Source: Jacaranda mimosifolia (Eukaryota; Streptophyta; Magnoliopsida; Lamiales; Bignoniaceae). From it: a stretch of 64,000 nt of DNA. The translations under genes were made by a program, and so were the position numbers. Below, in pieces: positions 1 to 64,000 of the stretch (position 1 is its first letter; the number at the start of each line of letters is the position of its first letter). The notes below the pieces were generated by a model that was not told the DNA's origin, ran no database searches, and was given only the letters and a program-made list of their open reading frames with translations. The DNA lies in assembly GCA_018894105.1 (NCBI GenBank), contig CM032124.1:6309501-6373500 (forward strand). The letters run 5' to 3'.

Positions 1-530
1 GAATTTGTAGAAAAACTCGATCCAAATCAATTAAATTTAATCAGGTTGATCAGGTTTCATGGAATTAGATCTCTAGACCCGAACCAAACCAATCCAATTT
101 GGATCGGGTTGGTTCGGGTTGGGTAGTCAGGTATACCTATTCAATTTTATTTTTTTATATTTTATTTTTAATTTTATTTTTTTAAAAATTAGATATTATT
201 TTGATTATATATTACATTTCAATTAATGAAATAATTAAAAATTCAATTTTAAGTAGGTAAAATATTGAAATTAGTATATATACTATATGACCAGAACATT
301 GAAACGAGTGTACTATATGACCATTTATATATATATATATATACGTATTAATTTAATTTTTAATTGGGTAGCTGAGTTGGGTATGCAAAAGTTGAACCCG
401 AGTCCAAACCAACTGTTAATTGATTTTGATCGAGTTTTACTCGATTACCCAATCCAATCCGAACCAATTAAGTTGATTTGGTTTGGGTAATCGAGTTCAT
501 CTGGTAAATCGGATCTAATAAACACCCCTA
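1..530. mobile_element. TAGGRGTG-ended element, right part
   Basis: The window opens inside an element whose right end is AACACCCCTA (526-530 gives CCCTA), the complement of the TAGGGGTG terminus seen on four other elements here. It is filled with degenerate runs of AACC and GGTT words (52-125 and 395-490), the subterminal repeats typical of this group. The left end lies outside the window. Short open frames inside it match nothing and follow the repeat words. Class not settled; hAT-like non-autonomous is a guess. Confidence 0.5.
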
Positions 531-770
531 TCCACCAAGCACCTATATAAAGAGCCGATTCCAACTTATTTGACACAACAGAAATTTTAGCAAATGAGAG
601 GAACTTTAAAGGAGTCCAGCAATTCTCTCAAACAAATTTAAAATTAACCGTTTATCTTTTGAAATTAAATTTAATAAATCCCAAAATATAAATAGATAAT
701 TTTAAATTAATAATTAGCATATTATTTTATATATGCTACTTCTCAATTAGCTTAAAATTAATTTATCTAC
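531..770. repeat. Rearranged fragment of the gypsy LTR found at 40870 and 55396
   Basis: Positions 540-650 resemble the 3' half of the LTR at 58750-58860 in the same orientation (shared words CTATATAAAG and AGCAATT.TCTCAA). Positions 650-765 resemble its 5' half in the opposite orientation (compare 41395-41515, shared AGCATATTATTTTATAT). The two halves are therefore joined head to head. No coding capacity is visible. Confidence 0.5.
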
Positions 771-1027
771 TATGGGACTAAAATTGCACCCTCCCCCTAA
801 CGTATGGGACTAAAAGTGCAATTTTGCCCACGGAGCCACGCGCATCAAACGGCCACGCGCGTCACACACGCTTTCTCCATTAATTTTTGGACGAAAATTC
901 ACTTTTGGGACGAATTTTGCAACTTTTTTGAGATTTTGAGATGTTTTTTAAATTTGGCAAAAGCGTGGGGCCAAAATTGCACTCCCTCCTAATGTATGGG
1001 ACTAAAAATGCAATTTTTCCGTCAAAA
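771..1027. repeat. Direct repeat pair of about 58 bp
   Basis: Two related blocks, 772-832 and 967-1025, share the order ..AAAATTGCAC.CTCC..CTAA.GTATGGGACTAAAA.TGCAATTTT. They flank about 135 bp containing a GC-richer patch with repeated CACGCG words (836-870). This looks like the ends of a small unclassified transposon. The open frame at 804-992 lies inside it and has no recognisable product. Confidence 0.5.
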
Positions 1028-1069
1028 TTATGACCTTTCTTCTGAAATCATCATTGTGTTTAGAGATGT

Positions 1070-1096
1070 GACACACACACACACACACACACACAC
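1070..1096. repeat. (AC)n microsatellite abutting a Helitron end
   Basis: About 13 AC dinucleotides run directly into the CTAG terminus of the Helitron that follows. Confidence 0.9.
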
Positions 1097-3409
1097 TAGC
1101 ATCATCCCCATGCTATGTACGGTTTCTTTAAAATTACTATATATTAATATAATTATTAAATTATAAATATAACTAAAATAATAATATAAAAATAAAAATA
1201 TCGCAAAAATATCAAGTAATTAGCAAAATTAAATTTAAACTTTTAAAATTTAGTATTTAAAAGTTTGCAAAACATAAAAACATCTCATATACATTATGTC
1301 ATAAAAAATAAATTTCAAAATTATTGAGTGAGAAATTAAAAAAAAAATTAAAACATCCAAAAATAAAAATTTATGAATATGATTATGTATTTTATTAAAA
1401 AATATATATATTATGCAATCAAAAGCTAACAGATAGTTGCATTAAAAAATAAAAATATATGAGAATAATATAGAACACAAGATTGATGGCTTGAAAGTTG
1501 TTTGAAAATTTTAAAATTATAATACTTTAAGATTATTTTGGACTTAAAAGAGTATGAGTATATATTAAGTTAAAACTTAAAATATAAAGAATTAAATAAT
1601 GTATTAGTTGCCAAGGATTAGAAAATTCTTATTTAATTTTAGTTTTTGATTAAAAATCAATTAATTCAAGACAAAACTATGATAGTAAAGATAAAAAAAG
1701 AATTAAAAAATTAAAATAAGTATATACAATAATTACAAAGTTAAGATCAATATTAGTATATAAGCTTATAGAAACCTTTTAATTTGACTCATAGCTTAGT
1801 TATTGAATTATTAAGTGAAGACAAAAGTTTGATATTAGTAATGCAAAGTTAAAATCATAGTAAATTGATAAAGTAATTATAGGCTCAAAATTAATTTTAA
1901 ATAGGAATTAGTGATAGGATATGAGGATGAAATTAGAATGTAAAATAAAATATAGAAAAAATAAATCATTTTGTTCATTCTCAATTTTTTTTGTACGAAT
2001 GTAATTAGATCTTTATATTATATTCCGCAAATAGTAGAAAAAAATTAAATAACAAAAAAAAGTTGTTAACCTTTCAAACAATCAAAATTTTAAAAAAAAT
2101 AAAAAATAAAATTATATATATTGATAGACTAAATAACGTCTGGAGTTATAAACTTAAAAAGTTAATAGGTGTATTTTTTTTTTTATTGAAATAACCATCT
2201 CATAGTTTTTTCAAATATATAAAAAATGATCTAAGAATATAAACATATATATATATACACACACTAATGTAGTATATAAATTTTTTAAAAAGAGTTCGAA
2301 TTATACATATTTATACATATATAATTACAAATCTATGAATAAAAATAAACTTAAATGGCATACTTCTAAAATTATAAATATTCAAAAAAGTGAAACAAAT
2401 TTTAAAAATATAAAAAAAATAAAATAGATCTCATCCTATAAAACAATAAACTTAGATGAGCAAAAAAAAGCGAATTGAAAAATAAATTATAAATTTTAAC
2501 AATAAATTAATAACTTAATTCAAAAAATGAGTAAAAGGATGCTAAATGTATAATAATTTAAATAAGATAAAATTAAATGACAAAATTTATTAATAATTAA
2601 GGAGAAAAATATAACTAATAAAAATTAAATTAAATTTAAAAATATTAAGTGCAATTAATAAATCTCATAATAAATGAATTAATAACATAAACTAAGTAGT
2701 AAACAAAAAAAAAATATAGAAATTTACAAATTTAATAGTAATAAAAGCTAAATGATAGACTTTATTTAGGTTGAAAAGAAAATTATAGCATTAAAATTCA
2801 AAAAATCTATTCCATCATGTAATATACCTAAACTAAACACCCCCCCCCCCAACAAAAAAGAAAGAAAACAAAATCAAAAAGGTGAATTATAAAATCACAT
2901 AAACAATAAACACTTTCGAATAATGAACTAAAGATGCACACAAAGAGATAGAAAAAAAAAAAAAGCTAGAAAATAAAGATGATACAAAGAATGGAGTGAA
3001 AAAAAATGCTAGAACTTGAGAATATAATGAAATGACTTTTGCAAGACTTTATATATAGTGATATAATATAAATTAGTTATTAAGTATAAGAGAAAATCAT
3101 AAAAGACGTATCAAACTATAAAGTTCAAATGATCAAGAAATCTTCCACATATTGAAAGTAGAGATGAAAAAGATTTTGTAGGTAAAATGCAATTATTTTA
3201 TGATATTAGAGATAAATAAAGAATATTGTTCTAATTGTGAAAATGGTTTCAAAAAATCAGATATCTTTAAAAGGAATAAATAGTATCAAATTTAATAACT
3301 AAAAATCAATTTTTAAATTTGATTAAAAAACTAAAAATTCTAAGAATTCAAAATTTGGTCAAAATTGCACAATTATAGATTCCACATTGTTGTGTTATAT
3401 ATAATAGTA
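1096..3409 (-). mobile_element. Non-autonomous Helitron 1
   Basis: On the minus strand the element ends in CTAG followed by T (plus-strand CTAG at 1096-1099). It is preceded by a decayed GC hairpin (plus GCATCATCCCCATGCTATG). The 5' side at 3390-3409 reads TACTATTATATATAAC on the minus strand. These are the usual plant Helitron ends. The 2.3-kb interior is about 80 percent AT with no long open frame and no Rep/helicase gene, so the copy is non-autonomous. It is homologous along its length to the copies at 3410 and 38429. Confidence 0.75.
2837..2850. repeat. Poly-C tract
   Basis: A run of ten C interrupts otherwise AT-only Helitron sequence; probably replication slippage. Confidence 0.8.
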
Positions 3410-5386
3410 CTAGCATTATCCCAGTGCAATGTACAAATTTTTTAAAATTACTATATATTAATGTAATTATTGAATTATAAAAATAATTAAAAATAACAAT
3501 ATAAAAATAAAATTATAGCAAAAAAGGGTCAAGTAATTAGTAAAATATAAATTTAAGATTATTTAGTGAGAAGTTAAAATGAAAATAATCTAAACTTCCA
3601 AAAATAGAAGTCTATGAATATGGTTACATATTTTATTAAAAAGAAAAAAAAATATGCAACCAAAAACTAATGGATAGTTGCATTAAAAAATAAAAGTATA
3701 TGAGAAGGATATAAAACACAAGATTGATGGCTTAAAAGTTGTTGGAAAAAAAATTAAAATTATAATACTTTAAGATTACGTTAGACTTAAAAGATGATGA
3801 GTATATATTAAGTTAAAACTTAAAATATAAACAATTAGATAATATATTAGCTGTCAATAATTTAAATTTTTTCTTATTTAATTTTAATTTTTGCTTAAAA
3901 ATCAATTAAGCCAAGACAAAACTATAATAGTAAAGAAAAAAATTTTAAAAAATAAAATAAATATAAAAAATAACTATAAAGTTAAAATCAATATTAGTAT
4001 ATAAGTTAAATCTTTTATTGACTCATAGTTTAGTTATCCAATAATTAAGTGAAGAAAAGAGCTAAGAATATATATATTGATAAAATAGTATTTAAAATGT
4101 TTAAAAATAGTACGAATTATACATACTTATACATACACAATTACACATATATGAATAAAAATTAAAAATTAAATGACATACTTTTAAAATATAAATATTC
4201 AAAAAGTGAAACAAACTTTACAAATACCAAAACCAAAAAATAGATCTTATCCTATAAAATTGTAAACTTAGATAAACAGAAAAGATAATTTAATAAATTA
4301 CAAAATTGATAACTTAATTAAATGTATAACAATTTGAATAAAATAAAAATTAACAGACAAAATTTATCAATAATTGAAGAGAAAAATATAACTAATAAAA
4401 ATAAAATTCAATTAAAAAATATTAAGAGCAATTAATATATATCTCATCTTGTAAAATTATAAAATTAAAAGAACAAAAAAAATTAAAAATTAAAAAATTA
4501 AAAAAATGAATTGATAATTTAAACTAAGTAATAAACAAAAAATATATAAAAGTTTACAAAGTTAACAACAATAAAACCTAAATGATAGACTTTATTTATG
4601 GTTGAAAAGAAAATTATAATATTAAAATCCAAAAAACTCTTCCACCATGAACGTAACATCCCTAAAATAAAAAAAAATTAAATCAAAAAAGTAAAAAATA
4701 AAATCAAACAATCAATAAACAAGTTGAAGAATAAAATAAAGAGGCACACAAAGAGACATATGGAAAAAAATGCTAGAAGATAAAGAGGCACACAAATAAT
4801 AGAGTGAAAAAAAAAGGTTAGAAATTGAGAGTATTAATAAAATGACTTTCGAAACACTCTATATATGGTGGTATAGATAATAGATATAAATTAGTTATTA
4901 AAGATAAGAGAAAATTATGAAAAACTTATCAAACTATAGAGTTCAAATAATCGAGGAATCTTCCACATGATGAGAATAAAGATGAAATAGATTTTGTAGA
5001 TAAAATAAAATCATTTTTTTCTTTTTTGTATTTGAGATAAACAAAGAATAATTTATTTTAATCAAGAAAATGATTTAAAAAATCTAGATATCTTTAAAAG
5101 GAATAAATGTTTTCAATTTAATTATCAAGAACCAATTTTTAAATTTAATGAAAAAGCCCAAAATTCTAAGAATTCAAAATTTGATAAACAAAGAATAATT
5201 TATTTTAATCAAGAAAATGATTTAAAAAATCTAGATATCTTTAAAAGGAATAAATGTTTTCAATTTAATTATCAAAAACCAATTTTTAAATTTAATTAAA
5301 AAGCCCAAAATTCTAAGAATTCAAAATTTGATCAAAATTGTACAATTATGAGTCCCACACCGTTCTACTATATATAATAGTATAGA
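3410..5386 (-). mobile_element. Non-autonomous Helitron 2, abutting Helitron 1
   Basis: The plus strand starts CTAGCATTATCCCAGTGC at 3410, the complement of a Helitron 3' end with hairpin. It finishes ACTATATATAATAGTATAGA at 5386, the complement of a 5' TCTATACTATTATA. There is no coding content. The element starts exactly where copy 1 stops, as expected if it entered at an A/T position in the 5' terminus of copy 1. It holds an internal 147-bp tandem duplication. Confidence 0.8.
5036..5329. repeat. 147-bp tandem duplication inside Helitron 2
   Basis: Unit GATAAACAAAGAATAATTTA... starts at 5036 and again at 5183. The two copies are nearly identical and meet without a spacer, so the duplication is young compared with the divergence between Helitron copies. 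Confidence 0.9.
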
Positions 5387-5499
5387 TACATATATTAGAT
5401 AGATGTATGTATTTTACATTTCGAATGAAAGAAAATTAGAGATAAGATACAAACATATCGGTTAGAGATAATAATCAACAAATAATAAATTTTTTTAAA

Positions 5500-5612
5500 T
5501 GAATTAAAATGCTCAAAATTCTAAGAATTTGCCATTTGGCCAAAATTGCACAATTAGAATCAAAATTATATAATTATGGGTTACACACCGTTGTACTATA
5601 TATAATAGTATA
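5500..5612 (-). mobile_element. Helitron 5'-end fragment
   Basis: The block CTCAAAATTCTAAGAATT...CACACCGTTGTACTATATATAATAGTATA repeats the last 115 bp of Helitron 2 with changes. The rest of the element is absent. Confidence 0.7.
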
Positions 5613-5664
5613 AATATGTATACATATCATATATATATATATTCTTATTATTCTTAATACAAAA

Positions 5665-5870
5665 AAATTACTCAACTTCATTTTTGCACCAAAAACCCAA
5701 TAAAAAATCAATGATTTGACCGCTACAGTAAAAAATTATCTCATTCCTAAATATAAACAAACATTCATCATATTTCACAACCCCACTCCCAAAACTCATT
5801 GCAAATAATTCAAATAAATATACAACAATATAATTTTATTCCCAACAATATCCAACCAGTAACTTATCAT
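5665..5870 (+). repeat. MITE-like repeat, copy 1 (inverse of 10725-10945)
   Basis: Contains CACCAAAAACCCAATAAAAA, a GATTTGACCGCTACAG word and ACCCCACTCCCAAAACTCAT in order. The same words occur in the same order on the minus strand at 10725-10945. No ends with a clean target duplication were identified. Confidence 0.6.
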
Positions 5871-6317
5871 AGTGGCTTGAGTGGGCTAATGGCTACTTTT
5901 TCTTCGCATTCATTATTTTTTTTTTAGTAAAATTGAATCAAATTGTCGATATTTTATATTTACCTTCAAATAAAGAAATTTGTTCGTTTCTTCTAAAACA
6001 AAATTGATAAAATGAAAATTTATGAGTAGAATAGATTGGTGATATTATAATAAAAATTCTGATTTGAGTTTAGATGTGGAGATATGATGAGGAGATATAA
6101 TGAAGTTTTTAAGTAAATTGAAAGTTTCATACTTTCATTGAATGTATGGAATGCAAAAGGATAACTTGGTACATTACAAAAGTACATAAATTTATAATTT
6201 TGCCCTCAAAATTGAAAGTTTTGTGCTAGTTTTACTAAAAACTAAAGGGTAAAATTTGTAAATGTGCTGAAATAAATTCCATTTTAAAGACAAAACAGAC
6301 TTTCTTTTTCTAACAAA

Positions 6318-6349
<32 letters not shown>

Positions 6350-7200
6350 ACACACACATATATGGAATTTTGTAAATGGTGCTTTATCATCATTCATCAC
6401 CAATTCGATTTTTATTAGGAATTCGGATATGCATGCATTGCTAATTTAGTTTTTCGTTTATTTTTTATGCATTGCTAATTTAGTTGTTCATTTTTGGAAT
6501 TAAAACATATATAACAACCAATTTATACGTTTATTGCTTCCACGCTTTTGTATGATGTGAGGGGATTAATATATGCGGGGGAAATTATAATTCTATATGA
6601 TACTTAAACTAAAGGGCACAAGAGATATTTGAATAAATATGCTAATTTTATAATATATACCAAATATTTTTGAAAAAACTAAAATAAAAATTCAAGCATC
6701 CTTTTATAAACAAAGAGAGTATAATTAATAAAGGACTAGATGATATCAAATTAAATATGGATTCTATGAAGTAGCACGAAAAATAAAGAATTGATAGAAT
6801 ATTTTATTTTGTCTTGATTGAATACAAAAATTTGATGTTGATCCTCCAGAGAGGTAATAAATGCAAAAAAAATTTGTGAAAAATTTTTATTTTAACATGA
6901 TGGACTAATTTTTTTTTAAAAAAAAAACTAAAAAGGAGAAACGATATATAATAGATTCTTAACTTAATATGAAATAAATGAGTACAAGGCTACTTATCGA
7001 GGATTGGAATGGATATTTATATTTCTTTTCTTTCTCTCTCTCTTTTCTTTTTGCCCCTTATATGATAAAATTTATGCTTTTGGGATGTTAATTCTTACAT
7101 TAGATATAATTTTATTAGATTTATTGAGCCATTAATTGCATGAATAATTTCTAAAAATTTTCATTATCTATTTTAAGTTTTTGTTTTAATTATTAGTGTC
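5871..7200. other. AT-rich intergenic sequence, no gene seen
   Basis: Nothing supports a gene. The stretch holds an SSR at 6321-6362 with (TA)n, (TG)n and (AC)n blocks that could fold back on itself, and a duplicated word TGCATTGCTAATTTAGTT near 6430 and 6470. Stop codons are dense in all frames. Confidence 0.6.
6318..6363. repeat. Compound (TA)n(TG)n(AC)n microsatellite
   Basis: Alternating TA, then TG, then ACACACATATAT makes a self-complementary tract of about 45 bp. Confidence 0.85.
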
Positions 7201-8470
7201 AATAATTGGAAAATTCTCCAACAGTAAGCCCACATTTTTTTGCCCTTCCAAATAATCACACACACACGCACACACTTGGTGTCCATGAAGAATTGAAGGT
7301 CCCAAAATCAACGTATAGGATCTTCAATATTACCCACACATTCTTGACAAGTGTGCGTTTCTCGTAATCTTTGTAGAGACTTTTCAACAGGCTTACAAAG
7401 AAATTCAATGATGGCTATAATTGTGTTGGATTTTATGACCATCTGTAGTGGATTTCACCACATTAAAATTTAGGTTCTACCTACTGCGGCTGTGACCATT
7501 ACATCTCACTATAGCCATTGACCAAAATCATGTAAAAGAATAAATGGCGTAAATAAAGATTAGGTTTAACCCTTCTAAAAGGGCTATGAACGTGATTGAC
7601 GTTCAATCAAATTTGTTGTGCGTTACTGTAATGTATTATTTTATGAATTTCACCAATGTGAGATACTGATTATATCATTAGTCCTAACGAGTGGTTTGAA
7701 ATACGAGAAGCGGTTGATTCACCTATGTTCCTATAGATGATGCTACAAATAATGAACCACATTAATTGTGTACACGAAATTCCAATATCGTGATCTATTT
7801 TCATATGAATATCGTAATTTTTCTCCTTTTAATAAAAGGCACCTCATCCATGAGAGGAGGTTGGAAGCTCATAATTTGTAATCAGTCCATGTCTTACGTT
7901 CGATATAGGACACTGCTCGAATCATCAACCCTAAGAGTAGCATGGGGGCGTCGGAGAATTTGATTTAATATAGTAAAGTATTATCGTACAAATACAATGT
8001 GTCTTAATCATTTCACATTAGAGTGAGACTTTGTAAATTATATTCAACCCAATTTTATACCGGCATTTGATACTGATCCAGCAAGTAACCAAATCCACAG
8101 AATAAACATGGTATATATTTGACTGCGTAGAACTATTGGACCAACCATTGCCTACCTCGCATAGCATATTGTTTTCATGGTCTATATCTCTTTCCCAACC
8201 TTAGAACTTTTAAGTTCTCTCAAGGTTATATTACAAGACCAAGAAGTGAGCCAAAGATGAAACAGTCATGATACTGAACTCTCAAATGTCCACATCCTGT
8301 GGAACTCCAAAGCCGAAATAGGGCCTACAAGATCAGATGTCTACTGGTAACAGTTGGAATATTAGCCATCCTTAAGGGACCACTTTGAGCACTCTATATA
8401 TGAGAGGTCAGTCATACTAATCTTTTCTTTTCTTACACAATTATTCTTATACCAAAAAGTGAAATATGAA

Positions 8471-8513
<43 letters not shown>

Positions 8514-9010
8514 GGGATTTTATATATTTAGGTTGCTGCATTTAATACTGGCCAGTGGCCACCCCAAAACCAAAGAAGTGGTCCTTTTTGGGCTGCACCA
8601 ATTGGTTTTAGCTAGCAACCTATATTCATGAGATTGGACCTTCAATCAGGCTGCCCAAAAGCCCCATTTATTGGTTTTATTCATCACGCTGAAGTTGGCT
8701 TCTGTCAGTCACTAGGTTGACAGGGTCCCCTACTATAAGTGACTCATGAATACCATAGCAATTGGGAAACTATTACTTAAGTTTGTAATGTATATATTTA
8801 GGTATTTTATTTATTTTTACCATACTCGTACGTAATAAAATTATATTAATTTTGTATATTGGATTAAACACGTTAGCAAGTCTTTCTTTGATTAAATTAC
8901 GAATAAACTCATCAGCAAGTTCTTGCTTAAAAAAATCAACCACGAACAAGTCTTACTTGTAGTGATTAATAACTATCAGGGCTACAAAATTAAATTCATA
9001 AAGTTTTTGG
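7200..9010. other. Higher-complexity island, unidentified
   Basis: This is the least AT-rich and least repetitive stretch in the first 12 kb. The longest open frame is 65 codons (7766-7963, plus) and has no recognisable motif. There are no long splice-flanked open blocks and no partner repeat elsewhere in the window. It could be a decayed retroelement interior or a relic gene; a similarity search is needed. A (TG)n tract lies at 8474-8512. Confidence 0.4.
8474..8512. repeat. (TG)n microsatellite
   Basis: About 19 uninterrupted TG units. Confidence 0.95.
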
Positions 9011-10724
9011 TAATGTCATGGGAAAAATAAAAGAAAAAGTAAATTGAGAATTTATCAGTTCTAAGAAGAAAATATATTAATTAATCGATTTATGTTATTA
9101 AAATAGAAATTTGAAATATATACGAACACATGGGAGGTGCACATTTATAAATTGATCAAAGTTTCCCAAGGTTGAAGGCATCTCAAATTTGAGAATATAC
9201 AAAAAGAGAAGATGAAGAAAAGAAGGCTACTTGAATTTCCACACACTAAATCAGGAAATTTCAAAACATTGGAGTACTAAGTAGACAGTGACATATGAAA
9301 AGGGAAAATTCATGTGTCAAAGAACCTTTTGGGATCAACTCTCTAGTAGAATATTCTAATCTCTTTTCAACTTTCATGTCTGTGTTACAACTTTTACATT
9401 CCTTGGTCATGGCTTCAACACCATCATGGATTTTCACGATACTTTATTGTTCTATTTATGATGCATGCATACATACATACATACATACATACTGGAAAAC
9501 AAATATGATACAACATGGACATGAGGAGAAGCATTTATTAAAGTTTAAAGGAACAATATAATTCTAATACCATTGTCTAATAAAATAAATATTTTATGCC
9601 ATATAATGTTCATGAAAACACACACACACACACACATATAGTTGGTATCAGATTAATTCATAGACACGATAGAGTAAGAACTATTTAAAAAATTCATATT
9701 CGTGATGGTACTGGAATCTACCAGTGCAATTTATGTAGATTTTGTATTTCATATATGAGGAAAAAAATGATTTAAAACTTTTATTAAAAATAAAAACTAA
9801 AGAGAGAATACATGAGTTTGTGTGAGGTTGCATTATTTTTCACGTATTTTTTTAGTACTTTATTCATTTTTTTATTACTCATATACATTCCCAAATATAT
9901 ATATATATATATATATATTGTAGTGTTTATGGATATGTAGGATCTAATATGATACTAGATTTGTTTTTCTTCTTGATAAATTTAATTCTTGGCTAGTTGA
10001 TCAATTTTTTTTAATAATATGACAAGTTACTATATGAGATCTAATATGATATAGTAAATAAAAACCCAAATATTGTTTTGGGCTATAAGAAGCCCAGCAA
10101 CCCGACCCACTTATTGGTCTTAATGCTTATTCTCTTAATATAACAGCAAAAGCCCGCCTTGAAAGACGAGGCCCAATGTCTTGCATCAACCTGAAAATGC
10201 AAAAAAGAAGAAGTTAAATTTATAGTTGAAGGTTAAACTTGGCATATTAAAAGGCATATACGAAAGGGCATGTTCGCTTTGTATAATATAATTGTATATA
10301 TTGTTATAATTAAGCTAATTAAGTGTTCTTTTATGGTGAAAGATACGCATGATATAAAAATGGTCTGATACAAAATTGTCAACGATAAAAAATCTACGCT
10401 GTGAGTTCGAAAGATAATCTTATCTTCAATTGTTAATTGTATTATCATAATAATTTGTATTTTTAAATTGATCCTAATATACACATATATATACATCTTA
10501 ATTCATCTCACTAGTTAATCACCAATAACTAATTAATTGACTCTATTTTCTTATAATTTCAAATTTCAAATAATCATTCCAATCTTCATTATATCAACCA
10601 AAATGAACATGACCAAGGAGTTCAAAACTTTTGTTCATATCTTTGAATTGAAGCTTTTTAAGAGAAAGTTCAGTGTTAAAAATTCTAAATAGTGTAATGT
10701 TTGGATATAAATTATGTGTTTTGG
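9011..10724. other. AT-rich intergenic sequence, no gene seen
   Basis: Contains SSRs (ATAC-type at 9459-9492, (AC)n at 9618-9636, (AT)n at 9896-9919) and a short GC-richer patch (10080-10190). The frames at 9295-9561 and 10233-10496 have the low-complexity composition of chance openings. Confidence 0.6.
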
Positions 10725-10945
10725 ATTATATGATTTGGGAGAATGAGTTTTGGGAGTGGGGTTGGGGAATGTAAAATTTGTGTTGGGGAATGTGATGTAT
10801 GTTTGTTTATATTTTGGGAATAGTAAGAAAATTGATTTGGGAAAATTTGATATGTTTATTTATGTTTTGGGAGGAGACAAATTCAACTGTAGCAGTCAAA
10901 TCAATATTTTTTTGTTGGATTTTTGGGGTGAAAATGTAATTGAAT
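10725..10945 (-). repeat. MITE-like repeat, copy 2 (inverse of 5665-5870)
   Basis: Minus-strand order of words (CACCCCAAAAATCC, GATTTGACTGCTACAG, ACCCCACTCCCAAAACTCAT) matches 5665-5870. The 65-codon plus-strand frame here is Gly-rich only because of the repeat composition. Confidence 0.6.
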
Positions 10946-11210
10946 AATATTTTTTATTATGATAATATTAACAAAGTATTGTGATATGTAAATGTATGTA
11001 TATGAGATGATTGGTTATGGTTGTGATGTAATTTTGAAATTATTAATTGAATGATATTGAAGTTTAACATATTAGAATAATATATATAATATATATTATG
11101 TATAATATATTATATGTATTGTTTTATATAATTATAATATATATATCTACATAGTATATTAGGGTTTAGGGTTTAGAATATATATAATATATATTATATA
11201 TAATACATTA

Positions 11211-11640
11211 TCTCTATACTATATAAAAAAGAAAGGCCTTTTACATACTTAAAGTGGCGGTTACTCTTTCATGGAACACCAAATTTTGCTTTATCAATTA
11301 TGCCCTCAATTTTCAATTCAATTTCAAAAGTGAATTTATTACTTAATTTAACATTGAAAATATAAATAATATAGTGAAAACATAATAACAAAATTTATGA
11401 AATGTATAGGTAGATATATATAATAATTTTAAACTTTTGATGTAGAAATAATTTGCTAAATATGAGTTTATATTGATGAATAATTACTATTGTATGCTAT
11501 TGATTTAATTATTTTTAACATTATGTTATTGTTAATATACACAATAAAAAATTAAATACTTTATTTATTAATATAATTTAATATCAATAATATGATAAAT
11601 TAATATGTAAGCAGGGACGGTGTGTCATGGAGACTAGCAT
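11211..11640 (+). mobile_element. Possible Helitron-derived fragment
   Basis: Starts TCTCTATACTATATAAAAAA at 11211 and ends near GAGACTAG at 11628-11635, which resembles plant Helitron termini. The 3' hairpin is weak and no second copy is present, so this call is tentative. Confidence 0.3.
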
Positions 11641-11670
11641 ATATATATATATATATATATTAGAATAACA

Positions 11671-11671
11671 T

Positions 11672-11702
<31 letters not shown>

Positions 11703-11708
11703 GGGGGG
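11671..11708. repeat. (TG)8 followed by a 23-nt G run
   Basis: Uninterrupted TG units run into G at 11686-11708. Such tracts are prone to assembly and polymerase error. Confidence 0.9.
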
Positions 11709-11862
11709 AATGGCAGATTTTGAGGAGACAAATCTGCCATCCCACGTGGGACGTTTTTCGGCAGAGCTGTGAGGAGATTTTGGTAATAATTCCTTCAAAT
11801 TGCAAGGATAATTTGATCAATTTGTTTGACCATTTTGGAAGAAAATGGGCAGAATGTTTGGT

Positions 11863-12016
11863 TACAATCTGGCGGAACAAATTTGGTTACAATCAGATTG
11901 TAACCAAATTTGTTCCGCCAGATTGTAGATTGTAACCAAATTTATTCCGCCAGATTGTAACCAAATTTATTCCGCCAGATTGTAACCAAACTTCCGCCAG
12001 TGTAACCAAACACAAC
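11863..12016. repeat. Perfect 32-bp palindrome plus 25-bp tandem units
   Basis: Arms 11863-11894 and 11896-11927 are exact reverse complements around a single A at 11895. The right arm continues into further copies of the unit GATTGTAACCAAATTTATTC followed by CGCCA (to about 12010), ending TGTAACCAAACACAAC. This looks like a terminal inverted repeat that expanded in tandem, with the two ends of a MITE brought together. Confidence 0.85.
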
Positions 12017-12349
12017 CTTTGTATTTAATGGTTTTTATTATTATTTTTTTCATAATATATTGTTAAAAGAAAAACTCATTGTAATTGTTAAAGATTTGAC
12101 AAGAATTCAATTGGCTACGGACATCACCCTCGTATTTATATATTTGAACTTTGAATTCAAACCCTAATAATTCTATGTATATATGTAAATAAAAAAAAAT
12201 TATTTAAAAATTTAAAATAATTGACAAATTAAATTACCGATATATGGGAGCCATAAATTTATCACTACAACAACTCAAATTTTTAATTCCCAAAACAAAA
12301 TGCACTTCATTCATTGATATATGTCTTTCTATTTGCCATTTGGAATAGA

Positions 12350-12782
12350 ATCATGTGCTACTTTCCAAGATTTCTAGCTAGACCCACCCCACCACTTGCC
12401 GCACATTCTTACCCCAACCAAAAGCACGTAACCCACATGAACCCTCCTTTTTCTACACAAAACCACTCTATATATATCCAATTTTCCTCCACCATAATTC
12501 CACCTGTCATCTTAATTTCTGACGTGGCGGAGCCACCGTGGCACCACCATGTAACCGGCGTCGGGTCTTCCACATCCTCCAAGCACAAACAACATAGTCA
12601 CCACACGCAGCCTTACGCCCACCACCTTTTCCCACCTTTAAATACATTTGATACATCTTCATCCTCCCCCCAATTCAAAACCCATAAAAAATATCACCAA
12701 AAAGCCATATATCAAGAAAGCAACTTCATATCTCCCCTCTACTCCCCATTTTTTATCCTCTTTTCGGCTCAAAGCTTCCAAA
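12350..12782 (+). promoter_or_regulatory. Promoter and 5' leader of IMA copy 1
   Basis: This stretch stays alignable with the region before copy 2 (16450-16781), unlike the surrounding DNA. Shared blocks are CATGTGCTACTTTCCAAGAT, CCACCTGTCAT and GACGTGGCGGAGCCACCGTG (12521-12540). The last holds an ACGTGG core and a GTGGC/GCCAC inverted repeat. A further shared block is GCAGCCTTACGCC (12608-12620). A TATA-like TTTAAATA lies at about 12637, roughly 145 bp before the ATG. Iron-responsive bHLH factors bind E-box/G-box words; assigning any block to them is inference. Confidence 0.5.
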
Positions 12783-12956
12783 ATGCCCCTAAATATCCCT
12801 ATGGCCAATATTGGTTGCTCGTCGTGCAAGCAGCGGCTCAACCGGGACAACGATGGCGATGACGATGACGGATATGACCATGTGCCTGCTTATGCAGAAG
12901 GCGATGGCGATGGCGATGACGGTGATGGAGATTATGATTATGCTCCGGCTGCTTGA
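12783..12956 (+). CDS. IMA: IRON MAN (IMA/FEP) peptide, copy 1, intact
   Basis: Encodes 57 residues, usual for this family of about 50-80-residue single-exon peptides. The diagnostic C-terminus is GDGDYDYAPAA, preceded by an Asp/Gly tract (residues 40-50). In other plants IMA peptides move between tissues and bind the BTS/BTSL haemerythrin E3 ligases through this tail. That spares clade IVc bHLH factors and raises iron uptake. Residues 1-21 are variable and carry a CSSC pair at 12-15; no signal peptide is visible. Residues 26-36 (DDDDGYDHVPA) look like a second, degenerate copy of the tail. The first ATG (12783) is chosen because copies 2-5 start at the same place; a second Met at codon 7 is also conserved in all but copy 3. 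A longer frame (12648-12956) only extends into the leader. Confidence 0.9.
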   Translation: MPLNIPMANIGCSSCKQRLNRDNDGDDDDGYDHVPAYAEGDGDGDDGDGDYDYAPAA

Positions 12957-13113
12957 TCATACGATCATCTTAAATATCTAAATTTTGTAAGTTTTGTAGG
13001 CCATGATGATATATCCTAGCAACAATATGTAAAGATGTAAGCTCTCTCTTACCATGAGATGAATGAAATTCTTGTTTTGGATCATTTGAAATAGTAATTG
13101 GAAGAAAAAGAGT

Positions 13114-13554
13114 CCTTACAAAAAAATATAATATTAATGACAAAGTAAAAATTGTCACTAATAACATAATATATTGAGTTACAATAGCTTTTATCTTATC
13201 ACTAATGATCAATTTTTAAGTGACAAGAATTGTTATCATATTACAACATGGTTAAATAGTGACAAAAATTAATATTTTAAGCTGCCACTATTAACAATTA
13301 GCTAGTGACATTCCGATGGTGACAACTTAGTGACAATAAAAATTATCACTATAATTCGTGACAAGATTTTCATTGTCACAGTGTGTTACTAATTGTCTAT
13401 GGTGACAACTTTAACATTGCTCTTGTCATTATTTAATTTGTAAAAATCATTAAGGTGACAAAACTAAATTTTTTGTTACTAAATATACATAATTAGTGAC
13501 AATTTTTTATTGTTACTTACTAATTTATCACCAATTTATCTCTTTCTTGTAGTG
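13114..13554 (-). mobile_element. CACTA-type MITE (GTGACAA family), copy 1
   Basis: Ends CCTTACAAAAAA (a decayed CACTAC) and TCTTTCTTGTAGTG. The flanks are AGT at 13111-13113 and AGT at 13555-13557, a 3-bp target duplication as in CACTA elements. The interior is built from many GTGACAA/TTGTCAC words. It is the reverse orientation of the copy at 15054. It lies about 160 bp past the stop of IMA copy 1, near its likely 3' end. Confidence 0.85.
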
Positions 13555-13557
13555 AGT

Positions 13558-14779
13558 TCTTTATTAATTGCTATGATAAGCAAAGTCTAAGTTGTCCTAA
13601 CCTAACAAGTAAGTAGGATTTCTTTCTTTTGGTAGAATGGTAGGCGACTCTATGGCGACTTATATAATGTTGTTTTATTGAATATTTTCGTCTAAAATTT
13701 TTATTTATTTATTTTTATCCCAACTCAATGAAATAAAATGGAAAATCTGTAATTTTTATCTTGTAATTTTGTTTACTTTGTAATTTCATTTTACAATTCA
13801 TAAAATTATAATTTTAGTCCTGTATATATCAAATATGTATCATATTTTGCTCGATTTTTGTCGAAACTTCAAAAATTTGACGTGCATGCCAACTAGGCAA
13901 AAAACCCCAAATTGAACCCACTCTGGCGTGCCGATTCAACTTTTTAGGCTATTGTTTGGAATTCTAGTAAAAATTGAGCTAAATGTAATAAATTTTTAAT
14001 ATATACAAGATTAAAATTGTAATTTTATAAATTATAGGACAAATTTGCAAAGTGGACAAAGTTAGATAATGAAAAATATAGTTTTCTCAAATGAAATTAT
14101 ATGACTTATTATGGACTCATTGAATATGATTTAAAAACTAGTTCATTACAAGTATGAAACGCTATATATAAAGCATTGCCACGAGATTTTCGCGGACAAT
14201 TGATTATATTAATAGATATAAGCATTAAAAAGAAAAATTAAGTGGAAAAGATTTGAAATTAATATCTTACTTTGTTCATGCATGTGATTAGATGTTGATG
14301 ACATATTAGTTTGTTGACGTTTGATTTCTTAAGACAAACATTATATATTAAAAAAATGTTGACAGGAGACGTACAACAATATTCTTTTATTTATATAAGT
14401 AGTGTTAATTAATTGACTTTAAGCTAAAAGTTTTTCTTTGTTCAAATCTTTGTGATCGTGTGGGATCCTTGACTTGACAAGCAGCTAATGGGGCCACAAA
14501 ATACATAATATATAGTATATTTTAACATTAAAAGATTAAGAAATAACCAAAGTTATTTTATTACATTTACTTTATAAGCTTATTGTCAAACATTCCATTC
14601 ACAAAATAAATATATATATTTTTTGAATTGTAAGTTTTATTTTCTGAAAACATATTATAAAATGCATTAGGTTATAAAACCTTTTCAATAGATTTAGCTC
14701 AATATCTTCTTAATATGAAACGAAAAGAATTAGCTAGTAATTTTGGTAATTTTTTTACAGTAAAATTAATCATAGAAGT
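13558..14779. other. AT-rich intergenic sequence, no gene seen
   Basis: No supported frame, RNA gene or repeat partner was noticed apart from scattered AT microsatellites. Blocks near 14160-14480 (AAGTGGAAAAGATTTGAAAT, GTTGACAGGAGACGTA) resemble 33950-34200, so part belongs to the upstream side of the duplicated peptide-gene segment. Confidence 0.4.
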
Positions 14780-14967
14780 TGTGATGCCCCATCCCACATG
14801 GACTAAATATTGAAACAATGAGTACTATATCTTTTGGTTAAAGAACTCATGTGCATCCATTGAATATCTTTTTTGGTCAAATTGGTTATAGCTTAATTCT
14901 AAGATACACTCGATGGGTTTAGAAACAATTCTTCCTTCCAACGGGCTAGCGGGCCCTAGGTGTGACA
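14780..14967 (+). repeat. TRIM 5' LTR
   Basis: First of the paired terminal repeats; primer-binding-like site follows after two bases. Confidence 0.75.
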
Positions 14968-15053
14968 AATGGTATCGAAGCCAATCACTAGTCGAAATGT
15001 AGAGATCTAAGTGCTATAAGGGACAAAGTGTTATGCATGTAGGGGCCACCTCT

Positions 15054-15505
15054 CACTACAAGAAAAAGATAAATTGGTGACAAAAGAGTAAGTGACAATA
15101 CAAAAGTTGTCACTAATTATATATATTAGGCGACAAAGGATTTAATTTTGTCACTTTAATAATTTTTACAAACTAAATAGTGATAAGAATAGTATTTAAG
15201 TTATCACCATATATAATTAGTGACATATTATAGTGATAATGAAAATCTTGTCACAAATTATAGTGACAATTTTTATTGTCATTAGGTTGTTACTATAGAG
15301 GGTGTCAGTAATTGTTAATGGTGACAACTTAAACCATTAATTTTTGTTACTATTGAGTCATATTATGGCAAGATAAAAATTATTGTCACTGAAAAACCAT
15401 CATTAGCGACAAGATAAAAACTATCGTCACTTAATATATGATATTAGTGACGACATTTACTTTATCACTTTTTTTTTGTCATTAATATTATATTTTTTTG
15501 TAGTG
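15054..15505 (+). mobile_element. CACTA-type MITE (GTGACAA family), copy 2
   Basis: Begins CACTACAAGAAAAAG and ends TTTTTTTGTAGTG. TCT lies on both sides (15051-15053, 15506-15508). The GTGACAA-rich interior matches copies at 13114 and 18936. It sits inside the TRIM interior, so it is younger than the TRIM. Confidence 0.92.
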
Positions 15506-15629
15506 TCTTGAATCTGCTGGACGAAGTGCTATACATGCGGAAGAAATCTATAGATCCCAACGTCTGGTGACTGATCTTGGATTTGTGTCAAGCCACAATG
15601 AGGATGTCGCATTCTAAAGGAGGGGTGAT

Positions 15630-15819
15630 TGTGATACCTCATCTCACATGGATTAAATAATGAAAGAACAAATACTATATAAGCTTTGGTCAAAGAATTC
15701 ATGTGCATTCAGTGGATATTCTTTTTGAACAAATTGATCATAGCCCAATTTTAGAATGCACTTAGCAGTTTTGGAGGCAATTCTCAGTTCTAAGGGGCTT
15801 GCGGGCCTAATGCATGATA
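15630..15819 (+). repeat. TRIM 3' LTR
   Basis: Second terminal repeat; preceded by the AAAGGAGGGG polypurine tract. Confidence 0.75.
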
Positions 15820-16440
15820 GAATTTGGAAAAAAAAGTATTCTAAAAGTCAGTTTTAAATGTGAATGGAAATACTGAATATAAATAATAACTAATTAATCA
15901 ATTCAATATCCTTTATTAGAAAGTACCAAAATTTTGAGAATGGGGTCAAGCATAGGTCCCACCTTAAATATGATTAGGGTTTGACTGTCTGTGACATTAC
16001 TATTTGACATAGTATCCCCTAAAGATAGGTTGGTCCCGAGTTCCCCTATATGCTTTGGCAGAGCCAGGGGAGATTATTAATAGAAGGATTTATGCAGTCA
16101 TATTTAATATTGATCACAAATTATAGAAAAATTATCAATTTTTTCATTTTCAAATGTTTCATCGCATCAAACTAAATAAATATAGCAAAAAAAGAATCCA
16201 AATCTTTAGCTCCAGTCATCGAATTGAAGCATGCATTTTTCCTTCAAAGTTAAAAATTTCAAATAATTTTAATAATTGATAAATTTTTAATTTTTTCATA
16301 ATAGTTAAAAGAGTAAGTGATTAACCCATAATAATTGCTAAAGGATTTAAAATACTTGACAAATAAAAGTGCTAATACATCTCAAATCATTAATTCCCCA
16401 AAACTAAAATGCATCTCAATTGATATATCATATATCTTAC
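15820..16440. other. Intergenic sequence upstream of IMA copy 2
   Basis: No gene is visible. From about 16270 it aligns loosely with the region before copy 1 (12030-12330), marking the left edge of the direct duplication of copies 1 and 2. Confidence 0.5.
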
Positions 16441-16449
16441 CATGTGGAA

Positions 16450-16781
16450 TAGAATATCATGTGCTACTTTCCAAGATTTCATGACCCCCCACCACACCAT
16501 TTGCCGCACACCCGTCACTTACCCCAACCCAAAGCATGTCCCCCACATAAAACCCACTCTATATCTCCAATTTTCCATCCACCTGTCATCATAATTTCCG
16601 ACGTGGCGGAGCCACCGTGGCACCACCTGTACTCCTCCAAGCACAAACACAAGATCCGCCACGCGCAGCCTTACGCCGGAGCAATGCCCCCCACCTTTTT
16701 CCGCCGTTAAATATCAAAACCCATTCAAGCCCACATAGTTCATTTCTTCGATCCCACTACTCCCTCATTTTTAATCATCAA
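16450..16781 (+). promoter_or_regulatory. Promoter-like region of broken IMA copy 2
   Basis: Carries the same ordered blocks as copy 1, including GACGTGGCGGAGCCACCGTG at 16600-16619 and CACGCGCAGCCTTACGCC at 16660-16677. A TATA-like TTAAATAT lies at 16708-16715. The region has not decayed faster than the coding part, so transcription may persist. Confidence 0.45.
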
Positions 16782-16939
16782 ATGCCTCTCAATAATATCC
16801 CTATGGCCATTGCGTGGTCCACTTGGTGAAAGAAGCGGCCCGATCGGACGACGATGGCTATGACTATGCGCCTACTGTGCATGCAGAAGGTGATGGTGAC
16901 GACGACGACGGAGACTATGATTATGCTCCGACAGCTTGA
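16782..16939 (+). pseudogene. IMA: IRON MAN peptide, copy 2, broken
   Basis: The ATG aligned with copy 1 opens only 15 codons and meets TGA at 16827-16829, where copy 1 has TGC (Cys15). About 20 nt further on, one G of CGGGAC is missing, shifting the frame. After the shift the reading frame is clean to TGA at 16937-16939 and still encodes the family tail, GDGDDDDGDYDYAPTA, with APTA replacing APAA. An internal GYDYAPT block is also retained. No in-frame ATG precedes the tail because TAA intervenes at about 16793. As assembled it cannot make the peptide by ordinary initiation. Two apparent errors could instead be sequencing mistakes. Confidence 0.8.
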
Positions 16940-17318
16940 TTCATACATATAAATTGTATACTTAATTTAGGAAATTAATTAGTTTGAAGAGGATTGATCC
17001 AAATTTTTTGTAAGTTATGGGCTATGATGATATTAGTTTTTGTCGGAGATTTATATGTCCTAATAGATTTGAACTCTCTTTTCATGCATTATGAGGTGAA
17101 TGAAATTCTAGTTTATCGCATTGATCACCACAATAGTCCCAACTTGTAATCTAACATGTATTGGAATTGGGAATTTCTTCATTTGGTCTTACATCATGCT
17201 ATTACTTTGGAGGAATTTTTATTATTTTATTTTGGACATTGACTTGAAAAATCCAAAGTCTTGATATTTAATTTTCACAATAATTATATTTTTTTTCATT
17301 TTTACGCCCTCGTCTTAG

Positions 17319-18002
17319 TAGGACTGTAAATGAATATTCAAAAATTCGTTTACTGTTCGCATTCTTGTCCTTTATACTGTTTGCATTCTTGTCCATTTAT
17401 ATAAAATTTATCCAAAGTCTAGATATTTAATTTTCACAATAATAATTATATTTTTTTCATTTTTACGCCCTCGTCTTGGTAGGAGTGTAAATGGATATTC
17501 GAAAATTCATTTACTATTCGCATTCTTGTCATTTATACAAAATTTATAAAGGACAAATAGGACTGTAAATAGATATTCAAAAATTCATTTATTGTTCGCA
17601 TTCTTGTCCTTTATGCTATTCGCATTCTTGTCCATTTATACAAAATTTATAAAGGACAAGTAGGACTGTAAATGAATATTCGAAAATTCTTTTACTGTTC
17701 TCATTCTTGTCCTTTATACTGTTCGCATTCTTGTCCATTTATACAAAATTTATCCAAAGTCTAGATATTTAATTTTCACAATAATAATTATATTTTTTTC
17801 ATTTTTATGCCCTCGTCTTGGTAACACTGTAAATGGATATTCGAAATTTCGTTTACTGTTTGCATTATTGTCCTTTATACAAAATTTATAAAGGACAAGC
17901 AGGACTGCAAATGTATATTCGAAAATTCGTTATACTGTTCGCATTCTTGTCCAATTATAAATGAATATTATCTGTATGATATTTATAATTTGTATGATTA
18001 TA
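17319..18002. repeat. 342-bp higher-order tandem repeat
   Basis: The element left-end word TAGGACTGTAAAT (or variants) recurs at 17319, 17480, 17558, 17661, 17822 and 17900, spacings of 161, 78, 103, 161 and 78. The pattern is a 342-bp composite (161+78+103) present about twice, 17319-17660 and 17661 to about 18002. The 161-bp subunits include a flanking CGCCCTCGTCTTGGTA block. Confidence 0.85.
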
Positions 18003-18753
18003 AATGCATTCGTTTAAAGCGGATATTATCTGTATTCGATTAATACATATCCGATTATAAATGGATACGAATAAGATAAATACGTATTCGATCCGTTTAA
18101 TATCCGCTCCGAATATATATTTATTAATAATACATTATTTATATTTTTTAATAAAAATCTCATAATCTATAGATGTGTATATAAATTATAATTGAAGAAT
18201 TGAGAAGAAAAAAGAATAAATTTAAAATATTATTTTAATATAGAGAAAAAAATTGAAGAATAAAGTTAATCAACATAATTATTGTTGGTTGACTTTATAA
18301 TTAATATACTCCAATGTCATTACTATTGTTAATAAGTACTAATAATCAATTATAAAATTAATTATTAATTAAAAATTATGTTATTTGTTTGATTGCTTTC
18401 TTTTTAATGAAATTATATAATTCCTTCTATTAATTAAAATATGTATTTGTTATAAATTCATAGATTCATGTATTTGAATATTTGTAAATAGATATCTAAA
18501 TAATTATCATCGAATATGAATATAAAATTTTTTTCGAACACGGATGAGTTTAATAAAATATGAATGCATTTAAATAATTTTAATCAAATATGGATATATA
18601 TCTGAGTTTGACTGATATCCGACGGATATAAATTCGGATATCATTTTTAAATATCCGTCAAATTCGTATCCATATTCGAATATTCAAAAAGTTAAATGGA
18701 TACGAATATGAAAATAATATATTTGATCCGTTTAATATCCATTTACACTCCTA
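17319..18753. mobile_element. TAGGRGTG-ended element with expanded left end
   Basis: The left end TAGGACTGTAAATG (17319) and right end CATTTACACTCCTA (18753) are near inverted repeats. Subterminal words such as GATATCCG, GGATAC and GAATATTCG recur in both orientations at 18000-18110 and 18600-18740. The interior is AT-rich and non-coding. No clean target duplication was found. It shares the TAGGRGTG terminus and inverted-word design with elements at 1, 43885, 59617 and 61467. Confidence 0.65.
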
Positions 18754-18935
18754 TATCTTGAAAATTGGCAACCAAGATTTTATCTATTCTTTGATGGTGG
18801 GCCGACGCTATATAATATTGATGGATATTGTTAAAGAAGTTAGTTTTTGTTTTCTTTCTTTCTTTTTTTCTTCTTTTATTTGTACACGCTCACATCGGGT
18901 TAAGAATTTATTAGTTTTAAATTTTGAACTTCACA

Positions 18936-19352
18936 CACGCTAAAATAAGAGATTAGCTAGTGATAAAATAATGAGCTAAAATACAAAAGTCGTCACTAAT
19001 TATATATATTATGTGACAAAAAAATTTATTTTGTCACTTAATGACTTTTACAAACTAAATATTGACAATAATAGTATTTAAATTGTCATTATTGACAACT
19101 AGTGACATTCCCATGGTGATAATTTAGTGATAATAAAAATCTTATCATAAATTATAGTGGCAATTTTTATTGTCACTAGGTTGTTATTATGAGTCATAGT
19201 ATGACAAAACAAAAAATATTATCGCCTAAAAAATTTCACTAGTGATTAAATAAAAACTATTGTTAGTTATCACTTATTACATATCATTAATTAGTAATAC
19301 TTTTTATATTATCATTTATTATTTTATCATTAATATAGTATTTTTATTAGTG
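18936..19352 (+). mobile_element. CACTA-type MITE (GTGACAA family), copy 3, decayed
   Basis: Follows copy 2 along its length (AATACAAAAGT.GTCACTAATT, GTCATTAATAT.GTATTTTTATTAGTG). The ends have drifted to CACGCT and ATTAGTG, but ACA flanks both sides (18933-18935, 19353-19355). Confidence 0.75.
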
Positions 19353-19739
19353 ACATATAACTGCGAGAACTATGTTATCAAACTAGTTAATCACTCGATT
19401 TGTTAACACAGTTGGTTGAGTTGAGGCTATTTTAATTCCTTTCTATTCTAAAAGGGACAAGTTCACAAAAATTACAAACTCTATTTAAAGGTACATCAAT
19501 CCAATATATGAAATAAATAGATATTAAATTTTCTTTATAGTGTGAGATTTAAATGAAAAGATATGTATAGCCAATTTTGCATCGCCATATTATCATGATA
19601 AAGTAATGATTCCTTTGTTAGAGTAAGAACATGTGTCGAAATTTTTTGGAAGATTATATCGCTAGTTGTTTGAGAATTAAAAAAAATAATTAAAAATGTG
19701 ATAAATTTATTTATCTAAAAAAAAAATCATATAACAGAA

Positions 19740-19780
19740 GGAAATATCTATCTATCTATCTATATATATATATATATATA
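19740..19780. repeat. (TATC)n(TA)n microsatellite
   Basis: CTAT units followed by TA units. Confidence 0.85.
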
Positions 19781-19854
19781 AATGTATGGTACATGGAAAT
19801 TCATGACACTAGCTTTTTTATCTTTTCGTAAGTTGTTTTATTGGTCAATCATTC

Positions 19855-20205
19855 TGATATGAGTACGCTCGACAAGTTTATGATGGTCAGCCCAATATAC
19901 AACATCTTTATCAGTCTCAAATCAACTAGGTGAGACCAAGTGCAAGCGTCCAGTATCGACAGCAAGTGGAACCCGTCGACCTCAAGAAGTTAACGAGAAC
20001 CTCACGCACACACACGGCTTTAACTTGCTCGACCAGGCATGATCGAGTAGGATACGCAACGGCATAGTCTCTAATCGTGGCCGCATTAATGGCAGTAGCT
20101 GCCACCAGTCACATGCGTATTTAATATGGTTGAATTACCCTCCTATTGCATTAATGATTCTATCAGCCTGCCACCTCCATATTAATGATGGTAATATTGG
20201 TGCTC
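19855..20205. other. GC-richer foreign patch in unit A
   Basis: Unit B and unit C show nothing similar at this position. The patch has balanced composition (GTCGACC, CTCGACC, GGCCGCATTAATGGC), resembling part of a gypsy-type LTR by texture only. No ends were found. Confidence 0.3.
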
Positions 20206-20258
20206 CTTATTCCCGGCTAATTAAAATTTAATCATGGTGGTAAATAGAGTTTGTACTA

Positions 20259-20487
20259 ACTGATTTTTTTCAAACTTAATATATAGTATTACTACTATAT
20301 ATTGCTAACTGTCATGGTGGAATTCCTAAGGATTTTAACTATACTAATCGATTTGTACTAATTATAAGAGGAAATCCAGAATTTAAAATATACAGTGGTG
20401 AAAACTTGTACAGATATTCCTAACTGTCAATCATGAATATTTAATCACAATTCTTAATACTATATATTAAGTTTGAAAAAAATCAGT
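20259..20487. repeat. 32-bp perfect inverted repeat
   Basis: Arms 20259-20290 and 20456-20487 are exact reverse complements around 165 bp. Units B (near 35275) and C (near 43405) keep only the right arm, so this is local to unit A. Confidence 0.85.
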
Positions 20488-20699
20488 ATTGTGACAAATA
20501 ATTAATTTGTCACTTATAATCAAACTTTAAAAAAAAAATTAAAAATATCCTCAATGCTAGCTATCTCTCAAAAACGTGTCAAACACATCTTCAACCACAT
20601 CGACATCATGTCAAAAGATTTTTCATTAAACTTTTAGACATGCCAACGTTATATTGGATACAGATCAATATCGTACATATACACATTGATGCATTATAG

Positions 20700-21129
20700 A
20701 ATAACATCTATCTTATATAAGCTACTTTTTCTAGATTTTTAATCCTATCATGAGGAAAACCCAAACCCCACCACATAATTTCCAAACATTCTTTAATAAA
20801 AAAGATACCACTTTTATTTTTTCCACCCAAAATATTAGGGAAAAAAATGTGTTTAATCTCACATGGCACTCCAATTTCCGACCTGGCTGGAATCAATATG
20901 GCGCCACAAACAATCGGCTTGCGGCCTCGCGCATACTCCAAACACTTCACACGCGCAAAACCTGAGCAAACCATTGGCACCACTTTTTCCTAAGGTTATA
21001 TATATGTGTGCCTACGTTTACCATCCCCAATTTAGACCCATTCACACCACCAAAAGCCATATATATTTTCTTCTCACTAGTACTTCTTTTCTTTTCTCTC
21101 TTATCTTTTGTCAACTTAAAATACCAAAA
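20700..21129 (+). promoter_or_regulatory. Promoter and leader of IMA copy 3
   Basis: About 430 bp before the ATG is strongly conserved in units A, B and C, more than most of the segment. It includes an E-box-type CACATGGCAC (20859-20868), TTCCGACCTGGCTGGAATCA, and CACGCGCA at 20950-20957, a bHLH N-box-like word shared with copy 2. A TATA box, TTATATATAT, lies at 20996-21005, about 125 bp before the ATG. The leader after it is pyrimidine-rich (TTCTTTTCTTTTCTCTC). Factor assignments are inference. Confidence 0.55.
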
Positions 21130-21297
21130 ATGGCCCTCATCCCTATCGCCATGGGGTGCTCCTGGTACAGAAAATACCTCTGGAATACTGATCATGTTCA
21201 TGATGGATATGATTATGTTATAGCTGCACATTCAGAAGGCGATGGTGATGGAGATGACGATGACGGCGGAATGTATGATTATGCTCCTGCTGCATAA
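21130..21297 (+). CDS. IMA: IRON MAN (IMA/FEP) peptide, copy 3, intact
   Basis: Encodes 55 residues ending DDDDGGMYDYAPAA, the IMA tail that in other plants binds BTS/BTSL ubiquitin ligases. The Asp-rich run GDGDGDDDD (37-45) may also favour metal binding. Residues 25-33 (DGYDYVIAA) look like an internal repeat of the tail. The N-terminus (MALIPIAMGCSWYRKYLW) has one Cys and aromatic residues, with no clear signal peptide. The start is the first ATG after the TATA box, in the CAAAAATG context common to copies 3-5. A longer upstream frame (from 20863) is promoter sequence. The nearest genuine genes are copy 2 (4.3 kb left) and copy 4 (15 kb right). Function is inferred from the tail; identity as an IMA is strong. 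Confidence 0.92.
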   Translation: MALIPIAMGCSWYRKYLWNTDHVHDGYDYVIAAHSEGDGDGDDDDGGMYDYAPAA

Positions 21298-22185
21298 TAC
21301 TCGTTAGAATTGAAGCAAGTTATTTTATTATAGGAGTAATGACATGTATATATATTAATGGGTAATTATAGGTCAGAAATGAATTGTAACTTTTGTAAGT
21401 TGCGGGTTGTCATGTAATATAATGAATGCTTTAGAACGCTTTTAATTATTATGAAATATATATTAATATATTCTATGGAGCTTACAACTTTTACATACTA
21501 TGGTTAAATCAAATATTTTCATTTAAACGTGTAAAATCTTGTTGATGCATGACTTGCAGCCAAAGGTACTAAATTATGGTAATGAAATTTGTGGAGAATG
21601 CTAACATTTATTTCACTTGCAAATGTCTTTTACTAAAAAAATTAAATTATATTGGTTAATTGGTTGAATGACATCACCCTTATTATCACTAAATTATGAT
21701 AATAAAATCTTTGAGATTTTAATACCTATATGTACCTGAATAAGCCCTAATTGCGTGTATCTATGTGAATAAAAAAGATTAAAAAAGAAATATTATTAAG
21801 GGAAAAGAACTTAATTAGAGACCACTATCTTTGCTTGTTTTGACATGTGATATAATCTAGTAACGTTCACATCCCATGTCAAATTATATATGTTGCATGA
21901 AATCTTTGTTGGCTTGTTTGAGATGATTTTATATAGTTTAAAAAGAATTTTTGCTTTAATTTATTTGACACTTTAATTTGAGGGGAATATTACCAATTAA
22001 ACATGCATGCATGCATGCTTGCACAATCGGTCTATATAATATTATTCTATAAAAGTAATATAACCATAGGATATGATTGATTAGAGACAGGATAAAATAA
22101 AATATTTCGTATGTACGTACTATAATGTAACATTTATCCACATGTAATATAAAAACCATCACTTAATTAATACTATAATTCAATG
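21298..22185. other. 3' flank of IMA copy 3
   Basis: Aligns with 36996-38428 of unit B. It includes the likely 3' UTR (GTAACTTTTGTAAGTTGCGGG, then AATATAATGAATG, a possible poly-A signal). A CATGCATGCATGC run lies at 22001-22017, kept in unit B at 38371. No other gene was seen. Confidence 0.5.
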
Positions 22186-22190
22186 GAGAT

Positions 22191-22813
22191 TATCAGAAAC
22201 TGTGAACTCCCAAGAGTGAGAGAAAAGCAATGCAAACTATGACTAGAAAAATAAAATGTGCTTATTATTTACACAAGAGATAAAGGGTTTATATAGAGTA
22301 CAACTACGCCCTAACTGCACTACTACAAAAGAGAGTTTTTGAGGCTATTCTTTTTGTCTTTAAAAGCTTGAAAATTATTTCTAATACATATGGAGGCATT
22401 TGGAGAAATAGTCTTCAAAGTTGCAATTGCAAATTCTATAGAGGTCATTTTATAGATTGCTTTTATATAAAATAATAGAGGCATTTTTTTATTCTTTAAG
22501 GGCTATTTTACCATCATTTATGGGCTATTCCAATATGTGCCTTTGTACATAGGCCTCCAAATAATTTATAAGGGCAATTAATACTAAATTGCCCAATTAA
22601 ACTATTATTGGTGATTATTTTAAAATATGCCTTCATATATTTGCCTCAAGTTATATAGTTTTGTTGTAGTGCTAATGTGTAAAAAACAGCACTGAATGAG
22701 GCTAACAAACTAACTACTGGATACAACTAAGAACTTTCCAAAAATATATACAAAGATACAAAGAAAATATACAAGACACAAAAAGAATTAAAAAATGATT
22801 CTATCATCTAATA
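22191..22813 (-). repeat. Copia 3' LTR with nested MITE
   Basis: About 269 bp of LTR once the MITE at 22318-22671 is removed. The minus strand starts TATTAGATGAT and ends TGATA, not the usual TG..CA. Confidence 0.88.
22318..22671. mobile_element. CACTA-type MITE inside the copia LTR
   Basis: Ends CACTACTACAAAAGAG and AGTTTTGTTGTAGTG. Flanks are CTG (22315-22317) and CTA (22672-22674), a 3-bp duplication with one change. The other LTR (near 27236) is uninterrupted and reads CCCTAACTAACGTG. The interior differs from the GTGACAA family. Confidence 0.88.
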
Positions 22814-23239
22814 CCACCCCTTGAAGGTGGACGATGTAGATTGCGGACAGGCAGCTTGGACATTAAGTAAGTGAGAGAAGGGAGTGGCAAGGCTTTTGTG
22901 AGAAGGTCAGCAAGTTGATTGATGGAACGAACTGGTAGAAGCTTGAGAAAACCATCAGTGAGCGTTTCACGGACAAAATGACAATCAAGTTCAATGTGTT
23001 TCATCCGTAAATGGAAGATCGGGTTGTTGGCAATGTGTATGGCAGAGTGATTATCATAAAAGAGAAGTGCGGGAGCATGTATGAACGGGGACTTGGAGAT
23101 TTGTAAGGAGATGTTGGAGCCAAACAAGTTCATTAGCGGCCGAACCAAGTGCACGGTATTTCGCCTCAACGGATGAACATGAAACAGTGGTTTGCCATTT
23201 GGATTTCCATGAAGTATAGAGTGACCAAGGAATGTACAA
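22804..23239 (-). pseudogene. Copia RNase H region remnant
   Basis: Two overlapping minus frames encode WKSKWQTTVSCSSVEAKYRA, the copia RNase H signature with SS.EAEY-like core (here SSVEAKYRA). LLTNLQVPVHT and then a DNHSAIHIANNPIFH.R.KHIE block follow in a shifted frame. That is the usual C-terminal end of copia pol. A frame change near 23100 breaks it. Confidence 0.85.
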
Positions 23240-23353
23240 AAACCAGTAGTGGACTTACAGGATTCTGGGCAAGAGGCCCAGTGAGAATCAGCAAAGGCAT
23301 AAAGTTGGAGAGGTGAGTTAGCTGGAAAGAAAAGGGACTAACTAGGGGTAGAT

Positions 23354-23827
23354 TTAAAGTAATTTGAGTAGGTGATGAGCAGCATGAAGATGGGTGGTGC
23401 GGGGTTGTTGCATGAATTGACTAAGTTTATAGATAGTATAGGTTATGTCGGGGCGAGAAAGAATGAGGTAGAGAAGACGACCAACTAGACGGCAATATTG
23501 AGTAGGATTGAAAAGAAGATCACCATCGGTGGAGTTGAGGCGAAGTATAGGGTCCATAGGGGTATGTGCAGGTTTATTGGCAAGGAGACCGGTATCTTCA
23601 ATTAGTTGTAAAATATAGTGACGCTGTGAAAGGAGAATACCATATTCATTTCTAGCAATTTCAAGACCTAGGAAATATTTCAAGGGGCTTAAGTCCTTGA
23701 GCTTGAAGTGTTGTTGGAGATGAGTGATAAATTTGCTGATGAGAGTGAGCGAGGGGCTAGCCAAGATGATATCATCAACATAAACTAGAAGGACGATAAG
23801 AGAAGAACCAGAGAAAATGGTGAACAT
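23354..23827 (-). pseudogene. Copia reverse transcriptase remnant
   Basis: 157 open codons with the catalytic box LLVYVDDIILAS (YVDD) near the N-terminus, then LKDLSPLKYFLGLEIAR and QRHYILQLIEDTGLL, all standard in plant copia RT. A stop and sequence loss separate it from upstream RT (23830-24350), where recognisable but frameshifted RT sequence continues. Confidence 0.9.
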
Positions 23828-24985
23828 ACTATGTCGGCTTGTGAATGTCGAAAACCAAGTTTAAAGAGGATCGAGGAGAGTTTGGCATATCATTAGCAGG
23901 AGGCCTACTTGAGACTGTAAAGAGACTTGTGAAGGCGACAGACTAATCGGGAAGAAGAGGATTGTTGAGGAATAGTTGGAGTGTAGCTGAGAGGAAGCTC
24001 CTTGTAAACCTCTTTGAAGATATCACCATTAAGAAACGCATTATTGATGTCAAGTTGTCGAAGGTGCCATTTAATTATAGAAGCTAGAGCAAGAAGTAGT
24101 TGGTAGGTAGTGAGCTTAGCAACTGTTGAGAATGTATCAAGGAAGTTGACTCCCTCCTGTTGAGTGCAACCTTTGGTAATGAGTCTAGCTTTGTGTTTGT
24201 CAAGGGAACCATTTGCACTATACTTACTTTTAAAAATCTAATGACAACCTATCACATGTTTATTTGGTGGAAGAGGAAGAACAATCCATGTTTGGTTGGA
24301 TTCAAGGGCCTTCAGTTCAGTAAGCATTGCTTCTCTCCACTCAGGATATTTCACAGAATAGAGATGTTTAATAGAAGATTTTTGTGAGTGTTGGAAAAGG
24401 AATTATAAGAAAGGAAATGGGATATGGGATATAGTCTAGTATCTTGGGTTGGTTGATCATGAAAGAGATGACAATGATATTCTCTAAGATAACTCAGAGG
24501 CTTAGTGACACAGGTGGTGTGCCGAATGGGTTGAGGAGAATGAGTGTAGACAGGAGATGGGGAAGCATCTTTGAAAGGGAGTTGGGAAGGAATATCGGAT
24601 AGAGAGGAGTCAGTGTAGATATTATGTGCAGGCATGGGGAGGACAAGGTTAGGAAAGGGATCGCTGACTGGCACGGGTGGAGAGTTGGTATGGAAAGGAA
24701 AGAATTTTTCATGAGAAATGACATGGCGGGATAGAAATATTTGTTTAGTGTAGAGATCAAACAACTTGTAACCTTTTGTGGCTGTAGGATATCTTAGAAA
24801 AACATATACATGAGCTCTAGGATCAAACTTGCGACGATTAGCATGAAGGGTGGACGCATAAGCTAGATAGCCGAAGGTGCAAAGATGACTATAATCGATT
24901 GGAGTTTAGTAGGGCACTTTGAACGGAGTCTTATTATTAAGGATTCTGGTTGAGGTTCAGTTAATAAGATAGGTAGCAATGAGAA
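23828..24985 (-). pseudogene. Copia pol linker and N-terminal RT, frameshifted
   Basis: Short minus frames (24351-24764) contain LYTKQIFLSRHVISHEKFFP, the copia region between integrase and RT, followed by a Pro/Ser-rich linker. Several frame changes and stops are present. Confidence 0.7.
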
Positions 24986-25500
24986 TCATTTCATGCCACA
25001 TGTGTATAGGAATATGGAACTAAAAAAAGAGCGCCCCAGCAACATTAGGTAGATGCTGGTGTTTGTGTTCAACAACATTCTATTGAGGGGTTTCAGCACT
25101 TGAAGTTTGATGTATGATGTGAAGCTTATGATAGAAATCTGGCATAAAGAACTCTTTAGGATTATCGTTGCGAATTTTCTTAATTGAACTATTGAATTGA
25201 TTAAGAATGAAGGTGTGAAACCTGGACAGAATGTTGGGAACTTCAAACTTCATTTTCATTAAGAAAACCTAAGTAAACTGAGTACAATTATCAACTAAGG
25301 TGAGGAAAAATGTGTGGCCTGTGTGTGGGCGAGTGGAGAGGGGTCTCCATACATCAACATATATGAGTTCAAATGGGGATTGAGCGAAGTGATTATGTGA
25401 TACAAATGGTAAGCGTTTCTGTTTAGCTAGGGGACATATGCAGCATGGGGTTTGGGAATCAATTCTATCAAAGCAAAGAACATTCTTCAAGGCAGTAAGC
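24986..25500 (-). pseudogene. Copia integrase remnant
   Basis: KQKRLPFVSHNHFAQSPFEL followed by YVDVWRPLST is the junction of the GAG-pre-integrase zinc region and the catalytic core; D in VDVW is the first catalytic acidic residue. The core is split into frames at 25269-25490 and 24986-25246. Confidence 0.85.
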
Positions 25501-26149
25501 TTCTAAGAAGAGAGGTGATCGAGCCTGGCATGCTAAATATTGGTCGAGACTTTATTTATAAGACTTGTAGAAGAAGGAGTAAGAGATGTATTAAGGAGAT
25601 ATAGGTCAGCTACGCGTTCATGTTTGCCAATCGTTGTCGAGTTCTTGTTGTCCTGGATGAAGAAGTGATCATGATAGAAATATATGGTCAGATTAGGGTT
25701 AGAACTAGGAAGAGCACTAATAGATAGAAGCTATAGATTGAATTGGAGAATACAGAGGACATTCTTAAGAGTCATAGCACGATTAATGATAACATTTCCC
25801 ATATAATACACAGGAATACTAGTTCTGTTTGGAAGATTAATAGTAGAGTAAATAAATTAGCATGAGAACATATGTGCCGTGAAGTATCGGAGTCCAATAT
25901 CCAAGTGTGATTAGAGAAAGTGAAGTTAGAGTAAGCACATATATCTACTGTGTAGGAGATAGAGGGATCAGTTTCCTTAGATTTGAGCAGATAAGAGATT
26001 GAGTAATTGACCGTATTGGGAAGGAGTTAGGGCTTGGAAAAAGGAATTAGCTCCATCAGCAGGTTGTGTGCTGGAGACTTGATTCACAATAGTAGGAATG
26101 GTAGAAGTAGGTGCCTGTGGTGCTTGATTGTGCTGCCAAAATTTGAAAT

Positions 26150-26225
26150 TGGGGGGGGGTAACCGTGCAGCTTATAACATGTATCAACAGTGTGACCAAA
26201 GGTAGAGCAATGTGTACAATACGGA
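26150..26225 (-). pseudogene. Copia gag zinc knuckle
   Basis: The minus strand reads CTHCSTFGHTVDTCYKLHGY, a full CX2CX4HX4C knuckle followed by YKLHGYP, characteristic of plant copia gag. The surrounding frame is broken. Confidence 0.85.
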
Positions 26226-26753
26226 CGCTCCCTTCTGCTAATTTTGGAATTGGAGGCATGAGAATTATGATTGACTTTGCCTTGTTGTCTGCTAGAATCT
26301 GTCTTAATGGCAAATGTTATGGCGTTGCCAGAATTTGGAGCAGTATTTTGACTGGATTGCGCTATTGTTCTTCTTGAGCAATAAGAGAAAACACCTTGCT
26401 TATGGACAGAAGAGGTTTAGATAGAGGCATTTGACTTCGGATTTAAGCGTAGAAACGACAAAACATACTCACGATTGTAATGATTAGTGAGTTCTTTCAT
26501 ACCACGATAGGAGTACTGAGCACATATGCCGAAAGATCTATAGTTCTGCAATTCTTCCCAAATCGTCTTCAGTTTGGTGAAATAAACACCAACGAAGTTG
26601 TTACCTTGTCTGTGGTTGACGAGTTCTCAGTGAAGCTGAAAGAAGCGCGGTCCAGTGCTTTGCTGAAAATGACCGCACAGATCTATCCAAATTTCATGAG
26701 CTTGCTAGGCAAATAATGCTGGCAGATATCTCTTTGGATACAAAATTTAAGAT

Positions 26754-27074
26754 CTAAGAGATGACAACATTATTATTGCGTGTCCATGCATTGAAAAGTG
26801 CAACATAATTTGGCGATGGTTTCGATAGAGAACCTTCAATAAACCCAAGTTTATTTTTCACATACAATGCTATGGTCATCGCACGGCTCCAAGCGGCATA
26901 GTTATCACCGGTGAGTGGTTGCGAAACAAGCACCAAGCCAAGCGAATCTGAATGGCGAAGAAAGTAGGGATTACAGCTATCATCAATGGTGGATTGATCA
27001 ATGAAAGATGCTGAAGAAGGGGGATTCTGCATGATCGCTAAACAAAGGATAAACGGAGGAGAGAAGGAGTGCAA
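26754..27074 (-). pseudogene. Copia gag N-terminal remnant
   Basis: 106 codons containing LVSQPLTGDNYAAWSRAMTI and KNKLGFIEGS, the conserved start of copia gag, placed just inside the 5' LTR as expected. Confidence 0.9.
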
Positions 27075-27112
27075 AGACAGAAGGAGAAAAGAGAGCTAAA
27101 CTTTCGATACCA

Positions 27113-27393
27113 TATCAGAATCTGTGAACTCCCAGGAGTGAGAGAAAAGCAATGCAAACTGTGACTAGAAAAATAAAATATGCTTATTATTTACACAAGA
27201 GATAAAGGGTTTATATAGAGTAGAGCTGCGCCCTAACTAACGTGTAACAACCCGCATTGAATGAGGCTAACAAACTAATTGCTAGATACAACTAAGAACT
27301 TTCTAGAAATAAATACAAAGATACAAAATATATATATACACACACACACACACAAGATACAAAAAGAATTACAAAATGATTCATCATCTAATA
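27113..27393 (-). repeat. Copia 5' LTR
   Basis: 281 bp, matches the left LTR without its MITE; includes a (TA)n(CA)n tract near 27330-27352. Confidence 0.88.
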
Positions 27394-28329
27394 GAGATTG
27401 CCGATTATCTTGACCACCAATCTATGTTTTCTAACATTCTAAAAATTTCTTCATTTAGCACTCAAATTGCTTAAAATATAATAACATTTTGATTCCATTT
27501 TTCAACTTGATTCTTATCGCAAGTGTATTTTAATTTTTAATTCCACACTACAAGAGAACATGTATCAAACACAGACTTTTTAAGATGGAAAAAATTCCAT
27601 CTTTAATTTGAACAGATTAAAGAGGGAATATAGACAAAAATTCAATTTTCTCTTAAGTTTATAAAATAAGAATAAAAAAAAATCATTGTGACAAAAAATA
27701 GAAAAATTAGAGACTAAAATTATAGATGGAACATTTCCATCATTAATCCGTCTAAAATTGTTAATTTTTTAATATTTATTTTACCAACATAAATAATCCA
27801 TCTTTATGATATATTTTTGAGACAGATTAAAAACAAAATTTTATGTCTCAGTTTAATTTTCATATACATTTGAGACATTACATCTATAATTTTTTATTTT
27901 TTTATAATATGTACTTTTAAAATTTTGTTCCCTTCAAAATTTTGTTCAATAATAATTTTATTTTTTCTTTAAATTTTTACAATTATAACTTTAATAAATT
28001 AATTAATCATCATATATGTAGAATAATATTACAATTTAACTTTTGAGAAAATATTATTATATGGTACCAAAACTTCACTATAAGAAATTGCAAAATAATT
28101 GTAATAAAGACAAAATTTATTATAAAAAAATTATTTTGTTAATTTCAGGTTTAATTTGAAATTACATTGAGATTTGATTTAGTTATTAAATAATAAGTCA
28201 TCCACCTAGACAAATTTAATCCATTCCTATATGAATAAAATATATAAAAATAATTATTTAACTTCTATTCAAAATTAATTATTTATATATATAATTAATA
28301 TTTATATTTTTAAGACAAGCCCAAAATCT

Positions 28330-31300
28330 TCTTTTTCCCTAGACCTTCATACCACTCTATTAAGGACTCTCGCGCCCATCCTCATCCACTCACCCTCCGT
28401 TAAAAGGCCCACCGTACTGAATGAAAATCCACCTCAGCTCCATCCCCAATCCCAGCCCAAAATGCACTGAAAAAAGAAATTCAGAAAAATTATGACGAAA
28501 ATTTTGATTTGTAAACCTTAATTTCTTCTTCGATCCATTTTCTGGTTGAAATGATGTTCTTTCGGGATTCTATTTCAGTTTTCAGCGTTTTTCATTTTTT
28601 CGGGGATTAGTCGATTTGGCGTTGAATGCGAGCTGGTTCTTGTTGAATTACTAAAATTTTTAGTCGGATTTGAGGTGGAAGAAACCCTAAGTTTAGGGGA
28701 ATTTATCTCAGCTTCAGCGGATATGCGAAAGGTAAAACTGTAACTTGTTTTAAAATCTTTTCTGGTTATATATTTTACCCGTTTCTTTTTGTTATTTTCT
28801 GGCTGGTGGCTGGTGGCTGGTGGCCATTGTCTAAAAGTAGTGTATAAACAAATGAACGAGGGAGATGGGTGCATGATTCAAGGCTTGCACTGGAGCCACA
28901 AGGATATGATGTAAAGGCATTTTTGAATATAAAATTTCTTATTCTCCATCAATGTGTGTAACCACAATTGAAACACTAAAGGATATGATGTAAAGGCATT
29001 AGTCCTGCTTTTGCACATGAATTTCCTTCTTGAGAAATATGCAGTTTCCATAAAGCATGTGGTTTATTAGCACCCAAGCTAAGTTACTGAACTTGACCAA
29101 TTTTTGGGAAGAATAGTTGGCAATTGATGCTTATTAGAATATCACTGTGTGCTCAGCCTGCCTAAGATAATGCTATTCGTGTGTGCTGGTACTGTTTAAG
29201 ATTGCATGGATTCACTTATTACCCAAATTGATATTTCCTTCAAACTATCATATTTGGCAGGCATTTCCTATTGGCTTAATCACTGATTCAGCAAAACTGC
29301 AGTATTCAATCTTGTGTAGTTTCTTTTGAGATACAGTCGTCCATCCTAGTTGCATTTGCTTGGACAAGCAGCCGAGGTTTCAAGCGTTAGTTTTTCTTTT
29401 GGAGATTTTGCAGCTAAAACTTTGACATGCTTTTGAATTAGATTTGCATGTACAATGAGAATTAGGGTCTTGTTAATTGTTGATTAGTTCCAAGAATCAC
29501 ATCTTTTCCCATGGTGAAATAAAGAGCTTATTATGTATAGACCATTGAAGGTGTTGCTGCATTATAAAGTTGATATCATTACTTTAAATGAATCAGGGTT
29601 GTTTAAGTATATTATATTTTATAGAGTTGGAAGCCTCTGGATCACACAGTATAATTCCTAGAACTGTTGTTTAAGGTATTTAGTCCAAGATCATTACTAG
29701 CTTAAGTATGCCCCTTAGGTTTGTCCTCACGATATGTGCTGGTTTTAATGTGATTGCAGTAGCTTAATAGATATGTTCTTACAATTTTATTGACAAGTGT
29801 CTTTCTGCTAGCATCCTTAGTTATTCTGTCTCTGAAAAATATCTTGCATCTGTTTCCTGTGATTTTTCTTTATGCATTTCATCGTTTTAGAGATTACTTA
29901 ATTTAAGAATCTTATAAGCATCATGGAATTCTTCCAGTAGGCATGCCATAGATATAGACACATTATATTTGAATATCCGCAAAAATATTATTACTTATTT
30001 TGGTGATTAGCTGAAGTAGTTATCTTTAATATGTTCCAAAATGTTACATGCATCAATCATCTAGGAATGCAGTTGTATACATAAGTGGCCTACATTATAT
30101 ATCTATTAATCTTCTGTTCTTTGTTAGTGTTGCTAATCTTGAGTTGGTACCAATATGTCGTTTTATGCAGTGTAGAATAAAATCTAAAACCTAGTTAGTT
30201 TGACTATTGAAAATTAAGACAATGATAGTGCCCTGTGGGAGTATTGAAAAGTAGGGATGTACTACTTAATTTATGTTGCTGTAAACTCTTTTTTCTTGCT
30301 AATTAAATGTATTGCACAGAGGTTAATTAATATTTCTTCTGAAGCAAATTTAGTAATATTGTAGTTGTAAAAAATGATGAACCAAACTAGGTTTTTGCAC
30401 ACCTCTAGAAGAGTCATTCTCTTGTTTTTTTTGACATCACAATTTCTCTGAAAATTAAAAAAATGTGTGTGTGTGTGTGTGTGTATGTATATATATTGCA
30501 CCATGCATTAATTTTCTTATCTCAGATATTCAGTTCCTACCTTTTTCTAAATGTATCTTTATCTCCTGTGCTCTACATAGAGGAAACATTCAGCCTTTGT
30601 GCAGAGGATAAAATAAAATTATATTTATTTGAATAGTTAATGGGGTTTTTGATTTGTTGAAGAGAATAAATTTAGCTCAATTTGCAGTTGCTTATTATTG
30701 ATATTGAGCTTGTCTGAAGGAGATGCAATGATGTGATCATTATGTTATGTGTTTTGTGGGGGTGGATAGATAGTTTTACCTTACCGTCTTTCTTTTGTTG
30801 GATAGATAGTTTTACCTTTAATATCTAATATATTTCAGAATGATAATATAGATGCTTCAATTTGAGTTTTGTGTTTTGCAACTAGGTAGAAGTTTCCTTG
30901 GCAGTAGGTTTATATTTGATCTTTGTTGCTTTCCTTGACATGCTACAGTGTTTAACAATTTTTGAGCTCTAAATTTCTAGTTTATTTTATTGGGTGATAT
31001 ATTAAAAGACCAATGTATAATTTTTGGCCTTTGGCATCTGTTAATACAGAGGCTAACTTTGGCCTCTGTATTAATTGGCCTCTGTATTAACAGAGGCCAA
31101 AGGCCAAAGTTTGGCCACTTATTTGGCCTCTTTCAAGTATATACATATATATATATATATTATAATAAATTATACACACACATATATATATGTATATCTA
31201 TACATATAAATATAAATAATATGTATAAATAATTCAATAGCGAATTTTAAAATATTAGTAAGATGAGTTATCTTATAAGATGAGATACTAATGACTTTAT

Positions 31301-31519
31301 TTGTGTTAGGTTATCGACTAATTAAATATGATGTTGGATGATGAGCAATCTCTGCTATCATAGAACCCCATTATTTAGTTTTAAAAAGGTTTTCAATGGT
31401 TCAACATTTTTCATTATCCATTAGTTTCTTGCCGATATTTTCATCATGATTGGCCTTTTCTTGCATATTTTAGTTTCTCTTTTTATGCTTCATCGATTTT
31501 TTGGCATTGGTTTCTGCAG
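28330..31519 (+). other. Captured 5' region and intron sequence inside CACTA
   Basis: Composition shifts at about 28330 from transposon-like AT to promoter/leader-like sequence. A possible short first exon ends ATGCGAAAG with GTAAAACTG as donor (28724-28741). T-rich intron-like DNA runs to the acceptor TTTCTGCAG at 31519. There are no supported exons between, so upstream exons of the source gene appear to have been lost. SSRs lie at 30463-30494 and 31140-31190. Confidence 0.5.
31023..31108 (+). repeat. 31-bp inverted repeat (hairpin)
   Basis: Arms 31023-31053 and 31078-31108 are complementary with one mismatch around a 24-nt loop that itself repeats GGCCTCTGTATTAA. If transcribed it would fold into a long stem. 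Confidence 0.85.
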
Positions 31520-32842
31520 GAGATGAGACAGGCAGAATTATGGCTGAAGTATCATTTTCGTTGTAGCTGTAAGCGCTGTGATGCAGTGCCTAAAACTTAT
31601 GTGGATTACACACTGAAAGTAAGATCTTCAATAACTTGGAGACGGTTGGTTGAATACATGTATATGTTGGAAGCAAACCTATTTAAAAGATCTTATAAGC
31701 TAAAACGCTTATAGAGCTTATAATATGGTAGATCTATATTGAAAATAAGCTCAAGTATTTGGATAAAATAAAACCGTGTAGTTTATGAGATGTCAATAAT
31801 AGCAAAATTTGTGATTAGTATGATTAAAATCAAAGGAGTTGGTTAATACATAAATAAGTTAGGAACTCATTACTTTTTCTATAAGAACTTATAAGATCCT
31901 ATCTTATTTTGAGAATTTATAAGTTCCTCTCTTAGAAAATTTTACCAAACACTTTAATATTTATAACATCTGATAACCTCACCTAAACACCATCACAGTA
32001 CTTTGTGATGCACTTGCCACTTTGTTGATGCTTTAAGCCCTTCATTGAGACTGTGCTTATGACCATATATGCTTAACTTGTTCCGTTGCCTCTGTAGGCA
32101 CAATCTGCTGCCACTCCTACTCGGCCAGAGTCTCGAGACAATCAAATAGAAAAACTGATTGAAAGCTTCGATGATGCAATGACCGACTATCCATCATCCG
32201 GTGATTCAAATCATTCTGTAAGAAGCTTGAAAACTTGCTCACTCATGGCCACTTAAGCGAGGAATCCGTAGAAAAAATGGAAGCAAAATCACCTGAAAGA
32301 CCGAAGCTGCATCCGTTTCATTATCTTTCTCTAAATGCTCACAAGACCCTGGCTTCTGCTTATAAAGTTCAGGCAAGTGATTAATTGCTCTTAATTATGA
32401 AATCGAAAGACATGAACTTGAAGCATTCAACATGTACAAGACAAGTGCTGCATATTCCTTGTTGCTTGCTGGGGCAGCCCATCATCTTTTCATGTTTGAA
32501 TCTTCTCTTGTGGCGACTGTTGCAAATTTCTGGACAAATGCTGGGGAACCAATGCTGAATCTTGCTAGAAGCACCTTGTGGGGTTCATCCTAGAATCCAT
32601 GGCCAGTCCATTGTTGTCTCGGAGATATTTTGGAACCAAATTCTATTAGCCCAGATCAAAATATGCAGTTAGAGGAAATAAAGAATCAACTTTTTGATTG
32701 TATTGCCGATATAACACCAGAAGTATGGGGGATACTGTGTTCTGAAAGTAGTTTCTTGAAATCAATACAAAACCCAGTTGATTTTAGTTGGTCTCCATCT
32801 GAGAAACTATTATGTGGAAGAGTTATCTTGCAAGATGACTAG
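31520..32842 (+). pseudogene. SET/TPR methyltransferase-like gene fragment captured by CACTA
   Basis: Exon 31520-31618 (33 codons, flanked by TTTCTGCAG and GTAAGATC) encodes MRQAELWLKYHFRCSCKRCD, the post-SET Cys cluster of SMYD-like proteins. An intron runs to CTCTGTAG at 32097. The next exon (32098-32842) gives SFDDAMTDYPSS, HPFHYLSLNAHKTLASAYKV, SAAYSLLLAGAAHHLFMFES and a C-terminal part at 32630-32842. This resembles the C-terminal TPR region of plant SET-domain proteins of the Arabidopsis At1g33400 type (from memory, not searched). Single-base frame changes near 32220 and 32378 and a TAG at about 32592 break it, and the SET core is missing. Retained introns show capture from DNA, not from mRNA. 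Confidence 0.75.
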
Positions 32843-35519
32843 TTAAATATGATGTTGGATGATGAGCTGGTGTATATGCTATTTTATAGCATTAATTTTG
32901 GAAAAATAACAATTTATCTATAAATTTGTATGAAAATAGCCATTAATATGATGATTAGAGACAAATTATAGATAGAATTAAAGACAATTTTTAGATAGAT
33001 CAAAGGTGATTCATAAACGAATTTGAAGACGGAAACGAAGAGAATTTTGAGACAAATAATGGGTAGTTTGAATATAAAATTGTTACTTTCAAAGACAAAT
33101 TTGAGATAAATTAAAGACAAATTTTAAGACAAATTTACCAACGAAACTCTCACAAAAATGCTTACGGGATTTAAGACAATTTGAGACAGAATTAAAGATA
33201 GATGCATTTTCCAAATTGAAGATGATCAGTCGTTATTTAAGATGAAAATTGAGATGGAAAAAAATCCATCTTAGAATTTACCAATGAATTTTTTCCGTCT
33301 TGTGGATTAGCCATGGTGGCATCACCAACATATTTTGAGACGAAAATTTTCGTTTCAAAGTTTAATTTGAGACAGAAAATTAGAATATAGAGATGGATTT
33401 TTCCGTCTCTGAAGCCCAATACTCTTGTAGTGCCAGATATTTCTTTAACGAGATTGTAGGTAAAGGACTGCATATAAATAATAATTTTTATTTTATCATT
33501 AAAAATTTATTAAAAATAAATAATAATGTGAAATTCATCAATAATAATATTATCCTGATAAAGTAATGATTCCTTTGTGAGTAAGAAGTACGTGTCGAAA
33601 TTTTTTGAAAGATTATATCACTAATTGTTTGAGAAAAAAGAAATAAAAAAGTGCTAAATTTATTTATCTGAAAAAGAAATCATATAACAAAAGGATTTTT
33701 TTTATATAAATGTACGGGCACATATATAGAAATTCATGATATTAGCTTCTTTATCTTTTTGTAAGTTTTTGTTGGTCAATCATTCAATATTTTTAGTCCC
33801 TAGTCCGTACCCATGCTCAGTGATAAAAATAAAATCCTTCTTATAAATTCATTTGAAATAATTTAAATTTAATTTATAACCATTAAACGTAGAAGATGCC
33901 TTAATATTGAAATTTTAATTTCATGGAGAATTATATTAACAGCATTAAAAAAAAATTAAGTGGAAAATTAAGGATTTGAATCAATATATAATATATATCT
34001 ATCTATATCTTATTTTGGTCATGTGATGAGATGTTGGTGACATATTAGCTTGTGACGTTTTCTTAAGACAATATTAAAAACAAAAAAAGAAAAGAAAAGA
34101 AAAGTTGTTGACAGAAGACATAGAACAATATATTTTTTATTATTTAATTTAAATATTCAATTAATTGACATTGAGCTGAAAAATTTTACTTGTTGCATGA
34201 AATCTTTGCTGTTGTTGCGTGGAAATAGGTAGCAACTGCGGCCACATAAAATATACGTACATAGTGTATATAATCTGTTATTAATTAATTAAAAAAATAG
34301 AGAAAACCAAGAATAGTTAATTTAACCCATTTACCTTGGCTTTATAATGTTTAATTGGAGTCGTTTTTGTGCTCTATTTTTTATCGACGAATGAATATTA
34401 TACAAAAAAATTTGACGAATACTTTTAAAATAATTTTAGTAAAAATTCTTCGACAATCAATTTAATAAAAATAAAAAAGTATAGTACTTATTCTCAAATA
34501 TCAATAAAAGTGATAAATGGATACCTTAAGTTGGTTGCTGAGCAAATATTTATAGTATTATCATATAATTTATCCGTGTCATGATTTGAAGGTTTTTGAT
34601 GTAATATACTGATATTTATTGATCATAGCTTACAATTTAAATAGTGAATAAAGAGAATATGACTAGCATAAAAATATTCTAATTCTTATCATATTTAGAC
34701 ATTTTTAAATATATATATAACAGAGATATTTTGATCTTTTAATCATTGCATCCATATCGAATAAAGTAATAATAATAAAGAAAGAAAGATGTTGATATAA
34801 GACGGAGTGACACAATTTATATGATTGTTGAACTTGACTTGACAAGCAATCAATGCATGTGCTCATCTAGCAAGTAGAAAATTAAAGTTTAAGAAGAAAT
34901 ATTCACTTATAAATTGGAACTTTCAAAAATAGAGAAATTGAATTGATATGAGGATTTAAAATTTAATTTTGGATTAGTCTAACATTAGGTCACACCAAGA
35001 TGAATCATATTAATGTTAAAATATTAAGTGATAACATAAAAATTATCATTATAATGGCATGTATTGAAAGATTAAATATGTCAAAGAATAATAATTTTTA
35101 TTTTACTAAAATTATAGTTTAATATATAATGATAAGAACTAGTAGATTAAGTTGCCACCATTATAATGACATATTTCTAGTGATAATAAAAGTTCTCAAT
35201 ATAATTCTTCATAAAACTTTTGTAGCCACTGTACAGATATTACTAACTGTCAATCATGAAAAATTTAAGCATAATTCTTAATACTATATATTAAGTTTGA
35301 AAAAAAAATTAATATCGTGACAAAATAATTTTTATCGCTTATAATTAATTTTTTAAAAAATATACCCAATATTAACTACTTCTCAAAGACATGTTAGACA
35401 TGTCTTCAACCACACCGATATCATGTCAAAAGATTTTTCATTGAACTTTTAAACATGCCAACCTTCTGTTAGATACATATCAACATCACACATATATATA
35501 AATATCAAGGCATTGTAGA

Positions 35520-35811
35520 ATAACATCTATCTTATGCTACTTTTTCTAGATTTTTAATCCTATCATGAGGAAAACCCAAACCCCACCACATAATTTTCAA
35601 ACATTCCTTAACCAAAAAGATACCACTTTTACTTTTTCCACCCAAAATATTAGGGAAAAAAATGTGTATAATCTCGCATGGCACCCCAATTTCCGACCTG
35701 GCTGGAATCAATATGGCGCCACAGACAATCGGCTTCGGGCGTTGCGCATACTCCAGACACTTCACACGCGCAAACCCTAAGCAACCCATTGGCACCACTT
35801 TTTCCAAGGGT

Positions 35812-35867
<56 letters not shown>

Positions 35868-35987
35868 GCCTGTGTTTATCATCCCCAATTTAGACCCCTT
35901 CACACCACCAAAAGCCATATATATTTTCTTCTCACTAGTACTTCTTTTCTTTTCTCTTTTATCTTTTGTCAACTTAAAATACCAAAA
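35520..35987 (+). promoter_or_regulatory. Promoter of broken IMA copy 4, TATA replaced by microsatellite
   Basis: Matches 20700-21129 block for block, with CACGCGCA at 35765-35772. The E-box seen in copies 3 (CACATG) and 5 (CATATG) is GCATGG here. The TATA box has become a (TA)n(TG)n tract of about 55 bp (35813-35867). Confidence 0.6.
35813..35867. repeat. (TA)n(TG)n microsatellite at the TATA position
   Basis: About 12 TA then 15 TG units; the orthologous positions in units A and C hold only TTATATATATGTG. Confidence 0.9.
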
Positions 35988-36995
35988 ATGCCCCGCGTCC
36001 CTATGGCCATTGGGTGCTCGATCGTGGTATGGAAAACAACTCTATGATGCCAATCATATTCATGATGGATATGATTATATTATAGCTGCACATCTAGAAG
36101 GCGATGGTGATGGAGATGACGACAATGACGGAACATATGATTATATTGGATAATTTTGTTACATAAGAATGTATTATATAATGCAGTAGCATAAATTTAA
36201 GCACAAAACTAGTATAAGAGAAATAATTGAAACCTCCAAATAACAAGTAAAGAGTTAGTCAAGAATTCAAACAGGAAGCAATAAACTGAGGGTTAAATAA
36301 ATAGCGAGTCGAGGCCTGCACGAGCACAGCTTCCTTAAGGTTTTATTCGCCTCCCACCGGTGCCTAAGGATTACTGACGAACAACCTCCCAAGATACAAC
36401 GACTCCAAACAACCAAAGGCGGCACTCCTATTGGTTGAACCTCCAAACCTAACTAACTTGAACATCTTGTGTTTAATGGAAAATGTGTATGTATCTATAT
36501 GAAATGAATGCCTAGAATGCTAGAATGCTAGTGTATTATTTTCTTCTAAATGACACTAGACAACACCTATATTTATAGGACTTAAGTGCCTATTCCTATA
36601 AGACATGTGTCTATTCTTGTAAGACATATCCCTAATTCTATCAGACTAAATAAAGGTTGTGACCTTTATTTTAAATTTTAAAAGACATGGGTTGCTACTT
36701 TCTAAGAAATTAGACATGACTATTGGATGAATTAATTTCGGTCTCAATATCCGAAATTTAAAATAATCCTAATAATAATTATATAGAAATATTATTATTA
36801 TCATTGGATTATTGATAGTATATTATTATACTATCCACCTACTTCCATGTCTTAATATAATTTTAGCTAATAGCTCACTTCTTTAACTCAATTTGCTCAT
36901 TCAATAATTTATGAATTTTTGCACTAAAATATCTCCTCAACGAGACAAATTATTTATGTGCTAAAATTCTAACAGATTATGCTCCTGCTACATAA
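35988..36995 (+). pseudogene. IMA: IRON MAN peptide, copy 4, broken
   Basis: The ATG aligned with copies 3 and 5 opens 19 codons to TGA. After GGGTGCTCG an extra four bases (ATCG, apparently a local duplication) shift the frame relative to the other copies. Beyond the shift the family sequence continues (HDGYDYIIAAH, EGDGDGDDDNDGTYDY). It is then cut inside the Tyr-Asp-Tyr codons by an 830-bp insertion at 36145. The remainder of the tail (GCTCCTGCTACATAA, APA-T then stop) resumes at 36981 after a repeated GATTAT. With a frameshift, a lost tail and an altered TATA region the copy is very unlikely to make a working peptide. Confidence 0.9.
36145..36974 (-). mobile_element. 830-bp insertion in IMA copy 4, solo-LTR-like
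   Basis: GATTAT occurs on both sides (36139-36144, 36975-36980). On the minus strand the insertion starts TGTTAGAATTTTAGCAC. Twelve bases inside its far edge lies CTTATGTAACA, so 36157-36974 has LTR-like TGTTA..TAACA ends. There is no coding content. Read as a solo LTR, it leaves 12 bases of filler (36145-36156) unexplained. Confidence 0.65.
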
Positions 36996-38428
36996 TACTC
37001 GTTAGAATAGAAACAAGTTATTTTATTATATGAGTAATAACATGTAGTATATATTAATGTGTAAATTATAGGTCAGAAATGAACCCTAACTTTTGTGAGT
37101 TGTGGGTTGTCATGTAAAATATTGAATGTTTTAGAATGTTTTTAATTATTATGAAATATTAATATATTCTATAGAGCTTAGAACTTTTACATACTACTAA
37201 ACTGAATATTTTCATTTATAATATTGTGGTTGGGAAATGATTAATTTGCTATAAGCACAATCCAACTTGCATTCTAATTTAAGAGCTAGGTACAATTTTC
37301 TAATTATCTGATCTCATGGCATTCATATTATAATTAGTACAAATTTAAGGCACTACACTTTTTAAATATTTGTTAATTCTTAATTTGGTATGGCTCGCGG
37401 CTTCATTACACATGCAATAAAAGTTTGATTAACATTGTAATAAGATATTATTATGTTGAATGAATATATATCACAGCATCATGTACATATGGTTGAGCTT
37501 ATACGAAGAGCTGCTAATAAACGTTAGGAAACTTATACGACTAATTATTCTAAAATATTTCGTACAATTTTCTAAATAAAACATTAGTAGCTAATGAATA
37601 AACTCCTCAAAGAAAAGTAAAACCGTAATTAATAAAATTTTTTGAAACTCCTTTAATTTGATTTTATCATATATAAATTAAAGTACAAAAGTAATAGTAC
37701 TACTTTGCACTTATATCCACACAAATCAAGAGAAAATAAGATCTAAACCTTTATAAATGTGAAAATATTTTGCAAACTCTAAGAAGTTATAAAATGTATT
37801 TTATCCAGATATATATGTCACAAGTCGTTAAAATGATGAATTTCTCAAAAATTTCATACAAGTTAATTTTTTTTAAACGTGGAAAATCTTGTTGATGCGT
37901 GAATTTGAAGCCAAGGTACTAAATTATGGTAATGAAAATTGTGGAGAACACTAACATTTATTTCACTTGCGAATGTACTTTACTGATCTTCAAGTTTAAA
38001 AAAATAAAATAAAACGTTGGTTAATTGGTTAAATGACATTACCCTTATTATCATTGAATATATTATGATAATAAAATTTTTGAGATGCTAATACTTATAT
38101 GTACCTGAATAAGCCCTAATTACGTGTACCAGTGTGAGTAATGAAAATTCAAAAAGAAATATTATTAAGGAAAAAGAACTTACAGACCACCTTGTTTGCT
38201 TGTTTTGACATGTGACATAATCTAATGACGTTCATATCCCATGTCAAATTATATATGTTGCATGAAATCTTTGTTGGCTTGTTTGAGATGATTTTATATA
38301 GTTTTATTAATCAAAAAGAGAATTTTTTCTTTAATTTATTTGACACTTTGAGGGGACCGGCCAATTAAATATGCATGCATGCATGCTTGCAAAATCAGTC
38401 TACATAATATTATTCTATAAAAGTAAGA
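36996..38428. other. 3' flank of IMA copy 4
   Basis: Matches the inverted flank of copy 5 (41800-42576) and, with a 660-bp gap, that of copy 3. No gene is seen. The conserved stretch just after the stop is the probable old 3' UTR. Confidence 0.5.
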
Positions 38429-40266
38429 CTAGCATTATCCCCGTACTATGCACGAATTCTTTAAAATTACTATATATTAATGTAATTATTGAATTATAAA
38501 TATAATTAAAAATAATAATATAAAAATAAAAGCGTTGCAAAAAATGTTCAAGTAATTAGTAAAAATATAAATTTCAGATTATTCAGTGAGAAGTTAAAAA
38601 AATATATATAAACTTTCAAAAATAAAAGTCTATGAATATGATTACATATTTTATTAAACATAAAAAAAATAATATGCAACCAAAAACTAATAGATAGTTG
38701 CATTAAAAAATAAAAGGATATAAAACACAAGATTGATGGCTTAAAAATTGTTGGAAAAGATTTCAAATTACAATACTTTAAGATTATGTTAGACTTAAAA
38801 AACGATGAGTATATATTAAATTAAAACTTAAAATATAAACAATTAGATAATATATTGGCAGCCAATAGTTTAAAAAATTTCTTATTTAATTTTAATTTTT
38901 GAATAAAAATCAATTAAGCGAAGACAAAATTATGATGGCAAAGCAAAAAAAAATTAAAAAAATAAAATAAATATATAAAACAATTATAAAGTTAAAATCA
39001 ATATTAGTATATAAGTTAAACCTTTTATTGACTCGTAGTTTAGTTATCTAATAATTAAGTGAAGAAAAGAGTTGAGAATATATATTGATAAAATAGTATT
39101 TAATATTTTTTAAAATAGTACAAATTATACATTCTTATAATACACTATTACATATATATGAATAAAAAATAAAAATTAAATGACATTCTTTTAAAATATA
39201 AATATTCAAAATGTGAAACAAACTTTAAAAATACCAAAACCAAAAAATAGATCTTATCCTATAAAATTATAAACTTAGATAAACAAAAATAAGAGAAGTT
39301 AAAAATAAATTACAATATCTAACAAATAAATTAATAATCTAATTCAAAAAAATGAGTTAAAGGATAATAAATGTATAACAATTTAAATAAAATAAAAATT
39401 AACTGACAATTTATCAATAATTGAAAAGAAAGATATAACTAATTAAAATAATTAAAATTTAAAAATATTAAGAGCAATTAATATATATATCATGTTATAA
39501 AATTATAAAATTAAAAGAACAAAAAGAAATTAAAAAATTAAAAAATAAATTGATAAATTAAACTAAATAATAAACAAAAAAGATATAAAAATTTACAAAG
39601 TTAAGCTAAATGATAGACTTTATTTATGTTTGAAAAGAAAATAATAATATTAAAATCCATAAAATCTCTTTCATCATGCATGTAACATCCGTAATATAAA
39701 CCCAAAAAAAAAAAAAAAATGAAATCAAAAAAGTGAAAAATAAAATCAAACAATCAATAAACAATTTGAAGAATAAAATAAAGAGGCATAGAAAGAGATA
39801 GATGGAAAAAATGCTAAAAAATAAAGAGGTGCACAAAGAATAGAGTAAAAAAAAATGCTAGAAACTACCTATTAATAAATGACTTTCGAAACACTTTATA
39901 TATAGTGGTATAAATATATATAAATTAGTTATTAAAGATGAGAGCAAATTATGAAAAACTTATCTAGCTATAGAGTTCAAACGATTCAAGAACTTCCACA
40001 TATTGAGAGTAGAGATAAAATAGATTTTTTAGATAAAATAAAATCATTTTTTGGTACTTGGGATAAACAAAGAATAATTTGTTCTAATAAAAAAAAATGA
40101 TTTCAAAAATCTATATATCTTTAAAAGGAATGAATACTTTCAATTTAATTATCAAAAACTAATTTTTAAATCTAATTAAAAAGCTCAAAATTCTAAAAAT
40201 TCAGAATTTGATCAAATTTGCACAATTATGGATCCCACACCATTCTGCTATATATAATAGTATAGA
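38429..40266 (-). mobile_element. Non-autonomous Helitron 3, in unit B
   Basis: The plus strand starts CTAGCATTATCCCCGTACTATGCACG (hairpin CGTAC/GTGCACG region) at 38429 and ends ATATATAATAGTATAGA at 40266. Unit A has no insertion here (22052-22075, AAAAGTAATATAACCATAGG), so the ends are fixed by comparison: A on one side and T on the other, no target duplication, as for Helitrons. The interior is homologous to the copies at 1096 and 3410. AT-rich, no Rep/helicase. Minus-strand frames at 38548 and 39624 are Phe-rich chance openings. Confidence 0.9.
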
Positions 40267-40869
40267 TAATCATAGAATATAATTAATTAGAGAAAGGATA
40301 AAATAAAATTTAATTTTTTGTATGTACGTACTGTAATGTAACATTTATCACATTTAATATAAAAATAATCATTTAATTAATTACCCTTTTCGCTTTAGAC
40401 AGCTGCCATTTTGTTCAATGGAGATTGCCGATATGTATCTTGACCACCAGCCTATGTTTTCTAACATTCTAAAAATTTCTTCATGTAGCACTCAAATTGT
40501 TTAAAATATATTAACGGTTTGATTCCATTTTTCAACTTGATTCTTATCGCTAGTGTATTTTAATTTTTAAATCTAGATATATGTTTAACGAGATTCTTAT
40601 CACTAGTGTATTTTAGTTTTTAATCGCTAGTGTATTTTAATTTTAAAATCTAGATATATCTTTAACGAGATTCTTATCGCTAGTGTATTTTAATTTTTAA
40701 ATCCAGATATTTCCTTAACGAGATTGTAGTTGTGTTCCAACTAAATGACTGCATATAAATAATAATTTTTATTTGTCATTAAAAAATCGCTAAAAAAATG
40801 ATAATGTGAAATTCATCAATAATAATACTATCATGATAAAGTAATGACTCCTTTGTTAGAGTAAAAACA
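40267..40869. other. End of unit B, holding two empty sites
   Basis: Contains the uninterrupted counterparts of the copia site (about 40417) and the CACTA site (40703-40705). A local tandem array of GATTCTTATCGCTAGTGTAT units starts at 40539, 40592 and 40679. No gene. Confidence 0.7.
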
Positions 40870-41530
40870 TGTTGTAAGTGCAAATTTCTTTATCTACAAT
40901 AAATAAAATTACAAGACAAGAAAAATCGTACAAATAAGAATGAAATAAAATCTATCAATTGAGGATCTAATGTCTAAATCTAATTCTCTAATTCTTCCCT
41001 TCCAAATATAATCTTGAAATTTGACGAGCTCCACAATGAATGTCACACCTTGGATTTTCTTGAATTTGATTTGAAATAACACCAATTCGAAGGCTTCACA
41101 CCTAGACCCTTTCAAAGTTTTTTCTGACGTGCTACTAGAATTTGTGTTGCACGTAGAATGAGCTTCGATCACCCTCCTTTATATAGATGTTTGATGGGAG
41201 ACTTTCAAATTGATTTGAACTTCTTTGATGATTATCTTTTAATAAGATAATATCAAATATCAAAAGATAATATCATATTATCAAAATCAGATATCAAGAG
41301 ATATCTTTGATTTGATTAGTTCATAGATGTAGACACTTCATCTTTGACAGTAGTCAATATTTGATTTGAGCATAAAATAAATACTAGAGTATTAATTAAA
41401 ATTAACTATTTTTCTTTTGGAATTAAATTTAATAAATTCAAAGATAAATAGAAAATTTTGAATTGATAACTAGCATATTATTTTATATGTGTCACTTTTC
41501 AATTGGACAAATTAAACAAGTGCATTTACA
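40870..41530 (-). repeat. Ty3/gypsy 3' LTR at the B/C junction
   Basis: The plus strand starts TGTTGTAAGTGC and ends GCATTTACA. Reverse-complemented it matches the LTR at 55396-59287 minus the solo LTR nested there. It carries one copy of the 115-bp unit (GTGTGAAGCC..TTCGAATTGG on the minus strand) where the other LTR has nearly three. Purine-rich AAGTGGAGGCATT (minus) lies just inside it, a polypurine tract, so this is the 3' LTR. The minus frame at 40909-41172 is LTR sequence, not a gene. Confidence 0.75.
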
Positions 41531-41800
41531 AATGCCTCCACTTCAAGGCTTAGCGAAAAATATGTCAATCATCCACGAAAGAAGCAAAACTTAAAATATT
41601 TGAGAAATTTTCCTTTTAATCTCCATTTTGTCAAATATATCTGCGACAAGAAATCTTCCAAGCGTTCCTTAAGCTACGGAGCCATTCTACAAACATGCTG
41701 CACATTGCAGTCAAGAACTATATCTCTTTATGAAATCTTCATGGACTTTGTGAATTGTCAATACTTGGAAATTTTTATAATGAAGTCCTCCCATCGAGTT
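41531..41800 (-). mobile_element. 3' internal end of the gypsy element
   Basis: Non-segment sequence between the LTR and the start of inverted unit C; no recognisable pol motif. The 67-codon plus frame at 41600 has no match. Confidence 0.45.
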
Positions 41801-42576
41801 TGACAAAATATTTTCACATTTATAAAGGTTTAGATCTTATTTTCTGTCGATTTGTATGGATATAAACGAAAAGTAGTACTATTACTTTTGTACTTTAATT
41901 TATATATGATAAAATCAAATTAAAGGAGTTTCAAATTTTTTTATTAATACGGTTTTACTTTTCTTTGAGGAGTTTATTCATTAGCTACTAATATTTTATT
42001 CAGAAAATTGTACGAAATATTTTAGAATAATTAGTTGTATAAGTTTTCGAACGTTTATTAGAAGCTTTTCGTATGAGTTCAACCATATGCACATTATGCT
42101 GTGATATATATTCATTCATCATAATGATATCTTATTACAATGTTAATCAACTTTTATTGCATGTGTGATGAAGGCGCGTGCCGTGCCAAATTAAGAATTA
42201 ACAAATAAAAAGTGTAGTGCCTTAAATTTCTACAAATTGTAATATGAATGCCATGAGATCAAATAATTAGAAAATTGTACCTAGCTCTTAAATTAGATTG
42301 CAAGTTGGATTGTGCTTATAGCAAATTAATCATTTCTCAACCACAATATTATAAATGAAAATATTTAGTTTAATCATAGTATGTAAAAGTTCTAAGCTCT
42401 ATAAAATATATTAATATTTCATAATAATTAAAAGCATTCTAAAGCATTCATTATTTTACATGACAACCCACAACTCACAAAAGTTAGGGTTCATTTCTGG
42501 TCTATAATTACCCAATAGTATATACTACATGTCATTACTCCTATAATAAAATAACTTGCTTCAATTCTAATGAGTA

Positions 42577-42747
42577 TTATGCAGCAGGAGCATAATCATA
42601 TGTACTGTCGTCGTCGTCGTCATCCCCATCACCATCGCCTTTTGGATGTGTAGGTATAACATAATCGTATCCATTATGAACATGATTGGCATCGTAGAGG
42701 TGTTTTCCGTACCACAAGCACCCAACGGCCATAGGGATGAGGGGCAT
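42577..42747 (-). CDS. IMA: IRON MAN (IMA/FEP) peptide, copy 5, intact
   Basis: Encodes 56 residues on the minus strand, starting MPLIPMAVGCLWYGKHLYDA and ending GDDDDDDSTYDYAPAA, the complete IMA tail. Six consecutive Asp residues (42-47) come just before it. Residues 25-33 (NGYDYVIPT) are the internal tail-like motif. It aligns without gaps to the undamaged parts of copies 3 and 4 and is the only intact copy in the inverted unit. The ATG is in the same CAAAAATG context as copy 3, about 130 bp after a TATA box. Antisense and shifted frames across it (42567-43130, 42646-42882) are shadows. Expected role, from the family: binding BTS/BTSL ligases and promoting iron uptake. Confidence 0.92.
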   Translation of the reverse strand: MPLIPMAVGCLWYGKHLYDANHVHNGYDYVIPTHPKGDGDGDDDDDDSTYDYAPAA

Positions 42748-43175
42748 TTTTGGTATTTTAAGTTGTCAAAAGATAAAAGAGAAAAGGAAAGAAGTACTAG
42801 TGAGAAGAAAATATATGTGGCTTTTGGTGGTGTGAAAGGGTCTAAATTGGGGATGGTAAACATAGGCAACACATATATATAACCTTTGGGGAAAGTGATG
42901 CCAACGGGTTGCCTAGGGTTTGCGCGTGTGAAGTGTTTGGAGCATGCGCAACGCCCGAAACCGATTGTCTGTGGAACCATATTGATTCCAGCCAAGTCGG
43001 AAATTGGGGTGCCATATGAGATTATTCTCATTTTTTTCCCTAATATATTTTGGGAGGAAAAAATAAAAGTGGTATCTTTTTGGTTAAGAAATGTTTGGAA
43101 ATTATGTGGTGGGGTTTGGGTTTTCCCCATGATAGGATTAAAAATTCAGAAAAAGTAGGGCATATAAGATAGATA
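42748..43175 (-). promoter_or_regulatory. Promoter and leader of IMA copy 5
   Basis: Counterpart of 20700-21129. It has CACGCGCA (minus strand, 42921-42928), CATATGGCACC (E-box CATATG, about 43006-43016) and a TATA box TTATATATAT at 42872-42882, with a pyrimidine-rich leader. Confidence 0.55.
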
Positions 43176-43884
43176 TTATTTTACAATGTCTTGATATTTA
43201 TATGTATGATGTTGATATGTATCTAAGAGAAGGTTGGCATGTTTAAAAGTTTAATGAAAAATCTTTTTGATATGATGCCGATGTGGTTGAAGACGTGCCT
43301 AACATGTTTTTGAGAAGTAGTTAGCATTGGGGATATTTTTAAAAAAAAATTAAAAAAATTAATTGTAGGTGATAAAAAATTTATTTTGTCACAATATTAA
43401 TTTTTTTGAAACCTAATATATAGTATTAAGAATTATGTTTAAATTTTCAAGATTGACAGTTAATAATATCTGTATAGTTGCTACAAAAGTTTTATGAAGA
43501 ATAACATTGAGAACTTTTATTATCACTAGAAATATGTCATTAATTGTTAATGGTAGCAACTTAAACTGCTATAGTTCTTATCATTAGATATTAAACTATA
43601 ATTTTAGTAAAATAAAAATTATTATTCTTTAACATATTTAATTTGTAATAAAATAAAATTTATTATCTTTCAATACTTGCTATTATAATAATAATTTTCA
43701 TATTATCACTTAATATTTTAATCATTAATATCATTCATCTTTGTGTGACCTAATGTCAGTCTAATCAAAAATTAAATTTTAATTCCTCATATCAATTCAA
43801 TCTCTCTACTTGTGAAAGTTTCGATTTATAAGCGAATATTTCTTCTTAAACTTTAATTTTCTACTTGCTAGATGAGCCCATGCA

Positions 43885-45173
43885 TAGGGTGGCAATTTTC
43901 AACATGACATGATAAACTGACAACAAGTTCAATATGAAAAAATTAGGTTTGGGTCGATCCATTTTGAGTTCTAGTCTAATAAAATTGACACAAATAAGAA
44001 CCCAAAGGAAATGAGTTGAGTTGAGTTGAGTTGTGTTGAATTTCAGGTTACATGAGCAAACCAAAATTTTATTTTGAGTCACACAACAATCTGAACCTAC
44101 CTGAACCTAACTTGACCCAACTTGAATTAAATAAATAAAATTTAAATTTGTTAGGAGTAAAAATATAAAATATAAAACAAAACTTGAAATTTTGAACTTT
44201 AGTAATATCAAAATTACTATTTTGATATTTTTTGGTCTTATCTACTTTCGCAAACATATAGGATGAGTGATTATAATTTTATATTGCTTCTAATGGTTAT
44301 TTTTAGATATCCAAGTAGACCTGAAAGTTGTTTTGCAAAGAGTTGACAAGACATTGCTTTGATTACTGAATTTTCCTAGAAATTCTTCTTAAGCCCTATG
44401 CAATGTAAGATTTTTGTATATGTAAATAGATAAGAATTCTTTCTGTCGAGAGGTTATAAAAAATTCAATAGATTCAAGTAAGTTCTTATAATATATTATG
44501 TGTCCAATTAAAATACTTGTTTACTTATTTGCTTGATGATATATTTTTATTGATTTATGTGCTGCTTAATTGAATCAATATAAAGTTAAAAAATAATGTC
44601 TTTTTAAGAAGTTAAAAGAGATTGGTTGATTGATACAAAAAGATACAAAAATTAAAGAGAGCAGGTGCATAAAATTTGAAAAAGTATGCTATTTTTAAAA
44701 ATAAATATTTCGTGATTTCAATATTTTTATAATGCTGATGGATACTACAAAATGAAAGGATAAAAAAGTCCTAAAATCAATATATTATATGGTTCAATTA
44801 ATTTTTTTTTCCAGAAAGCTGCTATTGTGAATTTATCATGAGAATTCCTTACTTCTATTTTAATTTATTAATAATTAAGAATAGATAAAATTAAAAAATA
44901 AAAATACCCAAAAAATTCTAAAATTTAAAGCAAACGTTTGAAATAATTACTTTAAATCAGGTTGGCAGGTTGAATTAGGTAGATTTGAGTCGGCAAGTTC
45001 ATATAATAAAAATCAAGTCAACCTGAACCAGACCTGATACGATTCAGGTTAGGTTACAATTGAGTATTTTCAAGTTGTTATTATGTTGGGTTGGGTTCGA
45101 ATTGATAAAATTAATATTATACACCTACTTCAACCCAATCCAAATTTACCCGACCCACTCAAATTACCACCCT
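43885..45173. mobile_element. TAGGGTGG-ended element in unit C
   Basis: Ends TAGGGTGGCAATTTTC and CAAATTACCACCCT. Unit B lacks it at 34836-34870 (empty sequence ACATGCATTGATTGC on the minus strand), which fixes it as an insertion. GTTGAGTTGAGTTGAG at 44020 and GGGTTGGGTTCG near 45096 are its subterminal repeats. No coding content and no clear target duplication. Confidence 0.75.
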
Positions 45174-45817
45174 TGAATAATTGTGCTTGTCAAGTCAAGT
45201 TCAACCATCATATAATGTACTTATGATCGTTACTTAATTAGAAGTATTAGTTATTTATTTCCAAGTACACCACACTTATGTCAACATGTTTCTTTTTTTC
45301 TTTTTATTATTACTTTATTCGATATGGTTGCAATGACTAAAAGATTAAAATATCTCTGTTATATATATATATATATATAATTCTAAATATGATAAGAATT
45401 GAAATATTTTTATGTCGGTCATATTCGATCTATTCACAATTTGAATCATGAACTATCAATTAATATCAGTATATTACATAAAACTTTCAAATCATGACAC
45501 GGATAAATTACATGATAGTATTATAAGTATTTGCTCAGCAACCAACCTAAGGTATCCATTCATCACTTTCATTGATATTTGAGAATAAGTTCTATACTTT
45601 TTTACTTTTATCAAATTGATTGTCAAAGAATTTTCACTAAAATTATTTTAAAAGCATTAGTTAATTTTTCTTATATAATATTCATTCATCGATAAAAAAT
45701 AGATCACAAGAATGACTCCAAATAAACATTATAAAGCCGAGGTAAATGGGGTAAATTAACTATTCTTGGTTTTCTTTTTCTTTTTAATTAATTAATAACA
45801 TATTATATACACTATGT

Positions 45818-46103
45818 GCAAGTTTGGTTGGAATGATAAGGTGAGATAAAAACAGATAAGGTGAAATATAGTGTTTTTATCCCATCTTATTATTCATTTG
45901 GTTGGAATGATAATAAACAATCAGGTCCATATGAATATTAAAAGTCCGTGTTTGTAGTGTGCAATTTTCATGATAAATTAATCTGCCACCTCCCATGGGT
46001 TTATTTATCATGCCAATCAAATCATATCACAATAATAAAAAATCAAACAAATTATTATATGATAAATAATCATGAGATAACTTAAAAATCCAACCAAACT
46101 TGC
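45818..46103. mobile_element. MITE, GCAAGTTTGG ends, in unit C
   Basis: GCAAGTTTGGTTGGAA (45818) and CCAACCAAACTTGC (46103) are inverted repeats. TATGT precedes and, after CC, follows. Unit B is uninterrupted (near 34257, TACGTACATAGTG). 286 bp, non-coding, probably hAT-like. Confidence 0.85.
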
Positions 46104-46182
46104 CCTATGTTTATTTTATGTGGCTGCAATCATGCAACAAGTAAAACTTTTCTGCTCAAATTCAATTAATTGAATATTTAAA

Positions 46183-46654
46183 GGGCTTGTTTGCTTGGAT
46201 ATATAGGATTAGGAGAGATTAATATGCTAGTGATACATAAGCTAGAAATGGTATCCAAAATCATATAATCTATTATTTGCTTGAATTTTAGAAATTAGTG
46301 ATATCCCATCCTTAATACTATCTAATGTTTGGTTGGCAAGATTGCTCAATGTGATTATAATTTGTAATGTCCAAAATGTCATAACTTCTACGAAGGTAAA
46401 TTTCCAAAATTTGGCAAAAGACATTGAAAATAGGGTTTTTATGAGGGAAAGAATGTCATTTTTATTTTTTATCAGATCAAATTTGAAAGAACGGAAAATG
46501 GATCAAGCAAAGATGGCTTGATCCATAAATTAGCCTGACCCATGACACCATATCGGCTCACAAAGGTATCATGTGCCATAAAAATGTGAAGCAAACAAGA
46601 GATAAAATTTAAAAATGAATCTATAAAACTTTATCCATTGAAGCAAACAAACCC
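46183..46654. mobile_element. MITE, GGGCTTGTTTGCTT ends, copy 1
   Basis: GGGCTTGTTTGCTTGGAT and TTGAAGCAAACAAACCC form the ends. Unit B reads through at about 34150 (TTAATTTAAATATTCAATTA). A 3-bp AAA overlap is the only visible duplication, and the superfamily is unclear. Short frames inside are not genes. Confidence 0.8.
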
Positions 46655-47177
46655 AAATTAAATAATAAAAAAAGATATAGTTATATGTCTTCTGTCAACA
46701 TCTTTTCTTTTCTTTTCTTTTCATTTTTTTTTCTTTTTAATATTGTCTTAGGAAATGTCAGAAACTAATATGTCACCAACATCTCATCACATGACCAAAA
46801 TAAGACATTGATTCAAATCCTTAATTTTCCACTTAATTTATTTTTAATGCTCATATTTGTTAATATAATTGTCCATGAAAAATTTCATTAATGCGTCTTC
46901 TATCTTTAAGGCTTGTTTGCTTGGACATATAGAATTAGGCAAGATTCATATACTAATGATACATAAGCTAGAAAATGTATCAATACCATATAATCTATTG
47001 TTTGCTTTGATTTTAGAAATTGATAATATCCCACACTTGACACTATATAATGTTTGGTCGTTAAGATTGCTTAATATGATTATACTTTATAATGTCCAAA
47101 ACGTCCTAACTTCTAAGAATGTAAATTTTCAAAATGATTATTAGGATTTTCATATGAGGGGTAAGAATAACTTTTTC

Positions 47178-50172
47178 AGTAGCGCCCCTTCTCAGGATAG
47201 CACTTAAGCTAAGGTACCACTCCAGTTCAATCTTAATTCAAGCTAAGGAATAAGCTATACAGTCAATAATCCCATCAGAAATTTTTTCAAAACTTATCAA
47301 AGACATATAGCATTTAATTTCAAACTTACCAACTCTTCAAAACATTAAATAAGTCATAATTCAACTTCTTACATCTAACAAAACATATACAGGCTTCAAG
47401 TCATCGACATCAATCATGATATATCACAATGTCACTAAATCCAATTAAAGCATTCAAGTGAACCCATTTAAACATCTAAGCGCCCATTCTAATACAAAAG
47501 GTATTTCTTCACTCCAAGTTAGAACCTCATATTCTTCACTTATACTTGTATGAGAAAATAAAGGAGAAACGAGGCGGTAATTCTAAAGGACTTAGTGAGG
47601 GAGAATTGTAACATAAATAATGGCGATCTGTCGATGAAGAAATTGACTCAACAGATCATCAATCAACAATTAACAAGAACACAACAGGATACATTCAAAT
47701 AGTCAGGAACAGTCTAAAAGGCATAATACAGTCGGTCAGTCAGATTACAGTCGGACAGAACAATCTCGAATAACGTTTACATTTCAGTCAGTTTTATCCA
47801 AGCGTGACATCTTGGTACATGACAGTTGCCAGCAAACGGTAGATGTCCAGGAATAGCCCTAACACATCACAGATAAATAGGCGGTAGATGTCTAGGAATA
47901 ACCCTAGAACATCAGACTTACAATTACTCAGGGAATAACCCCAAACATATCAGACTTACAAATACTCAGGGAATAGCCGTTGACATATCAGACTTACAAA
48001 TACTCAAGGAATAGCCCCTAACATATCAGATGTACAGACAAATACTCAGGGAGTAGCCCCTGACATATCAGACCTACTAACAAATACTTAGAGAATAGCC
48101 CTTGACGTATACAAACATATCCAAGCATTCCGCTGGGATTGGCACTTGGCACAAGTGCTATCTCCACACAAGTACAACAAGTATCTATCAATCAATCAAT
48201 TGGATTTGCCGACGAGGCGATACATGAACGACTATCACCTACAATCAAGCCAACATGACCAGACAACTTGATACAAACGAGCAAGTATGCCAGCAAGGCA
48301 TCTGATAACATTACGAGATGATAACAAGTACAAGACATGACCAAGTATCGATCAAGACAAGTACAAGCCAAGATAGTAGTAAGTTATGGGCGCTAGAACG
48401 AACAAGTACACCTCAAGCAATTACAAGCAGATACAATCAAGCAAGTTAACCCGCACAGTGGTTATGCCACAAGAACAGATAGGTATAGCAAGGCCAGAAT
48501 GGCATACCTTTAATGGGGTGTTCAAATCAGATAACAAATAACAAATCAGAATTCCAACACATTTTAGATTTCAAACAAACAGAGTACGGTATAGGAACAG
48601 AAAACCCACACATAGGCTAATCACAAATAACAGATAGTTAGAAAAGTTGCTAGATTGGCAGACTTTCACCTCCATTATCTCAGAGAAAGCTATCACAATC
48701 TACTGTCTACTAGTCCGTGGGTCCAAATTCCACATCACCTAATTCGAAAGAATAAGCTTACAATCAAATCTTCATTCACTCTAATAATCCTTAATAATCT
48801 CAAATAAACCATTAATAGTCCAAAATCACTAATTAGCCAATTACTCGATAGGTTTTAAGCTTAAACTTTACTATCTACCCAAAATGGCTGATAAAGTTGA
48901 TTATTTCCAAAATAGTCTCGGTTTGATAGCACGTCTAATAACTAAGCATAAACTAGTTCTTAATTACATAATCATTCTCGTAATATCATCCCAAAATCAC
49001 ACGAACGGTTCAATTACTATCACTTGGTTCCAAATCCATAAATCTACAAGTTAGGGTTTCAAATCCTTCAATTAACTTAATTAATCCCAAAGTTATCACT
49101 TTAATTTGAATTTGGGCTCACTAGCTCATATATATAGCTTATGCATGTCAGATACAATTCCAGATCATACATCAATTCATTATTCTCTTGCCATAATACA
49201 AGATTAAAAAATGTTTAAACGATACAAAACGGTACAAAAAGCTTAATCCTTAAACCCCCTATTACCCAAATTTTCTTATCGAGGCCTCAAAATCATGAAC
49301 CAGGAGTACCACTGCGATCGTAGGAATGAGAAAAAGAAACTGTCTTCCCACTGCCATCCGTCGTCTGTTGAAAAATATCACAACCCAACCACAAGCTGCG
49401 TTTCAGCTCAACAAATCCAAATCCCTGATTAATTTTTTCAAAAGCCACATGGAAAGCCTTTAATTTCTCTTCCGAATGCTCAGCACCACTAAGCTCCGCC
49501 GTTGCGGTTTTTCTTTAATCCCTCCATCCACGGTGGTCTGTTTGAGAAGGTAAAGCTACCGACGTGATCCTCAAGCTGAGCTCGTCAAAATGATACCTAG
49601 ATCTACCACAAAAGTCATCGAAACAAAGCAATCCGCCATCTCCGCCGTGGTCAACTTTCGATCCTTCGCTTCTTCACCGTCCGTCAGTGTTGGTGTGCAC
49701 ATGTGGTACCGGTGTGCTCACCGTGAGGAGAGAAAGAGATTGATTTGGTTAGTTTGGGTTCTCGTCGGTGGCTGGTGAAGAATTACCAGTGAGAGGGGAG
49801 AGTAATGCCTCGGTGAAGGAGAAGGAAAAAATGGGGTTGAAATGCAATTTCCCCTTATTTATATTAGATAATTTCTTAATTACAATCTGGCCCCTAAACT
49901 TTTGGCCGACCTTCAATCAAGCTCCCCCTCCCCCCCCAAAAAAAATGGATATACAACATAGCCTCATTTTGACCCAAAATATTAGCCATGCAATCCCAAA
50001 GTTTCCAAGTTTGGTTCAATCCAATTTCCTCAAATTGTAAATTGACCCCAAACTTCTCATTTTCTTGCAATCAAATTTGTTTATTTATTTTTCGAGCCCT
50101 AAAATCTGACCAATCAATATCTTACTTTTTAAATTCTTATCTTTTGAAATACCTAATTTTAGGGGTGTTACA
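47178..50172 (-). repeat. Gypsy 3' LTR
   Basis: Contains a minisatellite of about 40-bp units (ACTCAGGGAATAGCCCCTAA, 47840-48115) and a C-rich tract at 49922-49937. Plus-strand frames at 49590-50442 are LTR sequence. Confidence 0.9.
47840..48115. repeat. Minisatellite in the gypsy LTR
   Basis: About six tandem units built on AATACTCAGGGAATAGCCCC plus TAACATATCAGAC. The sister LTR has a related but rearranged array at 52670-52905. Confidence 0.85.
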
Positions 50173-52035
50173 ATCCTCCCCCCTTAAAAGAGTCTAGTCC
50201 CCACATTCTCATCCAAGTACTATTCCGACTAGCAGAGAATGAGTAGATTCGGTCTATCGATCTACATTATCTTCTTTATTACATTCTGCCAAGATTTCTT
50301 CTTCTCAAGTCCCGATGTATCTTCATGCCTTTCGAATGCATCGTATATCTTGACTTGTGTGCCTCACCAATATTCTTTCTTCCAACACACCTATTATCTC
50401 AATCACATATCGTCTCAGTACTTAAAATATTGTCCACTTTAGTTCGAACAAAGTGCATGCCTTTATATAAAAGATCATAAAGCCATTACAGCAACAAACA
50501 ACTAATAACATCACAAGTTCACACTTACATGATATTCACATAAAGGAGTAGTCAATATTCAAACTTAACGTGCTAGATTTCATAACTTATCATACATTCC
50601 CACGCAACTAGATATAGATTCACAAAACTTAAACACACTAGGTATGGACATAACTCATACGCCTGCTGTTCCTAAGACTTCGCCTAGGGTATGAAGCCAA
50701 AATATACTGTGTCGGACTTCTTCCTAAAAATCAAGAACTTTGACAGAACCTTTGGCCACTTGTTTTTCTTTTCCCGCCGATGTTGGACCTCTCCTATTAA
50801 GGCAATTTTTCAAGAAGTGTTGGTCGCTGCCATAGCCCATACATCTGCCTTGCTTTCTCCAACATCTTGACTCTTCATGGGTATGTGATCTACAGAATCC
50901 ACATTTCTTTCATGGCCTTTTTTGAGTCAGAATTGCAGTACCATCGATCTACCGGGCTTGAGGAATAGCATTTTCAACTTGTATCCTTGGTTGTTTCTCT
51001 CCAGCACTGCTTTGCTCCTAAGGGTGTGATCTTCCTTTTTGATTCTTATCTTTGATCTTCTGAATTTCTTGAAACTCTAATTCTAGCTGTAGTGCTCTGC
51101 TCATTGCTAAGTTGAAATTCGGTAGATCACATACGGCCAAACCCTGCTTGAGCTCTGGCCGTAGCTCCTGGATGAATCATCGAGCTTATCGACCTTTATC
51201 ATCTTGCATGTAGGGAGTATATTGTATCAGCAGGCTAAAAGTAGCCTCGTACTGACTTATAGACTGTACCCCTTGAATTAAAGTTCTCCCAAGTCCTGTG
51301 GGTCCCCATGATGACCCATCGGCATTCAATCATCTTCCACCAGCTGCGAGCAGGTCTTGATAGAAGAATAGCGAAATGAACCTTCGCTCATTTGGGTAGC
51401 GTAAGGTGTCGAATATATCCTCCAGACTCTCTACCCATTCCTCCACCTTTCTGTCATTCGGCTCTCCAAGAGACCTGTCTATTGATTCTGTTGCATCAAT
51501 CTTGGTCCCCTCTGATGTACAGGGTCTGTTGGCTGACCTACTGAAGGGGTTTGCGAGACCTCTTCTTCTCGCATGGCTTGAGAGTAAGCAGGAGCCTCTT
51601 GCCTTGGGATATGTCGGTCACCAACCCGACGCTCAGGAGGTCTTCCCTTTCGCCCGAGAGGTGTTTCCTACCGTCCAACTCTATGAGGAATGGGTGTACC
51701 AGAACTTCCTTGAGATGCCATCAACTCTGCTAACTCCTCCAAGCTTCTAAGGATAAAAAGAAGAAGAGTTAGAAGAAACCAAAACAAACTCAAGGATACA
51801 TAATTATAATCATCCTATAATATACGACAAAACCCCATAGACATCCTATAGTACTGAACTCATCTTCTAATACTAACTGATCAATTCATCTTCATTCCTT
51901 AAATCACACAGGATCTTTGCAATGCAAAACATAACAAAAATTCATACTCAAACTAACCTAATCAAAAGTTCAGTCACAAATCTCAATAATAGCCAAATGC
52001 CTAGGTTATCGACAAACTAAAGCTCTGATACCACC
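50173..52035 (-). pseudogene. Gypsy gag remnant
   Basis: Minus-strand frames, broken by several stops, give YEATFSLLIQYTPYMQDD, FIQELRPELKQGLAV and LQLELEFQEIQKIKDKNQ, the Retrotrans_gag core. CGFCRSHTHEESRC and CMGYGSDQHFLKNC follow, two decayed CCHC knuckles (the second has Tyr for Cys). The frame at 51406-51750 (plus) is antisense to it. Confidence 0.75.
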
Positions 52036-54942
52036 TGTAACGCCCCCTCTTGGGATAGCACCTAAGCTGAGGCACCACTCCAGTTCAATCTTAATTCAAG
52101 CTAAGGAATAAGCTATACGGCCAATAATCCCATTAGAAAATTTTTCAAAACTTATCAAAGACACATAGCATTTAATTTCAAACTTACCAACTCTTCAAAA
52201 CATTAAATAAGTCATAATTCAACTTCTTACATCTAACAAAACATATATAGGCTTCAAGTCATCGACATCAATCTTGATATTATCACAATGTCACTAAACA
52301 TCTGAGCACCCATTCTAATACAAAAGGTATTTCTTCACTCCAAGTTGGAACCTCATATTCTTCACTTGCACATGTTTGAGAAAATAAAGGAGAAATGGGG
52401 CGATCAGTCCAAAGGACTTAGTGAAGGAGAATTGTAACATAAATAATGGGGATCTATTGAGGAAGATATCGACTCAACAGATCATCAATCAACGATTAAC
52501 AGAAACACAACAAGATACATTCAAATAGTCAGGAATAGTCTAACAGGCAGAATATAGTCGGTCAGTCAGTCAGATTACAATCGGATAGAATAGTCCCAAA
52601 TAATGATTACATTTCAGCCAGTCTTATCCAAGCGTGACAGCTTGGTACACAACAGTCACCGACAGATGGTAGATGTCCAGGAATAGCCCTAGCACATCAC
52701 AAACAAACAAATAGTAGATATCCAGGAATAGCCCTAACACATCACAGATAAATTGATGGTAGATTTCCAGGAATAGCCCTATCACATCGACTTACAATTA
52801 CTCAGGGAATAGCCCCAAACATATCAGACGTACAGACAAATACTCAGGGAATAGCCCCTAACATATCAGACCTACTAACAAATACTCAGCAAATAAACCC
52901 TAACGTATACAAACATATCCAAGCATTCCGCTGGGATTGGCACTTGGCCCAAGTGTTATCTCTACACAAATACAATAAGTATCTATCAATCAATCAGTTG
53001 GATTTGCCGATGAGGCGATACATGAACGACTATCACCTACAATCAAGCTAACATGACCAAACAACCAGATACAAACGAGCAAGTATGCCAGCAAGGCATC
53101 TGATAACATTACGAGACGAGAACAAGTACAAGACATGACCAAATACCGATCAAGACAAGTACAAGACAAGATAGTAGTAAGTTCTGGGTGCCAGAACGAA
53201 CAAGTACAACTCAAGCAATTACGAGCAGATACAATCAAGCAAGTTAACCCTCACAGTAGTTATGCCACAAGAACAGATAGGTATAGCAAGGCCAGACTGA
53301 CAGACCCTTACATAGGTGTTCAAATCAGATAACAGATAACAAATCAGAATTCCAACACATTTCAGATTTCAAACAAACAGAGTATGGTATAGGAACAGAA
53401 AACCCACACACGGGCTTATCACAAATAACAGATAGTTAGAAAATTTGCCAGATTGGCAAACCTTTACCTCCATTGTCTCAGAGAAAGCTATCACAATCTA
53501 CCATCTACTAGTCTGCGAGTCCAAATTCCACGTCACCTAATTCGAAAGAATAGGTTTACAATCAAATCTTTATTCACTCTGATAATCCTTAATAATCTCA
53601 AATAAACCATTAATAGTCCAAAATCACTAATTAGCCAACTACTTGATAGGTTTTAAGCTTAAACTGTACTATCCGCCCAACATGGCTAATAAAGTTGATT
53701 GTTTCCAAAATAGTCTCGATTTGATATCAAGTGTAATAACTAAGCATAAACTAGTTCTTAATTACGTAATCATTCTCGTAATATCATCCCAAAATCACAA
53801 TAATGGTTCAATTACTATCACTTGGTTCCAAATCCATAAATCCACAAGTTAAGGTTTCAAATCCTTCAATTAACTCAATTAATCCCAAAGTTATCACTTT
53901 AATTCGAATTCGGGCTCACTAGCTCATATATATAGCCCATGCATGTCACATACAATTCCAAATCATACATCACTTCATCATTCTCTTGCCGTAATACAAG
54001 ATTAAAAAATGTTTAAATGATTCAAAATGGTACAAAAAGCTTAATCCTTAAACCCCCTATTACCCAAATTCCCTTATCGAGGACTCGGAATCACGAACCA
54101 AGAGTACCACTGAGATCATAGGAATGAGAAAAAGAAACTATCTCCTCGCCTCCATCCGCCATCTGCCGAAAAATATCACAACCCAACCAGAAGCTGCGTT
54201 TCAACTCAACAAATCCAAATCCCTGATTAATTTTATCAAAAGCCATTGCGAAAGCATTCAATTTCTCCTTCGAACGCTCAGCGCCACCAAGCTCTGCTGT
54301 TGCAATTTTTCTTTAATCCCTTCATCCATGGTAGTCTGTTTGAGAAGGTGAAGCTGCCGGCGTGATCCTCGAGCTGAGCCCGTCAAAATGGTACCTAGAT
54401 CTACCACAAAAAGTCATCAGAACGAAGCAATCCGCCACCTGCCGCCGGTGTTAGTGTGTGGATGTGGTACCGGCGTGCTCACCGTGAGAAGCGAAAGAGG
54501 TTGATATGGTTAGTTTGGCCAGTGAAGAATTGCCGATGAGAGGGGAAAGCAATGCCGAGGTGAAGGAAAAGGAAAAAAAAAGGGGTTGAAATGCAATTTC
54601 CCCTTATTTATATTCGACACTTTCTTAATTACAATCTAGCCCCCAAACTTTTGGCCAACCTTCAATGAAGCCCCCCCCCCCCTCCCCCCCCCCCCCCCCC
54701 CGCCTAAAAAAAATAAGGATATACAACATAGCCTCCCCTTGACCCAAAATATTAGCCATGCAACCCCAAAGTTTCCAAGTTTGGTTCAATCCAATTTCCT
54801 CAAATTGTAAATTGACCCCAAACTTCTCATTTTCTTGCAATCAAATCTTTTTATTTATTTTTCGATCCCTAAAATCCGACCAATCAATATCTTAATTTCT
54901 AAATCCTTATCTTTCGAAATACCTAATTTTAAGGGTGTTATA
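52036..54942 (-). repeat. Gypsy 5' LTR
   Basis: Pairs with 47178-50172. It has an expanded C tract (54671-54701, 12 C, T, 18 C) where the sister has about 15 bases. Confidence 0.9.
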
Positions 54943-55140
54943 TTTTCATTTCTTATCATATATTACATTTAAAATGATGGAAAATGGATTAGGCCATCTT
55001 GGCCAAATCTACAAACCAACTTGGCCCATGATACCATGTCGAGCCGCAAAGGTATCATGAGCCATAATAATGTGAAGCAAACAAAAGATAAGGCTTAAAA
55101 ATCTATTTATCATGCCTTATCATGTGAAGCAAACAAGCCC

Positions 55141-55395
55141 TTAATGAATTATAAATTAAATTTAAATTATTTTAAATGAATTTAATTATAAGAAGGATTT
55201 TATTTTTATCACTAAGCATGAGTAGGGACTAAAGATATTGAATGATTGACCAACAAAAAGTTATAAAAAGATAAAGAAGCTAGTATCATGAATTTCTATA
55301 TATGTGCCTGTACATTTATATATAAAAAAATTTCCTTTTGTTATATGAGTTTTTTTTAGATAATTAATGAATTTATTACATTTCTAATTCTTTTT
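55141..55395 (-). other. Outer edge of inverted unit C
   Basis: Minus-strand match to 33640-33900 of unit B; no gene. Confidence 0.6.
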
Positions 55396-55542
55396 TGAAA
55401 TAATATTTAATGTTATATGTGCCCAATTGGAGAGTGACACGTATAAAATAATATGCTCGTTATTCAAAATTTTCTATTTATCTTGAAATTTATTAAATTT
55501 AATTTCAAAAGATAAATAGTTAATTTTAATTAATACTCTAGT

Positions 55543-58500
55543 TGTAACGCCCCATTTTGGGATAGTCCTTAGCTACGGCGCCACTCTAATTCAAACTTAA
55601 TCTTAATCCATGAACAAGCAATAAGCCCAAAGCATTTCGACTTAACTTATCAATAGCAGCGGAAATTTCAAACTTAAATAACACGATAAGCACTTAAGGA
55701 CGTTCCATGATTCAATTTCTTACATCTAACATAACATGTATAGGCCTGAAGTACTCAACATCAGTTATAACAGATCGCAACGTCTTAAGTCCAGGCTTAA
55801 CATTCAGATGATTCAATATATACATTTAAACACCTAATCTATTAAAAAACATAATTTTCTCCAGTTCAAGCCAGAAGTCCACATCCATCACTTATCCCTA
55901 TCTGAGAAAATCTCAGTGATACGGGGGGTAAGTCCAAAACCTTAGTGAGGGATAGATATAAGAACAACAATGGGAATTTGTTGAGGAAGAATCAACCTAA
56001 CAGATCGTTAAATAACATACAATACAAGAATGTATAAAGAAACATGCAATTACAGGTTCGGTGAACAAGCATTAACGGATCCAAGAGTTCAAGTAGGTAC
56101 TAGCTCGGGGTTGTAACTGTCGGCTCGAACGGCCTGTTATTGTCTCAACCTATTCTGCTTGGGAGGTATAGAGCGTCTCAACCGATCATAGTTAAGAGAA
56201 AATGCAGACGGCTCGATCGGCTCAAATAACAACCCGACCTAAACCACAAAGTTACATATTCCTTATTACTCCATGAGCAGGACACAAAAATGGGGATGCA
56301 GACAAGACAAAATAAGCCCGAATATCATATGCAATCCAACAAGTCAGAGCAAAACATGCATATCTAATTCTCGTTATACTAGTCAAACAAGTACTTTTAT
56401 CAAAGCGTGACAGCTTGGTAGATAAGAGGTTGCAGATGCTCAGGGTAATGCCCCTGACTCACTGCTGATACCTAGGGGGGCACCTCTAACGGTGTCGCTG
56501 ATACTCGAGAAAAGCCCCCAACGAACCGCTAACATGTACAAGTATGTTTTAGCATTTCGCTAAGATTGGCACTCGACTCAAGCACATCTTCGTACATATA
56601 ATAGATATCAATCAATCGATTCATAATTCCCGACATATATCCAGATAACAGAATGATTAGATAACAAGACAACAACAGGTACCAATCAAGAACAAGTACA
56701 ATATCAGAACGAACATATAACAGACGATTATGTAACAAATTGAACAGATAATAGACGAGATGTTATAGGCGCCAGAACAGACAAGAACAAGTCATATCAG
56801 ATTAAGATCAAGAAATAACCCTCACATGGTGTACGAGTCAATTAACCCTCACAAGGATACAAGTATCAGGTCACAAATAACAACTGAACGCACGAGCAAG
56901 AATAATTTCAATATCAAGAACAAGTACTCAAGTGAGTGCGATTTCAATCAATCAAGAACAGTCAGTACAATCAAGTTGAACCCACACATGGGTCATTCCA
57001 CAAGAACATATATATATATATATATATATAAACAAGGCCAGAATGGCATACTCTCACCTCCGTAGTCTTAGAAAACTGCAGCCACAATCAGCAGTCTACT
57101 AGTTCGTTGGACTCATCACCTAAACATTAGAATAAATCCACAATTAAAATCCTTATCAATCTCCAATAATTACAATCTTGTCATTAATAGCCTAAAATCT
57201 CTAATTATTTGATTAATACAGTAGTTATAAAGCTTAAACGGTACTATCGGCCCAAAATGGCTAATAAAGTCGCCATTGCCAAAAATAATCGTAGTTTTCA
57301 TATCAAGTCTAATAACGGAACAAACGTAGTCCTCAATTACATAATTAGCCTTATATCGGTATCTCAAATCAAAATAAATGGTCCAGATATATTAATTATC
57401 CCAATTATTTCCACTTAGGTTCAAATCCCACAAATTCATAAAATTAGGGTTTTTCTTACTTAATAAACTCAATAAATCCCAAATTATCATAATTCAATAC
57501 AAATTCGGGTCAAAGACTCCGAAAAACATCCATGCATGTAGTATCCTCATTGCTAGATACACTTTAGAATTATTTCATGCAAAAATGCAAGAATTTAAAT
57601 GGATTAAAATGGTACAAAAAATCCTAAACCCAATACCGATCATTACCTCGAAATGTTCAATCGAGACCCCAAAATCACGAACAAAAAGTACCACCACAAT
57701 CACCACGATGAGAGGAAGAAACTGTTCTCAGGCCACCGCCACCATCCGCCGTCAACGAAAAATCTCAAGATTACCATCAACAGCTGTGTTTCAGCTCCCT
57801 GAACCAAATACCCAAACCAATTTTTCCAATTTCCATTGGGAAGGACCTCAATTGCAACTCTGATCGCCTAGCACCGTCGCTTGCCGCCGTGAAGTTTTTC
57901 TTCAGTTTCATCGCCGTCGGTGGCTAGAATCGAAAATTGAAGCCACCGCTGTGTTCCTTGAGCTAAACCCGTCCAAACCCATTGCCCAAATTTCTGATTT
58001 CATTGCCGATGACGTCGCATCATCGAGATCTACCATGGCCATGACTTTTGAGGTATTTTTTGACCGCTACGTTGTGCGGTTTAGGAAGAAAATGGTACCT
58101 TTGTGTTGACCGTGAAGAGAAGAACAATTTGGTATGTAATTTGTAAGATATTACCGTTCGCTGGAGGAGGTGGCTGGAGGAGGAAGAGGCAGTGGTTAGG
58201 GGGAAAAATGAAAATTCTAGGGGGAAAAACATATATATATATTCATCTTTCGATAATTGGATTTTAACCCCCAAATCTCTGCTCCAGCCTTCATTGGGGT
58301 CCTCCCAAAAATTGAACATCTTCAATTCAGCCCCTAAACTTATTAGTGCCTCACATTGACCCATTTGACCCAAAATAATTGCCATGCAACCCCCAAAACT
58401 TTGAAAAAGTGATTCGATCAAGTCTTGCTTAATTTCACTTTGACCCCAAAACTTTCAAAATGTTTGCAATCAAGTCCTTTTCATTTATTTTTCGAGCCCT

Positions 58501-58572
58501 AAAATCTGACCAATAAAAATCTTGATTTCCTCAATTCTTATTTTCCAAAATACCTATTTTAGGGGTGTTACA
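55543..58572. mobile_element. Solo LTR, TGTAACGCCCC family
   Basis: Begins TGTAACGCCCCATTTTGGGA and ends TTAGGGGTGTTACA. CTAGT lies on both sides (55538-55542, 58573-58577). The related LTR at 40870-41530 shows the empty target with one ACTAG (about 41382, minus strand). It is a diverged relative of the LTRs at 47178 and 52036 and has no internal region. Frames inside it (56826, 57585, 58020 and others) are not genes. An (AT)n tract lies at 57009-57030. Confidence 0.92.
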
Positions 58573-58855
58573 CTAGTATTTATTTTATGCTCAAACCAAA
58601 TATTGACAGGTGTCAAAAATGAAGTGTCTATGTTTGTAGAGCAATCAAATAAAAAATATTTGATATGATCCCTTGATATTTGATATTATCTTATCGAAGA
58701 GATAACCATAAAAAAATTCAAGTCAATTTGGAATTCTCCCATCAAGCATCTATATAAAGGGAGTGATCAAATCTTATTTGATGCATCAACAACAACACAA
58801 CATAAATCCCAACAAGTGAGAGAAAACTTTGAAAGAGTCTAGCAATTATCTCAAG

Positions 58856-59205
58856 CAAATTCAAGGAGATCCACGGCGTTCAAGGCATTTTTCGCGGAGT
58901 TCATTAAATTTTGGCATTTGATTCAAGGTCAAGGTGTGAAGCCCTCGAAATGGCATTATTTTCTTCAAATCAAATTCAAGAAGATCCACGGCATTCAAGG
59001 TGTTCTTTTCAGAGCTCATCATATTTTAACGTTTAATTCGATATTAAGGTGTGAAGCCCTCGAATTGGCGGTGTTTTCTTTAAATCAAATTCAATGAGAT
59101 CTACGGTGTTCAAGGCACTCATCGTGGAATTCATCAAATTTCAAGATTATATCTAGAAGGGAAGAATTAGAGAATTAGATTAGAGATTGAATCCACAATT
59201 GATAA
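58856..59205 (+). repeat. 115-bp tandem repeat in the LTR
   Basis: Units begin CAAATTCAAGGAGATCCACG at 58856, 58971 and 59086 and include GGTGTGAAGCCCTCGAA. The third is partial. Confidence 0.9.
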
Positions 59206-59287
59206 GTTTGAATTTCATTTCATTTGTATAGACTTTTCTTATCTTGTAATTTTATTTATTGCAAACAAAGAAAGGTTGTGCTTGCCA

Positions 59288-59616
59288 ATTTCTTCCAGTA
59301 GGACAATCTCTATTTCCCATCTCTTCCTTTCATCAAAATTGAAGTATCGAATGGCCGTAAACAAGACTGTCGCATTGCAAATTACTACCTTAAATTCCTC
59401 AAATATTGGAGTAAAAAGCATTGGCATCATCACAATAAGTATGTCCAAGAAGTTGCGATAATCTTCGGAGGTGGCTCATTCGCTTGCTGTGGAAAAGGTG
59501 TTGCCGCATTTTATTGATATAAATAAAGATGGTGGCGGCACAAAGTAAGCATATGCATCATCCGTTCCCCACTCAACATCAAATTTCTCGAGCATGGCAG
59601 TGGTGATGTTGACAAG
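59288..59616 (+). mobile_element. Gypsy leader region before gag
   Basis: Lies between the LTR and gag. No clear primer site was recognised and short frames have no matches. Confidence 0.45.
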
Positions 59617-61328
59617 TAGGAGTGTTTGAAAAAAATAAAAATCGACCGAACTAACCAAAAACCAAAAAAATAAAACTGAACTGAAGTTCATTTCGATTTT
59701 TGGTTTTGTATTTCAAAAAAATTCAATTTTTGTTTCGATTCAACTTTTGACTCGATTAACCGAAACTGAACCAAAAACTGGAAAAAACTGGTTTGATCCG
59801 GTTCGATTCGATTAAACCAAACCGAAACACATTTTTTTCATTTTTTTTATATGTAAAATTTTATTATTCAAGTGCTACTAGTTTAGTTTTATTTCACATT
59901 TTCTATTAAAATTTTTAAGTCTAAGATAAATAAATATAATTTTTCAAATAATGTAAATGTTAGTGTATTTTTAACTTTTTGGGATAAGTAAAAGAAAATT
60001 TCTGATAAGGTGAAATAATTGAGAAAAAATGAACTAAAATTGGAGAAGAGAAAATAAAACTATATTATCTTTATTTTATAAAATATAATTAATTTTTTCA
60101 TCTTATTACTAAATATATCAAAATAGTTATTAAAAACCCTACATTTTATAAATAGTATAGATATTAATATATGACATATAAAAACACGAATAGTTATGAC
60201 ACAAAGAGAAAAAAATGATATTTTTTCTAAACTAAAACAATACAATTGCAAAAAAAAAAAAGATGATTATGATTTAAAGAGCAAACAAAGTTTTATTAAA
60301 AGAAAATTAAAAATTTTCTTTTAATTAATTAATTAGACTTATATATATTATAGGGTTTGTTGATGGGTAAAATTGAAATTTCATTTTAAATTGCAAACTA
60401 AGGGATAAGAGTTTGAATCCTATTCAGTTATTCCAGTGGTAGTACTTATAGTATATTGTATATGTTGGCCAATAAAGATTTTATCTATATTACTATAAAA
60501 ACAAAGACTATTTTGTGTCTAAATTAGAAATTATTTTTGTTCATTTGCATAAATTATCCTTCTAATTATTCCAACAACAAAACCTGACAATATAGTTTGA
60601 AGGATAAATTGGAGAATTTAACATAAAAAAAGATAGTTTGGATACAAATTTTATTAATTTTCCAAAATTATCCTTTAGAAATGATGATGTAATAAGGTTA
60701 TAATTGTATTTTTTTACAAAATTTACAAATTCACAATCTATAATATGATGTCATTATATTAATTAGCTATTTAACTTTAGTAGATTGAGTTTAAGATTTA
60801 ATTCTCAATTCGACCTTGGTAGTTAAGGTTTGAATATGCAAAAATTACATGCATTTGCCTTGGTGGTTATAAGCTAGTAATTTTAGCACACTCAATGCGT
60901 CTACTAAAATTTTAATAACATAAAATAATTAAATATTTATTTATTGTCTTAAATTTATAATATTTTAAATGTATTTGTTTAGAATAGATAAATTATAATT
61001 TCATCAAAACAAATATTTTCAATATACAAAAAAAGTAATCTAACTCAACATTTTCACCTAAAAACAAATATTTCTTGTCAATATACTTTCATCAAATAAA
61101 ACTTGTTGGTACTAAAAGAATAAGTAACCAAATTTGAATTTTTTATTAAACAAATTTACTGTTATCAAACAAATTTTTATCACACTTTTTTGGTACAAAA
61201 AAAAATAATTTTTTTCTCCCTGGTTCGGAAACTGAATCGATTTTTTTCAGTTAAAAACCAAACCGATGGTTTTTGAAAAATAAAATTTTTTAGTTAACCG
61301 ACCAAACCTAACCAAATGCACACCCCTA
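59617..61328. mobile_element. TAGGAGTG-ended element in the gypsy leader
   Basis: Ends TAGGAGTGTTTG and ATGCACACCCCTA, with ACAAG on both sides (59612-59616, 61329-61333). Subterminal runs of AACCGAAAC/CCAAACC occur at 59640-59830 and 61220-61320. The 1.7-kb interior is AT-rich and non-coding. Confidence 0.8.
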
Positions 61329-61333
61329 ACAAG

Positions 61334-63180
61334 TGCTACAATCTTGGAGGAACAAATTGCAAATTTGATTAGGGCAATTGAAGGACTTACGAAGCATATC
61401 AAAAAGCGAGACTTTCAAATCTCCAAATTAATGAATAAAGTGGACAGTCTTGATGCTAAATGCATGTAGGGGTGGCAATTTTTTACACGATATGAATCGA
61501 CATGACATTATTGGGTTTGGGCTGGAGGTTATTGGGTTAGGCTGATATTGGGTCGATACGATAAGCAACACAAAAAATATGGGTTGGTTTGGGTTGGATT
61601 TTGGGTTACTCGATAAACACAATAATTATATTGGGTACTCGCCAACCCTACCCAACCTCAATTCAAATTTTTAAGAAAGAAAAAAAAAGTATATATGTAT
61701 GCATATTTTTTATGAATTAATACTTTTGCGTACTTATTCTGTGCACCAAATCTCAACTAGAAGAAGAGAATGGCAATAAAGAGATATGATTGAAGTTAAA
61801 AGCTGAAATATGCTATGTTTTTTGTATTTTTAATTTGTGACTTGATGTTAGTTTTGAACAATTTAACTTTAAATTGGTTTGTAATGAATTAAAGGTTACT
61901 ATTGGCTACTTAATACTTGACTACTTAGTGCTATTGAGATGGTTATTAATGATACAATTGGAGGAATTGTGTTTCTTTCCCAGAATTCAATTTTATGGTT
62001 GTTAAAATTGAGTTGTCATGAACTTTTAATTTAGTATTGAAATTTCTGTATTGTTAATGTTGTATAGGAAATTGTATAAAGTTCAATTACCAAATTGCCC
62101 CATGATATAAACTATGGCTTATTGGAGTATAAGGTTGACTTTTTTCTAAATTTTGAAATAATTCAATTTTTCCTAAAATATTAGTGCATGTTAATTTTTT
62201 TTATTAAAATTTTAATTGAATATAAAATGTTGTTGGTTTTTTAGATCAATTATTAATAAAAAATATTCACAAGTTGAACTAGGTTGGGTTGGGTTGACAC
62301 GAAAAATTTCAGGTTGGGCTCAAGTTGAGACTTACTGGGTTGAGTACTTTTCAGGATGAGTTTGGGTCGAGCAAAATTTTATAATATTCCCACCTTACCC
62401 CGACACGAAACAACCCAACACGACATGATTGCCATCCCTAGCTAGATGGTGGAGATGCAAATTGAGGTTCAAGACGAAGGCGAAACATCCACAAGGAGAC
62501 AATCAACCTAAAATAAAGATATTGCAGCAAAAGAACTAAAAGTTTCCACTGGACTAATTCCCCTCGACCTACTGAAGGAGTTTATCGTGGAAACTATCAA
62601 AGAAAATCTTGATGGAAGTTCTAAGTCATTTATGACTTACTCTAAACCTTATACTCAAAGGATCGATGATTTGAAGGTGTGATCGGTTACCAACCCCCAA
62701 AGTTTCGACAATTTGATGGCATGTTCAATACAAAGTAGCACATGGCTCATTTCATTTAGACTTGTAACAATGCTGGGACATATGGAGATCATTTGGTAAA
62801 GCAATTCGTTTGATCATTAAAGGGCAATGCTTTTGATTAGTACACTGACTTGGAGGCAGGCTCCACCGATAGTTGGGGGCAACTAGAACAGGAGTTTATA
62901 GATCATTTCTATAGCACTCAAAGGACAATCAACAAGATTAAACTCACCAAATCTCGTTAGTGAAAAGAAGAATATGTCATTGACTATATCAATTGGTGGA
63001 GAAATTTAAGTCTCAACTGCAAAGATCAATTATCGGAAGGTCCAGCCGTTGAGACGTGTATCCAAGGAATGCATTAGAGTCTTTGCTATATGTTTCAAGG
63101 AATTAAACCAATGTTTTTGAAGATTTAGCAATTCGATCACATAATATTGAAATGAGCATGAATTTTGATGAATAAGAAGA
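61334..63180 (+). pseudogene. Ty3/gypsy gag, decayed, split by a second element
   Basis: 61334-61466 encodes a coiled-coil start (LEEQIANLIRAIEGLTKHIK, then ISKLMNKVDSLDAK). After the element at 61467-62440 the frame resumes with MTYSKPYTQRIDDLK. In shifted frames NAGTYGDHLVKQF and EEYVIDYINWWRNLSLNCKD follow, the Retrotrans_gag core. Stops and frame changes are frequent. Same strand and expected order after the LTR at 55396. Confidence 0.8.
61467..62440. mobile_element. TAGGGGTGG-ended element within gag
   Basis: Ends TAGGGGTGGCAATTTTT and ATTGCCATCCCTA; subterminal GGGTTGGGTTGG and CAACCC words. Flanks GCATG/GCTAG are a poor duplication. It splits a gag reading frame, which fixes it as an insertion. 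Non-coding. Confidence 0.8.
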
Positions 63181-63189
63181 CTCAAGTGA

Positions 63190-64000
63190 TGCCAATAATG
63201 ATGATGATGATGTTGGAGGCAATTAATTTTCATCTTCAAATCATAAATGTTCCTTGATAAGAGCCTAAATTATTAATAATACTCCCAGATAAGAGCATAA
63301 ACTATCTAAAATTCTCAAGTCTTCAAGTCTCCAAATCCAAACCTCAAGTCTCCAAATCTTTAAGTTAAAACTCAAGTCTCTAAGGTACAGTTTGGTTTCA
63401 TTTCCACACCTCATTTTCACATTTTCTACTATTTCAAAAATAAAAACCATCACTTTTTACACATTTTCACCCAACATCATTTCATTTTCATTTTCATTTT
63501 CAAAACACATTCTCCAATAACCTATATATCTTCTCCTTATAACCTATATATCCTCTCTCTCTGTTCCATTATTTCTATTTCTCTTCACCTACAACCTATT
63601 AAAACCAACATAATCATTATATTTCCAAACATTTCATCCAAACACATTTTCATTTTAATATCACATCACATAACTAATTTCCACCAAAATGGGAATGTTG
63701 GAAACTGAAACTGAAAATGAAAAAACTGTCCTTAAGTCTCCCAGTCCAAATTTAAAATTTCAACTCTCCAAATCTTCAAATCCAAACTCAAGTTTTCAAG
63801 CCTCTAAATCCACGTCTAAAGTCTCCAAATCTTCAAGTCAAGGCTCAAAGCTCTAAATCTCCAAGTCCAATACTCAAAATTTCAAGCTTTCAAATCAAAG
63901 ATTCAAGTCTCCAAGTCTTCAGGTCCAAAGTTCAAGTCTCTAAATTCTAAGTACTCTTTGATAAGAGCTTTAAATGTCTATAAGGCTCATAGATATGAGT
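63190..64000. repeat. AAGTCTCCAAATC-type degenerate tandem repeat
   Basis: From about 63298 the words CAAGTCTCCAAATC, CAAGTCTTCAAG and CCAAACTCAAG recur with little else up to the window end, on both sides of a MITE. Probably an expanded spacer in the gypsy element after gag. No gene. Confidence 0.7.
63382..63733. mobile_element. hAT-like MITE in the degenerate repeat
   Basis: Ends AAGGTACAGTTTGGTTTCAT and CATTTTCATT-type...AAACTGTCCTT form imperfect inverted repeats. AAGTCTCT (63374-63381) and AAGTCTCC (63734-63741) are an 8-bp duplication with one change, the hAT length. 352 bp, rich in CATTTTCA words. Confidence 0.82.

Follow-up and report, generated by a model that had tools for sequence, protein, structure and literature searches.

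A probable, partly decayed cluster of IMA/FEP peptide genes in Jacaranda mimosifolia

IMA peptides set the strength of iron uptake in plants. Members of the IMA/FEP family are about 50 residues long, carry an Asp-rich C-terminal motif and are widely conserved in angiosperms, and they are modeled as competing with the IVc bHLH factors for BTS/BTSL (PMC10167411, excerpt). A 17-residue C-terminal consensus is common to the family, and Arabidopsis FEP3/IMA1 deprived of its last seven residues, YDYAPAA, showed no interaction with BTSL1 in the yeast two-hybrid system (PMC9226616, excerpt). The Arabidopsis genes IMA1, IMA2 and IMA8 correspond to AT1G47400, AT1G47395 and AT1G47401, close locus tags that suggest a local cluster like the one described here (PMC9465050, excerpt).

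The window, that is, the whole stretch of 64,000 nucleotides of Jacaranda mimosifolia DNA that was analyzed, has a G+C content of 30.5% and 0 N in the sequence read, and contains five copies of an IMA/FEP-like gene, referred to as c1 to c5 (Table 1). As in Arabidopsis, where the peptides are about 50 residues long, their tail is rich in Asp and IMA1/FEP3 ends in YDYAPAA (PMC10167411, PMC9226616, excerpts), the peptides of c1, c3 and c5 are short, rich in Asp toward the tail and closed by the same seven residues. The differences from Arabidopsis, of which only the quoted peptide end was compared, lie in the five copies, two of them broken, and in a decayed internal second motif. We consider it very probable that an IMA/FEP cluster has expanded and partly decayed here, with a type A (c1, c2) and a type B (c3 to c5), the latter multiplied by segmental duplication; three copies are still open.

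Table 1. Positions of the IMA/FEP-like copies and associated features in the window
Feature	Position	Strand	Remarks
c1 promoter block with ACGTGGC	12514..12548	+	ACGT at -261; 34/35 bases shared with c2
Copy 1 (c1), type A, open IMA/FEP-like frame	12783..12956	+	57 codons/aa, C-terminus YDYAPAA
c2 promoter block with ACGTGGC	16593..16627	+	ACGT at -181
Copy 2 (c2), type A, frameshifted	16782..16939	+	YDYAPTA end outside the ATG frame
Copy 3 (c3), type B, open frame	21130..21297	+	55 codons/aa, C-terminus YDYAPAA
Duplicated segment around c4	34259..37779	+	pieces repeated, inverted, around c5 (45817-41796)
Copy 4 (c4), type B, 5' part	35988..36144	+	frameshift near codon 11; insert cuts the tail codons
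Insert in c4 tail codons, 830 bp	36145..36974	+	GATTAT at both junctions
Copy 4, 3' remainder as far as the old stop codon	36975..36995	+	flank goes on downstream
Copy 5 (c5), type B, open frame	42577..42747	-	56 codons/aa, C-terminus YDYAPAA

The frames, their tails, the duplicated blocks around them and the way in which c2 and c4 are broken can be read directly from the DNA. An earlier sequence-only reading had described five short frames with the tail YDYAPAA or a decayed form of it, and this description holds throughout: all five starts are in place, the tail is exact in c1, c3 and c5, changed to YDYAPTA in c2 and interrupted in c4, and c1, c3 and c5 are open from ATG to stop. From the ATG of c2 at 16782 on the plus strand, 15 codons are read before a stop; the tail belongs to a different open frame (16796-16939), which has no ATG, ends in YDYAPTA and holds GYDYAPT inside. 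In the alignment, c4 has 4 extra bases near codon 11 compared with c3 and c5, which put its tail out of frame.

Judged by their sequence, c1, c3 and c5 have the hallmarks of IMA/FEP peptides: their sizes agree with the roughly 50 residues of the family, the Asp-rich C-terminal consensus ending in YDYAPAA is present exactly, and they resemble other plant members, the comparison with characterized members being that of the quoted YDYAPAA end. A family profile, partly circular in that its 104 retrieved proteins came from a search with window copies as the query (the five copies themselves were left out), scored the five copies at 50.2, 47.8, 46.6, 43.3 and 32.7 bits and the next frame of the window at 5.3, while the best scores in 20 second-order Markov shuffles of the window ranged from 2.9 to 6.2 bits. 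It could be argued that these are unrelated Asp-rich frames with a chance likeness to IMA, acidic repeats being of low complexity, but the distance between the five copies and the shuffles, together with an exact seven-residue end in three copies, makes such a coincidence extremely improbable. The exact end of c1, c3 and c5 is free of the circularity of the profile. No sixth copy was detected in the window, where nothing else exceeds 5.3 bits, or 4.8 bits when the profile includes the window copies. No Pfam model reached its cut-off with the peptides of c1, c3 and c5, and the window contains no Rfam match at gathering scores and no tRNA. Disorder is expected of short acidic peptides.

Two protein searches, each scoring only the 7974 candidates that shared most words, were used to collect relatives: the first took the three intact peptides as queries and yielded 224 proteins at E <= 10 (best 120 of 224 used), and the second took 14 sequences and yielded 286 at E <= 0.01 (best 120 of 286 used). 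Merged, the matches listed comprise 162 different proteins, the weakest rows of which may be non-members; terminal YDYAPAA is exact in 112 of these 162, and [YF]DYAPAA occurs at least twice in 61 and three times in 16. The IMA/FEP assignment made by the earlier reading is supported at the sequence level by the YDYAPAA tails, the profile scores and the plant relatives that the three intact peptides retrieved. By E-value, the best named relatives among the matches listed in the first search were from Handroanthus and Perilla, both members of Lamiales, followed by Rhododendron, with Sesamum lower. In the second search, Rhododendron, a non-Lamiales plant, stood on top of the matches listed, and we count this against the preferred explanation. 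Taken with the SET DOMAIN GROUP 41 matches given below, the relatives make it likely that the DNA comes from Lamiales or close to that order. Most IMA-like genes of other plants are entered as hypothetical proteins (among the matches listed), one Perilla member bears the unrelated name methylthioadenosine nucleosidase 1, and Sesamum alatum P0121, Lactuca virosa P0122 and Nyssa P0133 each probably represent two neighboring IMA genes fused by annotation. As these relatives show, IMA-like genes in annotations can be misnamed and are probably at times fused with their neighbors.

Neighboring locus tags, from which adjacency is deduced, suggest pairs or triplets of IMA genes in Handroanthus, Sesamum, Actinidia and Arabidopsis, and the arrangement in the window is therefore less exceptional than the sequence-only reading had implied. 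The cluster appears to be a larger case of a known arrangement, with smaller IMA groups seeming to exist in other plants. Among the matches listed, IMA-like pairs with consecutive tags occur in Handroanthus impetiginosus (CDL12_06114/06115) and Sesamum radiatum (Sradi_4066600/4066700). They share the layout of the window copies, with the internal motif mostly decayed, and, by eye, the first member of each pair is type A-like and the second type B-like; of the four members, the three with an alignment are 47-60% identical to c1. Two tags are listed in each plant, against five copies in the window, and orthology of the pairs to window copies is unsupported by a tree of 29 proteins made to test the A/B split. 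In this tree, no starred set contains a window copy, and a split into A and B across species is likewise unsupported; c3 and c5 group at 90/86. Actinidia rufa has an IMA-like triplet (Acr_13g0012900/910/920) and a pair (Acr_11g0005900/910) with consecutive tags among the matches listed, and its peptides, unlike those of the window, carry two or three motifs each, several of them intact. Within each of these Actinidia groups, as within the Handroanthus and Sesamum pairs, the members also agree in the length of the longest contig.

Within the window, c1 and c2 are 69-71% alike in matching pieces, and c3, c4 and c5 are 84-93% alike. The duplicated blocks of type B take in long flanks, c4 and c5 form an inverted pair, and type B has spread by segmental duplication. 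By upstream divergence, the closest type-B pair is c4/c5 (0.084), followed by c3/c4 (0.113) and c3/c5 (0.147). A local expansion, as proposed from the sequence alone, is borne out by the duplicated blocks and by the similarity of the copies. Three working copies and a changed dose, which the sequence-only reading also proposed, would be a further step; c3 and c5 are as diverged in their coding parts as in their flanks, and type B lacks the ACGTGGC of type A. In a locus rich in repeats and with an inverted pair, c4 and c5, or all of type B, might also be allelic or misjoined copies created by the assembly; however, even the matching pieces of the copies are 7 to 16% divergent and the insertions are not the same from copy to copy, and this divergence is in our judgment above allelic expectation, so that an artifact is very unlikely.

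The promoters differ between the sub-types. The promoter site of bHLH factors is a G-box or E-box. ACGTGGC occurs only twice in the window on both strands, upstream of c1 and c2, within a block that has one difference in 35 bases, though the upstream regions are only 69% alike overall; since c1 and c2 stem from one gene, this counts as one case and not two. The aligned site reads ACCTGGC in c3 and c4 and ACTTGGC in c5. Other ACGT cores lie upstream of c3 (-556, -484 and -116) and c5 (-549) and none upstream of c4, and AACGTG is found at -557 of c3. CACGTG is absent from the 600 bp upstream of all five starts, and CANNTG sites in the same 600 bp number 6, 6, 1, 0 and 1 from c1 to c5 (raw counts). 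Because of its ACGT core, the ACGTGGC block is predicted to respond to bHLH or bZIP factors and may be regarded as a candidate target of them.

Substitutions give a mixed picture of type B. Between c1 and c3, dN/dS is 0.22 (0.13 in the tail half), and between c1 and c5 it is 0.18 (0.11 in the tail half); for c3 and c5, the value is 0.73 over the whole peptide, 1.63 in the N part and 0.38 in the tail. In each of the three type-B pairs, divergence is higher in the coding part than on either side of it (c3/c5, 0.173 vs 0.147 upstream and 0.085 downstream; c3/c4, 0.193 vs 0.113 and 0.102; c4/c5, 0.136 vs 0.084 and 0.076), an argument against strong selection across the entire peptide in type B. 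These values fit a reading of the same cluster in which only c1 works and type B, free of selection, is in decay, with open frames that are recent remnants; the overall dN/dS of c3/c5, the two breaks in c4, itself of type B, the absence of ACGTGGC and the scarcity of CANNTG sites relative to type A point the same way. Against it, c3 and c5 have both kept the frame and the exact YDYAPAA, and their tail dN/dS is 0.38. A neutral simulation at the rate of the flanks (945 aligned sites with 114 substitutions and 7 indels of frameshift size) left the frame and the exact tail intact in about 10% of the runs for a single lineage and in about 1% for both c3 and c5, copies that had been chosen for being intact. 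Selection on the tails of c3 and c5 is likely, rather than strongly shown, because frame and tail survive so seldom in both under neutrality, and decay of all type B is a possibility to be taken seriously, though an unlikely one. The two explanations differ only in the state of c3 and c5.

The inner part of the peptides contains a second motif, which reads GYDHVPA in c1, GYDYVIAA in c3 and GYDYVIPT in c5, while the terminal motif is exact in all three. Of the Lamiales relatives read, Sesamum radiatum 4066600 has an intact internal motif; in 4066700 of the same species, as in Sesamum alatum, Perilla and Handroanthus 06114 and 06115, this motif is altered. The terminal motif may be the working one, which fits a docking model that has the C-terminal PAA bound to BTSL1 (PMC9226616, excerpt).

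Under the preferred explanation of an expanded, partly decayed cluster, a frameshift broke c2, and a frameshift and an insertion c4, leaving three open copies whose function would follow from membership in the IMA/FEP family. By analogy with Arabidopsis, subgroup IVc bHLH factors would, together with URI, turn the IMA genes on under iron deficiency; the acidic YDYAPAA tails would then take the place of these factors on the BTS/BTSL E3 ligases, and the factors, thereby spared from degradation, would raise iron uptake. With its ACGTGGC block, c1 may be the copy that responds most, and c3 and c5 may be younger copies, possibly weaker or differently controlled. The known mechanism of IMA is unchanged by the cluster, but three open copies with two kinds of promoter, next to two broken ones, make the locus a natural experiment in which copy number and the retained part of the peptide can be studied. 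More speculatively, and with considerable doubt on our side, the locus could hold two regulatory classes, type A having kept the near-invariant 35-bp ACGTGGC block and type B having lost the ACGT core and multiplied, while a two-motif peptide was reduced to a single-motif one that kept only the C-terminal YDYAPAA. If so, type B would respond to a signal other than iron shortage, and the cluster would reveal the number of BTS/BTSL-binding tails that each peptide must carry to serve the plant.

The insert in c4, the inverted position of c4 and c5 within larger duplicated blocks and the decayed internal second motif are additions to the sequence-only reading. The insert is flanked by GATTAT at 36139-36144 and 36975-36980 and, read on the minus strand, runs roughly from TG to CA; because of these ends, it is possibly a solo LTR in minus orientation. 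A repeat comparison of the window detected no second copy of it. The downstream flank of c3 includes a copia element at about 22.2-27.4 kb on the minus strand, a piece of which had, as expected, no match in a plasmid collection. Pieces of a neighboring gene, at about 31.5-32.8 kb, match SET DOMAIN GROUP 41 in a protein search that found 62 proteins. Among the named matches, Vicia faba gave the best E-value (42% identity, 99% query coverage) and Sesamum latifolium the highest identity (59%, with 63% query coverage).

The short inverted repeat in the type-A promoter block, a stretch of 35 bases located upstream of each of copies 1 and 2 of the IMA/FEP-like peptide frames, overlaps the ACGT element. 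Among the type-B copies, copies 3 and 4 flank the exon-like pieces of a SET DOMAIN GROUP 41-like gene, which do not take in the upstream exons of that gene.

Several repeats lie in the same stretch. The flank of copy 3 contains a copia-type element, whose end repeats are 94% alike across 126 bp, and one of the three copies of a repeat family is located downstream of copy 4; a 147-bp tandem pair (5036–5332) occurs inside this family. The 3-kb direct repeat contains short tandem arrays, and parts of 57037–58572 show weaker similarity to it.

Coordinates of features in the window
Feature	Position	Strand	Basis or similarity
GTGGCGGAGCCAC, short inverted repeat in type-A promoter block	12524–12536; 16603–16615		Alignment
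SET DOMAIN GROUP 41-like gene, exon-like pieces	31385–32839	+	Protein matches
3-kb direct repeat, two units	47179–50170; 52037–54940		Units 86% alike
Copia-type element	22191–27393	−	gag and reverse transcriptase domains, end repeats
Repeat family, three copies	1302–5388; 38416–40268		Copies 75–85% alike
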